Assembly: GCF_023028345.1 (NCBI RefSeq)
Contig: NZ_CP095487.1
Location: forward strand, 992,001-1,056,000
DNA length: 64,000 bases
Direction of reading: 5' to 3'
Source: Halorientalis marina
GTDB taxonomy: Archaea > Halobacteriota > Halobacteria > Halobacteriales > Haloarculaceae
In this document: piece by piece, positions 1 to 64,000 of the stretch
Layout: each line of letters begins with the position of its first letter
How positions within the stretch are numbered: the first letter of the stretch is position 1
Program-made: the position numbers and the translations under genes
The notes under the pieces: generated by a model
Database searches by the model: none
Told to the model about the DNA's origin: nothing
Seen by the model: the letters and a program-made list of their open reading frames with translations, nothing else

Positions 1-2
1 GT

Positions 3-77
3 GGTGCCGTCGCGGCGCCGATGTCGGCGGGCCCGCTGGCGGTCTCCGTTGCCGGCCCTACCCCCGACGCCCAATAA
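3..77 (+). CDS. C-terminal end of a truncated gene (partial)
   Basis: One plus-strand frame stays open from the left edge to a TAA at 75-77 and ends in ...PTPDAQ. Its codons almost all end in G or C, as in neighbouring real genes, so it is probably the 3' end of a gene that begins outside the window. Only about 24 residues are visible, mostly Ala, Gly, Pro and Val, so no function can be assigned. It could also be non-coding. Confidence 0.35.
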   Translation, partial: GAVAAPMSAGPLAVSVAGPTPDAQ

Positions 78-167
78 AACGCATCGCCCGAGTTATCAAA
101 CCCGATACCGGTGCTGGCGGTCGATCCGAGGCCAAGTTTTTATCCGGCCCCCTGCGTCACCACGGGT

Positions 168-590
168 ATGAAGGACTGTCGGCGGTGCGGGTCGGCCATC
201 GACGACGCCGCACAGTTCTGTCCGGACTGTGGCACGCCCCAGACCGACGAGGCGCGGGCGCAGTTCGCGGACCTCGCCCAGGAGGAACTCGACGAGAGCG
301 GCCTGCCGGGCGGCGGCGACCGCGGGAAACTGCTCGCACAGCTGACCGGCGACACCGACCGGCTGTGGGACCGTGCGGGCTACGCCGTCGGGTTCGTGAC
401 CATCGTCCTGGCGCTGTCCGTGCTCACCGACCCCGCGGGCGTGCCGCTGTTGCTGGCTGGCCTCGTCATCCTCCCGCCGACGCGACACCTGCTCGGGCGA
501 CCGTTCGGCCGGCCGTTCATCCGGGAGTTCATGGTCGCGCTGTACGCGGTTTTCGCCGTCCTCGGCGGGGCCCTGTTCGTCCTCCTGTGA
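168..590 (+). CDS. zinc-ribbon membrane protein
   Basis: Predicted 140-residue protein with an N-terminal zinc ribbon (Cys4, Cys7, Cys18, Cys21 in CRRC...CPDC), an acidic linker, and three hydrophobic segments (about 70-86, 91-104 and 121-140). The start ATG at 168 directly precedes the first Cys pair; a T-rich TATA-like element lies near 136-142, about 28 nt upstream, which fits a leaderless transcript. An in-frame upstream start at 111 would sit before that promoter and is rejected. The architecture is common among haloarchaeal proteins of unknown role. The ribbon is presumably cytoplasmic. It converges on the DUF2070 gene with a 20-bp gap. Confidence 0.8.
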   Translation: MKDCRRCGSAIDDAAQFCPDCGTPQTDEARAQFADLAQEELDESGLPGGGDRGKLLAQLTGDTDRLWDRAGYAVGFVTIVLALSVLTDPAGVPLLLAGLVILPPTRHLLGRPFGRPFIREFMVALYAVFAVLGGALFVLL

Positions 591-610
591 CGCCGGCCGC
601 GGCCCCGTCC

Positions 611-2509
611 TCACGCGAGGAAGAAGATGAGCATCGAGACGGCGAAGACTGCGAGGATGAACACGGCCGCGAGCGCCGATCCCATCGAGATCATGGCGTT
701 GGCGTGGGAGGCCAGCGTCTCGGTGCGGTCGTTGCCGAAGACGGTCACCTCGGCGCGCTCGCTCGCCATGCCCGCCTCGACGGGTTCGAGGTCCTCGATG
801 GCCCTGTCGGCGAGGTCCGTGACGATGGCGACCAGGTCCGCGTCGGGGATGGCCGCGCCGACCTGATTGTCGGCTTCGATGGTGTTGACGATGTGGGTGT
901 CGGTGGTCATCACTTCGGCCTCGTCGACGCCCTGGATGGCGGCGACGATCTTCTCGCGCAGGCCCGGCTCCATGTTGTTCCCGTCGACGAGGACGTAGGC
1001 GGTCCGCTGGTCCGCGACCTCGAACACGGCAACGCGGACGCCCAGCGGGCCGATGCCGTCCTGTGGCTCCCAGTCCGTCTCCTCCCAGGCGACGCCCATT
1101 CGCAACTGACCCCGCTCGGCCGCGTCGAGTTCGTCGGCGAGCTTCCGGGCCCCCTGGATCATGTCGAAGGATCGTTTGCTCCCGGGACTGACGTGGCCGA
1201 GGTCGTCGCCCTCCAGCCCGTTGTTGCAGTTGTGCGCGTCGACGAGCATCACGTCGTCGATGCCCGCGGAGCGGGCCTCGGCGGCCGCCGAGAGGCCGAC
1301 CGCGTACTCCACGTCGTCGGCGAAGCCCGGGGAGTAGGTGGTGACGACGAAGGCGTCGTCGCCGAGTAACTGTCCGAGGAGCTTGGCGTCACCCTCGGTT
1401 GTGCGGATGCTGACGCTCGCCTCCGTGCCGAAGTCGATGTTCTCGTGTGCGGTCTCGGCGGCGTCGATGATGGTGTCGACCTCGCGTTCGGTCACGAGGT
1501 TGAAGTCGTGGCCGGCGGTGGCGTGGGGCGGGAAGGCCAGCCCCTCGGCCTGTCCGGCGACGCGCTCGGGGAGGTTCCCGCCGCCGATCTCGCCCATCGG
1601 CCCCGGGTGGATCATCGGCAGCACGAACCGCGCCTTCTCGGAGCCGTCGGACCGGCGAAAGGAGGTAACGGTGACCGGCACCATCGCGTCCTCGCCGATT
1701 TCCTCGAAGAAGTCCTCCAGTTCGCGGGTCCCCTCGGCGATGTGGCCGATGAAGCCCTGGATGAAATCGAGGACCGACACGTCGAGGCTGCGTTGCCAGG
1801 GGTAGTCGATGACGGTCAGGAACAGCCAGACTGCGCCGGCGTACAGCAGCGAGGTGGCCGCGAGGATGACGAAGTCGTCGGGCGTGATGATCAGCAGCTC
1901 CGGCGGGGCCTCCTGTGGCCGCGAGAGGTACGACCGCAGGAGCGGCCCCCGAATCTCGAAAAAGCGCATCGTCCCGCTGTAGATGAAAAGCAGGACGGCG
2001 GCGGAGACGGTCTGGATGCTGGCCGGGATGGCCGCGACGGTGACGGAGTGCCGGGAGACGGCCATGATGACGAACAGGCGGAAGGCGAAGATGGACGCCA
2101 GCGCGACGATCAGGGCGTCGAAGACGAACTGCTGGCCGAGCGGCTCGACCATCGGCTCGGCGAGCAGCAGGTCCTGGCCGCTGGTCGTCAGGACCACGAG
2201 CAGGCCGGCGACGACGAGGAAGGCGATGGTGATGAGCTCACAGAGGAGCGCGAGCAGCGAGGCCCGGTTGGGCGTGAGCTGGCCGCCGAGCCGCCGGTCG
2301 ACGTAGGGCGTGAGGACGCTCGCGGCGACCGTCGGGAGGCCGACGAAGAACACCCCCTCCCAGGCGTCACCGAGGACGAACTGGGAGTCGAACGCGGCGA
2401 CGCCGGTGATGGCGCCGATGACGAGGGCGAAGACGAGACTCGAGTACCAGTTCGGCGCACGGAAGATGAACCTCGACAGATCCGCCAGGTCTCCCTGCGT
2501 GGCCGTCAT
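611..2509 (-). CDS. DUF2070 family multi-spanning membrane protein
   Basis: A 632-residue protein with about seven hydrophobic segments in the first ~260 residues, a large soluble domain, and a final membrane helix at the C-terminus (ALAAVFILAVFAVSMLIF). The soluble part carries the HPGPMGEIGGGNLPERV stretch that I associate with the archaeal DUF2070 family (COG3356), and the length fits that family. The family is archaeal and has no established function. The ATG at 2509 is preceded by a TATA-like GTTATAGG near 2538-2545 (minus strand), consistent with a leaderless mRNA. The neighbouring guaAA gene is on the same strand 89 bp upstream but is probably a separate transcript. Confidence 0.85.
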   Translation of the reverse strand: MTATQGDLADLSRFIFRAPNWYSSLVFALVIGAITGVAAFDSQFVLGDAWEGVFFVGLPTVAASVLTPYVDRRLGGQLTPNRASLLALLCELITIAFLVVAGLLVVLTTSGQDLLLAEPMVEPLGQQFVFDALIVALASIFAFRLFVIMAVSRHSVTVAAIPASIQTVSAAVLLFIYSGTMRFFEIRGPLLRSYLSRPQEAPPELLIITPDDFVILAATSLLYAGAVWLFLTVIDYPWQRSLDVSVLDFIQGFIGHIAEGTRELEDFFEEIGEDAMVPVTVTSFRRSDGSEKARFVLPMIHPGPMGEIGGGNLPERVAGQAEGLAFPPHATAGHDFNLVTEREVDTIIDAAETAHENIDFGTEASVSIRTTEGDAKLLGQLLGDDAFVVTTYSPGFADDVEYAVGLSAAAEARSAGIDDVMLVDAHNCNNGLEGDDLGHVSPGSKRSFDMIQGARKLADELDAAERGQLRMGVAWEETDWEPQDGIGPLGVRVAVFEVADQRTAYVLVDGNNMEPGLREKIVAAIQGVDEAEVMTTDTHIVNTIEADNQVGAAIPDADLVAIVTDLADRAIEDLEPVEAGMASERAEVTVFGNDRTETLASHANAMISMGSALAAVFILAVFAVSMLIFFLA

Positions 2510-2598
2510 CGTACCCGATACCCAGGCTGTTCAGGCCTATAACTGTTGATAACGGTCTGCCGGCCGTCGGACGCTCGCGCGTCGCGTGGCACGCGCGA

Positions 2599-3147
2599 TC
2601 ACCTACAGAGCGATAGGAAGTTCTCGAAGACCTCCTCGCCCTCGGCAGTGTGTGAGACCTCGGGGTGCCACTGGACGCCGTAGAGGTCCCGGTCGGTGTC
2701 GCTCATGGCCTCGACGCCACAGACGTCGGATGTGGCCGTCCGGGTGAAGCCCGACGGGACTTCCTTGACTTCGTCGGCGTGACTGGCCCAGACGCGGGTC
2801 TCGGGGGCCAAAGAGCCCACGAGGGGGTCCTCGGGCTCGGTGATATCGACGGTCACGTCGGCGTAGCCGCCGTAATCGCCGCCGCCGATGCGGCCGTCGA
2901 GTTCGTCCGCGATGAGCTGCATCCCGAGACAGATGCCGAACACCGGCACGTCGAGATCGAGGTAGTCGGGACAGCGCCCGATGTCGTCGATGTCGGGGCC
3001 GCCGGAGAGGACGAGCCCGTCCGCCGTAATCTCCTCGGGCGGCGTCTCGTTGTCGACGAGTTCGACGTCGACGCCCATGTCCCGCAACGCGCGCTGTTCG
3101 AGGTGGGTGAACTGGCCGTGGTTGTCCACCACGTCGATACGAGTCAT
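2599..3147 (-). CDS. guaAA: GMP synthase glutamine amidotransferase subunit
   Basis: A 182-residue class I glutamine amidotransferase that would supply ammonia to the separate ATP-pyrophosphatase subunit of archaeal GMP synthase (XMP to GMP). The nucleophile elbow is GICLGMQL with Cys73, and the other triad residues are His161 and Glu163 in QWHPEV. The length matches the stand-alone archaeal subunit rather than the fused bacterial GuaA; no PPase domain gene is in this window. The ATG at 3147 has a TATA-like TTATACG at about 3174-3180 on the minus strand, so the transcript is probably leaderless. It shares a divergent intergenic region with the UPF0104 gene. Confidence 0.93.
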   Translation of the reverse strand: MTRIDVVDNHGQFTHLEQRALRDMGVDVELVDNETPPEEITADGLVLSGGPDIDDIGRCPDYLDLDVPVFGICLGMQLIADELDGRIGGGDYGGYADVTVDITEPEDPLVGSLAPETRVWASHADEVKEVPSGFTRTATSDVCGVEAMSDTDRDLYGVQWHPEVSHTAEGEEVFENFLSLCR

Positions 3148-3270
3148 TTGCCGAACCGGACGCCCCTCACACGTATAAGCGACCCGGAACTCGCCGGCCG
3201 GCGGTGGCGTCCCCGCGTCTCGCCCCGTCGTCGGCGGGACGCCGTATCGTGCCCCGGCGTGTCACTCGTG

Positions 3271-3278
3271 TTTATATG
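3271..3278 (+). promoter_or_regulatory. TATA box of the UPF0104 gene
   Basis: TTTATATG lies 30 nt upstream of the GTG at 3301. Transcription would begin at or next to that GTG, which is why 3301 is chosen over the in-frame ATG at 3331. Confidence 0.6.
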
Positions 3279-3300
3279 GCATGGGGGCCACGTCCCGGTC

Positions 3301-4356
3301 GTGTCACTCGTGGGTTCCCGCCGGGTGCGGATGGCCGTCGGCTTCCTCGTCGCGCTTTTCGTGCTCGGGGCCGTCCTCTCGCTGATCGGCTGGCGGCGCG
3401 TCCTCGTGGACATCGCGGGCGCCGACGCCGGCGTGTTCTCGCTCGGGTTCGTCGCGGTCATCGCGGCCCTGTTTTGCTGGAGCGAGACGATCCGTCAGCT
3501 GGTCCGTGGCGCCGGCCACGACGCCGGCGGCCCCCGCTACCGGGCGGCGTTTCTCGCCGGCGAGTTCGTCAAGCAGGCCGTTCCGCTGGGCCACGGCGCC
3601 GGGCCGGCCCTCACGGCCTACACCGTCAGTTCGGTGACCGACACCTCCTACGAGGAGACGTTCGCGGCCACGATGCTCGGGGAGTTCGTCAACGTCGGGG
3701 CCTCCGTCCTGCTGGCGACGGCCGGGATGCTCGTCCTGCTGGTCCGCCAGCCGAACAACCCCGTCGTGCAGACCCTCGCCGGCGGCCTCCTGCTCTCGAC
3801 GGCGCTCCTGCTCGTCGTCGCGTTTCTCGTCACGTCCCGTCGACGGACGCTTCGCCGGCTCGTCCAGCGGCTCGCTGCGGTCGTCCGTGGCACGGTCGGT
3901 CGCGCGTCCGGCCGCGTGCGCTCGGCGCTCACTCCGGCGGCGGTCGACGGCGGGGTCGACACCTTCTACTCGGCGCTGGACCGCGCCGCCGACGACCGCC
4001 GTCGGCTGGTCGCCGCCGGTCTGTTCGCGCTCCTCGGGTGGGTCTCGTTCGTCACGCCGCTGGTGACCGCCTTCGCCGCGCTGGGCGTCCGGATTTCCCT
4101 GGCACTCGCGCTGTTTGCCGTCCCCGTCGTGAGCCTGATCAATATCGTCCCGACGCCGGGCGGGGTGGGCGGGTTCGAACTGGCGCTGGCCGCGGTCGTC
4201 ACGGGCCTCACCGGTCTCGACCTCGGGACGAGCACCGCCGGCGTCCTCCTCTATCGCGTGACGAACTACGCCTTCCTGCTGCTGGTCGGCGGCCTCGCTT
4301 CCGCCTGGCTCTCCGTGAGTCCCGCGACGGTCGTCGCGAAGATCGGGGAGTCCTGA
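3301..4356 (+). CDS. UPF0104 / lysylphosphatidylglycerol synthase TM-type flippase-like protein
   Basis: A 351-residue integral membrane protein with about eight hydrophobic segments. It shows the family's signature regions: FLAGEFVKQAVPLGHGAGPAL near residue 80 and NIVPTPGGVGGFELAL near residue 280. This family (AglD C-terminal domain, MprF flippase-like domain) is linked to lipid or lipid-linked sugar handling in the membrane; the substrate here is unknown. The start is GTG 3301, placed by the TATA box; ATG 3331 is an alternative. A second member of the family forms the C-terminal half of the GT2 fusion at 42244-44082. Confidence 0.85.
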   Translation: MSLVGSRRVRMAVGFLVALFVLGAVLSLIGWRRVLVDIAGADAGVFSLGFVAVIAALFCWSETIRQLVRGAGHDAGGPRYRAAFLAGEFVKQAVPLGHGAGPALTAYTVSSVTDTSYEETFAATMLGEFVNVGASVLLATAGMLVLLVRQPNNPVVQTLAGGLLLSTALLLVVAFLVTSRRRTLRRLVQRLAAVVRGTVGRASGRVRSALTPAAVDGGVDTFYSALDRAADDRRRLVAAGLFALLGWVSFVTPLVTAFAALGVRISLALALFAVPVVSLINIVPTPGGVGGFELALAAVVTGLTGLDLGTSTAGVLLYRVTNYAFLLLVGGLASAWLSVSPATVVAKIGES

Positions 4357-4375
4357 CCCCTGCTGCACTGCCCGG

Positions 4376-4852
4376 TCACTCGACGAGGTCGTCGGGGTCG
4401 AACCGCCGGTTCTGTCCGTCCCATCGCTCCCGGTCGCGCTCGTCGCGGGTGTCGTGATAGACTTCGAGACCGTTGCCGTCCGGGTCGTCGAAGTACAGCG
4501 CCCGGCTGATGCCGTGGTCGACGGGCGACACCATCACGTCGTGCGACCGCAACCGCTCGTGAACGGCCGACAGTGCCGCCGCGGAGGGGGCCTCGAAGGC
4601 GGCGTGGTAGAGGCCGACGCTCGGTTCCGGGCCTGGGCCGGCGGCGTCGCTGCCGACCGCCTGGAGGGCCAGGTCGTGGTGGTGGTCGCCGAACGAGAGG
4701 AAGGCGTAGCTCCCGTGCCGTTCGCGGACGCCGAGCCCGAGCACCTCGCGGTAGAACTCGACCGCACGGTCGAGGACACGGACTTTCAGGTGGACGTGTC
4801 CGAGCGTCGTCGGACGTGCCCCCTCGGGCACGGTGGGTGGGTCTTCGTCCAT
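4376..4852 (-). CDS. VOC family (glyoxalase/extradiol dioxygenase-like) protein
   Basis: A 158-residue single VOC-fold protein made of paired beta-alpha-beta-beta-beta modules. Candidate metal ligands are a His in LGHVHLKV (19-21), His83 in LYHAAFEA and Glu130 in GNGLEVYHD, the usual His/His/Glu set of catechol-2,3-dioxygenase-like enzymes. DPDGNGLE is a typical family motif. The substrate cannot be told from sequence. The ATG at 4852 is the first Met before the conserved fold. It is convergent with the flippase-like gene (19-bp gap) and co-directional with the HNH-like gene. Confidence 0.85.
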   Translation of the reverse strand: MDEDPPTVPEGARPTTLGHVHLKVRVLDRAVEFYREVLGLGVRERHGSYAFLSFGDHHHDLALQAVGSDAAGPGPEPSVGLYHAAFEAPSAAALSAVHERLRSHDVMVSPVDHGISRALYFDDPDGNGLEVYHDTRDERDRERWDGQNRRFDPDDLVE

Positions 4853-4908
4853 ATCCTCCCGTGACGGCGGCGGCCCAAATCGGTACCGGCGATCCGGGCA
4901 CCCGCGTG

Positions 4909-5475
4909 CTACCCGTCCGTGTCCCCGGGTTCGTACCGGTCGGCGGCCGACGAGAAGTCCAGTTCCGCCTGCTCGCGGGAGCGTCGCCCCTCCCGTTCTG
5001 CCAGTGCTTCCGGGTCGGGGGCGGCGTCGTCGTCGATGCGCGCCCACGAGTCGTGGACCTTCGCGTGACACCACCGGCAGAGGTAGACCGTGATTTCGTG
5101 ACTGGGGTCGCCGTCGCCCGCAGTCGCGCCGTCGCGGTAGGAGAGGTGGTGTTCCTCCAGCAGGGGCCGCTCGTCGGAGTGGGCCATCCGGCACTCGTCG
5201 AGGCCACAGCGGACGCACTCTCGGCGGTGGTCGCGACACCGGAAGTGCGGACAGTCGCCCCAGTCCCAGGGGCCGTCCGGGTCCTCGGTGTCCGCGTCGC
5301 CGGCGACCGGACAGCGGAAGTCCTCCGCGCTCAGTTCGTCGGCGAAGGCGGGGTCGCGGTCGCCGTGTTCGACCGCGAACCGACAGCGCCCCTCGTCGGT
5401 CAGGTGGTCACAGCGGTCGACGTAGTCGTACGGGTCGTCGACCCCCACGGAGGTCCCGCGCGGCGTCTTCGCCAT
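4909..5475 (-). CDS. HNH-like zinc-binding protein, haloarchaeal
   Basis: A 188-residue Cys/His-rich protein. It contains several CxxC or CxxH-like pairs (C-HFRCRDH, CVRCGLDEC) and a C-terminal HNH-like core: LEEHHLSY, then HEITVYLCRWCHAKVHDSW. The HH...C..CH..H layout resembles HNH endonuclease folds, but I did not see the complete catalytic set, and a DNA-binding or structural role is equally possible. I recall this as a conserved haloarchaeal family (DUF7097-type). The ATG at 5475 begins MAKTPRG. The gene diverges from the chemoreceptor gene across about 190 bp. Confidence 0.75.
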   Translation of the reverse strand: MAKTPRGTSVGVDDPYDYVDRCDHLTDEGRCRFAVEHGDRDPAFADELSAEDFRCPVAGDADTEDPDGPWDWGDCPHFRCRDHRRECVRCGLDECRMAHSDERPLLEEHHLSYRDGATAGDGDPSHEITVYLCRWCHAKVHDSWARIDDDAAPDPEALAEREGRRSREQAELDFSSAADRYEPGDTDG

Positions 5476-5668
5476 GTCCCGATGCTGGGCCGGCAGCCAT
5501 TTGAACCTACGGCCGCTGCCGCTGTCGGTACCGTTCCGAAATCAAATCCGAGAACCAACGACGACGAGACCGAACGTACTGTCCACACATCGCACTTACG
5601 AACGCCTCTAATTCTCGATTTTTGAAAAACGGGCGGTTAGTTAAGTGGCCGCTCCGCGGAAGACGTGT

Positions 5669-7378
5669 ATGTCCCAGACGCTTCGCAGTCGGTACGAAGC
5701 ACTCCTGTGGTCGTCGATGGAGGCGATCGGCGTCGACGACTCCGTGGAGCGGAAGATACTGGCCGCGGTCGGCATCCAATTCTGTATCTCGCTCGGGCAG
5801 GCAGTGATGCCTTTCCTGTTCACCGGTCTCACTCGAATCGTCGCTATCGGCTCCCTGCTTCTCGTCGCGGCGGTCGCGTTCGTGAACACCATCCTGATCA
5901 CGCGGCAGGACTTCATCGCGCCAATCGACCGCCTGAACGAGGCGGTGACGCGGGTCTCGGCGGGCGACCTCGGCGTGTCGGTGTCCCGCTCCGAACAGCC
6001 CGACGAACTCGGGTCGCTCACGAACGCCGTCGCGGACATGAGCGCGTACCTCTCGACGGTCGACGAGCAGGCGCGGGCGCTCGCAGACCAGGAGTTCGAC
6101 GACCCCGTACTGGACGAGGACCTGCCGGGGGAGTTCGGCGAGTCGCTCGCGACGATGACGGACAACCTCCAGGCCTACACCGCCGACCTCGAATCGATGA
6201 CGGCCGAACTCGAAGCGCGCTCGGAGAACCTCGAAGCGATGGCCGACGAGTTCGCGACGGCGACCGAGCGCGCCAGCGACGGCGACCTGACCGCGACCGT
6301 CGAGTTCGCGGGCGACGCCGACGAACACGCGGCCGTCGCGGGCAACTACAACGATATGCTCGCGACGCTCGCCGAAACGGTCGGCGAGGTGGCGGCTGTC
6401 GCCGAGACCGTCGCCGATGCAAGCGACGGGGTGCGGACGACGATGGACGAACTCGACACCACGAGCGAGGAAATCGCCGGGTCGGTCGGCGAGATCTCCG
6501 ATGGGGCGGCCGCACAGAGCGAGCGGCTGAGCAGCATCGCCGCGGAGATGAACACCCTGGCGTCGACGGTCCAACAGATCGACGCGGCCGCCGACGAGGT
6601 GGCAACGACCGCCGCCGACGCCGCCGAGCGCGGCCAGTCCGGCCGCGAGGCCGCCACCGAGGCCATCGACGAACTCGACGCCGTCGAGCGCCGCATCGAC
6701 CGCACGGCCGAGCAGGTCGAGTCGCTCGTCGACCAACTGGAGGGCATCGACGAGATCGTCTCGTTCATCGACGAGGTCGCCGAGGAGACGAACCTGCTCG
6801 CGCTGAACGCCTCCATCGAGGCCGCACGCGCCAAATCGGGTAGCGATGGCTTCGCCGTCGTCGCCGACGAGGTCAAGACGCTCGCCGACGAGACGCGGGA
6901 CTCCGCCGACGAGGTCTCGGCGCGCATCGAGGAGATCAACGAGGAGGCGCGCGCGACCGCCACCGAGGTCCGGGAGACCAGCGAGGGGATCACCGAGAGC
7001 ATCGAAACCGTCGAGGCCACGCTCCGGGAGTTCGACGACATCGTCGACGTCGTCGGCGACCTGGACGAGCGCGCCCGGGAGATCTCCGGCGCGACCGACG
7101 AGGGCGCCGAGATCACCCGCGAGGTCGCCGAGATGGTCGACGAGGTGGCCTCTATCAGCGAGGAGACCAGCGCCGAGGCCGACACCGTCGCCTCGGCGGC
7201 CGAACAGCAGACCGCCTCCATCTCCACTGCGACCGACCAGGTCCACTCGCTCGCGGCGTCGGCCGACGAACTCAGTGACCTCGTCGCCACCTTCGAGGTC
7301 GATGAGGCGGCCGCGTCCGGGACCGAGCAGGCACAGGGATCGGCGGGCCGTCCCACGCCGTCCGCGACCGACGACTGA
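5669..7378 (+). CDS. methyl-accepting chemotaxis transducer
   Basis: A 569-residue chemoreceptor. Two adjacent membrane helices (about 30-52 and 56-77) are joined by only a few residues, so there is no extracellular sensing domain. A HAMP domain (78-130), a second HAMP-like or linker segment, and a long coiled-coil signalling domain follow. The hairpin tip that docks CheA/CheW is intact (EETNLLALNASIEAARA, about 372-388). Receptors of this shape may sense a membrane-borne or intracellular cue, as proposed for the haloarchaeal transducer MpcT; the ligand here is unknown. Start ATG 5669 is preferred over GTG 5645, because an AT-rich TATA-like stretch at about 5636-5646 sits 25-30 nt upstream. 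No che or arl genes are nearby. Confidence 0.92.
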   Translation: MSQTLRSRYEALLWSSMEAIGVDDSVERKILAAVGIQFCISLGQAVMPFLFTGLTRIVAIGSLLLVAAVAFVNTILITRQDFIAPIDRLNEAVTRVSAGDLGVSVSRSEQPDELGSLTNAVADMSAYLSTVDEQARALADQEFDDPVLDEDLPGEFGESLATMTDNLQAYTADLESMTAELEARSENLEAMADEFATATERASDGDLTATVEFAGDADEHAAVAGNYNDMLATLAETVGEVAAVAETVADASDGVRTTMDELDTTSEEIAGSVGEISDGAAAQSERLSSIAAEMNTLASTVQQIDAAADEVATTAADAAERGQSGREAATEAIDELDAVERRIDRTAEQVESLVDQLEGIDEIVSFIDEVAEETNLLALNASIEAARAKSGSDGFAVVADEVKTLADETRDSADEVSARIEEINEEARATATEVRETSEGITESIETVEATLREFDDIVDVVGDLDERAREISGATDEGAEITREVAEMVDEVASISEETSAEADTVASAAEQQTASISTATDQVHSLAASADELSDLVATFEVDEAAASGTEQAQGSAGRPTPSATDD

Positions 7379-7429
7379 GTCGCCGATTCAGGGGAAACCG
7401 TTTTGCCCGGACCGGGCGACGCGGCCTGT

Positions 7430-7846
7430 ATGCGCGTCGTCCACGACCCGGAGGCGGACCGTCGAGTGCTCGCGGCCGACGCCGAAATCGCCGACGGCTT
7501 CATCGCCCAGACCGTCGGGCTGATGGGACAGTCCTCGGTCCCCGAGGACTACGCGCTCGTCTTCCGTTTCGGCGAACCACCCTTCCTCTACCGGCAGTTC
7601 GACACCGTTCCCCGGCGGTTCATCCATATGCTGTTCGTGCGGATGCCGCTCGACGTCCTGTGGCTCCGGGACGGCGAGGTCGTCGCGGTCGCGACCCTCT
7701 CGCCGTGGACGGGCCTCGGGCAGGCGAAAGCCGACACCGTCGTCGAACTCCCGGCCGGGGCGGCAGACGGCGTCGCCGTCGGCGACCGCGTGGTGGTCGA
7801 AAACGCGGGCGGCGACGAGGGCGGCGACGACGCCGAGGGCGCCTGA
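7430..7846 (+). CDS. DUF192 family protein
   Basis: A 138-residue protein. The core of DUF192 (COG1430) is visible: a GLMGQSSVPEDYALVF segment, FIHMLFVRMPLDVLWL, and the closing VVELPAGAADGVAVGDRV. The family is a small beta-rich fold of unknown function; bacterial members are usually exported, but this one starts directly with the domain and has no signal peptide, so it is probably cytoplasmic. An acidic Gly/Asp/Glu tail follows. The ATG at 7430 is about 28 nt after a T-rich promoter-like stretch. Confidence 0.85.
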   Translation: MRVVHDPEADRRVLAADAEIADGFIAQTVGLMGQSSVPEDYALVFRFGEPPFLYRQFDTVPRRFIHMLFVRMPLDVLWLRDGEVVAVATLSPWTGLGQAKADTVVELPAGAADGVAVGDRVVVENAGGDEGGDDAEGA

Positions 7847-7911
7847 GCGAGCGCCCGGGCGCTGTCGAACAGACAGATTAATCCGTGGCGGTCACGCTAC
7901 CCCTACTCACA

Positions 7912-7989
7912 ATGTCGGACGATACCCCGACGGAGGATAGAGGAAGTCGCCGCGAGGCGACTGGGCGTGAAATTCTCGGTCCTGCCTGA
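7912..7989 (+). CDS. short leader ORF upstream of citramalate synthase
   Basis: A 25-codon ORF (begins MSDDTPTEDRGSRREATG, ends ...ILGPA, TGA at 7987-7989). AGATTAATC at about 7875-7883 is a plausible TATA box 30-35 nt upstream, so the mRNA should begin at or just before this ATG. The ORF is in a different frame from the synthase and stops 17 nt before the synthase's likely GTG. A perfect hairpin lies inside it (7945-7962). It may be a translated leader controlling the synthase, or the coupled first cistron. A frameshifted N-terminus of the synthase is less likely, because the synthase's own frame already reaches the conserved LDTTLRDGEQ quickly. Confidence 0.45.
   Translation: MSDDTPTEDRGSRREATGREILGPA
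7945..7962 (+). promoter_or_regulatory. hairpin with GNRA loop in citramalate synthase leader
   Basis: Perfect inverted repeat AGTCGCC - GCGA - GGCGACT: a 7-bp stem closed by a four-base GCGA loop, which is a GNRA tetraloop in RNA. It sits inside the leader ORF, 44 nt upstream of the synthase GTG, where it could affect translation or reinitiation. Confidence 0.5.
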
Positions 7990-8005
7990 TGGACGTGGAC
8001 AATCT

Positions 8006-9550
<1,545 letters not shown>

Positions 9551-9555
9551 CCGCC

Positions 9556-9648
9556 ACTTTTTATCGCTCGGGTGCGCGGAGCGCACCACTCGCGATAAAA
9601 ACTTGGGGAAAAAGGCCGGACGCTCGGGCCGCGGGCCCGAGCGTCCGG
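9556..9648 (+). repeat. structured palindromic element, copy 1
   Basis: It begins 6 nt after the stop of the citramalate synthase. First module: outer arms TTTTTATCGC (9558-9567) and GCGATAAAAA (9592-9601) enclose GGTGCGC-GGA-GCGCACC (9571-9587). Linker AAAAACTTGGGGAAAAA covers 9597-9613. Second module: a perfect 15-bp stem with a 3-nt GCG loop (arms 9616-9630 and 9634-9648). Copies 2 (18450-18581) and 3 (54338-54475, minus strand) share this order and key words, including the exact linker in copy 3. The T-run after the stop codon could end transcription. Confidence 0.75.
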
Positions 9649-9678
9649 TACGACGTGCTGGCACCGACCGCCACCGCA

Positions 9679-9773
9679 CAGCCACCGCCACCGCTCGGCC
9701 ACCGCCACCGCTCGGCCACCGCCACCGCTCAGCCACCGCCACCGCTCGGCCACCGCCACTGCTCAGCCACCGC
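9679..9773 (+). repeat. 17-bp tandem repeat (minisatellite)
   Basis: About 5.6 copies of a 17-bp unit (CAGCCACCGCCACCGCT or CGGCCACCGCCACCGCT) run head to tail: 9679-9695, 9696-9712, 9713-9729, 9730-9746, 9747-9763, partial to 9773. Units differ only at the second base (A/G), plus one T in unit 5. 17 is not a multiple of three, and the array lies between genes, so it is not coding. It separates palindromic element 1 from coaD. Confidence 0.85.
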
Positions 9774-9835
9774 ACCACCACCGTCTCGTCTCCCCACGGT
9801 AACCGTTGAAGTAGCAGCCGACCGAATGGCCGTAC

Positions 9836-10306
9836 GTGACTGGAACACGCGTCGCGGTCGCGGGCACCTTCGGGCCACTCCACGACGGCCACCGTCGGCT
9901 CCTGCGGACGGCCCTGAAGTACGCCGACGGTGGCCTCGTCGTGGGCGTGACGTCGGACGCGTTCGCACGGGACGACCGGACCCGCGAGGTCCCGCCCGTC
10001 GAGTCGCGGCGGGCGGCGGTCGCGGCGGCGATAGACGACATCGACGAGTGGGGGCGGACGGTCGAAATCCGGGAACTCCGGGACGAACTGGGGATCGTGA
10101 CCCTGGAGGCGGGGATCGACGCGCTCGTGATCTCGCCGGAGACGGCCGCCGAACTCCCGGCGGTCAACGACCGGCGCCGCGAACGGGGCTTCGAACCGGT
10201 CGAGGGCATCGTCGCGCCGTACGTCCTCGCGGCGGACGGTGAGCGGATCTCCTCGACGCGGATCGCCCGCGGCGAGATCGACGAACACGGGCGGGTGCTG
10301 GACTGA
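9836..10306 (+). CDS. coaD: phosphopantetheine adenylyltransferase, archaeal type
   Basis: A 156-residue nucleotidyltransferase that adenylates 4'-phosphopantetheine to dephospho-CoA in CoA synthesis. The nucleotide-binding motif is GTFGPLHDGHRR (residues ~10-21) and the second conserved motif is ISSTRI near the C-terminus, as in cytidylyltransferase-like enzymes. The length and MTGTRVAVAGTFGPLHDGH start match the archaeal PPAT family (COG1019). The start is GTG 9836, just ahead of the first strand of the Rossmann-like fold. It is the only CoA gene seen here and has its own upstream region of about 60 bp after the tandem repeat. Confidence 0.9.
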   Translation: MTGTRVAVAGTFGPLHDGHRRLLRTALKYADGGLVVGVTSDAFARDDRTREVPPVESRRAAVAAAIDDIDEWGRTVEIRELRDELGIVTLEAGIDALVISPETAAELPAVNDRRRERGFEPVEGIVAPYVLAADGERISSTRIARGEIDEHGRVLD

Positions 10307-10369
10307 GGCGAGCGCTTCGGCTGTCGCGTTCACTGCTCGCACGACCCTGCTGGCTCGGTGAGCGAAGGC

Positions 10370-10807
10370 TCAGGTTCCTTCGATGTCGAACTCCTCGGGG
10401 GAGCGGCCGGCCTCGTCGAGGACTTCGTCGGAGACGAGGATGGGGCAGTCGACGCGGAGCGCGAGGGCGACGCCGTCGGAGGGGCGGGCGTCGAAGACGA
10501 GGTCCTTGCGTTCGCCGCCGTGGTACTGTTCGGCGTCGAGTTTGGCGTAGAAGGTGCCGTCGGCGAGGTCGTCGACGCGGACGCGGTCGATGGCGCCGCC
10601 GAACTCGGCGATCATCTCCACGAACAGGTCGTGTGTCAGCGGCCGCTCGAAGGGCTCGCCCTCGACCGCGAGTTGCATGGATTGGGCCTGGTCGCTGCTG
10701 ACGAAAATCGGGAGGAGTTCGTCGCGGGCGCGCAGCACGACGACGGGGGCCCCGGACCCCTCGTCGCCGACGCCGACGCCGACCCCTTCAACGGTCGCCT
10801 CGTGCAT
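10370..10807 (-). CDS. bifunctional-nuclease (BFN, DUF151) domain protein
   Basis: A 145-residue protein with the BFN/DUF151 fold: APVVVLRARDELLPIFV, a central segment with FERPLTHDLFVEM, then the hallmark KDLVFDARPSDGVALALR. A plant homologue has been reported to have RNase and DNase activity; the role in archaea is unproven. The ATG at 10807 (MHEATVEG) gives the family's usual compact length; a longer in-frame extension reads as low-complexity sequence and is rejected. It converges on coaD with a 63-bp gap and diverges from the next gene. Confidence 0.88.
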   Translation of the reverse strand: MHEATVEGVGVGVGDEGSGAPVVVLRARDELLPIFVSSDQAQSMQLAVEGEPFERPLTHDLFVEMIAEFGGAIDRVRVDDLADGTFYAKLDAEQYHGGERKDLVFDARPSDGVALALRVDCPILVSDEVLDEAGRSPEEFDIEGT

Positions 10808-10925
10808 ACGTGACGGTACGGCGGGGAGGTATGAAAAGATACCCCGGGACGACCGCCGGTCCGGCCATGCCCACCCGCCGGCCACACGCCGCCGGACACA
10901 AACCCCCGGCGCCCCAAGCCGGCCC

Positions 10926-11207
10926 GTGAGCGAGTACGTCGTCGCGATCAAACCCTCCGCACGCCGCCGGTCACCCGCCGCCGGCGAGTGGGTCAACCGC
11001 GAGGGACCGCGCCGTCGGTTCGACTCGAAGGCCCTCGCCCGCGAGTGGGCGCGCCGGCACAGCGGCCACGGCTACCGGCTCTGGGTCCAGGACGCCCCGC
11101 CCCACGACGACACCGGCGTCGACGGCTACCTCGTCGGGGCCGACCGCCCGACGGTCGGCGGGGCCGGCGACTCGGCGGGCGAACAGGCCCCCTTCGAGCG
11201 CTTCTGA
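10926..11207 (+). CDS. conserved haloarchaeal hypothetical protein (93 aa)
   Basis: A basic-N-terminal, 93-residue protein starting GTG 10926 (VSEYVVAIKPSARRRS), with no membrane segment. The body has DSKALAREWARRHSGHGYRLWVQDAP, which looks like a helix with Arg/His-rich surfaces followed by a beta strand, and an acidic C-terminus. Codon usage is typical of real genes here. I do not recognise a named domain. A nucleic-acid contact is conceivable from the basic helix, but this is speculation. A 10-bp inverted repeat follows the stop codon. Confidence 0.65.
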   Translation: MSEYVVAIKPSARRRSPAAGEWVNREGPRRRFDSKALAREWARRHSGHGYRLWVQDAPPHDDTGVDGYLVGADRPTVGGAGDSAGEQAPFERF

Positions 11208-11213
11208 GCGGCA

Positions 11214-11249
11214 GCGGCCGACGGCCTCTCCCGGGCCCTCGTCGGCCGC
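11214..11249 (+). terminator. terminator-like inverted repeat
   Basis: GCGGCCGACG (11214-11223) pairs perfectly with CGTCGGCCGC (11240-11249) across a 16-nt loop, seven bases after the stop at 11207. It is followed by CTTTTTTATC, but that T-run is also the promoter of the next gene, so the terminator role is uncertain. Confidence 0.4.
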
Positions 11250-11260
11250 GGGCGGGGGAG

Positions 11261-11270
11261 CTTTTTTATC
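11261..11270 (+). promoter_or_regulatory. TATA box of the enoyl-CoA hydratase-like gene
   Basis: CTTTTTTATC is centred about 28 nt before the ATG at 11293, so transcription should start at or just before the start codon (leaderless). Confidence 0.6.
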
Positions 11271-11292
11271 GGTCTCCGCTGGTGTCACAGGT

Positions 11293-12090
11293 ATGCGCGA
11301 GATCGGAGACGGCAACGCACTGCTCGACATCGAGGGCCACCGCGCGGACGTGTGGCTGAACCGGCCGGACAAGCGCAACGCGATGAACCAGCAGGTGATC
11401 GCCGACCTGCACGCCGCAATCGACGAGGTGGCCGCCGTCCGCGAGGACGAGGACATCCGGGCGATGACCCTGCTCGGGAAGGGGCCGGTGTTCTGCGCCG
11501 GGATGGACCTGAACCTGATGCACGAGGCCGACGCGGCGGTCCGCGACGAGTTCAGCGCCGAGGCGAACACGCTCATTGACGACATCGAGGCCCTCCCCGT
11601 CCCGACGGTCGCCGGGGTGAAGGCGTCGGCCATCGCGGGCGCCTTCGAGCTCACGCTGCCCGCTGACTTCCGTGTCATCGACGCCGAGGCGACCTACGGA
11701 CTGCGGGAGACGAAACTCGGCATCTTCCCCTTCTTCGGGTCGACCCAGCGGCTGCCGCGGATGATCGGCCTCTCCCGGGCGAAGGACCTCGTGCTGCGGA
11801 GCGATCTCGTCGACCCCGAGGAGGCCGAACGGATGGGACTGGTCCACGAGGTCGTCGAACCGGGGACCGTCGACGAGGAGGCGAAGTCACTGGCCGACGA
11901 ACTCGCCACTCGCGCGCCGCTCGGGATGGCGCGGGCGAAGGAGTGTCTGCACGCCGCCTTCGACACTCCCGTCACCGAGGGCGCCGAACTGGAAGACGAA
12001 CTGGTCTCGGAGATCTGGGACACCCACGACCGCCGGGAGGGGTTCGCGGCCGCGCTGGAGGACCGGGAGCCGGAGTTCGAGCGGGAGTAG
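11293..12090 (+). CDS. enoyl-CoA hydratase/isomerase family protein
   Basis: A 265-residue crotonase-fold protein. The first oxyanion-hole region is FCAGMDLNLM (~71-80). The second carries AIAGAFELTLPADFRV, in which the usual GGG run before the catalytic Glu is changed to AGAF while the Glu (FEL) remains. The second family Glu is present in RETKLGIFPFFG. Retention of both acids suggests a hydratase-type reaction, but the altered loop makes the substrate unpredictable. The ATG at 11293 fits the TATA box. Its TAG stop touches the stop of the P-type ATPase gene on the other strand (TAGCTA). Confidence 0.88.
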   Translation: MREIGDGNALLDIEGHRADVWLNRPDKRNAMNQQVIADLHAAIDEVAAVREDEDIRAMTLLGKGPVFCAGMDLNLMHEADAAVRDEFSAEANTLIDDIEALPVPTVAGVKASAIAGAFELTLPADFRVIDAEATYGLRETKLGIFPFFGSTQRLPRMIGLSRAKDLVLRSDLVDPEEAERMGLVHEVVEPGTVDEEAKSLADELATRAPLGMARAKECLHAAFDTPVTEGAELEDELVSEIWDTHDRREGFAAALEDREPEFERE

Positions 12091-14391
12091 CTACTCGCGG
12101 AAGTCCTCGGGTGTCAGCCGGCCGAGTCGCATCGCGTTGCCGGTAATCGCGGTGGTCATCCCCACGTCGCCGATGAGGACGGCGTGGATGACGCCCACCA
12201 GTCCGAAGGGGATTCCGAGCGCGAGCAGGGCCTTCACGCCGAGCGAGCCCCAGATGTTCTGCCGGATGACCGAGTTGCCGGTCCGCGAGAGGGAGGCGAG
12301 GTAGGGGAGCCGCGAGAGGTCGTCGCCGAGTAGCGCGACGTCCGCGGTCTCGATGGCGGTGTCGGAGCCGGCCGCGCCCATCGCGACGCCCACGTCGGCG
12401 GTCGCCAGCGCGGGCGCGTCGTTGATGCCGTCCCCGACCATCGCGACCGCGCCGTACTCGGCCTGGAGTTCCTCGACGGCGTCGACCTTGTCCTCGGGGA
12501 GCAGGCCGGCCCGGAAGTCGTCGACGCCGACCTCCGCGGCGACGGCGCGGGCGGTGCCCTCGTTGTCGCCGGTCAGCATCACGACCGTCAGCCCGCGCTC
12601 CTGCAGGGCGGCGACCGTCCGCGCGGCCTCGGGGCGGATGGTGTCCGCGACGGCGACGAGCCCCTCGATCTCGTCTTCCCGGCCGACGAGGATCACGGTC
12701 TTGCCCTCGCTCTGGAGTCGCGGGATGGTATCCTCCACGAGGTCGAGACAGCCCTCGCGGTCACAGAGCTGGCGGGCGTCTTCGGCCAGTCCGCCGGCGC
12801 TCGTCGTGAAGTGGACGTGGTTCAGGTCGAACCCCAGTTCCTCGAAGAGGTCCGGTTTCCCGGCGTAGTGAGTCGCGCCGCCGAGGTCCGCGCGGACGCC
12901 CTGCCCGGTCAGGCTCTCGAAGCCGCCGACCTCGCGGTCGCCGTCCACGCCGCTCTCGGCGGCGTGGCCGACGATGGCCTCGGCGATTGGGTGTTCGCTC
13001 CGGGCTTCGAGGCCGCGAGCACACCGGAGCACGTCGGTCTCGGTGTTGCCGTTGAGCGGGACCACGTCGGTCACGCTGAGTTCGCCGGTCGTCAGCGTCC
13101 CGGTCTTGTCGACGGCGACGGCGTCGACCTCGCCCATGCGTTCGAGGTGGTCGCCGCCCTTGATGAGGACGCCGTTGCGCGCGGCGCTCGTGATGCCCGA
13201 GACGACGGTGACGGGCGTCGAGATGACGAAGGCACACGGGCAGGCGATGACGAGGAAGGTGATGCCGTTGACGAGCCACTCGATGGCCGGGAAGCCGAGC
13301 GCGAGCGGCGGGACCGTCGCGGTGAGGATCGCGACGGCGACGACGATTGGCGTGTAGTAGCCGGCGAAGCGGTCGACGAACTGCTCGCGTTTCGTCTTGC
13401 GCTCCTGGGCGCCCTCGACGAGGTCGATGACCCGCGAGAGCGTCGAGTCGTCGGCCGCCGCCGTCACCGAGACTTCGAGGTAGCCGTTCTCGGCGATACT
13501 GCCCGCGTACACCTCGTCGTCGACGGTCTTGTCCACGGGGACGCTCTCGCCGGTGATCGGCGACTCGTCGACCGCGCTCTCGCCCTCGACGACCCGGCCG
13601 TCGAGCGGCACCTTCTCGCCGGGTTCGACGACGACCGTCTCGCCGACCGCCACGTCCGCGACTGGCATCTCGACGGTCTCCCCGTCGCGCCTGACCTGTG
13701 CCGTCTCGGGCGCGAGTTCGAGCAACTCCCCCAGCGAGTTCCGGGCGCGGTCGACGGCGTACCGCTCCAGCAACTCCGCGACGTTGAACAGCGCGGCGAG
13801 CGACGCGGCCTCGACGAGCAGGCGCTCGCTCGTGAACAGCGACAGGCCCGTCGCGCCGAGGATGGCGACGCTCATCAGGAAGTCGATATCGAGGCTCAGG
13901 TTCCGGGCCGAGCGGTAGCCGCCCCGGACGATGACTTCGCCGCCGGCGACGACCGCCGCCAGCATGATGGCGTCGGCGACGAACAGCGGGTTGCCGAAGG
14001 GTCGGCCAAGCAGCGCGTCGGCACCGGGCAGGAGGAAACGCACGCCGAGCGCGACCAGCAGGAGCACCGCGCTGGCGGCCGTCTTCACCGCCCGCGGCGT
14101 CCGCCAGACCGGGGTCGACGCGCCGACGGCGCCGCGATCGTCCGCGCCGCGCACGTCCGTCACCTCGTAGCCGGCCCGCTCGATGGCAGCCACGGCGTCC
14201 GCCCGCACGTCGCCGTTCCCGACGACCGTGAACTGTACCGTCCCCGTCGCCGGGCTGAACTCCGCGTCGTCGATCCCCTCGACGCCGGCGAGGGCGTTCT
14301 CGACTTTCCCGGCACAGGAGGGGCAGTCCATCTCCGGGACCTGCACCCGGAGCCGCTCGCCCGCTCCCGCCGCTTCGGTAGTCCCGCTCAT
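12091..14391 (-). CDS. P1B-type heavy-metal (Zn/Cd/Pb) translocating ATPase
   Basis: A 766-residue metal efflux ATPase. An N-terminal HMA domain (MDCPSCAGKVE, ~19-29) precedes the transmembrane core. Key residues: Cys384-Pro-Cys386 in the ion path, phosphorylated Asp428 in DKTGTLT, and MVGDGINDAPALA in the P domain. The last helices have Lys in SLGVKALL and Asp742 in GDVGM, the set I associate with the P1B-2 (zinc/cadmium/lead) subclass rather than the copper pumps. The nucleotide domain has an insert with His525/His527 and Cys543/Cys548 that could bind metal. A minus-strand TATA (ATTAATAAGG, ~14412-14420) suggests a leaderless mRNA. No metalloregulator is adjacent. Confidence 0.93.
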   Translation of the reverse strand: MSGTTEAAGAGERLRVQVPEMDCPSCAGKVENALAGVEGIDDAEFSPATGTVQFTVVGNGDVRADAVAAIERAGYEVTDVRGADDRGAVGASTPVWRTPRAVKTAASAVLLLVALGVRFLLPGADALLGRPFGNPLFVADAIMLAAVVAGGEVIVRGGYRSARNLSLDIDFLMSVAILGATGLSLFTSERLLVEAASLAALFNVAELLERYAVDRARNSLGELLELAPETAQVRRDGETVEMPVADVAVGETVVVEPGEKVPLDGRVVEGESAVDESPITGESVPVDKTVDDEVYAGSIAENGYLEVSVTAAADDSTLSRVIDLVEGAQERKTKREQFVDRFAGYYTPIVVAVAILTATVPPLALGFPAIEWLVNGITFLVIACPCAFVISTPVTVVSGITSAARNGVLIKGGDHLERMGEVDAVAVDKTGTLTTGELSVTDVVPLNGNTETDVLRCARGLEARSEHPIAEAIVGHAAESGVDGDREVGGFESLTGQGVRADLGGATHYAGKPDLFEELGFDLNHVHFTTSAGGLAEDARQLCDREGCLDLVEDTIPRLQSEGKTVILVGREDEIEGLVAVADTIRPEAARTVAALQERGLTVVMLTGDNEGTARAVAAEVGVDDFRAGLLPEDKVDAVEELQAEYGAVAMVGDGINDAPALATADVGVAMGAAGSDTAIETADVALLGDDLSRLPYLASLSRTGNSVIRQNIWGSLGVKALLALGIPFGLVGVIHAVLIGDVGMTTAITGNAMRLGRLTPEDFRE

Positions 14392-14540
14392 ATCCGGAGG
14401 TAGCTCACCTCTCCTTATTAATTCGACTGTTACGGATCACCCCTCTGATGGCAGAAGTTATTACTGAAACTGGTCTGGATTAGTAACGTCTGGGGCGGGG
14501 ACAACGCGACGTTTTTGACCGCGGGTCCCGAACGCCCGAT

Positions 14541-14786
14541 ATGGTCGAACAGGAGGCCGATGGCCGGACGTTGAACCGCAAGCGAGCGGCGTTAGCTGTC
14601 GCGCCGTTCCTGTTCATCGGTCTCGCGGACGTCGTACTCCTGCTCGGGTGGGGACTGGACGGCCTCTGGGGCTTCATGATCCTGCCGCCGATCCTCTTCG
14701 TCAGCGTGCTCGCCTGGATCGCGTTCCGGTCCGGGTTCGTCCACGAGCACGACACCGAGTACGACCCGGACGGCGACGTGGAGTGA
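14541..14786 (+). CDS. small two-helix membrane protein (81 aa)
   Basis: An 81-residue protein with two predicted membrane helices (about 20-37 and 43-65), separated by GLDGLWG, and acidic ends (HEHDTEYDPDGDVE). The ATG at 14541 lies about 30 nt after a CGACGTTTTTGAC promoter-like stretch. I recognise no family beyond similar small haloarchaeal membrane proteins. It diverges from the metal ATPase gene, so a role in metal handling is possible but unsupported. Confidence 0.7.
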   Translation: MVEQEADGRTLNRKRAALAVAPFLFIGLADVVLLLGWGLDGLWGFMILPPILFVSVLAWIAFRSGFVHEHDTEYDPDGDVE

Positions 14787-14815
14787 CCGGTTTCACCCGC
14801 GCCACCCAGTCGAAA

Positions 14816-15111
14816 CCGCCGCGACGGAGATTTGAACTACGCGGAGACGGTCGCTCGCTTCGCTCGCCGAAGAACGCCGAGGAGGCGATTTGAACCACGG
14901 TCGTTCCGCTTCGCTTCACTCCCTGATTCAAACGCCGTCGCCGCTCTGCCGACAGGACCGACTCGCGGTGCTCGTCGGTTTGCGTCGGCAGAAGCGCCGA
15001 GGAGGAGATTTGAACCGGAGGGAGACGGTCGGCCTCGCTCCGCTCGGCCGCTGCGACTTCCAGGGTTCAAATCTCGGCGGCGTTTCCACTCGCCGGGTGG
15101 CTCGTGGAAAA
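14816..15111 (-). repeat. array of tRNA-Ser 3'-end remnants, both orientations
   Basis: This 296-bp stretch has no gene. The tRNA-Ser 3' end seen at 15112 (plus-strand reading CGCCGAGGAGGAGATTTGAAC) recurs at 14995 (identical over 21 nt), 14875 (one change) and 14817 (three changes), spaced 117, 120 and 58 bp. Between them, opposite-orientation copies of the T-arm end occur (GGTTCAAATCTCGGCGGCG near 15064-15082; GATTCAAACGCCGTCGCCG near 14931-14949). Each unit therefore folds back on itself around a GC-rich centre. Likely origins are repeated integration/excision at the tRNA end or a small foldback repeat derived from the tRNA. Confidence 0.8.
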
Positions 15112-15196
15112 CGCCGAGGAGGAGATTTGAACTCCTGAGTCCGTGAGGACAGTTGCTCTCGAAGCAACCGCCTTGGCCAGGCTAGGCTACCTCGGC
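15112..15196 (-). tRNA. tRNA-Ser (anticodon CGA)
   Basis: Read on the minus strand, the acceptor stem GCCGAGG pairs with CCTCGGC and is followed by a G discriminator (15112). The anticodon stem-loop is GTTGC-TTCGAGA-GCAAC with anticodon CGA (codon UCG). A long variable arm (GTCC-TCAC-GGAC) marks it as class II, and the T arm is AGGAG-TTCAAAT-CTCCT. The length is 85 nt, no intron is seen, and CCA is not encoded. Degenerate copies of its 3' end lie immediately downstream. Confidence 0.95.
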
Positions 15197-15250
15197 TCAC
15201 ACGTTCCTACCGCGGGTTTCCGTTTGTACGTTTCGAAACGTGGCGCCGCG

Positions 15251-16027
15251 TCAGGCGGGCACCGCTCGTTCGCCGTCCCAGGTCAGGTCCCCCTCGACGG
15301 CCAGTTTCTGAAGGTGACAGACGACCGTCGCGCGCGCGAGGTCTTCGACCCCGGTGAGGTCCTTGTCGTAGGCGGCGTCGAGGACTTCCTCGAGCGTTCG
15401 CGCCCCGTTCGCGACCGCGGCGCGGACCGCGTCCTCGCGGTCGAGTCGGTGGGAGACGAGTCGGGCGAGTGTCTCACGGGGTTCCTCGACGACGGGGCCG
15501 TGACCGGGATAGAGGGTCGCGTAATCGCGGGCGTGGAGGCGTCGGAGGGCGGTGAGGTAGGCGCGCATATCGCCGTCGGGGGCGCCGACGACGACGCTCC
15601 CGGCAGCGACGACGAGATCGCCAACCGCGGCGCCGCCGTCCCACGCGAAGGTGACGTGTTCCGGGGCGTGACCGGCGGTGTCGAGGACGCGGACCGGGCC
15701 GGTGTCGGTGTCGAGGACGGTTCCCTCGCGGAAGGTCCGGTCGGGGCTGACACCCGTCGCGCCGGTGAACGCGTCCGTGCGGCCGACGCGAGCCCAAACG
15801 GTCGCGCCGGTCTCGTCGGCGTACTCGGCGACGGCCCCGACGTGGTCGGGGTGGTGGTGCGTGACGGCGATGTCCGTCACCGTCGCGTCGGCGACGGCGG
15901 TATCGAGGTCGTCGGTCCGCGCCGCGGGGTCGACGAGCAGGGCCTCCTCCCGGCCCAGCAGGTAGGCGTTCGTCTCTCCGCCGGGACCCCGCGTGGCCGT
16001 CTCGACGGGTACCCGAGTGACGTTCAT
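15251..16027 (-). CDS. MBL-fold metallo-hydrolase
   Basis: A 258-residue metallo-beta-lactamase-fold hydrolase. The zinc motif THHHPDHVG (~56-64) is complete, and later ligands are in DTAGHAPEH, VAAGSVVVG (here a usual Asp position reads differently) and YPGHGPVVEEP. The C-terminal ~60 residues form a winged-helix-like tail (TLEEVLDAAYDKDL...ATVVCHLQKL), as in LACTB2-like hydrolases. The substrate is unknown; a glyoxalase II-like thioesterase is one option. The start ATG is 16027. It lies downstream of the winged-helix regulator gene on the same strand (103-bp gap) and may be co-transcribed. Confidence 0.88.
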   Translation of the reverse strand: MNVTRVPVETATRGPGGETNAYLLGREEALLVDPAARTDDLDTAVADATVTDIAVTHHHPDHVGAVAEYADETGATVWARVGRTDAFTGATGVSPDRTFREGTVLDTDTGPVRVLDTAGHAPEHVTFAWDGGAAVGDLVVAAGSVVVGAPDGDMRAYLTALRRLHARDYATLYPGHGPVVEEPRETLARLVSHRLDREDAVRAAVANGARTLEEVLDAAYDKDLTGVEDLARATVVCHLQKLAVEGDLTWDGERAVPA

Positions 16028-16130
16028 ACCCGTATCGAAGGACGGTTCCGGGAAAACGGCGGCGGTGGGACGGCGCTGTGGGCCGGGCGGATCGTCGGGA
16101 TACGGCGCGCAGGTGTGGGCGGCGTGGTCG

Positions 16131-16418
16131 TCAGCCGCTGAGGAAGTAGACCTGCTTGCGCGCGTCGTGGAAACTGTACCGGGAGTCGACGAGATCCGAA
16201 TCCTCGAGCCTGTTGAGCGCGTAGCGGACGGTCCGATCGGGCAGCAGCGACTCCTCGGCCAGTTGTCCCTGCGAGAGCGGCGACTCGCCTTCCAGTACCT
16301 TCGCGACGAGCTTCGCGCTCGGCGGGAGTTCGCGGAGCCGCTCGCGGAAATCGGGGTCTGCCAGCAGGCTCTCCTCTCCATCACTCTGCCGCGCGACGTC
16401 GTCCGGGGTCGTACTCAT
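16131..16418 (-). CDS. winged-helix (MarR/ArsR-like) transcriptional regulator
   Basis: A 95-residue, one-domain DNA-binding protein. LPPSAKLVAKVLEG, then LSQGQLAEESLLPDRTVRYALNRLEDSDLV gives the helix-turn-helix with recognition helix TVRYALNRL, and SRYSFHDARKQVYFL is the beta wing. The ATG at 16418 (MSTTPDD) is chosen over 16427, because TTTTAC on the minus strand lies about 28-32 nt upstream. It may regulate its own promoter or the downstream MBL gene; the ligand is unknown. Confidence 0.85.
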   Translation of the reverse strand: MSTTPDDVARQSDGEESLLADPDFRERLRELPPSAKLVAKVLEGESPLSQGQLAEESLLPDRTVRYALNRLEDSDLVDSRYSFHDARKQVYFLSG

Positions 16419-16749
16419 ATTTCCCACTCGTCCAACCTCGGTGGTAAAAGTTGGCTATATGTGTGTCAAAACAATAGAAATAACTAAGTGCATATTATGT
16501 GTCCTTATACAAACCTCCCGGACATAAATTGGCGGAACCGTCAACGTCCGTGACTGGCCGTTTCCGCCGGTCTCCTGCCCGGTTTGTGGATTGAGCGAAA
16601 CGTCTGGCCGGGGATGCATTTTCTTTGTGACTGATTCTGCGGTGTTTGTCCGGTTCCGTGGGCATTCGGTCACTCGTGCGGTGGGTCGTGGGTTCGGCGA
16701 CCGGTTTCAGTATCGTTTTATTCTCGGGTCCGGGAGAGGGGTGTAGAGT
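16419..16749. other. AT-rich intergenic region
   Basis: 331 bp without a convincing gene between divergent genes. Base composition drops clearly (for example 16441-16520 and 16610-16640 are A/T-rich), unlike the GC-rich surroundings. It holds the TATA-like element of the regulator at about 16445-16450 (minus strand) and TATCGTTTTATTC at about 16711-16723 for the methyltransferase gene. A possible short minus-strand reading frame (16455-16673) has unusual codon use and no recognisable domain, so I leave it out. Confidence 0.6.
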
Positions 16750-17463
16750 GTGAAGGGACAGCAGTGGTATCAAGAGGACGACATCGCCCAGGAGTACGAG
16801 GAAAAGCGCTTCTCCAAGGGCGGTCGCCTCATCGACCGGCGCGAGAAACAGGCGGTACTGGACGCGGTCGGCCCCGTCGAGGAGAAAGACGTTCTCGAAA
16901 TCGCCTGCGGAACCGGCCGGTTTACAGTCATGCTGGCCGAGCGCGGTGCCGACGTGGTCGGACTGGACATCTCCGGTCCGATGCTCCAGCAGGGCCGGAC
17001 CAAGGCCCAGCGTGCGGGCGTCGACGACCACCTCGAGTTCATGCGCAGCGACGCCGCGCGGCTACCGTTCCCGGACGACAGTTTCGACACCGTGATGGCG
17101 ATGCGGTTTTTCCACCTCGCCGACCAGCCGGCCTCGTTCCTCAGCGAGATGCGACGGGTCTCCCGCGAGCAGGTCTTTTTCGACACGTTCAACCGATTCA
17201 CGACGCGGTCGATCTACAACTGGGCGCTCCCGATGGGGTCCCGACTCTACTCCCGCTGGGAGATATCCCGCCTGCTCGACAGCGCCGGCCTCGAACTCGC
17301 CCGCGACGACCACGACTTCGCCTTCCCGTACGGGCTCTACCGACAGATCCCGAACGAACTCGCCAGCACGCTCCGGGAGATCGACACCACCCTCATCCGG
17401 TCGCCCCTCGGGAAACGCCTGGCGTCGGTCTCTTACTGGGACGCCCGTGTCGACGCCCAGTGA
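16750..17463 (+). CDS. class I SAM-dependent methyltransferase
   Basis: A 237-residue methyltransferase of the UbiE/Methyltransf_11 type. Motif I is VLEIACGTGRFTVMLAERG (~48-66), the acidic end of strand 2 is VGLDISGPML, and the post-I region is SDAARLPFPDDSFDTVMAMR. The C-terminal part (FDTFNRFTTRSIYNWALPMG...YSRWEISRLLDSAGLEL) resembles enzymes acting on lipids or sugars, but the substrate is not shown. It starts at GTG 16750 about 30 nt after a TTTTATT promoter. The glycosyltransferase gene follows 87 bp downstream with its own TATA-like element, so the two may be functionally linked but separately transcribed. Confidence 0.87.
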   Translation: MKGQQWYQEDDIAQEYEEKRFSKGGRLIDRREKQAVLDAVGPVEEKDVLEIACGTGRFTVMLAERGADVVGLDISGPMLQQGRTKAQRAGVDDHLEFMRSDAARLPFPDDSFDTVMAMRFFHLADQPASFLSEMRRVSREQVFFDTFNRFTTRSIYNWALPMGSRLYSRWEISRLLDSAGLELARDDHDFAFPYGLYRQIPNELASTLREIDTTLIRSPLGKRLASVSYWDARVDAQ

Positions 17464-17550
17464 TGCCGTCGTGAAACCGATAGAGCCGTGGGACCGACAC
17501 GCACGCTCCCGGCGCGAGTTTTTTACGGCTCCGGAGAGCTACGGACTCGT

Positions 17551-18453
17551 ATGAAGCTCTCGGTGGTGGTGCCGACGCTCAACGGGCGGGACCAGCTCGA
17601 GAGCTGTCTCGACGCCCTCGCGACACACGCGCCCGGCGCCGAGGTGATCGTGGTCAACGGGCCCTCCTCGGACGGGACGACCGGCATGGTCCAGGACCGC
17701 GACGACGTGGACGTGCTCGTCGAACTCGCGGACCGCCGGCTCAACGTCGCACGCAACGCCGGTATCGACCGCGCCAGCGGCGACGTCATCGCGCTGCTCG
17801 ACCACCGACTCACCGTCGAGTCGGGCTGGCTGGCGGCCCTCGCCGACGGCATCGCCGACGGCGACGCCGTCACCGGCCCCACTCACCAGGAACTCGAAGC
17901 CGGACTCACCACCGAGTCCGTCGAATCCAGGACCATCAAGGGCCGGACCGTCACGTACTTCGACGGCGGCAACGCGGCGTTCACTGCCGATCTGCTCGAC
18001 GAAATCGACGGCTTCGACGAGTATCTCCACACCGGCGGCGCGCGTGACGCTGCCCACCGGCTGGCCGCGCTCGACTACGAGGTCGCCTGGGAGGGCGGGA
18101 TGAGCGTTCGCCGGGAGTACAGCGCCGACGGCGGCCGCGCGGAACCCGACTGGCGCTGGAAGTACCGCTCGCTCGCCTACCGCCTCGCGAAGAACTACGG
18201 CGTTCGTCCGACCGTCCTCCGACGCCTCACCGGCCACAGCGTCCGCGACGCCGTGGGCGCGCTCAAGGACGTGGCGCGGGGCGACGCCGACCCCTCCAGC
18301 TGGTTCGGGAACGGACGGGAGGTACTCGCCGGGCTGGCGACCGGCCTCAAGGACGGAGCCGTCGCCCGCTACCGCGACCGTTCGCCGCGACGCAACCCCA
18401 ACGGCCGCTCGAAACGCGCCGACCGCGCGGTGGCGGTCTACGACTACCGCTAA
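17551..18453 (+). CDS. family 2 glycosyltransferase
   Basis: A 300-residue GT-A fold transferase. The N-terminus MKLSVVVPTLNGRDQLESCL is the nucleotide-sugar binding strand, AEVIVVNGPSSDGT follows, and NAGIDRASGDVIALLDHR contains the place where GT2 enzymes carry DxD (here LLDHR, only one Asp). FDEYLHTGGARDAAHRL is the acceptor-side region. No membrane helix is evident, so it is probably cytoplasmic or peripheral. The ATG at 17551 lies about 28 nt after GTTTTTTACGG. Its TAA stop codon is embedded in the first arm of palindromic element 2. The sugar and acceptor are unknown. Confidence 0.87.
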   Translation: MKLSVVVPTLNGRDQLESCLDALATHAPGAEVIVVNGPSSDGTTGMVQDRDDVDVLVELADRRLNVARNAGIDRASGDVIALLDHRLTVESGWLAALADGIADGDAVTGPTHQELEAGLTTESVESRTIKGRTVTYFDGGNAAFTADLLDEIDGFDEYLHTGGARDAAHRLAALDYEVAWEGGMSVRREYSADGGRAEPDWRWKYRSLAYRLAKNYGVRPTVLRRLTGHSVRDAVGALKDVARGDADPSSWFGNGREVLAGLATGLKDGAVARYRDRSPRRNPNGRSKRADRAVAVYDYR

Positions 18454-18587
18454 ATTTTTACTTCGAGGGGTGTCCTCGGCCCTGCGGGCCTGCGGGCACC
18501 CCTCTCGCAAAAATTTAGTATAAAAACTGCCGGGCGCGAGGCACTGCCTCGCGCCCGGTGAACCGGCGGCTTCGCCGCCGGATGCTC
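18450..18587 (+). repeat. structured palindromic element, copy 2
   Basis: Module 1: CTAAATTTTT (18450-18459, includes the glycosyltransferase stop) pairs with AAAAATTTAG (18509-18518); inside, GAGGGGTG (18465-18472) pairs with CACCCCTC (18497-18504), enclosing TCCTCG, a GCCC-TGC-GGGC hairpin and CTGCGGG. Linker: TATAAAAACT. Module 2: a perfect 13-bp stem, arms 18530-18542 and 18546-18558. Module 3: CCGGCGGC-TTC-GCCGCCGG (18563-18581), then GATGCTC. Copy 3 has the same three modules with different but still complementary arms. Confidence 0.8.
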
Positions 18588-18590
18588 AGT

Positions 18591-19409
18591 TCACTCCCCG
18601 CCCGCGCCCAGTTCGGGCACGACCCGCGAGGGGTTCTTCGAGAAGACCCGGCGCATCGAGTCCTCGGGCACGTCCAGCGTGAGGATCTCCATGACGGCCA
18701 CGTCGGGGTGGGTCGCGGGCGCGCCGCTGCCGAAGCAGACCCGGTCGGGGTGTTCCATGATGGCCCGCTCCATCGGGTCCCGGAAGCGGACGTAGCTGGT
18801 GTCGAGGAAGCAACTCTCCCAGCGGTCGAGCAGGTCGATGCCGCCGGCGACGAGCCGGCGGTTCATCGGGTAGCCGCCGAAGTGCTCGACGACGACGGGG
18901 AACTCGTAGGCGAGCAGGTGTTCCTCGATGGCGGCCGGCGGGAACGACTGTCCGCCGTGGACGAGCACGGGGAGGCCCACGTCGGCCAGCTGTTCGAGGA
19001 CCTCCTCGTCGGGGAGGCCGTCGCGTGCTGGGTGGAGTTTGAACCCCACGAACCGGTCGTCGTAAGCGTACTGCTCGATGTCCGCCGGCGAGGTGTGGTG
19101 TTCCTCCCGGGAGGCCGTGAGGTTCCGCAGTCGGGCGCCGGCACCGCTGTTCGGGTCGCGCGCGCCGTTGATGCGGGCGAACGCGACGAACGGGCGCTCG
19201 ACGCTCATCCGCGCGACGGCGTTGTTCGCCTTCAGGTAACTTCCCTGCCGGGCGCCCGGGAAGACGACGGCGCGGACGACGCCCGCCTGGTGCATCTCGC
19301 GCTCGATGGTCTCGGAGTCGCCCGTGTTCCGGTCCGGCCGACGCGTCTCGTCCGGCTCTAACTGGACGTGGACGTCGACCACCCGGAACCCGTGCTCCAG
19401 TTCGAGCAT
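18591..19409 (-). CDS. amidohydrolase family protein (COG2159-like)
   Basis: A 272-residue TIM-barrel metal hydrolase or decarboxylase. The N-terminal metal motif of this superfamily appears as VVDVHVQL (HxH reduced to one His), GFKLHPARD holds a His after strand 5, LVHGGQSFPP and VVVEHFGGYP hold further candidate ligands, and GSGAPATHPDVA provides the late acidic/His region. It may be decarboxylase-like or non-catalytic, because the first HxH is incomplete. The ATG at 19409 has GTTATGTGG about 27 nt upstream on the minus strand. It converges on the glycosyltransferase gene across palindromic element 2. Confidence 0.8.
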   Translation of the reverse strand: MLELEHGFRVVDVHVQLEPDETRRPDRNTGDSETIEREMHQAGVVRAVVFPGARQGSYLKANNAVARMSVERPFVAFARINGARDPNSGAGARLRNLTASREEHHTSPADIEQYAYDDRFVGFKLHPARDGLPDEEVLEQLADVGLPVLVHGGQSFPPAAIEEHLLAYEFPVVVEHFGGYPMNRRLVAGGIDLLDRWESCFLDTSYVRFRDPMERAIMEHPDRVCFGSGAPATHPDVAVMEILTLDVPEDSMRRVFSKNPSRVVPELGAGGE

Positions 19410-19585
19410 CTATCCTCACATGCAGCGGTCGCCACATAACGGTTGGCTCACGCTCGCTGTCAGGAACCCGCGGCACTGTACGCGTCCACCGGACGGGCCG
19501 CGACCGGTACCACTGCCTACTTGAACCCCTCGGGTGAATCGCCGGCTGAACGCCCGCGTGCCCGTCCGGGTGCTCCGCAGTTTAG

Positions 19586-19600
19586 AAAAATTTATATAGA
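19586..19600 (+). promoter_or_regulatory. strong TATA/BRE promoter of the thermosome gene
   Basis: AGAAAAATTTATATA is an A-rich BRE followed by a consensus TATA box (TTTATATA at 19591-19598), 28-35 nt before the ATG at 19626. It is among the strongest-looking promoters in the window, as expected for an abundant chaperonin. Confidence 0.75.
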
Positions 19601-19625
19601 ACCGCTGACCACCTCATTAGTGACT

Positions 19626-21203
19626 ATGTCTCAACAGCGCCGGATGGGCGGTCAGCCCATGTTCATTCTCAGCGAGGACTCTCAGCGAACCCAGGGCGAC
19701 GACGCACAGTCGTCGAACATCGCCGCCGGGAAAGCGGTCTCGGAGTCGGTACGGACGACACTCGGACCCCGCGGCATGGACAAGATGCTCGTCTCGGACT
19801 CCGGTGACGTCGTCATCACGAACGACGGCGCCACCATCCTCGACGAGATGGACATCGAACACCCCGCGGCCCAGATGATCGTCGAGGTCGCCGAGACCCA
19901 GGAGGACGAGGTCGGTGACGGGACGACGACCGCGTCCGTGCTCGCGGGCGAACTCCTCTCGAAGGCCGAGGACCTCCTCGAGGACGACGTGCACCCGACG
20001 ACCATCGTCGAGGGCTACCACGAGGCCGCGAGCCTCGCACAGGAAGCCGTCCGGGCGAACGCGCTCGACGAGGAGATCGACGAGGACGTGCTCCGGAAGG
20101 TCGCCGAGACCTCGATGACCGGGAAGGGCACCGGCGACGTGGCCGCCGAGGACCTCGCGGAGACCGTCGTCGCGACGGTCACGCACGTCCAGGAGAACGA
20201 CCACGTCGACCGCTCGAACATCACCGTCCGGACCCAGACCGGCGGCTCATCCTCCGCGACCGACCTCGTCGAGGGCGTCATCGTCGACGAGGAGCCCGCC
20301 CACGACAACATGCCGCGCTCGGTCGGGACCCCGACCGTCGCGGTCGTCGACAACGACATCGACCTCAAGGAGTCGAGCATCGACGCCGAGTACAACATCA
20401 CGGAGGCAGACCAGCTCAACGAGGCCATGGCGGCCGAGGAAGAGGAGCTGAAAGGCTACGTCGACCGGATCGACTCCATCGGCGCGAAAGTCGTGTTCGT
20501 CACCGGCGACATCGCCGACCGCGCGAAGGCGTTCCTCGCCAAGCGCGGCATCCTCGCCTTCGAGAGCGTCGGCGACGACGACGCGAAGTCCATCGCCAGC
20601 GCCACCGGCGCCTCCCGCGCCGGGTCCGTCGACGACCTCGCCGAGGACGACCTCGGTGAGGCCGACGAGATCAGCGTCCAGAAGTTCGGCGACGACGAAC
20701 TCGCCTTCGTCGAGGGCGGTACGGCCGCCCGCTCCGTGACCGTCTTCGCCCGCGGTGGCACGGAACACGTCACCGACGAGCTCGAACGCGCGCTCAACGA
20801 CGCGCTCGACGTGGTCGTCGCCGCGCTCGGCGAGGACGGCGTCGTGCCCGGCGCGGGCGCGACCGAGATCGCCATCGCCGACCACATCCGCAGCGAGGCC
20901 GCGAGCATCGAGGGCCGCAAGCAGCTGGCCGTCGAAGCCTTCGCCGACGCCGTCGACGTGCTCCCGCGCACGCTCGCCTCGAACACCGGTATGGACCCCA
21001 TCGACGCGCTGGTCGACCTCCGCTCCGAGTTCGAGAGCGAGGGCCGCGCCGGCATCATCTCCGAGGGCCAGACGGGTATCATCGGTGACCCCCTGGAGTA
21101 CGGCGTCCTCGACCCCGCCGCGGTCAAGCGCGAGGCCGTCGAGTCCGCGACCGAGGCCTCCACGATGATCGTCCGCATCGACGACGTCATCGCCGCGGAG
21201 TAA
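19626..21203 (+). CDS. thermosome (group II chaperonin) subunit, CCT3-like
   Basis: A 525-residue subunit of the archaeal ATP-driven folding chamber. It shows [20 protein letters not shown], the ATPase motif [13 protein letters not shown], and [14 protein letters not shown] near the C-terminus. The protein ends ...[13 protein letters not shown] and lacks the Gly-Gly-Met-rich tail of the main haloarchaeal subunits (CCT1/CCT2). From memory that matches the minor subunit CCT3, and the neighbourhood fits too. The ATG at 19626 follows a strong TATA box with a leader of a few bases at most. Confidence 0.92.
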
Positions 21204-21298
21204 GGACGGCCTCGTCCTCTCTGGACGGCATCTCGGACAACAGCCATTTTTACTCGATTCACTCATCAGCGGCCGGTCTCGACGGACGATCCGTGGAG

Positions 21299-21685
21299 TT
21301 ACGACCAGAATTTGAGGGCCGAGACGAGTTTCGCGATTGATCCTGTCTCTGACCCCATTTGCTCGTCACTGCCACCCCCACGACCTGCTATCGACCCATC
21401 AGCATTGACGTCCGGCGAACTCTCGAAATCGGTTTCGGTGCTCCCGTACGTCGTAACTTCGTCACTGTTCAGTGGCTCAGGCCGCGGTCGAACGTTCTTC
21501 CCCCGCTTCGTCGGTACACCGGCCCCTTCGTCTCGAAACCAGCCGTCTTCGTTGTCGATTTCCTGCAGACCAGGACAGTCGTGGTTCTTCGGCAGTGTGT
21601 GCTCACTACAATACACGCCTGTACAGTATTTACAATCCCGGAGCAGTTGATCCGACTCTCCGCAAACCGTGCATCCCTCGGCCAT
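21299..21685 (-). CDS. AN1-type zinc finger protein
   Basis: A 128-residue protein whose first ~40 residues form a complete AN1 zinc finger: Cys5, Cys8, Cys18, Cys21, Cys26, His29, His35, Cys37 (CTVC...CKYC...YCSEH...HDC). The remaining ~90 residues are polar and Ser/Gly/Asp-rich with no membrane span, ending IAKLVSALKFWS. Many haloarchaeal AN1 proteins continue into a rhomboid-like membrane domain; here none is seen, so this is a stand-alone or shortened form. Codon use is less GC-rich than in neighbours. The ATG at 21685 has CATTTAGTG about 30 nt upstream. Confidence 0.82.
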   Translation of the reverse strand: MAEGCTVCGESDQLLRDCKYCTGVYCSEHTLPKNHDCPGLQEIDNEDGWFRDEGAGVPTKRGKNVRPRPEPLNSDEVTTYGSTETDFESSPDVNADGSIAGRGGGSDEQMGSETGSIAKLVSALKFWS

Positions 21686-21907
21686 CTGCCTACGATCGGG
21701 ACCGTTGTCGGAACGCACTAAATGGGTTGTGACTGTTTACGAATCCGTTTCCGGAATAAGACCGACTGTCGGCTGTCGCCTATACCAGCAAAAAATGAAG
21801 CAGGTTGTACTCATCAGCACCCCATTTTTGGCCTCCACGAGAGACGCGTCGCCCGCACGAGCGACGACAGCCTGGGGCGGGCACGGACGCCGTCGTCCGT
21901 CCCGTGG

Positions 21908-22666
21908 TCAGACGGAGAGTTCGACGGCGTCGCCGGGTTCCAGCCCGAACGCGTCGTCGCCGCGACCGTGATTGACGGCGAGTTCGACGTTGCCGTGGCT
22001 GCCGACGGTCACGAGCCGCTGGCCCGGATCGACGGCGGCGTAGGTCCGGCGGGCCGGTGCGGACTCGCCGTCGACCGTCACCTCGCCGCCGAAGCGGCCG
22101 TCGAGGACCGTCCCGGGGACGTTCGTGATCGTGTTCCCGAAGTCGTCGACGACGAGTACCTCGCCGGTCGCGCTGCCGTCGGTGACCGTCGCCTCGGGGA
22201 AAGTGAGCTCGACCACGTCGTCCGCGGGTGCGAACCGCTCGCGCTCGTGGAAGGCGTCGACGCCGGCCTCGTGGACGGCGGCGGCCGCGGGAGCGAACAC
22301 GTCTCGCCCGTGAAACGTGGAACTCTCGGGGTCGTCGGCGTCGATCCGGAACACCTCGAAACTCCCGTCCGCGAGTTCGCGCGCGACGGGCACGAGGACG
22401 CCGTTGTCCGGCCCGACCAGCGCGTGGTCGCCGGCCCGGATGGCGACGGCCGCGCGGTCGGTGCCGACGCCGGGGTCGACCACGGCGAGGTGGACTGCCG
22501 GCGGAAAGTACGGGAGCACCTCGCGGAGCCAGAACGCGGCCGCACGCACGTCCTGCCGGGGGAAATCGTGAGACACGTCGACCAGTTGGGCGTCGGTGGC
22601 CGAGAGCAGGACGCCCTTCATCGCGGCGGGGTACGGCGAGCCAAAATCCGAGCTGAGCGTGATCAT
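21908..22666 (-). CDS. SAM hydroxide adenosyltransferase (DUF62) family
   Basis: A 252-residue member of the DUF62/fluorinase family, which typically cleaves S-adenosylmethionine with water to adenosine and methionine. It starts MITLSSDFGSPYPAAMKGVL (Asp7 in SDFG is the SAM-ribose contact). AVVDPGVGTDR and VGPDNGVL hold the core, and VLVVDDFGNTITN is the C-terminal domain signature. The start ATG is 22666. It lies 31 bp downstream of nadM on the same strand, so a nadM-DUF62 operon is likely; the pairing hints at a link between adenosyl and NAD metabolism, which is inference. Confidence 0.92.
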   Translation of the reverse strand: MITLSSDFGSPYPAAMKGVLLSATDAQLVDVSHDFPRQDVRAAAFWLREVLPYFPPAVHLAVVDPGVGTDRAAVAIRAGDHALVGPDNGVLVPVARELADGSFEVFRIDADDPESSTFHGRDVFAPAAAAVHEAGVDAFHERERFAPADDVVELTFPEATVTDGSATGEVLVVDDFGNTITNVPGTVLDGRFGGEVTVDGESAPARRTYAAVDPGQRLVTVGSHGNVELAVNHGRGDDAFGLEPGDAVELSV

Positions 22667-22697
22667 GGTGGGGCGTGTCCGGGGAGTCGTCGTGCCG

Positions 22698-23231
22698 TCA
22701 GTGGTCGTTTTCGGTCGCGTCCGTGCCGTCCTCGCCGGCGATGGTCCGCAGGCGCTCGATTCCGCCGATCTCGTCGAGGACGTCGACGACGGCCTCGGGC
22801 ACGCGGTCGCGCCACTCCCGACCGGCGATCATGCGCTCGCGGATCTTCGAGCCTTTCAGATCGTCGCGGTTGTACATTCCCGACCGGCGGACCTCGATGC
22901 CGGCTTCCTCGAACAGCCTGACGACGAGGGGGTTGTTCGAGTAGGCGATGTCGAAGTCGGGTGACATACTCCTGATGTGGCTCACCCAGACGGAGTTGCG
23001 CTCGATGTCCTCGATGGGGACGACGTAGGTCCGGGTGTCGATCCCCTCAAGCACGCGGGAGATCATCATGATCCGCTCGCCGGCAGTGAACGGGTTCCGG
23101 ACTGAGTGGGACTTGCCGGCGCTCCCGATACCGACGACGACCTCGTCGACCTCCGCGGCGATGTCGGCGGTCATCTCGCAGTGGCCCTCGTGGAACGGCT
23201 GGAAGCGGCCGATGTAGAACCCCCGTGTCAT
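22698..23231 (-). CDS. nadM: nicotinamide-nucleotide adenylyltransferase
   Basis: A 177-residue enzyme of the archaeal NadM family that makes NAD from NMN and ATP. The N-terminal MTRGFYIGRFQPFHEGH carries the GRFQPxHxGH nucleotidyltransferase motif, GSAGKSHSVRNPFTAGER follows, and GMYNRDDLKGSKIRERM contains the second signature (SGTxIR-like, here GSKIRER). The length agrees with the family. The start ATG is 23231. It heads the minus-strand pair with the DUF62 gene and diverges from lonB. Confidence 0.95.
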   Translation of the reverse strand: MTRGFYIGRFQPFHEGHCEMTADIAAEVDEVVVGIGSAGKSHSVRNPFTAGERIMMISRVLEGIDTRTYVVPIEDIERNSVWVSHIRSMSPDFDIAYSNNPLVVRLFEEAGIEVRRSGMYNRDDLKGSKIRERMIAGREWRDRVPEAVVDVLDEIGGIERLRTIAGEDGTDATENDH

Positions 23232-23352
23232 ATCCGTACCTGGCTGGCGAAATTCATAAACCCGGCGAGTCGAAACTCGGGCCGACAGTTTTCCGGCTGT
23301 ACCGCCGCAGTCGTGCGGTTTCGGTCCGTTTCGCGGGCGCACGTGGGGAGAA

Positions 23353-23360
23353 AGTATATC
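23353..23360 (+). promoter_or_regulatory. probable lonB TATA box
   Basis: AGTATATC lies about 45 nt before the lonB ATG at 23400. Transcription would start near 23382, giving a short leader of about 18 nt, in contrast to the leaderless pattern of most neighbours. Confidence 0.5.
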
Positions 23361-23399
23361 AGTGGACAGCCCTTCCGTTCTGCTAACAGCAACGGTTCT

Positions 23400-25529
23400 A
23401 TGAGTAAAGACACGGACTCCGACGAGACCCCCATAGGGGCGAGTGACTCCATCGAAGACGCCGTGGACTCCGTCGAGGAGCAAGACGAGGCAGACGACTC
23501 CGTCGACGAGACGCCGGGCGGCGACCACGGCGACGAAGGTACAGCAGACCCCGAGGTCCCGGACGGGAACGAGGGCACTATCGAAGACCTCGGCAGCGAG
23601 GTCGAAATCGAGGCCGACGTGGACGGGGAGATCGACGACGACGACCTCCTCGGCGGGCTCGATATCGAGAGCACCCAGGACATCGAAGTCCCCGACCGCC
23701 TGGTCGACCAGGTCATCGGACAGGACCACGCCCGCGACGTGGTCAAGAAGGCGGCCAAGCAGCGCCGCCACGTCATGATGATCGGCTCGCCCGGCACGGG
23801 GAAGTCGATGCTCGCCAAGGCGATGAGCCAGCTCCTCCCCAAGGAGGAACTGCAGGACGTGCTCGTCTACCACAACCCGGACGACGGCAACGCGCCGAAG
23901 GTCCGGACGGTGCCGGCCGGCAAGGGCGAGCAGATCGTCGAGGCGCACAAGGAAGAAGCCCGCAAGCGCAACCAGATGCGGAGCTTCCTGATGTGGATCA
24001 TCATCGCCATCGTCATCGGCTACTCGCTTTTGATCGTCGGGCAACCGCTGCTCGGCATCCTGGCGGCCGGTGTCATCTACCTCGCGTTCCGCTACGGGTC
24101 GCGTGGCAACGACGCGATGATTCCGAACCTGCTGGTCAACAACAACGACCAGAAGACGGCACCGTTCGAGGACGCGACTGGTGCCCACGCCGGCGCGCTG
24201 CTGGGCGACGTCCGCCACGACCCGTTCCAGTCCGGCGGCATGGAGACGCCCAGCCACGACCGCGTGGAGCCAGGCGCCATCCACAAGGCCAACAAGGGCG
24301 TGCTGTTCGTCGACGAGATCAACACGCTCGACATCCGCAGCCAGCAGAAGCTGATGACGGCCATCCAGGAGGGCAAGTTCTCCATCACGGGCCAGTCCGA
24401 GCGCTCCTCGGGCGCGATGGTCCAGACCGAGCCCGTCCCGTGTGACTTCATCATGATCGCGGCCGGGAACCTCGACGCCATGGAGAACATGCACCCGGCG
24501 CTGCGCTCCCGCATCAAGGGGTACGGCTACGAGGTGTACATGGACGACACCATCGAGGACGAACCCGAGATGCGCCGGAAGTACGCCCGCTTCGTGGCCC
24601 AGGAAGTCGAGAAGGACGGCCGTCTGCCGCACTTCACCGACGAGGCCGTGGAGGAACTCGTCCTCGAAGCCAGGCGCCGTGCCGGTCGGAAAGACCACCT
24701 CACGCTGAAGCTGCGTGACCTCGGTGGCCTCGTCCGGGTCGCCGGCGACATCGCCCGCTCCGAGGACAAGGAACACACCGAGCGCGGGGACGTGCTGCAG
24801 GCCAAGCGCCGCTCGCGGTCCATCGAGCAGCAGCTCGCGGACAACTACATCGACCGCCGCAAGGACTACGAGCTGACCGTCAACGAGGGCGACGTGGTCG
24901 GACGCGTCAACGGACTCGCCGTGATGGGCGAGGACTCCGGTATCGTCCTCCCGGTGATGGCGGAGGTCACGCCGTCGCAGGGACCGGGCGAGGTCATCGC
25001 CACGGGCCAGCTCAAGGAGATGGCGATGGAGGCCGTCCAGAACGTCTCGGCCATCATCAAGAAGTTCAGCGACGAGGACATCACCGAGAAGGACGTCCAC
25101 ATCCAGTTCGTCCAGGCCGGTGAAGGTGGCGTCGACGGCGACTCCGCCTCCATCACCGTGGCGACGGCCGTCATCTCGGCGCTGGAGGAGGTCCCCGTCG
25201 AGCAGAACATCGCCATGACCGGCTCGCTGTCCGTGCGGGGCGACGTGCTCCCGGTCGGCGGCGTCACTCACAAGATCGAGGCCGCGGCGAAGTCCGGCCT
25301 CGACAAGGTCATCATCCCGAAGGCGAACGAACAGGACGTGATGATCGAGGAGGAGTACGAGGAGATGATCGAGATCATCCCCGTCTCCCACATCAGCGAA
25401 GTGCTCGAGGTCGCCCTCGCGGGCGAACCCGAGAAGGACTCGCTGGTCGACCGCCTGAAGTCCATCACGGGCAAGGCGCTCGAACAGCGCGAGGTCGGCC
25501 GCTCCGGCGGCAGCCCCAGCCCGCAGTAG
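23400..25529 (+). CDS. lonB: ATP-dependent membrane protease LonB
   Basis: A 709-residue archaeal Lon. A very acidic N-terminal extension of about 95 residues precedes the AAA+ domain (Walker A GSPGTGKS at ~128-135; Walker B GVLFVDEINTL). Two membrane helices are inserted in the AAA+ module (about 200-235: MWIIIAIVIGYSLLIVG, LGILAAGVIYLAFRYG), which anchors it to the membrane. The C-terminal protease domain has the Ser-Lys dyad Ser582 (DGDSAS) and Lys625 (VTHKIEAA). Haloarchaeal LonB is essential in Haloferax and adjusts membrane composition. The ATG at 23400 is chosen after the TATA box. The CPBP gene begins at the base after its stop. Confidence 0.96.
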   Translation: MSKDTDSDETPIGASDSIEDAVDSVEEQDEADDSVDETPGGDHGDEGTADPEVPDGNEGTIEDLGSEVEIEADVDGEIDDDDLLGGLDIESTQDIEVPDRLVDQVIGQDHARDVVKKAAKQRRHVMMIGSPGTGKSMLAKAMSQLLPKEELQDVLVYHNPDDGNAPKVRTVPAGKGEQIVEAHKEEARKRNQMRSFLMWIIIAIVIGYSLLIVGQPLLGILAAGVIYLAFRYGSRGNDAMIPNLLVNNNDQKTAPFEDATGAHAGALLGDVRHDPFQSGGMETPSHDRVEPGAIHKANKGVLFVDEINTLDIRSQQKLMTAIQEGKFSITGQSERSSGAMVQTEPVPCDFIMIAAGNLDAMENMHPALRSRIKGYGYEVYMDDTIEDEPEMRRKYARFVAQEVEKDGRLPHFTDEAVEELVLEARRRAGRKDHLTLKLRDLGGLVRVAGDIARSEDKEHTERGDVLQAKRRSRSIEQQLADNYIDRRKDYELTVNEGDVVGRVNGLAVMGEDSGIVLPVMAEVTPSQGPGEVIATGQLKEMAMEAVQNVSAIIKKFSDEDITEKDVHIQFVQAGEGGVDGDSASITVATAVISALEEVPVEQNIAMTGSLSVRGDVLPVGGVTHKIEAAAKSGLDKVIIPKANEQDVMIEEEYEEMIEIIPVSHISEVLEVALAGEPEKDSLVDRLKSITGKALEQREVGRSGGSPSPQ

Positions 25530-26570
25530 ATGCTGGTCGGGGGGGTCGCCGCGACGACGGCTCCGCCCGAACCCGGCTGGGCGGCGTTCGTCGGCGTCAC
25601 GGCCATCGTCCTCTCCCTTCTGCTCGCGCTCGCACGTGCCTCCCAGGCGCTGGTCCGCGACGACACCGACCTGCCGGGCCGGCTCTCGACCGTCGAGCCG
25701 ACCGACGACGCGGAGCGGTCGCTGACGCTCGACGACCCCGAGGCCGACCTCGGCGCGGGGGACCTGGAGCCGCCGGGACGCGAGACCGGCCACGGGGTCC
25801 CCATCGACCCCGAGTCGCCGGGGGCGCTGACGGCCGAGGAACTGGCGCGTGACCCGTTCCCGGACGGGCGCGCGGGGCCGCACGGAAGCGAAGCCTCCGG
25901 AACGCCGGCGACGACCACGGCGAACCGCGGCGCGGGGACGGCGGACGACGCGGACTCGTTCACGACCGGGCAGTTACTCGCGAACGTCGCGCTCACGCAG
26001 GGGCTGTTCGGCGTCGTCCTCCTCGGGGCGGCCCTGTACTGGCGGATTCCGGCCTCGGCGTTCGGCATCACCGGCGACGCGCTGAGTACGGGCCTGCCCG
26101 CGCTCGGCGTCGGGGTCGCGCTCGGGGTCGGACTGTACGTCGCCAACGAAGTGGGGGCGGCGGGCGCGGACGCGATGGGCGTCGAGTACGACGAGCGCCT
26201 GCGGAGTCTGCTGGCGCCCGACTCCTCGGGCGGGTGGGTCGTCCTCCTGTTTCTCGTTTTGCCAATCGTCGCCGGCGTCGAGGAGTTCATCTTCCGCGCG
26301 GCGGTCATCGGCGCGACGAACGCGGGCTTCGGCACGTCGCCGTGGGCGCTGGCGGTCGTCTCCTCCATTGCCTTCGCCCTCGGCCACGGCGCACAGGGTC
26401 GGATGGGCGTGCTCGTGACCGGCGGGCTCGGGCTGGTGCTGGCGGCGGCGTTCGTCCTCACGGGGAGCTTCCTCGTCGTGTTCGTCGCGCACTACCTCGT
26501 GAACGCCCTGGAGTTCGTCGTCCACGAACTGCTCGGGATCGAGTGGGCCGGCGACGGGGCCGGGGAGTAG
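25530..26570 (+). CDS. CPBP family intramembrane glutamic-type protease
   Basis: A 346-residue membrane protein. One helix at the N-terminus (~18-37), a long acidic linker (~40-145), then about six helices with the CPBP (Abi/CAAX-protease) motifs: EEFIFRA (motif 1), FALGHGAQG (motif 2 His) and VAHYLVNALEF (motif 3). The family cleaves within membranes; Rce1 is the eukaryotic relative. Its ATG abuts the lonB stop codon (TAGATG), so the two are surely co-transcribed and probably translationally coupled, giving a soluble-face and an intramembrane protease in one operon. The substrate is unknown. Confidence 0.88.
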   Translation: MLVGGVAATTAPPEPGWAAFVGVTAIVLSLLLALARASQALVRDDTDLPGRLSTVEPTDDAERSLTLDDPEADLGAGDLEPPGRETGHGVPIDPESPGALTAEELARDPFPDGRAGPHGSEASGTPATTTANRGAGTADDADSFTTGQLLANVALTQGLFGVVLLGAALYWRIPASAFGITGDALSTGLPALGVGVALGVGLYVANEVGAAGADAMGVEYDERLRSLLAPDSSGGWVVLLFLVLPIVAGVEEFIFRAAVIGATNAGFGTSPWALAVVSSIAFALGHGAQGRMGVLVTGGLGLVLAAAFVLTGSFLVVFVAHYLVNALEFVVHELLGIEWAGDGAGE

Positions 26571-26682
26571 CGGCCGCCGTGGCGGTCGCCGAGTGCGTCG
26601 GCACCGGGCGGCCGCGCGGACGACCCCGAAGGCCGGGACGTGGGAGCGAACGGTTTTAATCGCCGGGCTGTCTCTGGGGGGT

Positions 26683-27108
26683 ATGGACGTTCGGGCGGCG
26701 CTCACGAGCAGACGAACGCGGCTCGGCTTCGCGGCCGCCGCGTTGCTCGTGTTCGTCGTGCTGCTCGCGTACGGGACGGCCGTCGACGGCCGGCTCGGGT
26801 TCGCGCTCGTCAGGGTCCACATCGGCCTCGTCTTGATCGTCAGCGTCGGCTTCGCGGTCGGCGTCGGCAACCTCGGGGACGGCATCCACCCCATCGCCGC
26901 GGGGGGCTACCTGCTCGCGGGGGTGTTCATCGGCTACGGCGGACTGGCGGCCCTCGACCTCGTGCCCGCGTTCTCCATGCTCGGGACGCTCGGCGACCTC
27001 GCGCTGCTCATCGCCTTCGGCGCGTACTTCTACCAGCGGGAGTTCGTCGACGACGGGAGCGACGGCGAGGGTGACGGCGCCGCGGCCGACGACGCGGACG
27101 CGGAGTGA
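26683..27108 (+). CDS. four-helix membrane protein, hypothetical
   Basis: A 141-residue protein with four predicted membrane helices (about 15-33, 44-62, 70-90, 98-117) and an acidic cytoplasmic-type tail (DDGSDGEGDG...). No named domain is recognised. The ATG at 26683 follows GGTTTTAATC by about 30 nt, so it is leaderless and separate from the lonB operon. It converges on the MGMT-like gene with a 37-bp gap. Confidence 0.75.
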   Translation: MDVRAALTSRRTRLGFAAAALLVFVVLLAYGTAVDGRLGFALVRVHIGLVLIVSVGFAVGVGNLGDGIHPIAAGGYLLAGVFIGYGGLAALDLVPAFSMLGTLGDLALLIAFGAYFYQREFVDDGSDGEGDGAAADDADAE

Positions 27109-27145
27109 CGATGGGACCGACGCGGGGTGCCGAGGGCGTGCCTCC

Positions 27146-27604
27146 TCAGAGGCCCTCGACCGCGCGGAGTTTCCCCACGACCGGGGCCGGCGCGGCGCTG
27201 GGCCCGTCCCGGACCCGGTGGTCGGGGACGAGAAGCGGGACGGGGTTGTCCGCGAGCGCCGTGCGGACGAGCCGCAGGTCGTCGTCGGATTCGGAGTCGA
27301 GACCGGCGGTCATCGACGTCACCTTCTCGACGCCGATCTCGGTGCCGTAGGGGATGCCACGGACCGTCTCCAGCACGCCGCGCTGGTCGGTCGGGACGGT
27401 CAGCGCCACTGTCACGTCGGTAAACGACGCCTCGACGCCTTCGAGGTAGGCGTCGATGCGGTCGAGCAGGTCGTGGTCCTCGCTCGCGTCGGCCTCGGGG
27501 CTGTCCGGGAAGGAAACGGAGATGACACGCCCCTGTGCGATCCCGAGTTGCACCCAGCAGTCGAGAAGTTCGTATTCGCGGGCGTAGATACCGGCGTCGT
27601 CCAT
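27146..27604 (-). CDS. MGMT-like protein lacking the alkyl-acceptor cysteine
   Basis: A 152-residue protein whose C-terminal ~75 residues match the DNA-binding/active domain of O6-alkylguanine-DNA alkyltransferase: VRGIPYGTEIGVEKV, then LADNPVPLLVPDHRV and VVGKLRAVEGL. Active MGMT has Pro-Cys-His-Arg-Val; here Cys is Asp128 (PDHRV). It therefore cannot accept alkyl groups in the usual way. Bacterial alkyltransferase-like (ATL) proteins have Trp or Ala at this position and flag damage for repair; a similar sensing role is possible but unproven. The N-terminal domain is distinct. The start ATG is 27604. Confidence 0.82.
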   Translation of the reverse strand: MDDAGIYAREYELLDCWVQLGIAQGRVISVSFPDSPEADASEDHDLLDRIDAYLEGVEASFTDVTVALTVPTDQRGVLETVRGIPYGTEIGVEKVTSMTAGLDSESDDDLRLVRTALADNPVPLLVPDHRVRDGPSAAPAPVVGKLRAVEGL

Positions 27605-27660
27605 ACCGACAGTCCGGCAGGACGGACCTTACGCTTTCGGGCTGTGGCGGGAGCGGGGCG

Positions 27661-28326
27661 CTAGAGCGTGACCGCTTCACGGCCCTTCAGGGACTCGGGG
27701 ACGACGAGCCGGACGGTCGTGCTCGCGCCGTTCTCGGTCGTGAGCCGGAGCGTGGCAGATTCACCGGCTTCGAGCCGCTCGCCGAACGCACCAGCACCGC
27801 GGCCGCTGTCGTCGACCGCGAGGTCGTCGCTGCCGATGTCCATGGTGAGCACCATCCTGTCGTCGGGGCCGTTCACCAGCGGCGCGGAGCCGTCGTCGTC
27901 CTTGACCGCTGCGACGCCGAAGTACCCGTCGACCGCGTCGGCTTCGACGGACGGGGCAACGACGTCGTAGGTGCCGCTGTCGTCGACCCACTGGACCGTC
28001 ACGTCCCGGAGGTCGATGTCGTCGGCGCCGGGCGCCTTCCCGACGGTGAGGTTGACGGTCCCGACGGTCCCGTTCTCGATGTTGCTCCCCGCCGCGGCGA
28101 ACACCTGGAGGCGGTTGGTCACCTGCTGGCGTGGCTGCGTCGTCGTCTCGGTCTCCTCGTCGTCCCCCTCGTCGGCTTCGCTTTCGTCCTCGGCACCGAC
28201 AGCGTCCGCTTCGGTATCCGTGCCGGTGCCGGTACCGGCGCCACCGAGTCCGTTACAGCCGGCGAGGAGGACCAGTACGGCGAGGAGGGCGATAAACAGG
28301 GCTTGCGGGCGGCCGCATCGGCTCAT
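27661..28326 (-). CDS. lipoprotein with archaellin-like globular domain (1)
   Basis: A 221-residue secreted lipoprotein. Residues 8-24 form a signal peptide with lipobox LAGC (Cys24 would be lipid-modified), followed by a Gly/Thr and acidic linker to ~65. From 68 on it matches the outer domain of haloarchaeal archaellins: QVTNRLQVFAAAGS, TVNLTVGKAPGADDIDL, VTVQWVDDSGTY, and the C-terminal VPESLKGREAVTL (Halobacterium archaellin, from memory, ends VPESLKDKNAVTL). The hydrophobic assembly helix is absent and replaced by the lipid anchor. A TATA-like GATTAAGC at ~28351-28358 suggests a leaderless mRNA. It lies directly downstream of a paralogue. Confidence 0.8.
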   Translation of the reverse strand: MSRCGRPQALFIALLAVLVLLAGCNGLGGAGTGTGTDTEADAVGAEDESEADEGDDEETETTTQPRQQVTNRLQVFAAAGSNIENGTVGTVNLTVGKAPGADDIDLRDVTVQWVDDSGTYDVVAPSVEADAVDGYFGVAAVKDDDGSAPLVNGPDDRMVLTMDIGSDDLAVDDSGRGAGAFGERLEAGESATLRLTTENGASTTVRLVVPESLKGREAVTL

Positions 28327-28386
28327 GGTCTGCCGACTGGTCCGCCCCCTACGGCTTAATCCTTTGTGACGATTCGAGCCGTAGGG

Positions 28387-29136
28387 TCACCGGGAGTCGG
28401 TCACTGCGAACGCCACACGGCCCTCGCCACCGAGGGCGGCCGGCACTTCCAGCCGCCGGGTGATCGACCGGCCGCTGCCGGCCGCGAGCTGGACGCTCAC
28501 GACGGAGTTGCCCCGGAGTCGGCTCCCGAAGGCCGTCGCGCCGGGCCGTTCGGCACCCGAGGTGGGGTCGTCGACCGTCGTGTCCGAGTCCCCGAGGTCG
28601 AAAACGAGTTCGAACACGTCGTCGGGGTCGTCGAGGACGGGCGCGGAGCCGTTGCCGTCGGCCAACGACCTGATCCCGAAGTAGCCGTCGGCGTTGCCGC
28701 CGTCGATGGTCGACGCCAGCGTGTAGGTGCCCGAGGGATCGACCCAGCGTGCCCTGATGGTGCTGGTGTCGACGGTCACGCCCGGCGCGACGGCGAGCTG
28801 GAGTCTGACGACGCCGACGGACCGGCTCCGGATGGCCGTCCCGTAGGCTGCGGTGACGTCGAACGCGCTGTCGAACCCGCCGTCGTCCGACTCCGCCGTC
28901 CGGGGTTCGGGGGTCACTTGCGGGTCGTCGGCGACCGTCTCCTCGACCGGTGGCGCCGTCCCGAACTCGTCGGGCGTCGGCGTGCTCGTCGCGCCCGTGC
29001 TCGTCGGCGGCGCCGTCGTCGTGTCGCCGTCGGCGGCCGTCTCGTCGTCCCCGCCGGTCCCGCCGCCGCTACACCCTGCGACCCCGAGTGCCGTCGCGGC
29101 GAGCCCGGCCGTGATGAACCGTCGTCGCCGGACCAT
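28387..29136 (-). CDS. Tat lipoprotein with archaellin-like globular domain (2)
   Basis: A 249-residue lipoprotein. The signal MVRRRRFITAGLAATALG has a twin-arginine start and lipobox VAGC (Cys22), then a long Thr/Pro/Glu-rich stalk to ~90. The outer part resembles a diverged archaellin domain: FDVTAAYGTAIRSRSVGVV, IRARWVDPSGTYTLA, NADGYFGIRSLADGNGSAP, DDVFELVFDLGDSD, and a C-terminal RRLEVPAALGGEGRVAF corresponding to the VPESL...AV end of archaellins. It is a paralogue of the next gene on the same strand and has its own TATA-like GTTAAGA at ~29158-29165. Function unknown; surface-exposed and membrane-anchored by inference. Confidence 0.75.
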   Translation of the reverse strand: MVRRRRFITAGLAATALGVAGCSGGGTGGDDETAADGDTTTAPPTSTGATSTPTPDEFGTAPPVEETVADDPQVTPEPRTAESDDGGFDSAFDVTAAYGTAIRSRSVGVVRLQLAVAPGVTVDTSTIRARWVDPSGTYTLASTIDGGNADGYFGIRSLADGNGSAPVLDDPDDVFELVFDLGDSDTTVDDPTSGAERPGATAFGSRLRGNSVVSVQLAAGSGRSITRRLEVPAALGGEGRVAFAVTDSR

Positions 29137-29275
29137 GCGCCCACGTGCGGCCTCGCGGTCTTAACCCTTCGCGCTGTATCACGACCACGGAAGCGCCGTG
29201 CGGTCACATCCGCACCGCCGCGACGCGTGCCCAGTCGCAAGTCTTATGTGCAAATCAGTCCGTCAATGTACAGTA

Positions 29276-30046
29276 ATGGACGACGATGAGGAAATCGCAC
29301 CAGCGGTCGAGTCGATCCTGTCGGCGGCACGCGAGCGCGGGGGTGGCGAGTCGCGGCTGTCGGTGTCGCCGCGGTCGCTGCCCGACGCGTTCGCGGCGGC
29401 CGAAGCCGACGGGCGCGTGCCGATCATCGCCGAGGTGAAGCCGACGAGCCCGACGACCGACGGCGAGCGCCGGGACGACCCGGTGGCGCTGGCCGAGGAG
29501 ATGGTCGCGGGCGGCGCGGCGGCGCTGTCCGTCCTGACCGAACCCGAGCACTTCGGCGGGTCGCCCGAGGCCCTGACCCGCGTCCGCGAGGCAGTCGACG
29601 TGCCAGTCCTGCGGAAGGACTTCCTGCTCCACGAGGCCCAACTGGACGTGGTCGAGGCCGACGTGGTCCTGCTCATCGCGCGCTTCCTCGACGACCTCCC
29701 GGGGATGGTCGACGCGGCCCGCGAGCGTGGCTTTCAGGTCCTCGTCGAGGTGCACGACGCGGCGGAACTCGAAGCGGCTCTCGACGCCGGGGCCGACATC
29801 GTCGGCGTGAACAACCGTGACCTCGCGAAACTGGAGGTGGATCTCGGGACCTTCGAGCAGATTGCGCCGGAGGCACCCGACGACGTGACGCTGATCGCCG
29901 AGAGCGGCGTCTCGACGCCGGCGGACGTGCGCCGGATGCGGGCGGCCGGGGCCGACGCCCTGCTCGTCGGCAGTGCCATCATGGACGGATCGGTGCGAGC
30001 GAATACGGAAACGCTGACACGGGCGGAGTCCCAGGAGGAACCATGA
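29276..30046 (+). CDS. trpC: indole-3-glycerol-phosphate synthase
   Basis: A 256-residue TIM barrel converting CdRP to indole-3-glycerol phosphate in tryptophan synthesis. [13 protein letters not shown] contains the catalytic Lys strand (EVKxxSPT), [16 protein letters not shown] the second, [14 protein letters not shown] the phosphate-binding turn, and [12 protein letters not shown] plus ALLVGSAIM the C-terminal phosphate site. The start ATG is 29276 (MDDDEEIAP), about 28-30 nt after CTTATGTG. Its TGA overlaps the trpB ATG (ATGA), so trpC-trpB-trpA form one operon, the order known in haloarchaea with the other trp genes elsewhere. Confidence 0.96.
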
Positions 30047-31293
30047 GCGACACACAGCGAGGGAAGTTCGGGCGCTACGGGGGGCAGTACGTGCCGGAGG
30101 CGCTGATGCCGGCGCTGGAGGAACTCACTGACGCCTACGAGCGGTACGTCCTCGACAACGAGGACGGCTTCATGGACGAGTTCCGCCGTCGGCTGCGGGA
30201 TTTCGGCGGTCGCCCGCTTCCCCTGCAGTACGCCGACCAGTTGAGCGCGCGCTACGACACCGACGTCTACCTCAAACGCGAGGACCTACTCCACGGCGGT
30301 GCGCACAAACTCAACAACGCCCTCGGGCAGGTCCTGCTGGCGAAGTACATGGGCAAAGAGCGCATCATCGCCGAGACGGGCGCCGGCCAGCACGGCACCG
30401 CGACGGCGATGGCCGCCGCCCATCTCGACATGCCCTGTGAGATCTACATGGGCGAGACCGACATCAACCGCCAGCGGCCCAACGTCTTCCGGATGCGGCT
30501 CAACGGCGCCGAGGTCAACCCCGTGACGGTCGGGCGGGGGACGCTGAAGGAGGCCATCAGCGAGACGATGCGGGACTGGGCGACGACCGTCGAGCACACC
30601 CACTACGTCATCGGGAGCATCGTCGGCCCCCATCCGTTCCCGTCGATGGTCCGTGACTTCCACGCCGTCATCTCCGAGGAGGCCCGTGAACAGATCCAGG
30701 AGCAGGCGGGTCGGCTCCCCGACTCCGTGCTCGCCTGCGCGGGCGGTGGCTCGAACACGATGGGCGCGTTCCACCACTTCCGCGACGACGCGGACGTGGA
30801 CCTGTTCGCCGTGGAGGCCGGCGGTTCGTCGCTCTCGGTCGACGAAGAAGCGGGCGTCGCGCCCAACTCCGCCTCGCTGTCGACCGGCGGCGAGGGCGTC
30901 CTCCACGGCGCACGGACGAAACTCCTCCAGGACACGGAGGGACAGATCATGGAATCACACTCCGTGTCGGCGGGGCTGGACTACGCCGGCGTCGGCCCGG
31001 AACTGGCCCACCTCGTCGACGAGGGCCGGGTCCGTCCGGTCAACGTCGACGACGACCTCGCGCTGGAGGCGTTCCACCGCCTCTCGCAGGACGAGGGGAT
31101 CATCCCCGCGCTGGAGACGGCCCACGCCTTCGGTTATCTCGAAGCCCATCCCGACGAGGTGGGCGACGTGACCATCGTGAACGTCTCCGGGCGCGGCGAC
31201 AAGGACCTCGAAACCGTCATCGAGGAGACCGAGCAGCGCGACCTGGACGTGGACGCGGACATGTCGGTGTTCGACGGCATGGGGGGAATGTAG
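30043..31293 (+). CDS. trpB: tryptophan synthase beta chain
   Basis: A 416-residue PLP enzyme joining indole and serine. The cofactor Lys89 lies in [21 protein letters not shown] and the phosphate-binding GGGSNTMG loop are present, and the N-terminus [17 protein letters not shown] is the classic TrpB1 type that pairs with TrpA. The ATG overlaps the trpC stop by 4 bp, and the stop is followed immediately by trpA. The last ~20 residues ([17 protein letters not shown]) are an acidic extension. Confidence 0.97.
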
Positions 31294-32133
31294 ATGCCGA
31301 GCGAAGCACTCCGACGCGCTTTCGAGGACGGCCCCGCCTTCATCCCGTACCTCGCCGCCGGCGACCCGAGTTACGAGGACTCGCTGGAGTACGTCGAGGC
31401 GCTGGAACGGGGCGGCGCGGACATCATCGAACTCGGCCTGCCCTTCTCGGAACCCATCGCCGAGGGGAAGACCATCCAGAGCGCCATCGTCCGCGCGCTG
31501 GAAGGCGGGATGACCGTCGACCGCTACTTCGAGTTCGTGGCGGACCTCGACGTGGACGTCCCGCTCGTGTGCATGACCTACTACAATCTGGTCTTCCAGT
31601 ACGGCGACGAAGACGGTCCGCGGCCGTTCGTCGAGAAGGCCGCCGAGGTCGGCATCGAGGGGTTCGTCATCGTCGACCTGCCGGCGGAGGAGGCCGACGA
31701 GATGCGCGCGGCCTGCGACGAGTTCGGTCTCGACCTGGTGTTCATCGTCGCGCCGACGACCCGCGGCGACCGACTGGAACGGATGCGCGAGCAGGTCTCG
31801 GGCTACGTCTACGTCCAGGCCCGCCTGGGCGTGACCGGCGCCCGCGACGACGTGAGCGACCAGACCGAGGCTTCCCTGGCGCGCATCGCCGACTGGGACG
31901 TGCCCAAACCCGTGGGCTTTGGCATCAAGACCGGCGACCACGCCGAGCGCATCGTCCGCGCGGGCGCCGACGGCATCATCGTCGGCTCCGCGCTGGTCGA
32001 CATCGTCGCCGAGGGCCACGAGCGGGGCGACCCCGCGGACGAGGTGGCGGCGCGACTGGCAGAGAAGGCACGGGAACTCGTCGAGGGGGCCGAACGCGGC
32101 GCGCGGAAGCGGGCGGAAGCCGACGGCGACTGA
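31294..32133 (+). CDS. trpA: tryptophan synthase alpha chain
   Basis: A 279-residue TIM barrel that cleaves indole-3-glycerol phosphate and channels indole to Trp[35 protein letters not shown] (catalytic Glu in ELGLPFS; most TrpA have ELGxPFSDP, here SEP), [14 protein letters not shown] (catalytic Asp), and [11 protein letters not shown] are present. The start ATG directly follows the trpB stop (TAGATG). The acidic/basic C-terminal tail is typical of haloarchaeal versions. Confidence 0.96.
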
Positions 32134-32171
32134 ACGCGGGACTTTTCTCCGGCGCGCGTGAGCCGTCGAGC

Positions 32172-32411
32172 ATGGGCGCTGGACGCATCGTCGGGTACGC
32201 ACTGCTGGGACTGGTCGACGCCTTCGTCCCCTCGGTGGCGGCGACCTACGCCCTCTCGTCCGTCGGCGACTGGTCGCTCGCGGCCTACGCCGGTATCCTC
32301 GTCCTCGCGGTCGGGTTCGTCTTCGGGGCCGCGAGCGCGGCCCGCGGCGGCCGTCCCTTCCCGCTGACACGCGGCGTCAAGCGGCTCTTCGACCGGTTCT
32401 GGTGGGTCTAG
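32172..32411 (+). CDS. small two-helix membrane protein (79 aa)
   Basis: A 79-residue protein with two hydrophobic helices (about 5-28 and 35-56), then a basic tail (RGVKRLFDRFWWV). The ATG at 32172 lies 38 bp after trpA, so it may be the last cistron of the trp operon, although it has no evident link to tryptophan. Its TAG stop overlaps the TAG stop of the opposing gene in a shared CTAG (32408-32411). Confidence 0.7.
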   Translation: MGAGRIVGYALLGLVDAFVPSVAATYALSSVGDWSLAAYAGILVLAVGFVFGAASAARGGRPFPLTRGVKRLFDRFWWV

Positions 32412-33289
32412 TCGTCGCGCATTTCCTGCAGCGTGGCCCGCATCTCCGCGAGCTTCGCCTTCGCTTCCTCGGGGTCGAGGTCGCCGGGGAGGCGTTGCCA
32501 GGGTTCGACCGCGCCGTCGCCGACGGGCGCCGCGTCGGAGACGGCCCGCCAGTCGGTCTCGGCCAGTTCGGTCTCCGCGAGGTCCCGGGACAGGTCCTCC
32601 GAGAGGAACTCGATGCCGCGCTCTTTGGCCCGCTCGATCCGCTCTTCTGACTCGATGCGTTCGATGCCGACGGTGGCGGCGATGGTGTCGGCGTCGGGCC
32701 CGAGGAGTTCGTCGACGGTCCCCCAGTCGGCGTCGAGCGGTTGCTCCTCGTCGACGACGCGGGACAGCGAACCACAGCCCGACAGCGAACCGGCGTGACT
32801 CGTGAACCCCTCGTCGGACTTCGCGATGTAGTGGGCGACCTTCTCACAGAGGAGGACGGCGGCCTGTGCTTCCCGGCCGCCGTAGATGTGGTCCGCCTCG
32901 AGTGTCTCCCAGTCGACCGTCGAGCGGTCGGTCCGCTTTTTCCCGCCGATGGTCACTGCCGTCCGGACGACGTACTCGAAGGGGTCGAGCGAGCGCCCGC
33001 CGGCCGCGCTGGTCCGGGCGATCCGATTGCGACAGCGCCAGCCGTGGTCCGTCTTCGGGTCGTACGCCCGGGCCAGTTGGACCTCGAACTCGCCGCCGGT
33101 GCCGACGTAGGCCTCCAGCCGACAGACACCCTGCTTCGCGCCGCCCGGAATCCGTTCGGGGTCGAGCCACCGCCGCCCCTCGACGTAGTAGTCCGACCGC
33201 CGGGAGACGTTCGCGGGGAGCAACTCGGCGATGTGGCCCGACACCCGCCGGTTGAGTACGTCGCCGGGTCCGAACCCGCCTTTACCCAT
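32408..33289 (-). CDS. conserved haloarchaeal hypothetical protein (293 aa)
   Basis: A 293-residue soluble protein, no signal or membrane helix. The central part has CRLEAYVGTGGEFEVQLARAYD, a Cys/Arg-rich stretch WRCRNRIAR, and GGREAQAAVLLCEKVAHYIAKSDEGF followed by LSGCGSLSRV; the C-terminal ~100 residues are helical and charged (AKERGIEFLSEDL...AKAKLAEMRATLQEMRDD). I recognise no family. GATTAATG on the minus strand at ~33314-33321 puts transcription at about 33290, so ATG 33289 (MGKGGFG) is preferred to 33316. It overlaps the preceding convergent gene by 4 bp. Confidence 0.7.
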   Translation of the reverse strand: MGKGGFGPGDVLNRRVSGHIAELLPANVSRRSDYYVEGRRWLDPERIPGGAKQGVCRLEAYVGTGGEFEVQLARAYDPKTDHGWRCRNRIARTSAAGGRSLDPFEYVVRTAVTIGGKKRTDRSTVDWETLEADHIYGGREAQAAVLLCEKVAHYIAKSDEGFTSHAGSLSGCGSLSRVVDEEQPLDADWGTVDELLGPDADTIAATVGIERIESEERIERAKERGIEFLSEDLSRDLAETELAETDWRAVSDAAPVGDGAVEPWQRLPGDLDPEEAKAKLAEMRATLQEMRDD

Positions 33290-33522
33290 ACACGCCGTTT
33301 CGGCGTCGGTCGACATTAATCCCGTCACCGTATCGACGGAATCCAGCGTATCGACTTCGAGGACGCCCTCCCCGTACCGCGCCGATGCGTTTACATCGTC
33401 GTAAGACGCAGACGCAGCGAAGGACGCCGGTCGGTTCCGGCGGCGCCCGGGCGGGAGCGGTGACGCAAGGTGGGCCGAGACCGGAAGGCAATTAACCGTC
33501 ACTTGCCACAGGTTCTCGTATC

Positions 33523-34329
33523 ATGAGCACGGGGAAAGACGCACGTCTGGCGCGCATCGGGACAGGGGGGCGGTACCTCGTCGTCCCAATGGACCACGGT
33601 ATCACGATGGGCGCCGTCAAGGGCCTCAAGGACATCGAATCGACCATCGACGCGATCACGCGCGGCGGCGCGGACTCGGTTCTCACCCAGCGCGGCGTCG
33701 CGCCGCGCGTTCACGACAACAAAAACGGCGCGGGCTACATCGTCCACCTGAACGGGTCAACTACCATCGGGCCGGACGAGAACGACAAGCGCCCGACCGG
33801 AACCGTCGAGGACGCCATCCGCGCCGGCGCCGACGCCGTCTCCTTCCACATCAACGTCGGTAGCGAGTACGAGCGCGAACAGATCGAGGGGCTCGCGGAG
33901 GTCACGAGCGCCGCCGAACGGTACGGGATGCCCGTGCTGGCGATGACCTACGCTCGCGGTCCGGACATCGACGACGAGGACCCCGAGGCGTACGCCGAGG
34001 CGCTGGGTCACGCCGTCCGCCTGGGCGAGGAACTCGGTGCGGACGTGGTCAAGACCTCCTACAGCGGCGACGCCGACACGTTCGGCCACGTCGTCGAGTC
34101 GACGCGGCTCCCCGTCGTCATCGCCGGCGGCGCGAAGGGAACCGACCAGGAGACGCTCGCGATGGTCCGGGGCGCGATGGACGCCGGTGCCGCCGGCGTC
34201 TCGATGGGCCGGTCAATCTTCCAGCACGACGATCCCGAAGCCATCACGGAGGGCGTCGCTGCCGTCATCCACGACGACGCGACGGCCGAGGAGGCCGCCC
34301 GCGAGGCCGGCCTGGCCGTCGAAGCCTGA
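33523..34329 (+). CDS. 2-amino-3,7-dideoxy-D-threo-hept-6-ulosonate synthase
   Basis: A 268-residue class I aldolase-type TIM barrel, first step of the archaeal route to dehydroquinate (deoxy-ketohexose phosphate plus aspartate semialdehyde). LVVPMDHGITMG is the N-terminal strand of the Fba/ADTH synthase family; MTYARGPDI and VVKTSYSGDADTF contain the Tyr and Schiff-base Lys region; VVIAGGAKGTDQETLAMV and GVSMGRSIFQHDDP bind phosphate. The assignment over a fructose-bisphosphate aldolase rests on the DHQ synthase II gene nearby (35226). From memory the Haloferax equivalent is called fba2. A TATA-like CAATTAACC at ~33489-33497 suggests a leaderless ATG 33523. Confidence 0.88.
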   Translation: MSTGKDARLARIGTGGRYLVVPMDHGITMGAVKGLKDIESTIDAITRGGADSVLTQRGVAPRVHDNKNGAGYIVHLNGSTTIGPDENDKRPTGTVEDAIRAGADAVSFHINVGSEYEREQIEGLAEVTSAAERYGMPVLAMTYARGPDIDDEDPEAYAEALGHAVRLGEELGADVVKTSYSGDADTFGHVVESTRLPVVIAGGAKGTDQETLAMVRGAMDAGAAGVSMGRSIFQHDDPEAITEGVAAVIHDDATAEEAAREAGLAVEA

Positions 34330-34389
34330 CTCTTCGGCCACCCCATTCACGGGACCGATATTAAGCCACTGGCCGCCGACAGGGCTTCC

Positions 34390-35121
34390 ATGCCCGACCC
34401 GAGTTTCACCTTCGAGGCCGACGCTCCGACGGGCAAGACGCTGCTCGCCGGCTTCACGCACCCGGGTATCGCGGGGCTCTCGGCGGTCGACCACCTCGTC
34501 AAGCACCTCGACTTCGAGCGGATCGGCCACGTCGAGACGCGCGGACTCCCGACCATCGCACCCTTCGAGGACGGTCGGCCGCGACATCCCGTTCGGCTGT
34601 ACGCCGGCGGGGGCGTGACGGTCCTCGTCAGCGAGACGTTCCTCCCGCTGTCGGCCACCGAGGCGTTCACCGACGGCCTCCTCGATTGGCTGACCGACAC
34701 GTCGCTCGACGAGGTCGCCGTCCTCTACGGGATTCCGTACCCCCACGGCCCGGAGGGCCACGACGTGTCGGTGGTCGCCACCGACGCGTACCGCGAGCGC
34801 CGGCTCGAGGGGCACGACATCCAGGCGGCGACGGGCGGGTTCTTCGACGGCGTCGTGGGCGACCTCCTCCTGCGCGGCCTGGAAACGGGACCGGACGTGG
34901 GGGTGTTCGTCACGGCGAGCCACCCGCCGGGGCCGGACCTGGAGGCGGCGCTGCGCCTGCTCGACACGATTCAGGAAGTGTACGGGCTGGACGTGGCGGA
35001 GGAGGCGCTCGCCGCCGAGATCGAACGGATGCGCCAGTACTACGCGGAACTGGCCGAGCGGATGACGGCCATGGAGGAGACGCGGCCGCGGGAGTTCTCC
35101 GTGGACAGGATGTACATGTAG
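34390..35121 (+). CDS. PAC2 family (proteasome assembly chaperone-like) protein
   Basis: A 243-residue PAC2-domain protein: LLAGFTHPGIAGLSAVDHLVKHL at the start, FERIGHVETRGLPTIAPFEDGRP, the conserved GIPYPHGPEGHDVSVVAT region, and VFVTASHPPGPDLEAALRLL near the end, with a helical tail (EIERMRQYYAELAERM). Eukaryotic PAC2 assists proteasome assembly; archaeal members are uncharacterised. A TATA-like GATATTAAG at ~34357-34365 precedes ATG 34390. It sits between two archaeal shikimate genes, which may be chance. Confidence 0.88.
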   Translation: MPDPSFTFEADAPTGKTLLAGFTHPGIAGLSAVDHLVKHLDFERIGHVETRGLPTIAPFEDGRPRHPVRLYAGGGVTVLVSETFLPLSATEAFTDGLLDWLTDTSLDEVAVLYGIPYPHGPEGHDVSVVATDAYRERRLEGHDIQAATGGFFDGVVGDLLLRGLETGPDVGVFVTASHPPGPDLEAALRLLDTIQEVYGLDVAEEALAAEIERMRQYYAELAERMTAMEETRPREFSVDRMYM

Positions 35122-35225
35122 CGGCCGCGGTGGTCGCCGGGGCGCCCCCGTCCGCGCGGCGTCGGCGTCCGCAAGACTGGCCGGGAGTCGTCACGTTCAA
35201 GCGTGGTCCGGGCGAGGTGTCGGGC

Positions 35226-36404
35226 ATGACACGCTCCGTCTGGCTGAAAGCAGACGACGCGGTCGGCGACTGGGAGGCCCGCAAGCGCCGTATCACGGCG
35301 GGGCTGGAGGCCGGCGTCGACTGGGTACTGGTCGACGAGGGAGACGTCGAACGCGTCCGCGAACTCGGACAGGTCAACGTCGCCGCGTTCTCGAACGGCG
35401 ACGTCCACGTCATGGACGCCGAAAACGAGGGGAGCGACGCCGACGCCGTCGTCGTCGGCAAGGGCGGCGAGGGGGACGGCACCGTCGACCTCCCCTCCGA
35501 CTTCTCCGGCTCCGCCGACCTCTCGACGCTCCGGGCCAACGGCGACGCCACGCAGGGCGGGTACGTCCGCATCCTGAACGAGAGCTACGAGGCCTTCGCC
35601 GAGGCCGTCGCCGAGGAAGCCGAGTACACCATCGTCATCGGCGAGGACTGGGCGATCATCCCGCTGGAGAACCTCATCGCCCGCATCGGCGAGGAGACGG
35701 ACCTCGTCGCCGGCGTTACGACCGCCGAGGAGGCCCGGACGGCCTTCGAGACGCTGGAACTCGGGGCCGACGCAGTCCTGCTCGACACCGACGACCCCGA
35801 CGAAATCCGCCAGACGGTGGAGGTCCGCGACGAGGCCGGCCGCGAGCGGTTGGCCCTCACCACCGCCGAGGTGACGACGATCGAACAGACGGGCTCGGCC
35901 GACCGGGTCTGTATCGACACGGCGAACCTGATGGACCACGACGAGGGGATGCTCGTCGGCTCGATGGCCCGCGGCCTCTTTTTCGTCCACGCCGAGACCG
36001 CCGAGTCGCCCTACGTCGCCTCCCGCCCCTTCCGGGTCAACGCCGGCGCGGTCCACGCCTACGTCCGCACCCCTGGCGGCGAGACGAAGTACCTCTCCGA
36101 ACTCCAGAGCGGCGACGAGGTACAGGTCGTCGACACCGACGGTAACACCCGCGAGGCTATCGTCGGTCGCGTCAAGATCGAGAAACGCCCCATGTTTCGG
36201 GTCCAGGCGGAACTGACCCGCGAGAACGGCGAGACCGACCGCATCGAGACGCTCCTGCAGAACGCCGAGACGATCAAGGTCGCCACGAACGAGGGCCGCA
36301 AGGCCGTCACCGACCTCGAAGCCGGCGACGAACTCCTGCTGTACTACGAGGACACCGCCCGCCACTTCGGCGAGGCCGTCGAGGAGAGCATCATCGAGAA
36401 GTAA
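35226..36404 (+). CDS. 3-dehydroquinate synthase II
   Basis: A 392-residue archaeal-type DHQ synthase (COG1465), NAD-dependent, converting the ADTH-derived intermediate to 3-dehydroquinate. Recognisable regions: MTRSVWLKADDAVGDWEARK, YTIVIGEDWAIIPLENLIA, GMLVGSMARGLFFVHAETAESPYVASRPF, FRVNAGAVHAYVRTPGGETKYLSEL and the EKRPMFRV/GDELLLYYED C-terminal domain. It is unrelated to bacterial AroB. The start ATG 35226 follows about 100 bp after the PAC2 gene. With the synthase at 33523 and aroD at 38522 it supplies the aromatic amino-acid pathway upstream of trp. Confidence 0.95.
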   Translation: MTRSVWLKADDAVGDWEARKRRITAGLEAGVDWVLVDEGDVERVRELGQVNVAAFSNGDVHVMDAENEGSDADAVVVGKGGEGDGTVDLPSDFSGSADLSTLRANGDATQGGYVRILNESYEAFAEAVAEEAEYTIVIGEDWAIIPLENLIARIGEETDLVAGVTTAEEARTAFETLELGADAVLLDTDDPDEIRQTVEVRDEAGRERLALTTAEVTTIEQTGSADRVCIDTANLMDHDEGMLVGSMARGLFFVHAETAESPYVASRPFRVNAGAVHAYVRTPGGETKYLSELQSGDEVQVVDTDGNTREAIVGRVKIEKRPMFRVQAELTRENGETDRIETLLQNAETIKVATNEGRKAVTDLEAGDELLLYYEDTARHFGEAVEESIIEK

Positions 36405-36542
36405 CGGGTGCTCCCCCGCCCGACGACCGCAGGCTGCCCGAACCTCGTCGTCGCATTCCCGTTGCTCGTCACTCCCGTACGGGTAACTAACAGTGTTTCC
36501 GCCACCCGGTATCTTTTCCGTGAGTGAAACCACTAGCGGTTG

Positions 36543-38060
36543 ATGTCGAAACAGACTCAGCCAACACGTTCGGAACCGGAACTGTCGACGGCGGCCGACT
36601 GGAACGCGCTGTATATCGACGGCAAGTGGCACGGCCCCGGCGACCGCGGGACGCTCGACGTGACCGACCCCTCGACGCGGGAGGTCTGGACGGAGGTCCC
36701 GGCCGGGACCGAGGACGACGTGGACGAGGCCTACGCGGCCGCGAAACGCGCTCAGGAGTCCTGGGCGGAGAAGGGTCCGGACCGCCGCGCGGAGCTGGTC
36801 CAGACGGTGCTGGCCCTGCTCGACGAGTACGAGGCCGATCTGCTCGAACTGCTGGTCACCGAGTCCGGGAGCTCACAGATCAAAAGCGACCTCGAACTCG
36901 ACACCGCGCGGGGGATCGTCGGCGAGGCCGCCAGTTTCCCGACGCGGATGTCGGGTGACATCCGCGAGTCGGTGATGGAGGGGAAAGAACACCTCGTCAA
37001 GCGGGAGCCGGCCGGCGTCGTGGCGGTCATCCCGCCGTGGAACTTCCCCTTCCACCTCTCGGTCCGTGCGGTCGCGCCGGCCGTCGCGACGGGCAACGGC
37101 GTCGTCATCAAGCCGGCGACGGACACGCCGGTCACGAGCGGGCTCGCCATCGCCCGCCTGTTCGAGCTCGCGGGCGCGCCACCGGGCCTGGTCAACGTCG
37201 TCCCCGGCAAGGGCTCGGAGATCGGCGACCGGGTCGCCGGCCACCCCGACGTGGACGTGGTCGCGTTCACCGGCTCGACCGAGGTGGGCCGCCACGTCGC
37301 CAAACAGGCCGTCGACACGCTGGCCTTCCCCGCCCTCGAACTCGGCGGAAACGGCCCCAACGTCGTTCTGGAGGACGCGGACCTGGACAACGCCCTCTCG
37401 GCCGGTGCCTTCGGGACCTTCGCCCACCAGGGGCAGGTGTGTATCTCGATCAACCGCCACCTCGTCCACGAGGACATCTACGACGAGTACGTCGCGGGGA
37501 TGGTCGAGAAAGCCGAGATGATCCCCGCCGGGAGCGTCCACGAGGCCAGTTCCATCGTCGGGCCGATCATCAACGAGGGGCAGCGCGACCAGATCCTCGA
37601 TTACGTCGAGGACACGGTCGAGCAGGGCGCGACGCTGGAGACGGGCGGCGACACCGTCCCCGTCGACGGCGTCGACGACTCGCTGGTCGTCGAGCCGACG
37701 GTGCTCTCGGACGTGGACAACGACATGACCGCGGCCTGTAACGAGCACTTCGGGCCGGTGGCGCCCATCGTCCCCGTCTCTTCGGACGAGGAGGCCATCG
37801 AACTCGCGAACGCGACGGAGTACGGCCTGGCGGCGTCCGTCTTCTCCGGCGACCGCAACCGCGCGGAGGACATCGCCGACGCCATCGACGCCGGGATGGT
37901 CCACATCAACGACCAGCCCATCAACGACGAACCGCACGTGCCCTTCGGCGGCATGAAGGCCTCCGGGCTGGGGCGGTACAACGGCGAGTACATCCTCGAG
38001 GAAATGACCGAGACGAAGTGGATTTCGGTCCAGCGCGAACAGCGAAACTACCCGATGTAG
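36543..38060 (+). CDS. aldehyde dehydrogenase family protein
   Basis: A 505-residue NAD(P)-dependent aldehyde dehydrogenase. VIPPWNFPFHLSVRAVAPA binds the cofactor, FTGSTEVGRHV is the NAD(P) loop, LELGGNGPNVV holds the general base Glu, and GTFAHQGQVCISINR contains the nucleophile Cys. The C-terminal HVPFGGMKASGLGRY is canonical. The IPPWNFP and GQVCISI forms resemble benzaldehyde/salicylaldehyde-type ALDHs, but the substrate is not determined. The start ATG 36543 follows an in-frame TTG; TATCTTTTCC at ~36510 is promoter-like. It ends one base from the opposing zinc-ribbon gene. Confidence 0.93.
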   Translation: MSKQTQPTRSEPELSTAADWNALYIDGKWHGPGDRGTLDVTDPSTREVWTEVPAGTEDDVDEAYAAAKRAQESWAEKGPDRRAELVQTVLALLDEYEADLLELLVTESGSSQIKSDLELDTARGIVGEAASFPTRMSGDIRESVMEGKEHLVKREPAGVVAVIPPWNFPFHLSVRAVAPAVATGNGVVIKPATDTPVTSGLAIARLFELAGAPPGLVNVVPGKGSEIGDRVAGHPDVDVVAFTGSTEVGRHVAKQAVDTLAFPALELGGNGPNVVLEDADLDNALSAGAFGTFAHQGQVCISINRHLVHEDIYDEYVAGMVEKAEMIPAGSVHEASSIVGPIINEGQRDQILDYVEDTVEQGATLETGGDTVPVDGVDDSLVVEPTVLSDVDNDMTAACNEHFGPVAPIVPVSSDEEAIELANATEYGLAASVFSGDRNRAEDIADAIDAGMVHINDQPINDEPHVPFGGMKASGLGRYNGEYILEEMTETKWISVQREQRNYPM

Positions 38061-38061
38061 G

Positions 38062-38496
38062 TCAGTTCTCGGGCGCCGGCCCGTCGCCGGCCCCGTCGAT
38101 CTCGGTCGTACACCAGTGACAGAAGTCGATGTCGCCGTCGATCTCCTTCCCGCAGTTGGGACAGCGGCGCCCGGTTTCGGCCTGGGCCTGCTGTCTGTTG
38201 TTGCGGACGGCGAACCAGTAGGCGTCGGCCACGTTCAGGAGGCCGACGACGAGCAGGCCGACGGACGCCTCGACCGGCATGGCGTCGAAGGCCTGTCGCA
38301 TCGACTCGGCGGACATCGTCGTCGGGACGACCGACTGGGGAATGAGCAGCGACGCCGTCAGCAGCGTCAACCCGAACCAGAGGAGTGCACGCGCCCACTC
38401 ACGGAGATAGAGGTGGCCGAGCCCGGGATAGCCGACGGCGAGCAGGGCCGCGAGCCACGGCCGCTTGCGCGTCGAGCCACCGCTCGGTCCCATCAT
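38062..38496 (-). CDS. zinc-ribbon membrane protein
   Basis: A 144-residue protein with three hydrophobic segments in the first ~100 residues (WLAALLAVGYPGLGHLYL, LLWFGLTLLTASLL, VGLLVVGLLNVADAYWF) and a C-terminal zinc ribbon (CPNCGKEI...FCHWCTTEI). GYPGLGHLY is reminiscent of TM2-type modules. Met1 or Met2 (38496 or 38493) could start. The organisation is the reverse of the protein at 168-590, which has the ribbon first. Function unknown. Confidence 0.78.
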   Translation of the reverse strand: MMGPSGGSTRKRPWLAALLAVGYPGLGHLYLREWARALLWFGLTLLTASLLIPQSVVPTTMSAESMRQAFDAMPVEASVGLLVVGLLNVADAYWFAVRNNRQQAQAETGRRCPNCGKEIDGDIDFCHWCTTEIDGAGDGPAPEN

Positions 38497-38521
38497 ATCG
38501 GGTGTCGGTTACGACCCTTGG

Positions 38522-39208
38522 TTAAGGTTCCGGCTCGGAAGAGAGCTCGGTCACGAGCCGTCGCAGGGTCGCGAGGTCGTACTGGCCGGGCGCGGTCGCG
38601 TCGGCGGGGTCGACCGGCGCGTAGCCGATCTTCGAGCCGTACAGCGGCGCGACGGCCCGGGAGTGGCGGCCGGCCTCGCCCATCGCCATCGTGGCGACGC
38701 GGTCGCCGTCGAGCGTGCTCGCCCGCGTCGCGGCCAGCAGTTCGAGCACGTCGTCTTCCGTCTCCGCGGTCACGGCGAGTTTGCCCACGTCGCCGTGGTC
38801 GGCGGCGCGGGCGAGGAGCCGGCGGAGCTTCGGCGGGGTCGGTGTCTTCTCGAAGTCGTGCGTCGAGACGACGGTCGTCGCCCCGTGCTCGCGCGCGGCC
38901 CGGAGGACGCGGGCGCCGTCGCCCTCGGCGACGCTCTCGAGTTCCACGTCGACGGCCGCGACGAAGTCGTACTCCACGGCGGCACAGAGGGCGTCCAGCC
39001 GCGCCTCGTCGTCGGTGGTCGCTCCGCCCTCCCACTCGGGACGGTTCGTGACCAGCAGCGGCAGGTCGCCGTCGTAGGCGGCGAGCGCCGCTCGGGGGTC
39101 CTCGGCGAGGTCCATCCGGAACTCGACGATGTCGGCGTGCTCGCGGGCGGCCGGCTCCACCCCCAGGTCGTCGGTCGACGCCGCGAGCACGAACGACTCG
39201 AACTCCAT
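38522..39208 (-). CDS. aroD: type I 3-dehydroquinate dehydratase
   Basis: A 228-residue class I dehydroquinase that dehydrates 3-dehydroquinate to 3-dehydroshikimate through a Schiff base. ADIVEFRMDL holds the substrate Glu/Arg, VVSTHDFEKTPTP holds the catalytic His, GKLAVTAETEDD holds the Lys, and MAMGEAGRHSRAVAPLYGSKIGYAPV closes the site. The length is typical. The start ATG is 39208. It is the third archaeal shikimate gene in the region, on the opposite strand from the synthase genes, so it is regulated separately. Confidence 0.95.
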   Translation of the reverse strand: MEFESFVLAASTDDLGVEPAAREHADIVEFRMDLAEDPRAALAAYDGDLPLLVTNRPEWEGGATTDDEARLDALCAAVEYDFVAAVDVELESVAEGDGARVLRAAREHGATTVVSTHDFEKTPTPPKLRRLLARAADHGDVGKLAVTAETEDDVLELLAATRASTLDGDRVATMAMGEAGRHSRAVAPLYGSKIGYAPVDPADATAPGQYDLATLRRLVTELSSEPEP

Positions 39209-39296
39209 ACGCCCGCTACGGCGAGGGTCCGGCAAAAGCCTGCCTTTCTCCGCCGAACCTGCCGCTCCCCACCTCGCTGCCCCCGCCCTGCCCCCG

Positions 39297-40343
39297 CTAC
39301 CGCGGTTCGTGGCTGACGACGTACCGGGCGTTCTCACCGTCGTCGACCGTCTCGACGGCCGTCGCGTCGTAGAAACGGATCGACCGCTCCTGCTTGGTCA
39401 CGACCGGGAAATCGTAGTGTTCGGCGTCGTAGCCTGGGGGGTCGTCGTCGGCGCGGCGCCGGGCGACGAACTCGCGGTGTGCGTCGAGGCGGGCGTCGAC
39501 GCGCTCCCGTGCCAGCCGGGGCACGTCCGCGACGAGGTCGTCGAAGGCCGCCCGGAACTCGGGGTCGCGCTCGTAGCCGACGGAGTCGCGGGCGGCGACC
39601 ATCGCCGCCAGCGTCGTCGTGCCGGTCCCCCAGAACGGGTCGAGGACGGTGTCGCCGTACGTCGAGAACATCGCGATCAGGCGGAAGGGAATCTCCGTGG
39701 GGAAGGCCCCGGAGCGCCCGCGCGTGCCCTGGTCGGCGTCGAGGCGCTGGTCCTCGCCGGGGACCTCCCAGAGGTCGGAGAACCAGTCGTTGCGCTCCTC
39801 CCAGAAGTACGCGGCGGCGTAGCGGTCGTCGTCACCCGGCGGGAACTCCCGGCGGGTCCCGTTGCGGAAGACCAGGACGTGCTCGTGTTCGAGCGTCGGG
39901 TAGGCGTTGGGCGGGACCATCCCCGAGCCCATGAATTTGCTCGGGCTGTTGGTGGGTTTCCGCCAGAGGATATCCGGCAGCGAGCGCAGGCCCCGCTCGC
40001 GGAGGCGGCTCGTGATCTCGGCGTGGTTCGGAAAGAGGCGGAACTCCCCGCCGACCGAGCGGGTGGCGTCGCCGACGTTGATGCAGGCGATACCGCCGGG
40101 GACGAGGACGCGCTCGACCTCCGCCCAGACGGCATCGAGCACGTCGTGCATCCGCTGGAAGGCGCGCCGTCCGTCGCCTGCGTCGAGGGCCTCGCCGATG
40201 GCGGGGTCGAGCGCGGCGAAGGTCTCGTCCCACATCTCGACCAGCGGGTAGGGCGGCGAGGTGACGACGAGGTCGACCGAGTCGTCGGCCAGGGCGTCCA
40301 TCGACCGGGCGTCGCCGACGACGACCCGATGCTCGGTCTCCAT
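39297..40343 (-). CDS. DNA (cytosine-N4) methyltransferase, probable orphan CTAG-type
   Basis: A 348-residue SAM-dependent DNA methylase. Catalytic motif TSPPYPL (SPPY-type, typical of N4-cytosine enzymes) lies near residue 30 and the SAM-binding FxGxG motif appears late as LDPFWGTGTTTLAA, i.e. the beta-class permuted order. No restriction enzyme gene is near, so it is an orphan. From memory Haloferax has an orphan m4C methylase of CTAG (Zim, HVO_0794) in a comparable neighbourhood; this assignment is an inference. ATG 40343 (METEHR) is preferred to the GTG at 40355. Confidence 0.85.
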   Translation of the reverse strand: METEHRVVVGDARSMDALADDSVDLVVTSPPYPLVEMWDETFAALDPAIGEALDAGDGRRAFQRMHDVLDAVWAEVERVLVPGGIACINVGDATRSVGGEFRLFPNHAEITSRLRERGLRSLPDILWRKPTNSPSKFMGSGMVPPNAYPTLEHEHVLVFRNGTRREFPPGDDDRYAAAYFWEERNDWFSDLWEVPGEDQRLDADQGTRGRSGAFPTEIPFRLIAMFSTYGDTVLDPFWGTGTTTLAAMVAARDSVGYERDPEFRAAFDDLVADVPRLARERVDARLDAHREFVARRRADDDPPGYDAEHYDFPVVTKQERSIRFYDATAVETVDDGENARYVVSHEPR

Positions 40344-40458
40344 GCCCGTCCCCACGAGCGGCCGCCTTTCGACTCTTGTGGTCCGCCGGTTGGGACGCGG
40401 CCCGGCGGCGGACGGACGCGCCGCTGGTCGGGGGCGGCGTCGAAAGAAAGCGGCCGAC

Positions 40459-41433
40459 TCAGGCCATCGGGAGGTCCTGCTCGGCTTCGAGCAGTTCGTG
40501 GTACCGATTACGAATGGTGACCTCGCTGATGTCGGCGACTTCGGAGACGGCGGCCTGCGTGGTCTTCTCGTTGGTCAGCAGTGCGGCGGCGTAGACGGCG
40601 GCGGCCGCGAGCCCGACCGGCGACTTGCCGCTGTGGACGCCCTGTTCCTTGGCGTTCTGGAGGAGCTGGCGGGCGCGGTGTTCGGCCTCGTCGGAGAGGC
40701 CGAGGGAGGAGGCAAAGCGCGGGACGTAGCTCTCGGGGTCCGCGGGCTTGACCTCCAGGCCGAGTTCCCGGATGACGTAGCGGTAGGTCCGGGCGATCTC
40801 CGACTTCTCGACGCGGGAAACGTCGGTGATCTCGTCGAGGCTCCGCGGGACGCCGGCCTGTCGCGCGGCGGCGTACACGGACGCCGTCGCGACGCCTTCG
40901 ATGGACCGGCCGGGCAGGAGGTCCTCGTCGAGTGCGCGGCGGTAGATGACCGAGGCCGTCTCGCGGACGTTCTCGGGGAGGCCGAGCGCGGAGGCCATGC
41001 GGTCGATCTCGCCCAGCGCCTGCTTGAGGTTGCGCTCCTTGGAGTCGCGGGTGCGGAACCGCTCGTTCCACTTCCGGAGGCGCTGCATCTTCTGGCGCTG
41101 ACGACTGCCCAGCGAGTTGCCGTAGGCGTCCTGGTCGCGCCAGTCGATGTTGGTCGACAGCCCCTTGTCGTGCATCATGTTGGTGGTCGGGGCGCCGACG
41201 CGGGACTTCTCGTCTTTCTCGCTGGCGTCGAACGCGCGCCACTCCGGCCCGCGGTCGATCTCGCCCTCTTCGACGACGAGGCCGCAGTCGTCACAGACGG
41301 TCTCGCCGTGTTCGTCGTCCATCACCAGGTTGCCGCCACATTCGGGACAGTCGACCTGTTCCGATTCGTGTTCCTGCTCCTGTTCCGTCTCCGATTCCGT
41401 CGTGCGCGCTCGCGCTCTCGTGTTCTCGCTCAT
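40459..41433 (-). CDS. tfb: transcription initiation factor IIB (TFB)
   Basis: A 324-residue archaeal TFB that bridges TBP-bound promoters and RNA polymerase. After a Glu/Gln-rich N-terminal extension comes the zinc ribbon (CPECGG...CDDCGLV, ~34-55), the B-finger region ending GAPTTNMMHDKGLSTNIDW, and two cyclin repeats (ENVRETASVIYRRAL...; SDEAEHRARQLLQNAKEQG...). The end carries the recognition helix VSEVADISEVTIRNRYHEL that reads the BRE. Haloarchaea have several TFBs; which paralogue this is cannot be told. The start is ATG 41433. TATA candidates on the minus strand at ~41492-41499 or ~41517-41525 imply a leader of roughly 35-60 nt. Confidence 0.96.
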   Translation of the reverse strand: MSENTRARARTTESETEQEQEHESEQVDCPECGGNLVMDDEHGETVCDDCGLVVEEGEIDRGPEWRAFDASEKDEKSRVGAPTTNMMHDKGLSTNIDWRDQDAYGNSLGSRQRQKMQRLRKWNERFRTRDSKERNLKQALGEIDRMASALGLPENVRETASVIYRRALDEDLLPGRSIEGVATASVYAAARQAGVPRSLDEITDVSRVEKSEIARTYRYVIRELGLEVKPADPESYVPRFASSLGLSDEAEHRARQLLQNAKEQGVHSGKSPVGLAAAAVYAAALLTNEKTTQAAVSEVADISEVTIRNRYHELLEAEQDLPMA

Positions 41434-41587
41434 ACTGGGAAGGCGAACCCTATCCGGGCAGGCGTTCCTGAAAAATCCCGGACGATTGTAGGTAAAAAAG
41501 TAATCGACCGAAAACCATTTAAATCTTTCGACAACCTCGTCAGTCGGAGTCGTACACGGGTCAGACAGCCCGTTTCGGGATCGTGCG

Positions 41588-41599
41588 TGGGGGACTATA
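41588..41599. promoter_or_regulatory. symmetrical TATA element in divergent tfb/DUF84 region
   Basis: ACTATATATAGT is a perfect palindrome. On the plus strand it would start transcription near 41620, about 33 nt before the DUF84 ATG at 41653. Because it reads the same on both strands it could also fire toward tfb. Confidence 0.55.
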
Positions 41600-41652
41600 T
41601 ATAGTGTGGTGCGATGACAACTCACAAGGTCGCGCGGCCGCGGGGTTCGGGT

Positions 41653-42216
41653 ATGCGTGTCGTCGTCGGGAGCGGGAACCCGGTGAAAGTGGCCGCGACC
41701 GAGCGGGCGGTGGCCGAGCGACTCGAGGCCACGGTCGAGGGCGAGAGCGTCGACCCGGGCGTGGCAGAACAGCCCCGCGGGCGAGCGGCGACGGTCACCG
41801 GCGCTCGGAACCGCGCCGCGGCGGCCCACGAGACCGGCGGTGACCTCGGCGTCGGCATCGAGGGCGGCGTCACGGAGTTCCCACAGCGCGGCGCCGTCCG
41901 CAACCCCGCGGTCGAGGAGCCGGCGGAACGCGAGGCCGTGACCGGACTCTTCCTGATCATGTGGGCCGCCGCGACCGACGGCGACGCCTGGGGTGTCGGC
42001 GGCGGTCCGAGCATCCGCCTCCCCGACGCCGTCGCCGCCCGAATCCGTGACGGAGCGGAACTCGGTCCCGTGCTCGACGACCTGCTCGACACCGACGGCG
42101 TGGGTCGCGAGCAGGGCGCTGCGGGCGTGTTCACCGGCGGCATCGTCGACCGCGAGTCGGCGCTGACTCACGCCGTCGCGGGCGCGCTCGGTCCGTTCGT
42201 GACCGACCGCTACTGA
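41653..42216 (+). CDS. DUF84 inosine/xanthosine triphosphatase
   Basis: A 187-residue YjjX/DUF84 protein that hydrolyses non-canonical ITP/XTP. It begins MRVVVGSGNPVKVAATERA, has TVTGARNRAAAAHE, GVGIEGGVTEF (active-site acidic region), and C-terminal VFTGGIVDRESALTHAVAGAL. ATG 41653 is chosen because the family starts at this MRVVVGSxNP; an upstream in-frame ATG at 41614 would add 13 unrelated residues but cannot be excluded, because it lies near the predicted transcription start. Role: nucleotide-pool cleaning. Confidence 0.88.
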   Translation: MRVVVGSGNPVKVAATERAVAERLEATVEGESVDPGVAEQPRGRAATVTGARNRAAAAHETGGDLGVGIEGGVTEFPQRGAVRNPAVEEPAEREAVTGLFLIMWAAATDGDAWGVGGGPSIRLPDAVAARIRDGAELGPVLDDLLDTDGVGREQGAAGVFTGGIVDRESALTHAVAGALGPFVTDRY

Positions 42217-42243
42217 CTCCCCACCGGTGCCCGAAGCCCTCGC

Positions 42244-44082
42244 TCAGTCCGTCTCCACGGCGGCCTCGATCTCCTCGGCCTCCGCGCTCTCGCTCTCCTC
42301 GACGGCCGTCGTGAGCGAGACGTTCAGCAGGGCCATCGAGCCGAGGCCGCCGAGGATGGTGACGACGTTCTTGACGGCGTGGTCGACGACCGCCGCCGCG
42401 AGCGCGGTCGCCACCGAGATCGGCGTGAACGCCACCACGAGTAGCGTGAACGCCCCCTCGTACAGCCCGATCCCGCCCGGCGAGAGCGGCAGGATCTTGG
42501 CAAGGTTCCCGACGCTCACCGCGAAGAAGCCGACGGTCACGAGCGTCGCCGTCCCCAGCCCCACGTCGAAGGCCGCGAGGACGATTACGGCCGTCGCGAC
42601 GTCGAGCGACCAGATCAGCAGCGAACTCAGCCCGACCGAGGCGAACGCCCGCCGGTCGCTCGCGACGGTCTGGACGTCGCCCACGAACTGTTCGACGATG
42701 CCCGCAACGTAGTCGGCGTAGGAGTCCGACGACAGTCGCGCGACGGCCGCTCGCACGTAGTTGCGGTCGCTCCGCGCGCTCAGGACGATGCCGACGACCG
42801 CGACGATGGCGGCGAGGCCCACGCCCGCGGCGACGACCAGCGCGGTCCGACCGCTGCTGACGAAGTCCGACTCCGCACCGGTCGGGGTCGGCAGTTCCGC
42901 CCCGGACAGCGAGCCGGTCGCCGCGAACCCGACCAGCACCGTCCCCGCCAGTACCGTGATGGTCAGCAGGTCGAACACGCGCTCGACCGCCAGCGACGCG
43001 AACCCCGACGGGTAGGGGATCGACCGTCGTGCCTTGATGACGTAGGCCCGCACCGCGTCGCCGGCCCGCGCCGGGAAGACGAGGTTGCCGGTCTGACTGA
43101 TGAATATCGCCCCCGTCAGGAAGCCGACACGCTCGGTGTATCCCAGGCGTTCGAGGATGTCCCGGTAGCGCAGGCCCCGGAGCGGCCACGAGAGGAGGTA
43201 GACGAGCGCCGCCGCGACCAGCAGCTCCGGACTGCGAGACCAGGCGCCGGCCATCTGCTCGATCACCGTCGACGGGTCGAGGTAGACGGTCATCAGTGCC
43301 AGCGCCAGGACGACGAGCAGGGTGCTTGCGGTCAGGCTCACCCGCCGGGTGATACGGGGGCTGACCGAGAGCTGCCACCAGGTTCGGACGATCTGGCTCC
43401 CCATGCCGAACACGTCCCGGACGAGGTCGACCTTCGAGTCGCCCTTCGGCGTCCACTCGACCGGGAACTCCTCGACGCGGTAGCCGGCCTGCTGGGCCCG
43501 CACGAGGACCTCCGTGTCCCAGAACCAGTGCTCGTCCTCCACGTCGTCGAGGATCGTAAAGAGGGCCTCGCGGTCGAACGACTTGAACCCGCACTGGTGA
43601 TCGAGCAGGTCCGACCGGAGGAGCAGGCGGACCAGCCCGTTGAACCCCCGGCTCGGGATGCCGCGTTTCGCCGGGCGGTCGGCCTCCCGTCCGGGCACCC
43701 AGCGGGAGCCGGTCGCCACGTCGGCCTCGCCCATTCGGACGCGTTCGACCAACTCCTCCAGGTGTTTCATGTCCGTCGCCAGGTCGGTGTCGAAGTAGAC
43801 GAGTGTCCCGCCGTCGGCGGCGCGGAAGGCCCGTTCGAGCGCGCCGCCCCGTCCCAGTCGCTCGTCGCTGTGGAAGTGCCGGACTCGGTCGTCCTCCTCG
43901 GCCATCCGGGTCGCGATTTCCGGCGTGCGGTCCTCGCAGCCGTCCTCGGCGACGATGACCTCGAAGCTCCCGGCCGGCAGGAAGGAAGCGAGCGTCTCCA
44001 GGGTGACCGCGACGGTCTCCTCGATGGTGTCCGCCTCGTTGTAGGCGGGCAACACCACGCTCACCTCGACACCCTGGCTCAT
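42244..44082 (-). CDS. GT2 glycosyltransferase-flippase fusion, AglD-like
   Basis: A 612-residue two-part protein. Residues ~1-245 are a dolichyl-phosphate-sugar synthase-like GT2 domain (VSVVLPAYNEADTI, VIVAEDGCEDRTPEI, the metal-binding YFDTDLATD, HQCGFKSFDREAL, EEFPVEW). Residues ~260-590 are a UPF0104 flippase-like membrane domain (NLVFPARAGDAVRAYVI...LPLSPGGIGLYEGAFTLL). This matches AglD, which Haloferax uses to charge dolichol phosphate with the last mannose of the S-layer N-glycan. The active DxD-like site (DTD) is present. The start ATG is 44082. It diverges from a polytopic membrane protein. Confidence 0.88.
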   Translation of the reverse strand: MSQGVEVSVVLPAYNEADTIEETVAVTLETLASFLPAGSFEVIVAEDGCEDRTPEIATRMAEEDDRVRHFHSDERLGRGGALERAFRAADGGTLVYFDTDLATDMKHLEELVERVRMGEADVATGSRWVPGREADRPAKRGIPSRGFNGLVRLLLRSDLLDHQCGFKSFDREALFTILDDVEDEHWFWDTEVLVRAQQAGYRVEEFPVEWTPKGDSKVDLVRDVFGMGSQIVRTWWQLSVSPRITRRVSLTASTLLVVLALALMTVYLDPSTVIEQMAGAWSRSPELLVAAALVYLLSWPLRGLRYRDILERLGYTERVGFLTGAIFISQTGNLVFPARAGDAVRAYVIKARRSIPYPSGFASLAVERVFDLLTITVLAGTVLVGFAATGSLSGAELPTPTGAESDFVSSGRTALVVAAGVGLAAIVAVVGIVLSARSDRNYVRAAVARLSSDSYADYVAGIVEQFVGDVQTVASDRRAFASVGLSSLLIWSLDVATAVIVLAAFDVGLGTATLVTVGFFAVSVGNLAKILPLSPGGIGLYEGAFTLLVVAFTPISVATALAAAVVDHAVKNVVTILGGLGSMALLNVSLTTAVEESESAEAEEIEAAVETD

Positions 44083-44205
44083 TGCACCGTAGTACCTTCA
44101 GCGGACAAAAGTACCTTCTGTTCCGTGGGGACCCGCCGCCGGCGTCGGCCGGTCTCCCGCCGATTCACGCCGCTTATGTGTTCGACTGCGGATAGCTCCG
44201 GGCGG

Positions 44206-45321
44206 ATGCAGTCCCGCGAGTCCCTCCCCGACCCCGTACTCGTCGCCGGGCTCCTCGCCAACCTCGCCCCGTTCGCGCTCTTCCGGCGGGCACTGCCGGA
44301 CCTCGCCGCGGAACCGTTCGACAACATCTGGATCGCGGAGTTCACGGCCGCCATCGTCGACGGCGCGCCGCTGACCGTCGCCCCCGACCCGTGGTTCCGG
44401 TACGTCCCACAGGTGCTCGTGCTCCGGGCCGTCTCCGTCGTCGAGCCCGTCGACGCCGCCGATGCACTCGCCGCCAACGCCGCGTACACGGTTCTCTGCG
44501 AGGCCGTCCTGACGCCGCTCGCGCTCTACTGGTTCGTCTCGACCGTCTACGCCCGGCGGGAGGGGCTCGCGGCCCTCTTCGCGGCCGCACTCTTTCGTTT
44601 CCTCGTCGTCCCCGGCGGGCCGCTGGTGGGACTCGATATGTACACGCTCGTCTGGTACTACACGCACCACTGGCAGTACGCCTTCGCGATGCCGTGGATA
44701 CTGGTCTCGTTCGCCGCGGTCGTCCGCGCGGTCCGGGCCGACTCCGGCCACGCCGTGACGCTGTTCGGTCGCCAGGTCGGTCGCCGCCGCTTCTATCTCG
44801 CCCTCGCCGGTGGTACCCTCGGCGTCGCCGGGAGCATCCAGCTCGTCCAGGCCGGTCTCGCCGCGTACGTCCTCGCGCTCGCGCTCCTCTGGTCCCGCGA
44901 GTGGCAACCCCTCGGCGCCGTCGCGGCGGTATCGATGCTCGTCGCCCTTCCCAACGCCGTCGTCTGGTCACGGTACCCCGGCCGCTGGCTCTCACAGGGC
45001 GTCGACAAGTCCGCCGCCGGTGCCCGGTCGCTCCCACCTGAGGCTATCGCGCTCGTCGTCTTCCTGCTGGCCGGCGGACTGGTCTTCGCGGCGACGGTCC
45101 TGCCCGCGACGGACGGGGCCGCCGACGGCCACCACCTGGTCCTCGCGTGGACGGCCGCCTCGGCCGGCCTGGTCCTGTGTTTCAGCACACTCGGCGCGGT
45201 CTGGTACAACTACCACGCGGTCTACTCGCTGAAGTACGTCGTCCTCGCGTGGGCGGCCATCACGGTCGTGCCCGCGACCGGCGAGGACGGGGTCGCCACG
45301 GTCCCGGTCCCGGGTGGCTAA
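44206..45321 (+). CDS. polytopic membrane protein, hypothetical
   Basis: A 371-residue protein with about eight to ten hydrophobic segments from residue 10 to the end, Arg-rich cytoplasmic-type loops, and aromatic-rich parts (LVWYYTHHWQYAFAMPW; LGAVWYNYHAVYSLKYV). I do not recognise the family; a GT-C-like membrane enzyme is conceivable from the loop FDNIWIAEFTAA and the adjacent AglD-like gene, but no clear catalytic DxD is seen. ATG 44206 follows CTTATGTG at ~44173-44180 by about 30 nt; an in-frame ATG at 44176 overlaps that promoter and is less likely. Confidence 0.75.
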   Translation: MQSRESLPDPVLVAGLLANLAPFALFRRALPDLAAEPFDNIWIAEFTAAIVDGAPLTVAPDPWFRYVPQVLVLRAVSVVEPVDAADALAANAAYTVLCEAVLTPLALYWFVSTVYARREGLAALFAAALFRFLVVPGGPLVGLDMYTLVWYYTHHWQYAFAMPWILVSFAAVVRAVRADSGHAVTLFGRQVGRRRFYLALAGGTLGVAGSIQLVQAGLAAYVLALALLWSREWQPLGAVAAVSMLVALPNAVVWSRYPGRWLSQGVDKSAAGARSLPPEAIALVVFLLAGGLVFAATVLPATDGAADGHHLVLAWTAASAGLVLCFSTLGAVWYNYHAVYSLKYVVLAWAAITVVPATGEDGVATVPVPGG

Positions 45322-45393
45322 TACTTCGGTCCCGTTCCCCCAGCGTCGGAATCGGCGCCAGGCTTTTTCAACGTCCGCGTCGCCGGTTCGAAT

Positions 45394-45579
45394 ATGAACG
45401 AGGCGTTCGTTCAGTTGGTCTGTCCCGACTGCCGGAAGGACTGGGAAGCGAAGCCGATGGACCTCCCCGCGCCCGACGCCGCGTTCGCGTGTCCCGACTG
45501 CGAGGCCGAGCGGCCGGTCGCCGAGTTCATGCGCACCGACCGCGACCTCGAAGTGCTCAAGGAGTTCGAGGCGGTCTAG
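45394..45579 (+). CDS. small zinc-ribbon protein (61 aa)
   Basis: A 61-residue protein with two Cys pairs (CPDCRKDW at ~10-17 and CPDCEAER at ~33-40), enough for one zinc site, then an acidic helix (FMRTDRDLEVLKEFEAV). Start ATG 45394 follows GGCTTTTTCAACG by about 28 nt. It is one of several zinc micro-proteins in the window and I recall close relatives across haloarchaea. Its TAG stop overlaps the opposing radical-SAM stop in CTAG (45576-45579). Confidence 0.82.
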   Translation: MNEAFVQLVCPDCRKDWEAKPMDLPAPDAAFACPDCEAERPVAEFMRTDRDLEVLKEFEAV

Positions 45580-47300
45580 TCCGCGCCCTCGGGCGACTGC
45601 GCGGTGGCGAACGTCCCGAGGTCGACCTCCTCGGTCGCGACCTCCGTGACCGACTCGTAGGGACGGTCGACGACGATGTCGCCGGCGGTCCGCTGCCCGA
45701 CGCCCGGAATCGCCGTGAGTTCGTCCATCGACGCCGCGTTCACGTCCAGCGGGTAGGGCACACCCGACACCGAGCGGTAGCCGTGGCCGGTGACGGCCAC
45801 GTCGACCGTCCGCCCGAGGGCGCGCTCGCCCGGGAGCCCGACGAGCAGGGGGTAGGTCCCCAGCTGTCGGCCGAAGGTCTTGCCGTCCTGGTGATACTCC
45901 AGGTGGACGTCGGGCAGGACGGTTCCGGGCGGTGCGAGCCGCTTGAGCATCGGGTTGTCGATGGTCTCCCGGATGTCGCGCTTGTAGGGCTTGAACTGGT
46001 CTTTGTGCTCCTTGGCGATGTCCGCGCCCGTCTCGGACATGTCCGTGCCGGCGAAGGCCATCACCTGCCGGATGTTCACCCGCCGGAGCATCAACCCCTC
46101 GTCGTAGACCCGCTGCAGGAACCGCTTGTTGTGCTCGTAGGTCTCGGGCCGCTCGCCCATCAGCCCGTGGACGAGGTTGATCCCCGGGAGGAGCTTGGGG
46201 AGGCGGCGGGCCGCGCCGTCGCCGTGGTTGGGGGCCGTATCTCTATCGCCGCCCGGCCGCCACCCCGCCTCCTCGTTGACGATCTTCACCGCGCGGAAAC
46301 ACTCCTCGGCGGAGACGTTGAGGTTGTTCTCCTCCTGGACGACGGGGTCGGCGGACTCCAGTCCGAACGCGGCGGTGTCGCCGGGCGTGTTGTGTTCCGC
46401 GATGACCCGGATACCCTCCCGGGACAGCTCCGGCCACTCGACGATGGTGATGGGGTTCATGTTGTCGAGGTGGAGCGTCTCCAGGTCCGGCGCGACCGCC
46501 CGAATCCCGCCGTACAGCTCCCGGAGGGCCTCGGGGTTGGGCTTCTCGCCGTCGCCGCCGTAGGCCAGGATGTCGGCCTGTCGGCCCAGCCGGAAGTGGC
46601 GTGCGCCCCGCTCGGAGAGGGCCGCGACCTCGTCGACGACCGTCTCGGTCGGGCGGAACGAGGGGTCGCCGTACAGCGGTTCCGTGCAAAAGGAACAGCG
46701 GTACGGACAGCCCCGGGAGGTCTCCAGCTCGCAGATGAGGTAGTCCGGGTGGTTGGGGTGCTGTTCGATGACGAACGCGCCCGCTCGCGCCCAGCGGGCG
46801 ATCTCCTCGTTGTCGCGCATCCGGTCGGAAAAGCCCTCCATGCCGCCGTGGACGAGGTCGTAGGCCGCGGCCTCGATGTCGCCCTTGGCGACGAAGTCGT
46901 AGTCGAGGTCGTCGCGCTCGGTGTCCTGTGCGCCGGCGTTCTCGTCGCCCACGCCGAAGCGGACGGGGCCGCCCATCAGGGTCGTCCCCTCGGCGGTCCA
47001 GGCCAGTTCGCGCACCTCGTCGGGTTCGGCGGGCGTCCCCCCGACGTAGCTGCCGGGGACGGTCATCCCGCCGACGTAGATCATGAGGTCCGCGGACTCC
47101 ACGTCGCGCCACCGCTCGCGGTCGTCGCGGAGGGCGTCGATGGTGTGGTAGGTGATCGCATCCTCGGGGACGCCCGCGTCGACGAGCGCCCCGGCGGTGT
47201 AGCGCGGGTACGTCGAGACGTAGGGTGGGACGCCGAAGTGGGCCGGCTCGTCGACGTAGCCGTCCACGATGGTCACGTCCAGGTCCGCCGGGTCGGTCAT
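45576..47300 (-). CDS. radical SAM protein with C-terminal helix-hairpin-helix (COG1031-like)
   Basis: A 574-residue protein. N-terminal ~190 residues form a cobalamin-binding-like Rossmann domain (VTIVDGYVDEPAHFG...MIYVGGMTVPGSYVGG). The radical SAM core starts at ELETSRGCPYRCSFC, with the Cx3Cx2C iron-sulfur motif, and continues through GLGRQADILAYGG-like and LHLDNMNPITIVEWPE. The C-terminus has a helix-hairpin-helix (VNAASMDELTAIPGVGQRTAGDIV) that suggests nucleic-acid binding. The family is archaeal and uncharacterised. The start ATG is 47300. It overlaps the small zinc-ribbon gene by 4 bp at the 3' end. Confidence 0.88.
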   Translation of the reverse strand: MTDPADLDVTIVDGYVDEPAHFGVPPYVSTYPRYTAGALVDAGVPEDAITYHTIDALRDDRERWRDVESADLMIYVGGMTVPGSYVGGTPAEPDEVRELAWTAEGTTLMGGPVRFGVGDENAGAQDTERDDLDYDFVAKGDIEAAAYDLVHGGMEGFSDRMRDNEEIARWARAGAFVIEQHPNHPDYLICELETSRGCPYRCSFCTEPLYGDPSFRPTETVVDEVAALSERGARHFRLGRQADILAYGGDGEKPNPEALRELYGGIRAVAPDLETLHLDNMNPITIVEWPELSREGIRVIAEHNTPGDTAAFGLESADPVVQEENNLNVSAEECFRAVKIVNEEAGWRPGGDRDTAPNHGDGAARRLPKLLPGINLVHGLMGERPETYEHNKRFLQRVYDEGLMLRRVNIRQVMAFAGTDMSETGADIAKEHKDQFKPYKRDIRETIDNPMLKRLAPPGTVLPDVHLEYHQDGKTFGRQLGTYPLLVGLPGERALGRTVDVAVTGHGYRSVSGVPYPLDVNAASMDELTAIPGVGQRTAGDIVVDRPYESVTEVATEEVDLGTFATAQSPEGAD

Positions 47301-47358
47301 GCCCGGCTGTTGACGCCCCAGGAGTAAAACGCGTGCGATGCGGTCCCCGGCGGCGCGC

Positions 47359-48180
47359 TCAGACGTAGATGTGCCCCTCGCGCTCGTCGTAGGGGCGGTC
47401 CGGCTCGAAGTCCGCGTTCGCGGCCCGGTGAGTCGCCAGCGCGGCCACCACGCTGTCGATGGCGTCACCGCCCGCGTCGTCGACCAGGCGGCCCCGCAGC
47501 CCCTCGGCGTACTCGATGGCCGTCTCGGCTTCGAGCCCGTCGACGATCGCCCGGCGGCGGTCCCGTGCCCGGCCGCCGGAATCCTTGTACGCCTCGGCGG
47601 GGAGGTCGAGGCCCGCGAGGGTCGCCGCCGGGTAGACCTCGCAGAGCCGGGTCTGTTCGTCGGGATCGTGGTCGCTCGCCGGCGGCCCCATCGGCTCGAC
47701 GGCCACGTCCGGGGCGCGGGCGAGCGGCGCGAGCACGTCCCGGATCCCGTGGAAGGTCTGCTTGTAGACGTACTGGGCGTAGGGACACATGGCTCCGACG
47801 GGGCCGTCGGTTTCGCGGGGCAGATTCGTCCGGTCGCCGCCCGTGACCGACTCGGCGCGGTCCTTGCACTCGCGCTGGAAGCCGTCGGCGTCGTGTGCGA
47901 CCGTCGTCACCCACTCGACGGCGCCGGCCCAGTCCTCGCGGTCGTGGAGGTCGGCGGGGACGCCGAAGGGGAAATCGAGCCCGGCGACGGTCGCGTCGCG
48001 CAGGAACTCGACGAGGCGGCCGAGACAGGGGGCGCGGTCGGCGACGCCGAACCGCTCGGCGGCCGACTGGCACGACTCGATCCGGAGGCGGTCGCCGTCG
48101 GCCGCCGCCGTCGCGATCCAGATCCCGTGGCCGGCGTCGCTGGCCCCCGAGAAGTCGATCCCGTGCCGGGTCGCTGTCAT
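47359..48180 (-). CDS. DUF429 family protein
   Basis: A 273-residue soluble protein starting MTATRHGIDFSGASDAGHGIW. The family's early Asp motif (GIDFSG), a second acidic segment (VAGLDFPFGVPADL) and CEVYPAATLAGL are recognisable DUF429 landmarks, along with DAIDSVVAALATHRA near the end. The pattern of acidic residues resembles RNase H-like folds, but no activity is established. ATG 48180 is used; an in-frame Met nine residues upstream gives no extra conserved sequence. It diverges from the small zinc protein at 48250. Confidence 0.85.
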   Translation of the reverse strand: MTATRHGIDFSGASDAGHGIWIATAAADGDRLRIESCQSAAERFGVADRAPCLGRLVEFLRDATVAGLDFPFGVPADLHDREDWAGAVEWVTTVAHDADGFQRECKDRAESVTGGDRTNLPRETDGPVGAMCPYAQYVYKQTFHGIRDVLAPLARAPDVAVEPMGPPASDHDPDEQTRLCEVYPAATLAGLDLPAEAYKDSGGRARDRRRAIVDGLEAETAIEYAEGLRGRLVDDAGGDAIDSVVAALATHRAANADFEPDRPYDEREGHIYV

Positions 48181-48249
48181 GACATCGACTGTGGGGGCCC
48201 ACGGCAAAAAGCCGGGGCATTGATGACTCTGGGACGCCTACGCTCTGGT

Positions 48250-48408
48250 ATGCCAAAGACGCTCGAAGTGAAGTGTACGAGCGCCGACTGTGAACTCGAT
48301 ATGTTCGAGCTTCACTACACGTACGACATGCCGGACAGCGTGGGGGTGGCCGACTTCGACTGCCCGTACTGCGGCGAGGGGGACGGACTGGAAGAGATCG
48401 AGCTATGA
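48250..48408 (+). CDS. small zinc protein (52 aa)
   Basis: A 52-residue protein: MPKTLEVKCTSADCELDMF at the start and FDCPYCGEGDGLEEIEL at the end, giving a Cx4C plus CxxC zinc site around a beta hairpin. I recall this as a conserved haloarchaeal small protein (DUF7559-type). The ATG is at 48250, and its TGA overlaps the Hsp20 ATG (ATGA at 48405-48408), so the two are translationally coupled. Confidence 0.8.
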   Translation: MPKTLEVKCTSADCELDMFELHYTYDMPDSVGVADFDCPYCGEGDGLEEIEL

Positions 48409-48926
48409 TCCGGGAACTCGGCCGGACGCTGACCGACACCGTGATGGAGACCGTCGGCCGCGCGGCCAGCCGCGTCCAGGAGCGGCGCCCGCTCCCGGTC
48501 GACCTGCTCGAAAGCGACGAGGCCTACCTCGCGGTGTTCGACGCGCCCGGCGCGACCAGCAGCGACGTCCAGGTCCGCTTCGACGAGAACCGCGTCGAGG
48601 TCCGACTCGACCGCTTCCGCGACTTCTACGACGGCTTCGAGATGCGCTTGCCCGGCCGCGGCCTCTCGCTCGACGGCCACGTCACCCTCCCGCCGGACGC
48701 CAAGGTCGACGCCCGCGAGGCGGCCGCGACGCTCAAACGGAACGGTACGCTCCACGTCCGCGTCCCCAAAACCGAGGACGCGACCGCGTCCGTCGGCGAG
48801 GAGACGGTCGAGACCGACGTGGAATCCGACGACGCCGACGACCACGAAGCGGACGAGACTGAAGCCGAGGACGCCCACGACGATTCCGAAGCCGACGACG
48901 GCACCGACGAGACCGACGACGAGTAA
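48405..48926 (+). CDS. Hsp20 / alpha-crystallin family protein
   Basis: A 173-residue small heat-shock-like protein. The alpha-crystallin domain runs about 28-125: LPVDLLESDEAYLAVFDAPGA, VEVRLDRF, the conserved LPGRGLSLDGHVTLPPDAKVD-type region (start and end), and the C-terminal strand ATLKRNGTLHVRVPK, the LxxGVLxVxxPK equivalent. A ~50-residue Asp/Glu/Thr-rich tail follows, with no IxI motif, so oligomer assembly may differ. It overlaps the upstream zinc protein gene by 4 bp and its TAA touches the stop of the opposing FAD oxidoreductase gene. Confidence 0.87.
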   Translation: MIRELGRTLTDTVMETVGRAASRVQERRPLPVDLLESDEAYLAVFDAPGATSSDVQVRFDENRVEVRLDRFRDFYDGFEMRLPGRGLSLDGHVTLPPDAKVDAREAAATLKRNGTLHVRVPKTEDATASVGEETVETDVESDDADDHEADETEAEDAHDDSEADDGTDETDDE

Positions 48927-50114
48927 TCACTCGACGGTCATCCCTTCGACCACCGCGAACTCCTCGTCACCGTCGAACCGCGCCGGGTCGAACGCTCGCA
49001 GGACGTCGTCGCTCTCCTTCTCCCGCTCACCCGCTATCTCGTCGGCGACGCGCTCGCCCAGCGCCGGCGCGCGCATGAAGCCGTGGCCGTGCCAGCCGAC
49101 GGCGACGAACAGCCCGGGCGCTACCGCCCCGACGAGCGGGTCGCGGTCCGGCGTCGCCGTACAGAGGCCGGCCCACGAGTCGGTCACGTCCGTCGGCCCG
49201 TCGGCCGAAAGCGCCGCGTCGAGGCGCGCCAGCGCGTCGCTTCGGAAGTCCTCGTCTGCCGTCCGGTCCCAGTCGTCTGGGTCGGCGGCCCGCTCCTCCG
49301 TGCCGTCGCCGACGAGGAAACCCCCCGCCTTCGCCCGGCAGTAGAACCCCCGCGTCGCGTCGTACAGTGTCGGCGTCGTCTCGGCCGCGCTCGACGGCGC
49401 TGTCACGAGCGCCTGCACGCGGTACGGCTTGACCTGAATCGCGACGCCCGCGTCGGCCAGCACCGGCTTCGTGTGGGCGCCCGCCGCGACGAGGACGGCG
49501 TCGAACCGCTCGCGACCCGCTGGCGTCACGACCGTCGCGCCCGGTCCCGAATCGCCCCTCGCTGACTCCGTCCCTGCGGGCGTTGCGTCCACCGCGACCT
49601 CGGTTCCCGTCCGGAGAGTCGCGCCCGCGGCGCTGGCCCGCTCGGCGACGACCGCCGCGTACTCCGCGGGGTCGGCACAGAGCGCGTCCCGGGCGACGGC
49701 GGCCACGGCCACGTCGTCCGTTTCGAGGCCGGGAAACTCGGCGGCGAGCGCGTCCGGGTCGAGAAGAGTCACGTCACGGTCGTTGTCCCGCATCCGCGGG
49801 ACCTGCTTACGGATGGCCCGCTCCCGCTTCTCGTCACCCTCACGAGCGAGCCAGACGTATGGCCGGTCGGTAACCGAGAAGCGCGTCTCGGCCGCGAGGT
49901 CGCGGAACCGTTCGAGCGCACGCGCGGCGACGGCGGCGTCCAGCCGGTCGGCGAACGCGTCGTAACAGATGCCGGCGGCGCGGCCGGTGCTCCCGGCACC
50001 GACCGCGTCGCGCTCGAACAGCGTCACGTCGTGGCCGTCCGCCGCGAGGGCGGCCGCGGCCGTCACGCCGACCGCGCCGGCGCCGACGACCCCGACGCGT
50101 TTCACGTCTCCCAT
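48927..50114 (-). CDS. FAD-dependent oxidoreductase (DAO family)
   Basis: A 395-residue flavoprotein with the N-terminal dinucleotide-binding motif VGVVGAGAVGVTAAAALAADG and acidic end TLFERD, GSTGRAAGICY (flavin contact), and the C-terminal DAO motif VGAVAPGLFVAVGWHGHGFMRAPALGE. It resembles glycine/sarcosine oxidase-type or D-amino-acid dehydrogenases; the substrate cannot be told. The start ATG is 50114 (MGDVKRVGVV). Its stop codon directly abuts the Hsp20 stop on the other strand. Confidence 0.88.
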   Translation of the reverse strand: MGDVKRVGVVGAGAVGVTAAAALAADGHDVTLFERDAVGAGSTGRAAGICYDAFADRLDAAVAARALERFRDLAAETRFSVTDRPYVWLAREGDEKRERAIRKQVPRMRDNDRDVTLLDPDALAAEFPGLETDDVAVAAVARDALCADPAEYAAVVAERASAAGATLRTGTEVAVDATPAGTESARGDSGPGATVVTPAGRERFDAVLVAAGAHTKPVLADAGVAIQVKPYRVQALVTAPSSAAETTPTLYDATRGFYCRAKAGGFLVGDGTEERAADPDDWDRTADEDFRSDALARLDAALSADGPTDVTDSWAGLCTATPDRDPLVGAVAPGLFVAVGWHGHGFMRAPALGERVADEIAGEREKESDDVLRAFDPARFDGDEEFAVVEGMTVE

Positions 50115-50153
50115 CGCTGTCGATTACGGCCCGGGCGGGGAAACGCTATCGGC

Positions 50154-50402
50154 TCACTCCCGGTCGGGTTCGAGTTCCGGCTCGGGGACCAGTTCCCCCT
50201 CGGCCCGCCGTTCCCGCAGTTCTTCGATCAGCGAGTCGAAGTCCGACCGCTTCTCGCCGAACGTCGCGCCGGCGAGCGCGCCGACGCCGGCGCCGGTACT
50301 CGCCGCGCTCCGGCTGAACAGTCCCCCCAGCGCCGCGCCGACCGCCGCGCCGATTGCCGCGTACTTCGCCCGATTCACAGCGCGTTTCAGTCGTTTTCGC
50401 AT
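50154..50402 (-). CDS. small glycine-zipper membrane-associated protein (82 aa)
   Basis: An 82-residue protein: basic N-terminus (MRKRLKRAVNRAK), a Gly/Ala zipper segment (AAIGAAVGAALGGLFSR...GAGVGALAGATFG, about 15-47) and a charged helix with EPELEPDRE end. Glycine zippers often insert in or pack against membranes. GTTTTATACG on the minus strand at ~50424-50433 places transcription near 50404, so ATG 50402 is preferred to the ATG at 50420. Function unknown. Confidence 0.7.
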   Translation of the reverse strand: MRKRLKRAVNRAKYAAIGAAVGAALGGLFSRSAASTGAGVGALAGATFGEKRSDFDSLIEELRERRAEGELVPEPELEPDRE

Positions 50403-50497
50403 ACCATTGTTCTCGGTCATCGAACGTATAAAACTACTCGCCGCCGTCGGGATTGCGACGCCGGGCTGACCGTCCGGGACCGCCCGCACCCGGACGG

Positions 50498-51097
50498 CTA
50501 CGTCGGGAGGTCGGCGTCGGGGTCGACCACGCGGTCCACTTCGGGCGGCATCTCCCAGTCGGTCGCCAGTTCGAGCAACTGGACGAGGATGCGGGCGGTC
50601 GCCCCCCAGACGGTGTAGCCGTCGACGCGGAAGAAGTGCAGGCGGATGTCGCCGTAGTGGGGGTGGTCCCGGCGCTCGGACTCGTAGTTGTCGAGGTCGG
50701 TCAGGTCGTCGACGGCGAGGACGGCGATCTCGGCCACCTCGCGCTCGTCGGGCGTGTACTCCCGGTCGGGAATCCGTGCCAGGAACGGCCGGACGGAGTA
50801 GCTCGTGATCGTCCGGATGTCGTCGAGGCGGCCGACGATCTCGGCCTCGTCGGGGTCGAGGCCGATCTCCTCGTTGGCCTCCCGGAGCGCCGTCGCCGTC
50901 CGGTCGGCGTCGCTCGGCTCGCGGCCGCCGCCGGGGAAGCTCATCTGCCCCGGGTGTTCGCCGAGGTGGTCCGCACGCTTGGTGAAAAGCAGGTGGTAGC
51001 CGTCGTCGCGGGTGACGACCGGCGCGAGGACCGCGGCCTCCCGCTCCTCGTCGGTCACCGACGCGGCGCCGAACGCGGCCACCCGCTCGAAGTCCAT
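50498..51097 (-). CDS. Nudix hydrolase, CoA pyrophosphatase-like
   Basis: A 199-residue Nudix protein. SFPGGGREPSDADR and TALREANEEIGL form the Nudix box, with the RExxEEIG helix intact. The HLGEHPGQMSFPGG lead-in is typical of the CoA/NUDT7-like branch (LxxHxGQxxFPGG), suggesting hydrolysis of CoA or related diphosphates. The start ATG is 51097. It lies on the minus strand with the next gene upstream 52 bp away, possibly one transcript. Confidence 0.9.
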   Translation of the reverse strand: MDFERVAAFGAASVTDEEREAAVLAPVVTRDDGYHLLFTKRADHLGEHPGQMSFPGGGREPSDADRTATALREANEEIGLDPDEAEIVGRLDDIRTITSYSVRPFLARIPDREYTPDEREVAEIAVLAVDDLTDLDNYESERRDHPHYGDIRLHFFRVDGYTVWGATARILVQLLELATDWEMPPEVDRVVDPDADLPT

Positions 51098-51149
51098 ACC
51101 CCGACAGAGGGGCTCCGTGTTCTTAATTCGTCCGGGGTCGACCGACGGC

Positions 51150-51659
51150 TCACGAGAGCGCGTCGTCCAGCCGGTCCCGCGCCGTCGACAGCTCTACCGG
51201 CGCCGCCCAGGCCTCCAGTTCGTAGCTCACGTCCAGCAACGCCGTCATCCGCTCGACGTCGCCGGCTGCGACCGCCCGTGCCGTATCCGCCCGAAACCGC
51301 TCCTCGGCGGCTTCCCCGACCCGCTCGCGGTCGACGTGGCGTCCACTGACGTCCATGATGTGCGGGAGGTCAGTGGCGTGCTCGGGCAGTTCCGGGAACG
51401 CGACCGGACCCGGTACGAGCAGCGACTCCTCGTCGGTTTGCTCGCCGTTGCCCTCGCTTTCGCCGCCTTCGGTCGGCCGCTCGACCGCGACGAGGTAGTA
51501 CTCCGCGACGGCGGCGTCGATGGCGTCGGCGAAGTCCGCCGGCTCGCGGTCCGCGCCGTCGCGGAAGGCGAGTTCGACGAGCGCCTCCCCGAGTTCGGCC
51601 CGCGTCAGCCCCCCGAAGAGGTCGACGATGCCGGCCAGTTCGTCCCCGCTGGGGTCCAT
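51150..51659 (-). CDS. conserved haloarchaeal hypothetical protein (169 aa)
   Basis: A 169-residue soluble, acidic and mostly helical protein. The N-terminal part DELAGIVDLFGGLTRAELGEALVELAFRD looks like a small helical bundle; DAIDAAVAEYYLVAVE and FPELPEHATDLPHIMDVS lie in the middle; the end (RMTALLDVSYELEAW...STARDRLDDAL) is helical. I recall similar haloarchaeal proteins (DUF7109-type) but no function. The start ATG is 51659. It diverges from the GpgS-like gene. Confidence 0.75.
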   Translation of the reverse strand: MDPSGDELAGIVDLFGGLTRAELGEALVELAFRDGADREPADFADAIDAAVAEYYLVAVERPTEGGESEGNGEQTDEESLLVPGPVAFPELPEHATDLPHIMDVSGRHVDRERVGEAAEERFRADTARAVAAGDVERMTALLDVSYELEAWAAPVELSTARDRLDDALS

Positions 51660-51763
51660 GGCGGAATCGGCGGTCCGCTCGCCCTTGAGGTTTCGGGGAC
51701 TCCTCTGCCGCCGCCGGCGCTCGAACGGGGAGCTTTTTCCGCCCCAGTCCTTACGTCGGGTCG

Positions 51764-52861
51764 ATGGAATACGTCCAGGAGCGCGTGGCGACGCTCCATG
51801 CCTTCTCGGATCGGGTCCCGGACGCGCCGACCGACAGCGCGGCGGTCGTCGTCCCGCTCACCGAGCGGGAACACGCCAGCCTCGCCGCCGAACGGGTGTT
51901 CACGACGCTCGAACGGATCGACCCCGCGCGGGTCGTCGTCGCGCTTCGGGCCAGCCCCGACCGCGTCTCGACGGTCGCTCGCTGGCTCGACTCCTTCGAG
52001 CTCTCGCCCGACGTGCTGTGGTGTAACGCCCCCGAGGTGCGCGAGGAACTCGGCGCGGCCGGGCTGAACGGTCCCGCCGGGAAGGGCCGGGACGTGTGGC
52101 TCGCGCTCGGCGTCGCCGCCAGCGAGGAGTACGTCGTCGTCCACGACGCCGACACGAAGACCTACTCGCGGGCCCACGTCCCGCGCCTGCTTTTCCCACT
52201 CGCGCAGGGCTACGACTTCTCGAAGGGCTACTACGCCCGCGTCGAGAACGACCGTCTCTACGGCCGCCTGTTCCGGCTGTTCTACACGCCCCTGGTCCGG
52301 GCGCTCGACGAGCGCCACGACGAGCCGGTCGTCGATTACCTCGCCGCGTTCCGCTACGCGCTGGCCGGGGAGTTCGCCGCCACGAGCGACCTCGTCCGGC
52401 GCCTGCGCGCCCAGCGGGGCTGGGGCCTGGAGGTCGGGACGCTCGGCGACGCGTTCACCCATGCCGGGTTCGACGGGTCCGCCCAGGTCGACCTCGGCCA
52501 GCACGAACACGACCACCGCGCCGTTTCCGGCCCGCAGGGGCTCGGCGATATGTGTAGCGAGGTCGCGACAGCGCTCTTCCAGGTCGTCGACGACGCCGGC
52601 CTCTCGCTGGACTACGACGCGGTCCGCGAGCGCTACCGAGAGACGGCCGACCGCCTCGTTCGCCAGTACGGGACCGATGCGGCGTTCAACGGCCTCGATT
52701 TCGACGGGGCTGGCGAGCGCGACCAGGTAGCGACCTACGCCGACGCCATCGAACCGCCGGGCGAGGACACGCGCCTGCCGGCCTGGCGCGACACGACCCT
52801 CGACCCCGAAACCGTGGTGGCCGCTTCGGACCGCGCACTCGACGCGGCCGTCGACCGCTGA
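51764..52861 (+). CDS. GT81-like glycosyltransferase (glucosyl-3-phosphoglycerate synthase-like)
   Basis: A 365-residue GT-A enzyme. It resembles the GpgS/MpgS group: a UDP-sugar-binding N-terminal region (AAVVVPLTEREHASLAAERVF), the metal site VVVHDADTKTYSRAHV (DAD = DxD), FSKGYYARVENDRLYGRL, and YTPLVRALDERHDEPV. Such enzymes make glucosyl- or mannosyl-3-phosphoglycerate, precursors of the osmolytes glucosylglycerate/mannosylglycerate. No phosphatase gene is adjacent, so the product is uncertain. The start ATG is 51764, about 30 nt after AGCTTTTTCC. Confidence 0.82.
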   Translation: MEYVQERVATLHAFSDRVPDAPTDSAAVVVPLTEREHASLAAERVFTTLERIDPARVVVALRASPDRVSTVARWLDSFELSPDVLWCNAPEVREELGAAGLNGPAGKGRDVWLALGVAASEEYVVVHDADTKTYSRAHVPRLLFPLAQGYDFSKGYYARVENDRLYGRLFRLFYTPLVRALDERHDEPVVDYLAAFRYALAGEFAATSDLVRRLRAQRGWGLEVGTLGDAFTHAGFDGSAQVDLGQHEHDHRAVSGPQGLGDMCSEVATALFQVVDDAGLSLDYDAVRERYRETADRLVRQYGTDAAFNGLDFDGAGERDQVATYADAIEPPGEDTRLPAWRDTTLDPETVVAASDRALDAAVDR

Positions 52862-52917
52862 CCCGTTCCCCCGCCGGTGGCACGGAGTTTTTAACGGTTC
52901 CCCTGTTACGGCCGCGT

Positions 52918-53088
52918 ATGGAATCCGTCCGCAAGGGGCTTCGATCCGGGGCGATAGAGAAGGACACCTACGAACGCCTCAACTGCGCCGAGTGTGGGGA
53001 GGAACTCGACACGAAGAACGACCCCGACGAGATCGGGACTGTCCGGGTCTGTCCAGGCTGTGGCCGCGAGTGGAAGAAGGTGGGGTAG
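52918..53088 (+). CDS. zinc-finger micro-protein, HVO_0758-like (56 aa)
   Basis: A 56-residue protein too short for many gene finders. It has two Cys pairs, CAECGEEL (~23-30) and CPGCGREW (~45-52), around a beta hairpin, with MESVRKGLRSGAIEKDTYE as N-terminal helix. This pattern (VRKGLR...EKDTY...TKNDPDE...VRVCPxCG.EWK) matches what I remember of the Haloferax HVO_0758 family of zinc micro-proteins. Start ATG 52918 follows GTTTTTAACGG (about 52887-52897) by roughly 25-30 nt. Its TAG abuts the opposing aldo/keto reductase stop (TAGCTA). Confidence 0.88.
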   Translation: MESVRKGLRSGAIEKDTYERLNCAECGEELDTKNDPDEIGTVRVCPGCGREWKKVG

Positions 53089-54177
53089 CTACTCGAAGAC
53101 GGCGTCGAAGGCGCTGGCCCCCAGCGGCTCGAAGGTCCCCGCGTCCACGTTCTCCGCCACGTGTGTCGGTGTCCCCATCCCGACCAGCGACGCCGTCACC
53201 CCTGGCGCACTCCGCGCGAAGTTGATCGCCCGCTGCGCACGGGTCTCCCCGTCCAGTTTCGCCTCCACCTCGCCCGGTATCTCGGCCGCGAGCCGGCCCT
53301 GCATGATGGAGGCGCTCGTGAACACGTCCAGTCCGGCGTCGTTCGCGAACCAGAGCGCGCTCTGTGGCCCCTCCGCCCCCTCGTGGCTCTCGACGGTGAA
53401 CGCGTCCGCCATGAAGACGTTGAACGGCAACTGGACCGCGCGAAAGCCCGTCGCCTCACGCCCGGCAGCGTCCGCGGCCGCCCGCGCCCGCCTGACGATT
53501 TCCGGCAGCGAGAGGTAGCTATCGTCGGCCTCGGGCACCCGAAACGACTCCCACGACGCGACCCCGTAGTGACGAACGTCCCCCGCCGCGACGCGCTTCT
53601 CCAGCCGCTCGAACGTCGCTTCGAGCTGGTCGTACACCTCGTCCCGCGACCGCTCTTCGAGTTGCGTTTCGGGATTGTGGACGTAGTAGCAGTCGATCGT
53701 GTCCAGGCCGAGGTTCTCCAGCGAGCGGTCCACCTGGTCGTCGATGTAGTCCGGCGCGATGCAGTGTTGCCCGTGCACGAGGTCGTCGGCGTCGACGATG
53801 CCGGTGTCGAGATACTCTTCGCGGACGTACTGTCCCGGATCGTCGGGCCGGTCGCCGTCGAACGGGACGAACCCGCCTTTCGTCGCGACCATGACCGCCT
53901 CGCGGTCTGCGTCGGCATCCTCGATGGCCGCGCCGACGACGCGCTCGCTGCGCTGACAGCGGTAGTTGATGGCGGTGTCGACGACGTTGACCCCCGACTC
54001 GATGGCCTCGACGATGGCCTCGTGGTAGGCCTCGTCGGCCGCGTCGGTCGGGTCGCCGAGGTACGTGCCGAGGCCGATGCTCGATACGACGCAGTCGCCG
54101 AAACTCCGGAAGTAGGTGCGGGCGAACCGCTCGTGGTGGCGGTCCCGGTAGTTCCAGGTCGCCTCGCGTGTAGCCAT
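53089..54177 (-). CDS. aldo/keto reductase family protein
   Basis: A 362-residue (alpha/beta)8 oxidoreductase. GLGTYLGDPTDAAD, NVVDTAINYRCQRSERVVG (catalytic Asp and Tyr), VMVATKGGFVP (catalytic Lys) and DCYYVHNPETQ (catalytic His) are present, completing the Asp-Tyr-Lys-His tetrad. It is longer than average, with an insertion after the Lys (DDPGQYVREEYLDTG...DDLVHGQHCIAP). NADP-dependent by family; substrate unknown. ATG 54177 follows CTTTATCG on the minus strand by about 25 nt, so it is leaderless. Confidence 0.9.
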   Translation of the reverse strand: MATREATWNYRDRHHERFARTYFRSFGDCVVSSIGLGTYLGDPTDAADEAYHEAIVEAIESGVNVVDTAINYRCQRSERVVGAAIEDADADREAVMVATKGGFVPFDGDRPDDPGQYVREEYLDTGIVDADDLVHGQHCIAPDYIDDQVDRSLENLGLDTIDCYYVHNPETQLEERSRDEVYDQLEATFERLEKRVAAGDVRHYGVASWESFRVPEADDSYLSLPEIVRRARAAADAAGREATGFRAVQLPFNVFMADAFTVESHEGAEGPQSALWFANDAGLDVFTSASIMQGRLAAEIPGEVEAKLDGETRAQRAINFARSAPGVTASLVGMGTPTHVAENVDAGTFEPLGASAFDAVFE

Positions 54178-54337
54178 GCGAGGGCGTTGGGTCGGCGGCG
54201 ATAAAGGCGGGGCGGTTGCGGTGGCGAGCCCGGAGCGGGAGTGGTCACGCGGCGGTGGCAGTCGCGGAGTGGACGGCCGGGAGGGGTAGGGCAGGGCTGC
54301 TGTCGTTGAGTGGAGATAGGGGAGCGGCTACGAGCAT

Positions 54338-54475
54338 CCGCGCGCCGGAGGCGCGCGGTTCGCGGAACTCGCGCGGGGCGCGAGTTCCGTAGTTTTTCCC
54401 CAAGTTTTTGGAAACGGGGGTGCCCGCAGCGGCGCGAAGCGCCACGAGGACACCCCCGTTTGTAAAAAGTGGGTG
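54338..54475 (-). repeat. structured palindromic element, copy 3
   Basis: Oriented downstream of the DHH gene. Module 1: an 11-bp stem, plus-strand arms 54412-54422 and 54451-54461 (AAACGGGGGTG / CACCCCCGTTT), enclosing (minus strand) TCCTCG, a GGCGC-TTC-GCGCC hairpin and CTGCGGG. Linker 54393-54409 is TTTTTCCCCAAGTTTTT on the plus strand, the exact complement of copy 1. Module 2: a 12-bp stem, arms 54363-54374 and 54378-54389. Module 3: CCGCGCGCC-GGA-GGCGCGCGG (54338-54358), then (minus strand) GATGCTC as in copy 2. It fills most of the 54178-54477 gap. Confidence 0.82.
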
Positions 54476-54477
54476 GC

Positions 54478-55650
54478 TCAGATATCACCGGACATCGCGG
54501 CGAAGAGCCGGTCGGTGAGTTCAGGGAGGGTAACGCCGGCGGAGGGGCCGATGCCCTCCATGTGTTCGATGGAGATCTGACCGCCACCCATCCGGGCGTG
54601 GCCGCCGGCCTCGGCCATGGGGATGTCCTCGACGGCGGCCCGCAGCGTTTTGCCCATGTGGACGCGGTCGTCACGCGACCGACCGGAGAGGTGGACGGTG
54701 CCGTCGTTGATGCCGGCGACGACGACGGCGGTGACGCCCTCCAGGCGGAGGAGTTCGTCGGCGGCCTGCGGGATGGCGTCGACGTTCGAAACCTCGCCGA
54801 CGTTGGAGAAGGCGAAGGCGTTGCGGACGTCACGGTCGGTGATGGCACGGGCTTTTACCTCCAGCACTTCGGCGTCGACCTCGGGGTTTGCGATGCGGTC
54901 GAGCAGGTCCTCCTCGATGCCGTCGTAGAGGTAGGCGGCGGCCTGGAACTCGGCAGCCGAACAGCCTTTCGTCAGGTGTTTCGTGTCGGACTGGATGCCG
55001 TAGACGAGGCCGGTGGCGGTGTCGGCGTCGAGTTCCTCGGGGCCGGCCTCCGCGTCGGGGTCGGTCGTCTCCCAGCCGAGTTCCTCGCAGTACTCGGCGA
55101 GGATCGTCGCGCAGGCACCGTTGTCGGTTCGGACGTCGGTGAACTGTTGGCCGGTGCCGTCGCCGGGGTGGTGGTCGACGACGGCGATGGGGTCGACGGT
55201 GTCGGCGCCGGAGAAGCCGCGAGCGGTGTTGTGGTCCACCAAGATCACGTCGTCGGCAGCGAGTTCGGAGGCGTCCGAGATGCGGTCGAAATCGAGGTCG
55301 AGGACGGTCTCGAACGCGCGGTTCTCCTGGTGGCGGATTTGCCCGGCGTGCTGCATCGTGGCGTCGGTCCCGACGGATTCGGCGATGGTCTCGACGGCCA
55401 TCGCACACGACATGGCGTCGGGGTCCGGGTTAGGGTGCATCAGAACTGCGACTTCCTCGCGGTCGGCGAGGAGCTGTTCGAACCGCTCGCCTTTGGCGGG
55501 GCGAAACCGGCGGATCAGCCAGGCGAGGGCGGCGAGGGCGACGATCAGGGCGACCACGACGAGGGCCGCTTGCAACGGGTCGGCCTCGACGAACGCCCGG
55601 AGGGCGTCGACGGGACCCGCCCCGTCGCTGCTTGCGGCCGCGAATGGCAT
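54478..55650 (-). CDS. membrane-anchored DHH/DHHA1 phosphoesterase
   Basis: A 390-residue protein with one N-terminal membrane helix (~28-50), a linker, then a DHH phosphoesterase domain: VLMHPNPDPDAMSCAMAVE (first metal motif), VDHNTAR, and AVVDHHPGDG (DHH motif), and a C-terminal DHHA1 domain with the substrate motif GGHARMGGGQISI. Relatives include GdpP (c-di-AMP) and nanoRNase phosphodiesterases; with c-di-AMP present in haloarchaea, a c-di-AMP or oligonucleotide hydrolase is plausible but unproven. ATG 55650 is chosen because CTTATTCAT sits about 28 nt upstream on the minus strand. Palindromic element 3 follows the stop codon. Confidence 0.88.
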   Translation of the reverse strand: MPFAAASSDGAGPVDALRAFVEADPLQAALVVVALIVALAALAWLIRRFRPAKGERFEQLLADREEVAVLMHPNPDPDAMSCAMAVETIAESVGTDATMQHAGQIRHQENRAFETVLDLDFDRISDASELAADDVILVDHNTARGFSGADTVDPIAVVDHHPGDGTGQQFTDVRTDNGACATILAEYCEELGWETTDPDAEAGPEELDADTATGLVYGIQSDTKHLTKGCSAAEFQAAAYLYDGIEEDLLDRIANPEVDAEVLEVKARAITDRDVRNAFAFSNVGEVSNVDAIPQAADELLRLEGVTAVVVAGINDGTVHLSGRSRDDRVHMGKTLRAAVEDIPMAEAGGHARMGGGQISIEHMEGIGPSAGVTLPELTDRLFAAMSGDI

Positions 55651-55747
55651 ATCTGCTTGTTGTCGCTCTCGATGAATAAGTAGCTTCCCCATCCGACTCC
55701 CGGACGGAAACCGCGTGTACCGCCCGACTACGCCCGTCCTGTCCGTG

Positions 55748-56641
55748 TCAGTGGCCGGTCTGTCGGTACGCCTCGACCGCTTCGCGGTACCCCTCGCGGT
55801 AGGTCGGATACGCGAACTCGTAGCCCAGTTCCCGGAGATACTCGTTCGAGCAGCGTTTGCTCGTCAGGATGCGCCGCCGGGCCGCCTCCGAGAGGTCCGG
55901 GTCGTCCAGTCGCTCCGCCTTGGTCCGTTTCGGCGGCTCCGACACGCCACACTCGGCCGCGAGCCAGTCGGCGAACTCCCACTTCGGAGCCGGTTCGTCG
56001 TCGACGACGAGGACGACCTCGTCGCGTGCCAGGTCCTCCTCGAGGAGGTAGCGTACCGCCCCGGCCGCGTCCTCGCGGTGGACCATGTTCAGGTAGCCCT
56101 CGGTGACCGGCCCCTCGAGATACCGTTCCAGTCGGTAGCGGTCCGGGCCGTAGAGACCGGCGAACCGGGCGACGGTCCCGTCGATGCCGTGGTCGGCGGC
56201 AACCTCGCGGGCGATGCGTTCGGCCTCGGCCAGTACTTCGGTCTTTTCGGTGGTCGGCTCCAGCGGCGTCGACTCGTCGACCCAGTCGCCGCCGTGGTCG
56301 CCGTAGACGCCGGTACTGGAGGTGTAGACCAGTCGCTCCGGCGGCGAGTCGCGCTCGCCGAAGGCTTCGATGGCCGTTCGGAGGCCGTCGACGTAGACCT
56401 CGCGGGCGGCGTCGGCACCGCGACCGCCGGAGCTGGCCGCGAACACGAGCGCGTCGGCGTCGGGAACCGTCGTGAGGTCGTCCGGGTCGGTCACGTCCGC
56501 CTGGACACCCTCGAAGCCCGCGTCCTCGATGGCCGCGATTCCGTCCGCCGAGCGACGGACGCCGACCACGTCGTGGTCGCCGCGGAGCTGGCGGCCGAGT
56601 TCGAGTCCGACGTATCCACAGCCGAGGATGACGACCCGCAT
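55748..56641 (-). CDS. NAD(P)-binding SDR / epimerase-like protein
   Basis: A 297-residue atypical SDR (YeeZ-like). The N-terminal dinucleotide motif is VVILGCGYVGLELG; VFAASSGG and LVYTSSTGVYGDHGG (the Ser-Tyr region; YGD lacks the spacing of the classic YxxxK, with Lys absent) follow, and NMVHREDAAGAVRYLLEE is the conserved late region. The incomplete YxxxK suggests a weak or altered redox activity. The start ATG is 56641, one base after the stop of the DUF5791-like gene, so the two are an operon. Confidence 0.85.
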   Translation of the reverse strand: MRVVILGCGYVGLELGRQLRGDHDVVGVRRSADGIAAIEDAGFEGVQADVTDPDDLTTVPDADALVFAASSGGRGADAAREVYVDGLRTAIEAFGERDSPPERLVYTSSTGVYGDHGGDWVDESTPLEPTTEKTEVLAEAERIAREVAADHGIDGTVARFAGLYGPDRYRLERYLEGPVTEGYLNMVHREDAAGAVRYLLEEDLARDEVVLVVDDEPAPKWEFADWLAAECGVSEPPKRTKAERLDDPDLSEAARRRILTSKRCSNEYLRELGYEFAYPTYREGYREAVEAYRQTGH

Positions 56642-56642
56642 G

Positions 56643-57071
56643 TTACCCCTTCTTTTCCTCGATGTACTGGTGGAGGACGGCGTACTCCGCCAGCGTCATC
56701 GTGTGCCGACCTTCCATCTTCTGCTGGATCTCCTTTGCCTCCATCCGGCCGTCGATCCCGGATTCGACGGCGTCGACGTCGAGAACGGCGATACTCATTC
56801 CCATCAGGAGCATATCGCGTGCGTCGGCGGCGATGAAGTCGGCGTCGGGTCGGTCCGGGTCGGTCGCCAGGATCGCGGCGGCGTCTTCGAGGGTCACCTC
56901 GGGCGAGTCGCCGTCGACCAAGGCCACCAGCGTCTCGCGGTCGACGCCGCTTTCCTCGGCCACGCTGTCGACGCCGATCGATTCGACCGTCTCGGCGAGG
57001 ACGCGCTCGTAGGCCGCCAGCAGGTCTTCGGGGGTGCGCTGGCCGGGCGTCTCGAACTCGTCTCTGAGCAT
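56643..57071 (-). CDS. DUF5791-like haloarchaeal protein (142 aa)
   Basis: A 142-residue acidic helical protein starting MLRDEFETPGQRTPEDLLAA. IGVDSVAEESGVDRETLVALVDGD resembles a helix-turn-helix, and LEDAAAILATDPDRPDAD and MEAKEIQQKMEGRHTMTLAEYAVLH follow. I recall it as a haloarchaeal DUF5791-type protein; a DNA- or protein-binding role is inference. Start ATG 57071; CTTGTACGG on the minus strand at about 57090-57100 is promoter-like. It is the first cistron with the SDR gene. Confidence 0.8.
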   Translation of the reverse strand: MLRDEFETPGQRTPEDLLAAYERVLAETVESIGVDSVAEESGVDRETLVALVDGDSPEVTLEDAAAILATDPDRPDADFIAADARDMLLMGMSIAVLDVDAVESGIDGRMEAKEIQQKMEGRHTMTLAEYAVLHQYIEEKKG

Positions 57072-57111
57072 GCGTCCAGATACGGCGGCCCCGTACAAGA
57101 CCTTTCGAATC

Positions 57112-60100
57112 TCAGTCCGGCGGCCACCCCGGCGGCGCCGACCCGTTCGCCCCCGCTGTCCACTCGGCCCACCCCGCGGACCGCTCGTCCATGTCCCCGT
57201 TCGTGTCGCCGACGCCCGGTGGCCCCGGCGGAACGGCTACGCCCACGCTCGTCTGTACTGCGAACGCCACGCGCTCGTTTCGGCCGAACAGTTCCCGCTG
57301 CCCGTCGCCGTCGAAATCCAACCGGACCGGTTCCCGCTCGCGGACATACGTGAGCGTCCCATCGGTTCCGTCCGGGCCGCCGCGCCGCGCGCTGACAGCG
57401 AACCGCGGATACGCGCCGCGCACCTCGACGTGCCAGGCGTTGATGGTCGTGTACCAGGTGCCGATGGGCTGGAGCGGCAACCCGGCCGGGACCCTGTTTG
57501 TAGTCCGTCCGCCGAGTCGCCCCGCGATGTCGTCGTTGATCCGCTCTCGCAACTGCCCGTCCAGTCGGTCGAGGACGGTACCCCCTGCACGACGCATCGC
57601 ACCGTCGACCGCCTCGCCGGTTCTGTGTTTCAGCCACTGGCGGGTCGACCCGGCGAGCGGGTTCACCCTCCCTCGGCTCACCTGATTCCGTTCGAGGGCC
57701 ACCTGCAACTCGGCTGCCAGTCGCCCGCGGAGGACCGCCGATTCCGTCTCGTTCAGTCCGTAGCGGCTCGCCGCCGCCCGCGTGATCGCCTCGACTGCCG
57801 ACTCGTTCGAGAGCGCGAGTGCCTCGGCCGCGGGCGTGTCCCACCGCGAGAGCCCGGCGGTTACGGTTCGATTCCGTTCCGCCCAGTCCTCGCCGAGCCC
57901 CTCGTCTTCGAGTACGGTGACGAGTCGCCACTCGATTCGGTCGACCTTCCGGCGGACCGTCCGGCGGAGCTCCGCCCGTCGTTCGACGACCGACTCGTTC
58001 CCGTCGACCCTCGTCGACGCCTGCAGGACGCTCGCGGCGTGACCCAGACTCGTCGTCTTCGTCGAGCCGAGCAGGGCCCCGAACAGCGCGTCCGCGATGT
58101 CGGCGTACGGGAGGGTGAAGGCGTTCACGTTCCGCGCCGCCAGCGGATGCACCGTCGTTCCCTCGGGGATGGCGGGGACCTGCTCGTGCCCTACCTGGCC
58201 GACCGTCAGGTACGGCGGTGCGCCGTTGACCGCGGTGATTCGGGTCCCGTCGCCCGTCCGACCGGTCGCTTCGCGCCCACGGGCTCGAGTCCGGTTCCCC
58301 ATCGCGTTCTCGAGGAGCCGTTTCGAGCCGGCGTTCGCCTCTCCGAGAGCGTCGTCCAGTTCGTCGCTCGCGGCGCGGTGGCGACTGCGTTGCTCGTTCA
58401 GTCGTGCGCGGACCCGGTCGAGGTACGCCCCGCGGACGGAGAGGCGCGCTTTCTCCCCGACGCTGCCGTACGTCGACGGTGCCTCGATCAGGTCGTCGTG
58501 GCGGTCCCGGAGCGTGATCGCGAGGTCGGCGGCGGGATTCGCCTGCATCGTGGCGAGTCGGTCCCGCTGTACGCGCGTCGAGACGTTCTTGACGCGCGAC
58601 CTGAACCCCGTCAGGTTCGTCAGCACCGCGGCACGCAGACCGTCCGGCCGTGCGCCCGCGACCGTCGTGTTCCGCTCCGGAATCGCCTCGCCCGGCGGCT
58701 CCGAGACGATGGCCTCCGCGACCGTCGCTGGCCCGCCGTTGTCCGCCAGGAGCGCCTCCGTCGCGTTGCGCTCGACGCCGGCGAGGTTCGGGCCGTCGAA
58801 CGGCCCCTCGCCCCGCTCGTGGACCGTCGCGATCCCGCGGGTGGGTGCCGTCGGCGTCGGCGCGTGTTTCCCCTCGACCCAGAGGTCGACCCGGTAGGTC
58901 GGCGTCGCCGTCTCCGTCGTCCGGTTCACGGCGTTGCCGTCCACCCACTCCTGGACCCGCGTCACGTTCGTCTCGACCCGAAACGAGTGGCTGTCGAGCG
59001 TGTGCCAGTCCCCGGCTGCGCTGGCGGGGCGTGGCTCCAGCCGCCCGGTCACCTCGACCTCGTTCCACCGCGTGTGTTCCCCGTCCGGCTGCCAGGAGCC
59101 GGCCGGTTCCGGCGGCGGTGGGGGCCAGTGGCCGTCGACGATTCGGGTCCGGTTTCGCAGCCGAACGTCCGCGCTGTAGGCGGACCGGAGCACCTGGGAG
59201 ACGTTGTCACTAGCGACGAAGTCACCGAACGCCCGGTCGGCGACGGGACCGACGGTGACCTCGCGCTGCCCGTTCGGTTCCGGCGCGTTCGTTCGTGTCT
59301 CGAACCGCGGGATTGTCGTCGTATCGTTCCGACCTACCGGGCCGCCACGGAGCACGAGGTCGACCCACTGTTTCGGGTACCTGCCCCACGGTGAGAACAG
59401 GTCCGAGAGCGCGACGCGGGCGGTCGCCCGGCGGAGCGCGCGCCGCCCCTCGGCGTCGCTCCGCCCGAAGACGTGGCGCTGTTCGGCGAGGATCGCCTGG
59501 TTCGTCGTCAACTCCACGTGTCCGCTGTCGACGACGTTGTCGATCAGCCCTCCTCCCCCGTACTGTGCGTACCCGCGAATCCAGGCGATCTGAAGGAGGC
59601 GGGCGGTGAGACCCTGTGCCAGTCCCGGTTTCGTCACGTTCCGGTTCAGCCGTCGTTCGAAGGTCCCGACCGAGTCGTGGAGTTCAAGCACCGGCGTCCG
59701 GACGACGACCGTCGGGCTCGTGGTCCGCCGAGCGACCGTCCGGCCGCCGCGCCGTGCGACGAGCGAGACGTTCTCGACCGTCGCCTCGACGGCCGTTCCG
59801 TTCTCGCCGACCCGTTCGAGTTCTACTCGACCGACTGCCCGTTCGAGCGCGCTCGCGTTCGGCGTCGGCGGGAGTGACGCCGACACCGCCACGTCGCCCT
59901 GTCGGACCGCCAGTTCCGAGACGCGCTCCCGCGCGCGGAGATAGACCTGGATCCGAAGCGCATCGCGGAAGGTCACGTTCGAGTCGAGTACGCTGCCGGC
60001 GGCCGTATTTGCGGGTACGACGACCGGATTCCGTGCCGCCGCGTCGCCGGCCCGCCGGACAGCGTGCCTGATCGCCGTCCGCGTCTCGCTGCCCGCACGG

Positions 60101-60231
60101 TCCATTGCCGTCTCGACCCCCGGCGTCGCCGCCGGCCGTTCCGGGAGCGTACTGGCGGCGAACGTCGCGCTCCCGAGCAGGAGGGCCACGCCGACGATGG
60201 CGAAGGGGACCCGGGCGCGGTCGTCGGTCAT
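57112..60231 (-). CDS. large secreted/pilus-associated protein (DUF7286-like, 1039 aa)
   Basis: A 1039-residue protein with one N-terminal membrane helix (~8-30), and otherwise long extracellular-looking sequence rich in N-linked glycosylation sequons (NxS/T), Arg and Thr. The last ~90 residues include DFDGDGQRELFGRNE, a Ca-binding-like repeat. I recall it as the large haloarchaeal family that accompanies PilB/PilC-type operons. The start ATG 60231 overlaps the stop of the previous gene (TGATG). It is the last gene of the pilus operon; probably a surface or pilus-tip component by context. Confidence 0.78.
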   Translation of the reverse strand: MTDDRARVPFAIVGVALLLGSATFAASTLPERPAATPGVETAMDRAGSETRTAIRHAVRRAGDAAARNPVVVPANTAAGSVLDSNVTFRDALRIQVYLRARERVSELAVRQGDVAVSASLPPTPNASALERAVGRVELERVGENGTAVEATVENVSLVARRGGRTVARRTTSPTVVVRTPVLELHDSVGTFERRLNRNVTKPGLAQGLTARLLQIAWIRGYAQYGGGGLIDNVVDSGHVELTTNQAILAEQRHVFGRSDAEGRRALRRATARVALSDLFSPWGRYPKQWVDLVLRGGPVGRNDTTTIPRFETRTNAPEPNGQREVTVGPVADRAFGDFVASDNVSQVLRSAYSADVRLRNRTRIVDGHWPPPPPEPAGSWQPDGEHTRWNEVEVTGRLEPRPASAAGDWHTLDSHSFRVETNVTRVQEWVDGNAVNRTTETATPTYRVDLWVEGKHAPTPTAPTRGIATVHERGEGPFDGPNLAGVERNATEALLADNGGPATVAEAIVSEPPGEAIPERNTTVAGARPDGLRAAVLTNLTGFRSRVKNVSTRVQRDRLATMQANPAADLAITLRDRHDDLIEAPSTYGSVGEKARLSVRGAYLDRVRARLNEQRSRHRAASDELDDALGEANAGSKRLLENAMGNRTRARGREATGRTGDGTRITAVNGAPPYLTVGQVGHEQVPAIPEGTTVHPLAARNVNAFTLPYADIADALFGALLGSTKTTSLGHAASVLQASTRVDGNESVVERRAELRRTVRRKVDRIEWRLVTVLEDEGLGEDWAERNRTVTAGLSRWDTPAAEALALSNESAVEAITRAAASRYGLNETESAVLRGRLAAELQVALERNQVSRGRVNPLAGSTRQWLKHRTGEAVDGAMRRAGGTVLDRLDGQLRERINDDIAGRLGGRTTNRVPAGLPLQPIGTWYTTINAWHVEVRGAYPRFAVSARRGGPDGTDGTLTYVREREPVRLDFDGDGQRELFGRNERVAFAVQTSVGVAVPPGPPGVGDTNGDMDERSAGWAEWTAGANGSAPPGWPPD

Positions 60232-61136
60232 CACGGCGACCACGTCCTGACCGTGATCCGTACGTCTCCGACCCGGACCGCCCGGGCGGCAGCCCGCGGC
60301 GTCTCGAAACGGTCTCGCATGTCGGCGGCGAGCCGTTCGGTCAGCGCCGCGCGTAACTGCGCGTTCGCACCGGTGACGTTCCGTTCGTTGTCGGCGACGC
60401 TGACGTTCGAGGAGAGGTCGGCCCCGACCAGACTCCCGAACCGTCGGTAGCGGTAGTCGACGAGGCGGTTCACGGGATAGTCCGCGAGCAGCGCGTGCCT
60501 GGTCGCGTTCGGCGGGAAGAACCCCCGAACGACACCGTCGGCGACCGCCGCTGCGACCGCGTCGTAGCTCCCGCTCTCGGCGGCCGCCAGTGCATTCGCC
60601 CGCGTCGCCGGCATACCGCTGTCGACGGTGAGCCTCGCCGCGTGGATGTCCGCCGTCGGCGGGGGCGTCGGGCCGGCGGTCGCGGCCCCGCGGAGCGGTG
60701 CCTCGGGGTACGGCTCCCAGACTGCCCGGACTGCGACCCGCTGGTGTCGGTTCCGCGTCGCGTTGCGTGTTTCGGCGACCGCTCTCGCCGCGAGGTCGTC
60801 GTACGTGTGACCCACCTGCTGGCCGTCGACGGCGACGCTGCCGACCGTCGCAGTCGCGAGGTGTTCCGCGAGCGTTCCGTGCGCAGTCCGCTCGAACGCC
60901 GGCCCCGTGGTCCAGGGAAAGACGACCCGGGCCTCGTTGGCCCGTCGCGCTCCGGGCGCAAGCGTGTACTCAACGTCGGCGGTCGTCGCCACGAGCGTGT
61001 CCGCGACCGCGTCCGCCCGATCCTCGTCGGGGGCGGGCGCCGCCGGGAGCGTCAGCGTCACGATGGCGCCGCCGACGAACAGGGCGAACAGCGTGGCGTC
61101 GAGGACGCTGCTCACGCCGCGGTCGGTCACGTCCAT
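60231..61136 (-). CDS. pilus-operon protein, DUF7284-like (301 aa)
   Basis: A 301-residue protein beginning MDVTDRGVSSVLDATLFALFVGGAIVTLTLP, a pilin-like N-terminus with a short charged leader and one hydrophobic helix, then an extracellular region with several Asn-x-Ser/Thr sites (NVSV, NVTG). The end (DVRITVRTWSP) is a beta strand. Its TGA overlaps the next gene's ATG. Start ATG 61136 is used; longer in-frame extension is low complexity. Function is inferred from the operon only. Confidence 0.75.
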   Translation of the reverse strand: MDVTDRGVSSVLDATLFALFVGGAIVTLTLPAAPAPDEDRADAVADTLVATTADVEYTLAPGARRANEARVVFPWTTGPAFERTAHGTLAEHLATATVGSVAVDGQQVGHTYDDLAARAVAETRNATRNRHQRVAVRAVWEPYPEAPLRGAATAGPTPPPTADIHAARLTVDSGMPATRANALAAAESGSYDAVAAAVADGVVRGFFPPNATRHALLADYPVNRLVDYRYRRFGSLVGADLSSNVSVADNERNVTGANAQLRAALTERLAADMRDRFETPRAAARAVRVGDVRITVRTWSP

Positions 61137-61522
61137 ACGCGCACCACCAGTCGGCCGGGACGGACGCTCCCCGCCTCCGTTTCCACGCTCACCCGTTCGC
61201 TCGCGTTCGTCGCCGCCGCCGTCGCCGTCGGCCCGACGTGCCACCGCCGTTCCGCCGTTTCGAGCGTCGCGTTCAGCGTGTAGCCCGCGGGCCCGCGCTC
61301 ACGGACCGTACCGAGCCGGTCGGGTTCGACGACGCCACCGCGCTCGACGGACCGTTCGACCGAATCGAGCGCCGTGTTCGCGACCGCCCGGTCGCCGTCA
61401 CCGTCGAAGGCAACATCGCCGAGGACGCCGGCGTAGACGGCGAGGCCTGCCCCGACGAGGAAGACGGCGGCGATGGCGGCGAGGGGTTCGATCTGCCCCC
61501 TACGCCCCGACCAGCGTGACAT
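61127..61522 (-). CDS. pilin-like protein, DUF7285-like (131 aa)
   Basis: A 131-residue protein starting MSRWSGRRGQIEPLAAIAAVFLVGAGLAVYAGVL. RGQIEP followed by a hydrophobic helix is the type IV pilin/TadE-like N-terminal pattern, so a prepilin peptidase could cut after RGQ. The rest is a small beta-rich domain ending VETEAGSVRPGRLVVRVWT. It overlaps the upstream gene by 23 bp and the downstream by 10 bp, indicating tight coupling. Confidence 0.75.
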   Translation of the reverse strand: MSRWSGRRGQIEPLAAIAAVFLVGAGLAVYAGVLGDVAFDGDGDRAVANTALDSVERSVERGGVVEPDRLGTVRERGPAGYTLNATLETAERRWHVGPTATAAATNASERVSVETEAGSVRPGRLVVRVWT

Positions 61523-61970
61523 CGACACCCCCCCAGGTGACGCGGCGAACTCGGAGTCGCTTCCCGGCGTCGCGCCAGCCGCCGGTTCGGTTGCGCGCCG
61601 TCGCCGCCGCCTCACGGAACGCCGTCGGGTCGTCGAACACGGCTGCCGGTGGGCTCCCATCGAGGACACGCCGGAGCCGGGACCGCTCGCCGACCGGTGT
61701 CACCGGGCCGGATGCGAACGCCGCCCCGGCGGTGCCGCCGTCGTTCCGAAGCGTGATCCGTGACGGGCCGAGGTCGACCGCTGTCGCGTCGAGCGGCGCC
61801 TCCCCCGTCGCGTCGTAAGGGCTGGTGGCGACGTGGTCGACCGTCGCAGCCGCCCGGGTCGCATCGGGCGGCGCGGTCGTCGGGAGCGCGAGCGCGACCC
61901 CGAGCGCGAGCGTGCTCGCGGCCGCCACGCCGAGATACAGGTACCAGGTGTCCGCCGGTGCGTCGAACAT
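61500..61970 (-). CDS. membrane-anchored pilus-operon protein, DUF7283-like (156 aa)
   Basis: A 156-residue protein with one N-terminal membrane helix (WYLYLGVAAASTLALGVALAL, start to end 9-29) and a small outer domain ending RRVTWGGVDVTLVGA. GTTTAAGTCC on the minus strand (~61994-62003) is a TATA-like element 25-30 nt upstream of ATG 61970, so this gene may have its own promoter in addition to read-through from pilC. Role inferred from position only. Confidence 0.72.
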   Translation of the reverse strand: MFDAPADTWYLYLGVAAASTLALGVALALPTTAPPDATRAAATVDHVATSPYDATGEAPLDATAVDLGPSRITLRNDGGTAGAAFASGPVTPVGERSRLRRVLDGSPPAAVFDDPTAFREAAATARNRTGGWRDAGKRLRVRRVTWGGVDVTLVGA

Positions 61971-62004
61971 GGGTCGGCCTGGTCCCGTAACCGGACTTAA
62001 ACTT

Positions 62005-63708
62005 TCAGACGAAGAGGCCGACGGCGTGGAAGGTCGCGACGTACGTCGTCGTTGCGGCCAGGAGCGTCCAGCCGACGCGGTAGCCGACCAGCGCCCGGTC
62101 GAGGCCGCGCGCGAGCCCCGTCGAGAGCGTCGATAGCAGGACCGCGAGGACGAGGACGTACGCGCCGACCGCGAGGCCGAGTTCGCCGGTGCCGGGACCG
62201 CCTGACGCCGCCAGTTCGCCCGCGAACTCCATCCCGTCGGCCAGCGCGACCGTCGCGCCGGCGACCATCGGCGCGAAGACGCTGGCCGTGTTCGCGAGCG
62301 TGCTCGTGACCATCCGTATCTCGTGGCGTGCCTCGCGCTCGACCTCGCCGAGGCCGTCGAGATGGTCCGCCATCGCGACGATGGCGCCGCCGGCGGGTCG
62401 CCCCTCGCGTGCGGCCAGGGCGAGCAACGTGGCGGTACTTCGGGCGCGCGTACTCGGAACGGCGGCGAGCGCCCCGTGCTCGCCGAGGAACGCCTCGTAG
62501 ACGCCGACTTTCAGCTGTCGTTGCTGATGTGCGGCGTCGGCCAGCACCTCGGCGGTCGCGTCGGTGACCTCGTCGGCGGCGGACTCGATGGCAACCTCGA
62601 CGGCACGTCCCTCCGAGACGCGGCGGCCGACGTGATAGAGCGCGTCGGCCAGCCCCCTCTCGACGGCGCGGACACGGTCACGGACCGTCTTGATCGGCCG
62701 ATAGCGGCCGAGGAAGGCCGTCCCGGCGAAGCCGCCGACCGCGACGAGCGGCCCGGTCCAGGGTGCGACGAACCGCGACGCGAGGACGGCCCCGGTGACC
62801 GCCACGAGTAGGCCGCCGACGTAGGGCGCCCACCACCGGTCCGGCACGGCCGGGTGGTCGCGCCGCACCGTCGGTGGCGGGAACGTGACGGGGCGACGGA
62901 CCAGCAACCAGACGCTCGCGGCGAGAATCACGCCCGGCAGTAGCAGGTCGTACAACAGGACGACGACGGGAAGCGGCACGGCGACGCCCGCTGCACGCGC
63001 CGCGGGCAGGAGCGCGACCAGGGCCAGCGGCAGGAGGACGCCGAAGGCGTACAGCGCTGTCGAGGGCCCCTGCAGCGAGTTGGCGAACTCGGCCATCCGG
63101 TCGCGTGCCCCGTCGAGGACGGCGTCGAGCCCCCGGTCGAGCGTCCGCTCGCGCTCCCCGGCCGGTGCGGTCCCGGCGGCCTCGACGAGCAACAGCGACC
63201 GACGGACCGCGGGGAACCACTCCCGCCACTCCTCGGTGAACGACGAGAGCCCGGAGCGAGGTGTCCCGGCCGCGCGGCGGACGTGGTCGCGGAGGCTGTC
63301 GGCCAGCGGCCCGTCGCCGGTGTCGGCCGCGAACGTCGCCGCCGTCTCGACCGCCGGCGTGATTCGCATCCGGAGGACCGCCCGACTGACCAGCGCGGGG
63401 GCCGCCCCGAGCGCGCGCGTGCGCCGCGCCGTCGCGAGCACTCGCGGCCCCGTGTGGATAGCGTGCGTGACCGACGCAATCCCGACGAGGCCGACGACGC
63501 CGAGTACCGCCCCCATCCCGGGTGGTGCCAGCGTGACCGCAACCACGACGACGGGGAGGCAGGCCAGCGCCGCACCGTAGCCGGCCCGCACGACCGTCTG
63601 CGGTTCGAGGTCGGCCCCGAGGAAACCAAGTGCCCGGTCGAGGTCGTCGCTCGTGTCCACAGCCCAGGGGTAGAGCCGTGCGAGACCGCAGAGCGTGCGC
63701 TCGATCAT
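62005..63708 (-). CDS. type II/IV pilus secretion platform protein (PilC/GspF-like)
   Basis: A 567-residue polytopic membrane protein: the T2SS F domain repeats (residues ~100-200 and ~390-500, e.g. LADALYHVGRRVSEGRAVEVAIESAADEV at its two ends) alternate with helical membrane regions (VVRAGYGAALACLPVVVVAVTLA; LYAFGVLLPLALVALLPAAR; VGGLLVAVTGAVLAS; VGAYVLVLAVLLSTLSTG). It is the inner-membrane platform on which the GspE-like ATPase acts. ATG 63708 overlaps the stop of the ATPase gene by 4 bp (ATGA). Likely in type IV pilus or related filament assembly. Confidence 0.88.
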   Translation of the reverse strand: MIERTLCGLARLYPWAVDTSDDLDRALGFLGADLEPQTVVRAGYGAALACLPVVVVAVTLAPPGMGAVLGVVGLVGIASVTHAIHTGPRVLATARRTRALGAAPALVSRAVLRMRITPAVETAATFAADTGDGPLADSLRDHVRRAAGTPRSGLSSFTEEWREWFPAVRRSLLLVEAAGTAPAGERERTLDRGLDAVLDGARDRMAEFANSLQGPSTALYAFGVLLPLALVALLPAARAAGVAVPLPVVVLLYDLLLPGVILAASVWLLVRRPVTFPPPTVRRDHPAVPDRWWAPYVGGLLVAVTGAVLASRFVAPWTGPLVAVGGFAGTAFLGRYRPIKTVRDRVRAVERGLADALYHVGRRVSEGRAVEVAIESAADEVTDATAEVLADAAHQQRQLKVGVYEAFLGEHGALAAVPSTRARSTATLLALAAREGRPAGGAIVAMADHLDGLGEVEREARHEIRMVTSTLANTASVFAPMVAGATVALADGMEFAGELAASGGPGTGELGLAVGAYVLVLAVLLSTLSTGLARGLDRALVGYRVGWTLLAATTTYVATFHAVGLFV

Positions 63709-64000
63709 GCCCGCTCCCGCCGGCGGGCGTGTGCCTCGCAGTGGGACCCTGCGTCGGTCCGGCCCCCAGCCACCAGGTCCGCGAGCCACTCGGTCCGGTC
63801 CGCGAGCTCTCGCCTGAGGTCCGCATATTCCTCTTCGGACCGCCGCATCTCATCGACCAGCCTGCTGTTCCCGCGGTCGATCCGCCCCGTCGCGACGAGG
63901 TCGCCGTCCGTCAAGCCGTACAGCGGCTCGAAGCGGACGCCGTCCTCGCCGACGACGACTTCCTGAATCGATTTCACGCGGCGCCCGCTCTCGCCGTGGT
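63705..64000 (-). CDS. secretion/pilus ATPase (GspE/PilB-like), C-terminal end, partial
   Basis: The last ~98 residues of a gene that runs off the right edge. HGESGRRVKSIQEVVVGEDGV is the region that follows the Walker and His boxes in haloarchaeal PilB/GspE-like ATPases, and DLRRELADRTEWLADLVAGG the helical end; the Walker motifs are outside the window. The frame stays open to position 64000. The stop overlaps the PilC start, so ATPase and platform are in one operon. Confidence 0.8.
   Translation of the reverse strand, partial: HGESGRRVKSIQEVVVGEDGVRFEPLYGLTDGDLVATGRIDRGNSRLVDEMRRSEEEYADLRRELADRTEWLADLVAGGRTDAGSHCEAHARRRERA

Follow-up and report, generated by a model that had tools for sequence, protein, structure and literature searches.

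Palindromic repeats at haloarchaeal gene ends that look like mobile terminators

Integron attC sites lie 3' of genes, conserve their structure despite sequence variation and are folded from the bottom strand. The bacterial REP, BIME and REPIN sequences, associated with TnpA-REP (RAYT), are described as short intergenic palindromes in many copies, with a tag by the hairpin and a composite arrangement; the E. coli REPs have a stem mismatch and are read strand-specifically as single-stranded DNA (PMC8266576; PMC3733652). According to a survey of TnpA-Y1 proteins, Archaea are represented only with IS200 subclass 1.1 (PMC6006769). In haloarchaea, the PATEs and SMRs of Haloquadratum walsbyi are reported as short, non-coding and present in many copies. 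The palindromes of PATEs are near-terminal and akin to those found in IS605-type transposons, and SMRs have terminal inverted repeats and no target duplication, SMR-A (about 110 bp) being inserted in PATEs and IS605-type elements (PMC3119063). Archaeal T-tract terminators are T-runs after genes, and in Haloferax volcanii an inserted T5C was reported to terminate 95% of transcripts (PMC7237163).

The elements considered here have features of each of the cited groups. They are short, many-copy, tagged and composite intergenic palindromes with mismatched stems and a probable strand-specific reading, like the REPs; they are haloarchaeal and non-coding, like the PATEs and SMRs; they place a T-run after the gene, like the T-tract terminators; and they vary in sequence under a conserved structure, lie 3' of genes and are probably folded from the bottom strand, like the attC sites. 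A preliminary description reported three structured copies in a 64,000-nt stretch of Halorientalis marina DNA (the window), with the stop codon of the host gene inside the first arm of copy 2. All three were confirmed as described.

Structure of the elements

Counting from the stop codon or tRNA end, an element consists of a few nucleotides, a leader, hairpin 1, a linker, a second A-run and hairpin 2. Hairpin 3 frequently follows, in the arrangement GTGAACCG-hairpin 3-CGGATGCTC. The leader variants across the family include CCACTTTTT, CCACCTTTTT, CCATCTTTTT and CTAAATTTTT. Directly 5' of hairpin 3 stands the word GTGAAC, and directly 3' of it GATGCTC; other joints were judged by eye only.

Copy 1 (plus strand) follows the leuA gene (8006-9550; HMGL-like and LeuA_dimer domains) with its stop codon TAA at 9548-9550. 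The leader CCACTTTTT (9554-9562) ends in T5 (9558-9562), 7 nt from the stop. Hairpin 1 (ATCGCTCGGGTGCGC..GCGCACCACTCGCGAT, 9563-9596), seen with both RNA and DNA folding, has T5 and A5 on its sides. It is followed by the linker AAAAACTTGGGGAAAAA (9597-9613, contig positions 1001597-1001613) and by hairpin 2 with the tail GGTACGAC (9616-9648); hairpin 3 is missing.

Copy 2 (plus strand) stands behind a family-2 glycosyltransferase-like gene (17551-18453). Its leader CTAAATTTTT (subtype C, 18450-18459) includes the host stop TAA (18451-18453), and T5 (18455-18459) begins 1 nt from it. By sequence and folding, hairpin 1 with the internal loop TCCTCG/CTGCGGG occupies 18460-18508 and hairpin 2 occupies 18530-18558. 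The first ten bases of the linker between them (AAAAATTTAGTATAAAAA, 18509-18526) are the exact complement of the leader. Hairpin 3 with its adjoining words extends over 18558-18587 (contig 1010558-1010587).

Copy 3 (minus strand) follows a DHH/DHHA1 gene (54478-55650, stop TGA 54480-54478). The leader is again CCACTTTTT (54464-54472), with T5 at 54468-54464, 9 nt from the stop, and the linker AAAAACTTGGGGAAAAA (54393-54409, contig 1046393-1046409) is identical to that of copy 1. Hairpin 1, with the same internal loop as in copy 2, and hairpin 2 were found by sequence and folding at 54410-54463 and 54363-54389, respectively. Hairpin 3 (54338-54358) is preceded by GCGAACCG instead of GTGAACCG and is followed by the tail ATGCTC (54332-54337), so that this part covers 54332-54358. 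The element had been ended at 54338. Its location stands, but the end should be moved to 54332, because GATGCTC corresponds to 54338-54332 and only its first base fell inside. Similarly, a start about 6 nt from the stop is only roughly true, as the T-runs begin at 1, 7 and 9 nt. The leader, which pairs with the first half of the linker, and the linker itself also belong to the first module.

The folds of the three copies were compared with 200 dinucleotide shuffles on both strands. The z-scores were -6.7 to -10.6 for RNA and -8.0 to -9.9 for DNA folding, and in none of the 12 folds did any shuffle match the native one.

The first half of the linker is complementary to the leader (CCAC-T5 or CTAAA-T5), and in different subtypes the leader and linker vary jointly. 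Over 57 distinct pairs, the mean complementarity is 3.56 vs. 2.40 in shuffles, none of 2000 reaching the observed value. Since leader and linker change together, the T-run is an integral part of the element. The element would thus bring a terminator rather than merely settle in one. The preliminary suggestion of 3'-end or terminator elements, or of mobile palindromes settling in terminators, can therefore be kept as far as the terminator-like and mobile properties are concerned, but not the settling.

The covariation noted earlier is evident in hairpin 3, where 93.7% of cells are paired vs. 72.8% in shuffles, with none of 500 as high. Among unique hairpins 2 and 3, TC/TC outnumbers GA/GA 109 to 2 and TNC outnumbers GNA 98 to 9; a strand-specific stem mismatch is present as in the E. 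coli REP group. With RNA parameters, the bottom strand is more stable in 105 of 123 elements (the top strand in 17), and for hairpins 2 and 3 alone in 104 of 122. The bias of hairpin 1 is much weaker (with DNA parameters, the bottom strand is favoured in 71 of 118). Wobbles are bottom-type in 18 cases and top-type in 7. Hairpins 2 and 3 thus look optimised for the bottom strand, with tandem GA and GNA loops; this strand would not be contained in any RNA of the upstream gene. Tuning of these hairpins to convergent genes was considered and rejected, as convergent and co-directional sites do not differ in bottom-strand bias (mean 4.40, n=49, vs. 4.84 kcal/mol, n=47; p 0.48).

Distribution and turnover at gene ends

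The count of three copies was a large underestimate. The Halorientalis genome contains 17 matches to the linker (at most 2 mismatches) and 16 to hairpin 3, with none for reversed-pattern controls. Thirty-one elements were located (30 distinct ones by a stricter script and the first copy of L014), and extrapolation gives about 80; an evenly spaced 400 kb sample contains 7. Relatives occur across the family of Halorientalis and in some other haloarchaea in a patchy pattern, the commonest linker being carried by 53 of 392 genomes across the order. The counts come from pattern searches made without a covariance model and thus under-count degenerate copies. They exclude 40 loci with less than 55% GC, considered to be chance matches to the linker pattern, and 12 pairs of A-runs without an upstream T-run. 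A GC filter then reduced 130 elements by 7 to 123, and short flanks removed 2 more from the flanking-repeat test, leaving 121.

A comparison with Rfam (4227 families) produced no match at the three copies at gathering score, nor any with an E of 0.5 or below in ten loci holding elements. No match to copy 3, the sole query, was found in a plasmid collection in distant mode. One linker pattern hit seven IMG/VR contigs (0.30-0.55 GC), all of which were rejected as lacking the flanking anatomy. A literature search found no description of a repeat family with such a design.

The location just 3' of genes holds for the whole family, and placement is not random. On the leader side, the nearest feature is a same-strand CDS in 94 of 123 elements, a same-strand tRNA in 14 and an opposite-strand feature in 13, with none in 2. 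In 108 elements the feature on the side of the T-run reads towards the element. The distance to its end is at most 28 nt in 91 of these, 3-11 nt in 80 and 1 nt in 8, so that the coding-strand T-run lies shortly 3' of the gene as in archaeal T-tract terminators. The downstream neighbour is convergent in 52 of the 108 cases, co-directional in 49 and not seen in 7; its direction does not matter for element placement. In the 400 kb sample, T4 or longer occurs within 25 nt of the stop in 16 of 350 genes, and full elements account for 5 of these 16. The host genes include leuA, thermosome, aRF1-like and glutamyl-tRNA reductase genes and tRNAs, and 20 scanned host proteins are ordinary, scattered cellular proteins without a single integrase.

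At orthologous gene ends, the element may be present, absent, of another subtype or with other arms. Among eight genomes of the genus, the copy-3 site is occupied in six, the copy-1 site in five (two subtypes) and the copy-2 site in two (two subtypes). Hairpin swaps and one tandem insertion were observed between genomes with adjoining flank matches 91-97% identical. Thirteen pairs have upstream flanks that match; in 11 of them, between 4 and 14 of the 22 positions of the outer stem are different. Similarity of the outer stems to non-orthologous copies within one genome is higher than expected (26.7 of 138 vs. 9.5 expected; 0 of 2000). Arms are retained at some orthologous sites, namely hairpin 1 of L115/L150, and L175/L146 and L135/L119 (0 of 22 differences). 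The earlier observation that arms differ while remaining complementary is correct with regard to covariation. A good part of the differences, however, comes from the replacement of complete hairpins at an unchanged gene end, and not only from step-wise compensatory mutation.

Direct repeats of at least 13 nt surround 4 of 121 elements, with about 0.1 expected. The remaining 117 have no such duplication, and thus target-site duplication is not the rule. Inverted matches in the flanks outside the T-run and tail are not above control. At five loci the gene or tRNA 3' end is repeated on the far side. The repeat is an exact one of 30 bp at L033, an exact stretch of 17 bp inside a longer diverged repeat at L110, and 13 and 14 bp long at the tRNA loci L062 and L118, respectively; at L067, where the host gene resembles that of L033, it is diverged. 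The L118 repeat is a common tRNA T-arm word and may have no connection with the element. The genome contains one match to Y1_Tnp (Y1 transposase), and inspection by eye of 800 nt around this gene revealed no similar hairpins.

Possible modes of action and spread

It seems reasonably probable that the copies form a non-autonomous, gene-end-associated family of REP-like palindromic repeats carrying their own archaeal T-tract terminator. Given its position a few nucleotides past the stop codon or tRNA end and the published T5C data, the leader T-run would stop the upstream transcript. The linker T-runs on the other strand would halt transcripts coming from the opposite side, so that hairpin 1 sits between T-runs on both sides. 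Comparison of related genomes at one orthologous gene end shows presence or absence, different subtypes, tandem repeats and replacement of whole hairpins; spread within a genome could proceed through copying, or the conserved leader and linker could serve as sites of recombination. With less certainty, a putative enzyme may read hairpins 2 and 3 and the tags GTGAAC and GATGCTC as single-stranded DNA of the folded bottom strand, by analogy with the reading of REP hairpins by TnpA-REP. Several observations speak against this account: most elements have no flanking duplication, and the swaps could have arisen through gene conversion or ordinary recombination with no transposition involved; some orthologous sites keep their arms; the strand bias of hairpin 1 is much weaker; the single Y1 transposase match has no similar hairpins around it by eye; and the tight spacing from the stop would call for either a targeting rule or strong purging.

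One alternative is that the elements are vertically inherited bidirectional terminators or insulators, whose arms change by compensatory mutation and gene conversion between copies. The T-run would end the upstream gene, and the bottom-strand hairpins 2 and 3 with U-runs would end antisense or convergent transcripts. The order of bottom-strand hairpins and then T-runs, their stability with RNA parameters, the excess of bottom-type wobbles, the orientation set by the upstream gene and the arms kept at some orthologous sites all fit. However, the bottom-strand bias is equal at convergent and co-directional sites, though only the former need such a terminator; the conserved unpaired tags would have no role; and subtype changes, absences, the tandem extra copy and duplicated gene ends require DNA rearrangement. 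We consider this explanation rather improbable. A structured 3' UTR of the upstream mRNA, e.g. a top-strand stabiliser or 3'-end protector, would account for stable folds, strong covariation and location directly past stops. It is nevertheless very unlikely: the T-run precedes every hairpin, so that most transcripts should end before the hairpins, stability favours the bottom strand, and elements also occur at tRNA genes.

Tagged hairpins with strand-specific mismatches, along with tandem copies and a patchy occurrence, could also be produced by a purely selfish REP- or MITE-like repeat without a termination role, retained after stops only through selective removal elsewhere. Purging alone would leave both orientations and variable distances, contrary to the observed orientation and spacing, and T5 beside a stop codon would terminate by the haloarchaeal rules as reported (PMC7237163); this makes a purely selfish repeat unlikely. 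Finally, the five repeated 3' ends could suggest remnants of integrative elements that entered gene and tRNA ends via attachment sites, with the hairpin block as a conserved end. The rarity of repeats of at least 13 nt and the ordinary host proteins make this scarcely credible.

Comparison with known systems

Between related species, the elements at a given gene end have undergone swaps, losses and duplications, and they appear to be a new kind of mobile terminator. If so, terminators of core haloarchaeal genes, from leuA to tRNAs, are borne by a mobile palindromic repeat, a transcription end becomes replaceable in cassette fashion, and nature provides a replicated experiment on the requirements of an archaeal terminator. 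More tentatively, the elements may represent a REP-like system of Archaea. The repeat would spread by itself and be specialised for the site right after stop codons and tRNA ends. A putative enzyme would recognise the folded bottom strand as single-stranded DNA, with the tandem GA pairs and the GNA loops as recognition features, and the repeat would have been domesticated as a terminator of host genes, with whole terminators exchanged between genes and species. The strand-specific structural code of such a system would then be open to biochemical testing.

Unlike integron attC sites, the elements are hosted by scattered cellular genes and not by cassettes. Such a REP-like system would exist in a domain where the TnpA-Y1 survey, as reported, saw no RAYT-type TnpA (PMC6006769). 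Judged by their published descriptions, the PATEs and SMRs would differ from the elements in their IS605-related palindromes and their terminal inverted repeats, respectively (PMC3119063). In Haloferax the T stretch is reported to be sufficient alone, whereas here T5 opens a repeat family with a complementary linker (PMC7237163). In contrast to REP sequences, each element is built of one to at least three hairpins and has its own T-run and an archaeal host; the REP/REPIN tag GTAG or CGTC is absent beside hairpin 3, where the tag is GTGAAC, and position and orientation are fixed after stop codons.

Anatomy of the elements

The window contains three elements, at 9556-9648 (forward strand, behind leuA), 18450-18587 (forward, behind a glycosyltransferase-like gene) and 54338-54475 (reverse, behind a DHH/DHHA1 gene). 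The preliminary description of these as structured palindromic copies just 3' of a gene holds for all three, with a slight correction to the end of copy 3. Whether treated as RNA or as DNA, both strands of each copy fold much more stably than 200 dinucleotide-shuffled versions.

Read away from the upstream gene, an element consists of a T5 leader, hairpin 1, a linker with two A-runs, and hairpin 2, often followed by a hairpin 3 enclosed by GTGAAC and ATGCTC. The leader is the complement of the first half of the linker, and the two vary jointly between subtypes: CCACTTTTT occurs with AAAAAC(T/G)TGGGG, CCACCTTTTT with AAAAACGTGGGCG, CCATCTTTTT with AAAAACATGGGTG, CGACCTTTTT with AAAAACGTCGATG, GCACGTTTTT with AAAAACGTGCGCG, CTAAATTTTT with AAAAATTTAGTA, and GTACCTTTTTT with AAAAAATCTACGCT. 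A few pairs fit poorly, for example GAACC with CGCTCATG and one CCATC with GCGGGGAC. The mean leader/spacer helix is 3.56 in 57 distinct pairs against 2.40 after shuffling, and 3.11 against 1.38 in the 27 pairs not ending in CCAC (0 of 2000 shuffles as high in either case). Since leader and linker are complementary and change together, the T-run is part of the repeat.

In the 32-nt class of hairpin 3 (23 distinct sequences), 93.7% of cells are paired, against 72.8% after shuffling. Covariation reaches 0.455, compared with 0.141 in shuffles, none of 500 attaining the observed value; the three outer pairs were set by the search pattern and are uninformative. The signal is lost when the partner is slid. 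Both measures that count pair types were no higher than in shuffles of these 23 sequences.

Additional hairpins occur within module 1 (leader, hairpin 1 and linker) of loci L010, L014, L035, L052, L057, L060, L131 and L166, with the recurring joints CTGCTCACGG..CCGTTCGCATGGT and CTCACACCAG..CTGGTTTGCTCACGAG..CTCGTGAACCTCG.

Abundance, position and spread

With at most two mismatches, the linker AAAAACTTGGGGAAAAA has 17 matches in the H. marina genome (13 forward, 4 reverse), and its reversed pattern none. The hairpin-3 word GTGAACCG-N5-35-CGGATGCTC has 16 matches, all at element ends; its reversed form has none in this genome. We located 31 elements by an exact-pattern collection that is biased towards the commonest subtype and towards elements with intact tails, in a genome listed with 7% contamination: 30 distinct ones by a script over the collected loci, and the first copy of L014, added separately because it falls under the script's GC limit. 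An evenly spaced 400-kb sample contains seven elements, five of them directly behind a called stop codon, which, scaled up to 4.75 Mb, gives about 80. A run of T4 or longer lies within 25 nt of 16 of 350 stops in this sample, and five of the 16 are full elements.

Positions were analysed for 123 elements (130 collected less seven dropped by the GC filter), with genes called by an ORF script. Because collection relied on the linker or the tail and not on genes, their placement is unselected. On the leader side, a same-strand CDS is nearest in 94 cases, a tRNA on the same strand in 14 and a feature on the opposite strand in 13; two elements have no feature there. The distance to the same-strand feature is at most 28 nt in 91 of 108 (3-11 nt in 80, 1 nt in eight, 16-28 nt in three) and 46-400 nt in the remaining 17. 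Of the 108, 52 have a convergent downstream neighbour and 49 a co-directional one; in seven no such neighbour was seen. Host proteins, of which 20 of the 26 listed were scanned, include thiolase, thermosome, LeuA, DHH, glutamyl-tRNA reductase, sulfite/nitrite reductase, PhoU, an eRF1-domain protein, Hjc, MscS, an ABC ATPase, a TrmB-like regulator and a DUF5806 protein.

Stretches behind the elements are C-rich and G-poor (C 0.394, G 0.266; C>G in 38 of 50 non-coding tails), compared with 0.305 and 0.296 in control gaps (57 of 110). Directly behind copy 1, at 9650-9785, lies a tandem array of the 17-bp unit ACCGCCACCGCTCGGCC (six 51-nt windows in 17-nt steps). Upstream of leuA, at 7926-7978, is the Rfam leuA-Halobacteria RNA (RF03001, 70.6 bits).

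The hairpin-3 word was found in 18 of 58 genomes (H. marina and 57 relatives; control 0): H. marina, the other seven Halorientalis genomes, nine more family members and one genome from a different family. An exact match to the linker of the commonest subtype is present in 53 of 392 genomes of the order, mostly of the same family, with no control pattern among the matches listed. The Halorientalis genome G003 is without this linker, yet has ten hairpin-3 words. Carriers among the matches listed include Halorientalis, Haloarcula, Halomicroarcula, Halapricum, Halorhabdus, Halovenus, Haloglomus, Halosimplex, Halorussus, Halococcus and Salinigranum, part of them from a scan that also returned chance bacterial matches. 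Three consecutive linker matches about 160 nt apart in a relative (G010:C1:701638-701971) are likely a tandem array of elements.

Turnover at orthologous gene ends

Among eight Halorientalis genomes, the end of the copy-3 gene has an element in six (none in G002 and G003), the leuA end in five, and the copy-2 end in two. The leuA-end elements are of subtype A in three genomes and C in two, one of each being degenerate, with a possible remnant in G002; at the copy-2 end, subtype C in the window corresponds to B with extra hairpins in G006.

Where adjoining flank matches are 91-97% identical, both arms of hairpin 1 are swapped, with leader and linker kept, in L106/L175, L090/L181 and L086/L098, and in L131/L180 the inner part is altered and hairpins are gained. 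L115/L150 is a counter-example, with 93% flanks and hairpin 1 unchanged. In the same 91-97% comparisons, L134 has, relative to L085, an entire additional element between the stop codon and the orthologous element, and the number of leader units differs in L119, L128 and L135. In 13 pairs with at most 8/40 upstream differences, some at tRNA ends and possibly paralogous, the outer stems are identical in two and differ at 4-14 of 22 positions in 11. Certain outer stems recur at other genes and species. The likeness of outer stems to non-orthologous copies of the same genome is 26.7 of 138, against 9.5 by label shuffling (maximum 22.7; 0 of 2000 reach the observed value).

Four of 121 elements are flanked by direct repeats of 13 nt or more, where about 0.1 would be expected judging from mismatched pairs: L033 (30 bp, the convergent gene's end), L110, L118 and L062 (the last two with tRNA ends). 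L067 is a diverged case at a gene resembling that of L033. In the tRNA-Pro region of Salinigranum salinum (L179, ~5294-5450), what seems to be an incomplete tRNA 3' end sits between two copies of the element, as though the tRNA end had been duplicated along with the element. The recurring arms and exchanged subtypes, like the tandem copies and the duplicated ends, speak for copying or recombination among the loci.

Strand bias and comparison with known systems

On the top strand, which is the reading direction of the upstream gene, almost all tandem 2x2 mismatches in the stems are TC/TC, hence GA/GA on the bottom strand; among triloops TNC (bottom GNA) is commoner. Unique hairpins 2 and 3 have 109 TC/TC and two GA/GA, with triloops TNC 98, GNA 9 and other 54; unique hairpin 1 has 21 and 0 (among six listed types), with triloops 48, 20 and 36. 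No such bias appears in background hairpins of these loci (262,680 nt; TC/TC 28, GA/GA 24; TNC 32, GNA 31). Tandem GA mismatches and GNA loops are exceptionally stable, especially in DNA. As RNA, 105 of the 123 elements fold better on the bottom strand, and as DNA 106 do. The bias is independent of downstream gene direction, which argues against a role as terminator of convergent genes and in favour of a property intrinsic to the element. A second hairpin type, approximately GTGAGTGACCGCAGGGAACGAACGG, lies just behind hairpin 2 or the tail in L009, L010, L026, L125 and L160; its GA/GA mismatches are on the top strand, opposite to the family's own hairpins.

In Haloferax, T5C terminated 95% of transcripts (PMC7237163). 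The leader T-run would terminate the transcript of the host gene, and the hairpins would therefore be mostly missing from its mRNA.

No RAYT was identified, and there is one match to a Y1 transposase in the H. marina genome. REPs of E. coli are single-stranded, strand-specific mismatched hairpins beside a fixed tag (PMC8266576). The tag of the haloarchaeal elements differs, so by tag they are not REPs; REPs are the nearest working model for them.
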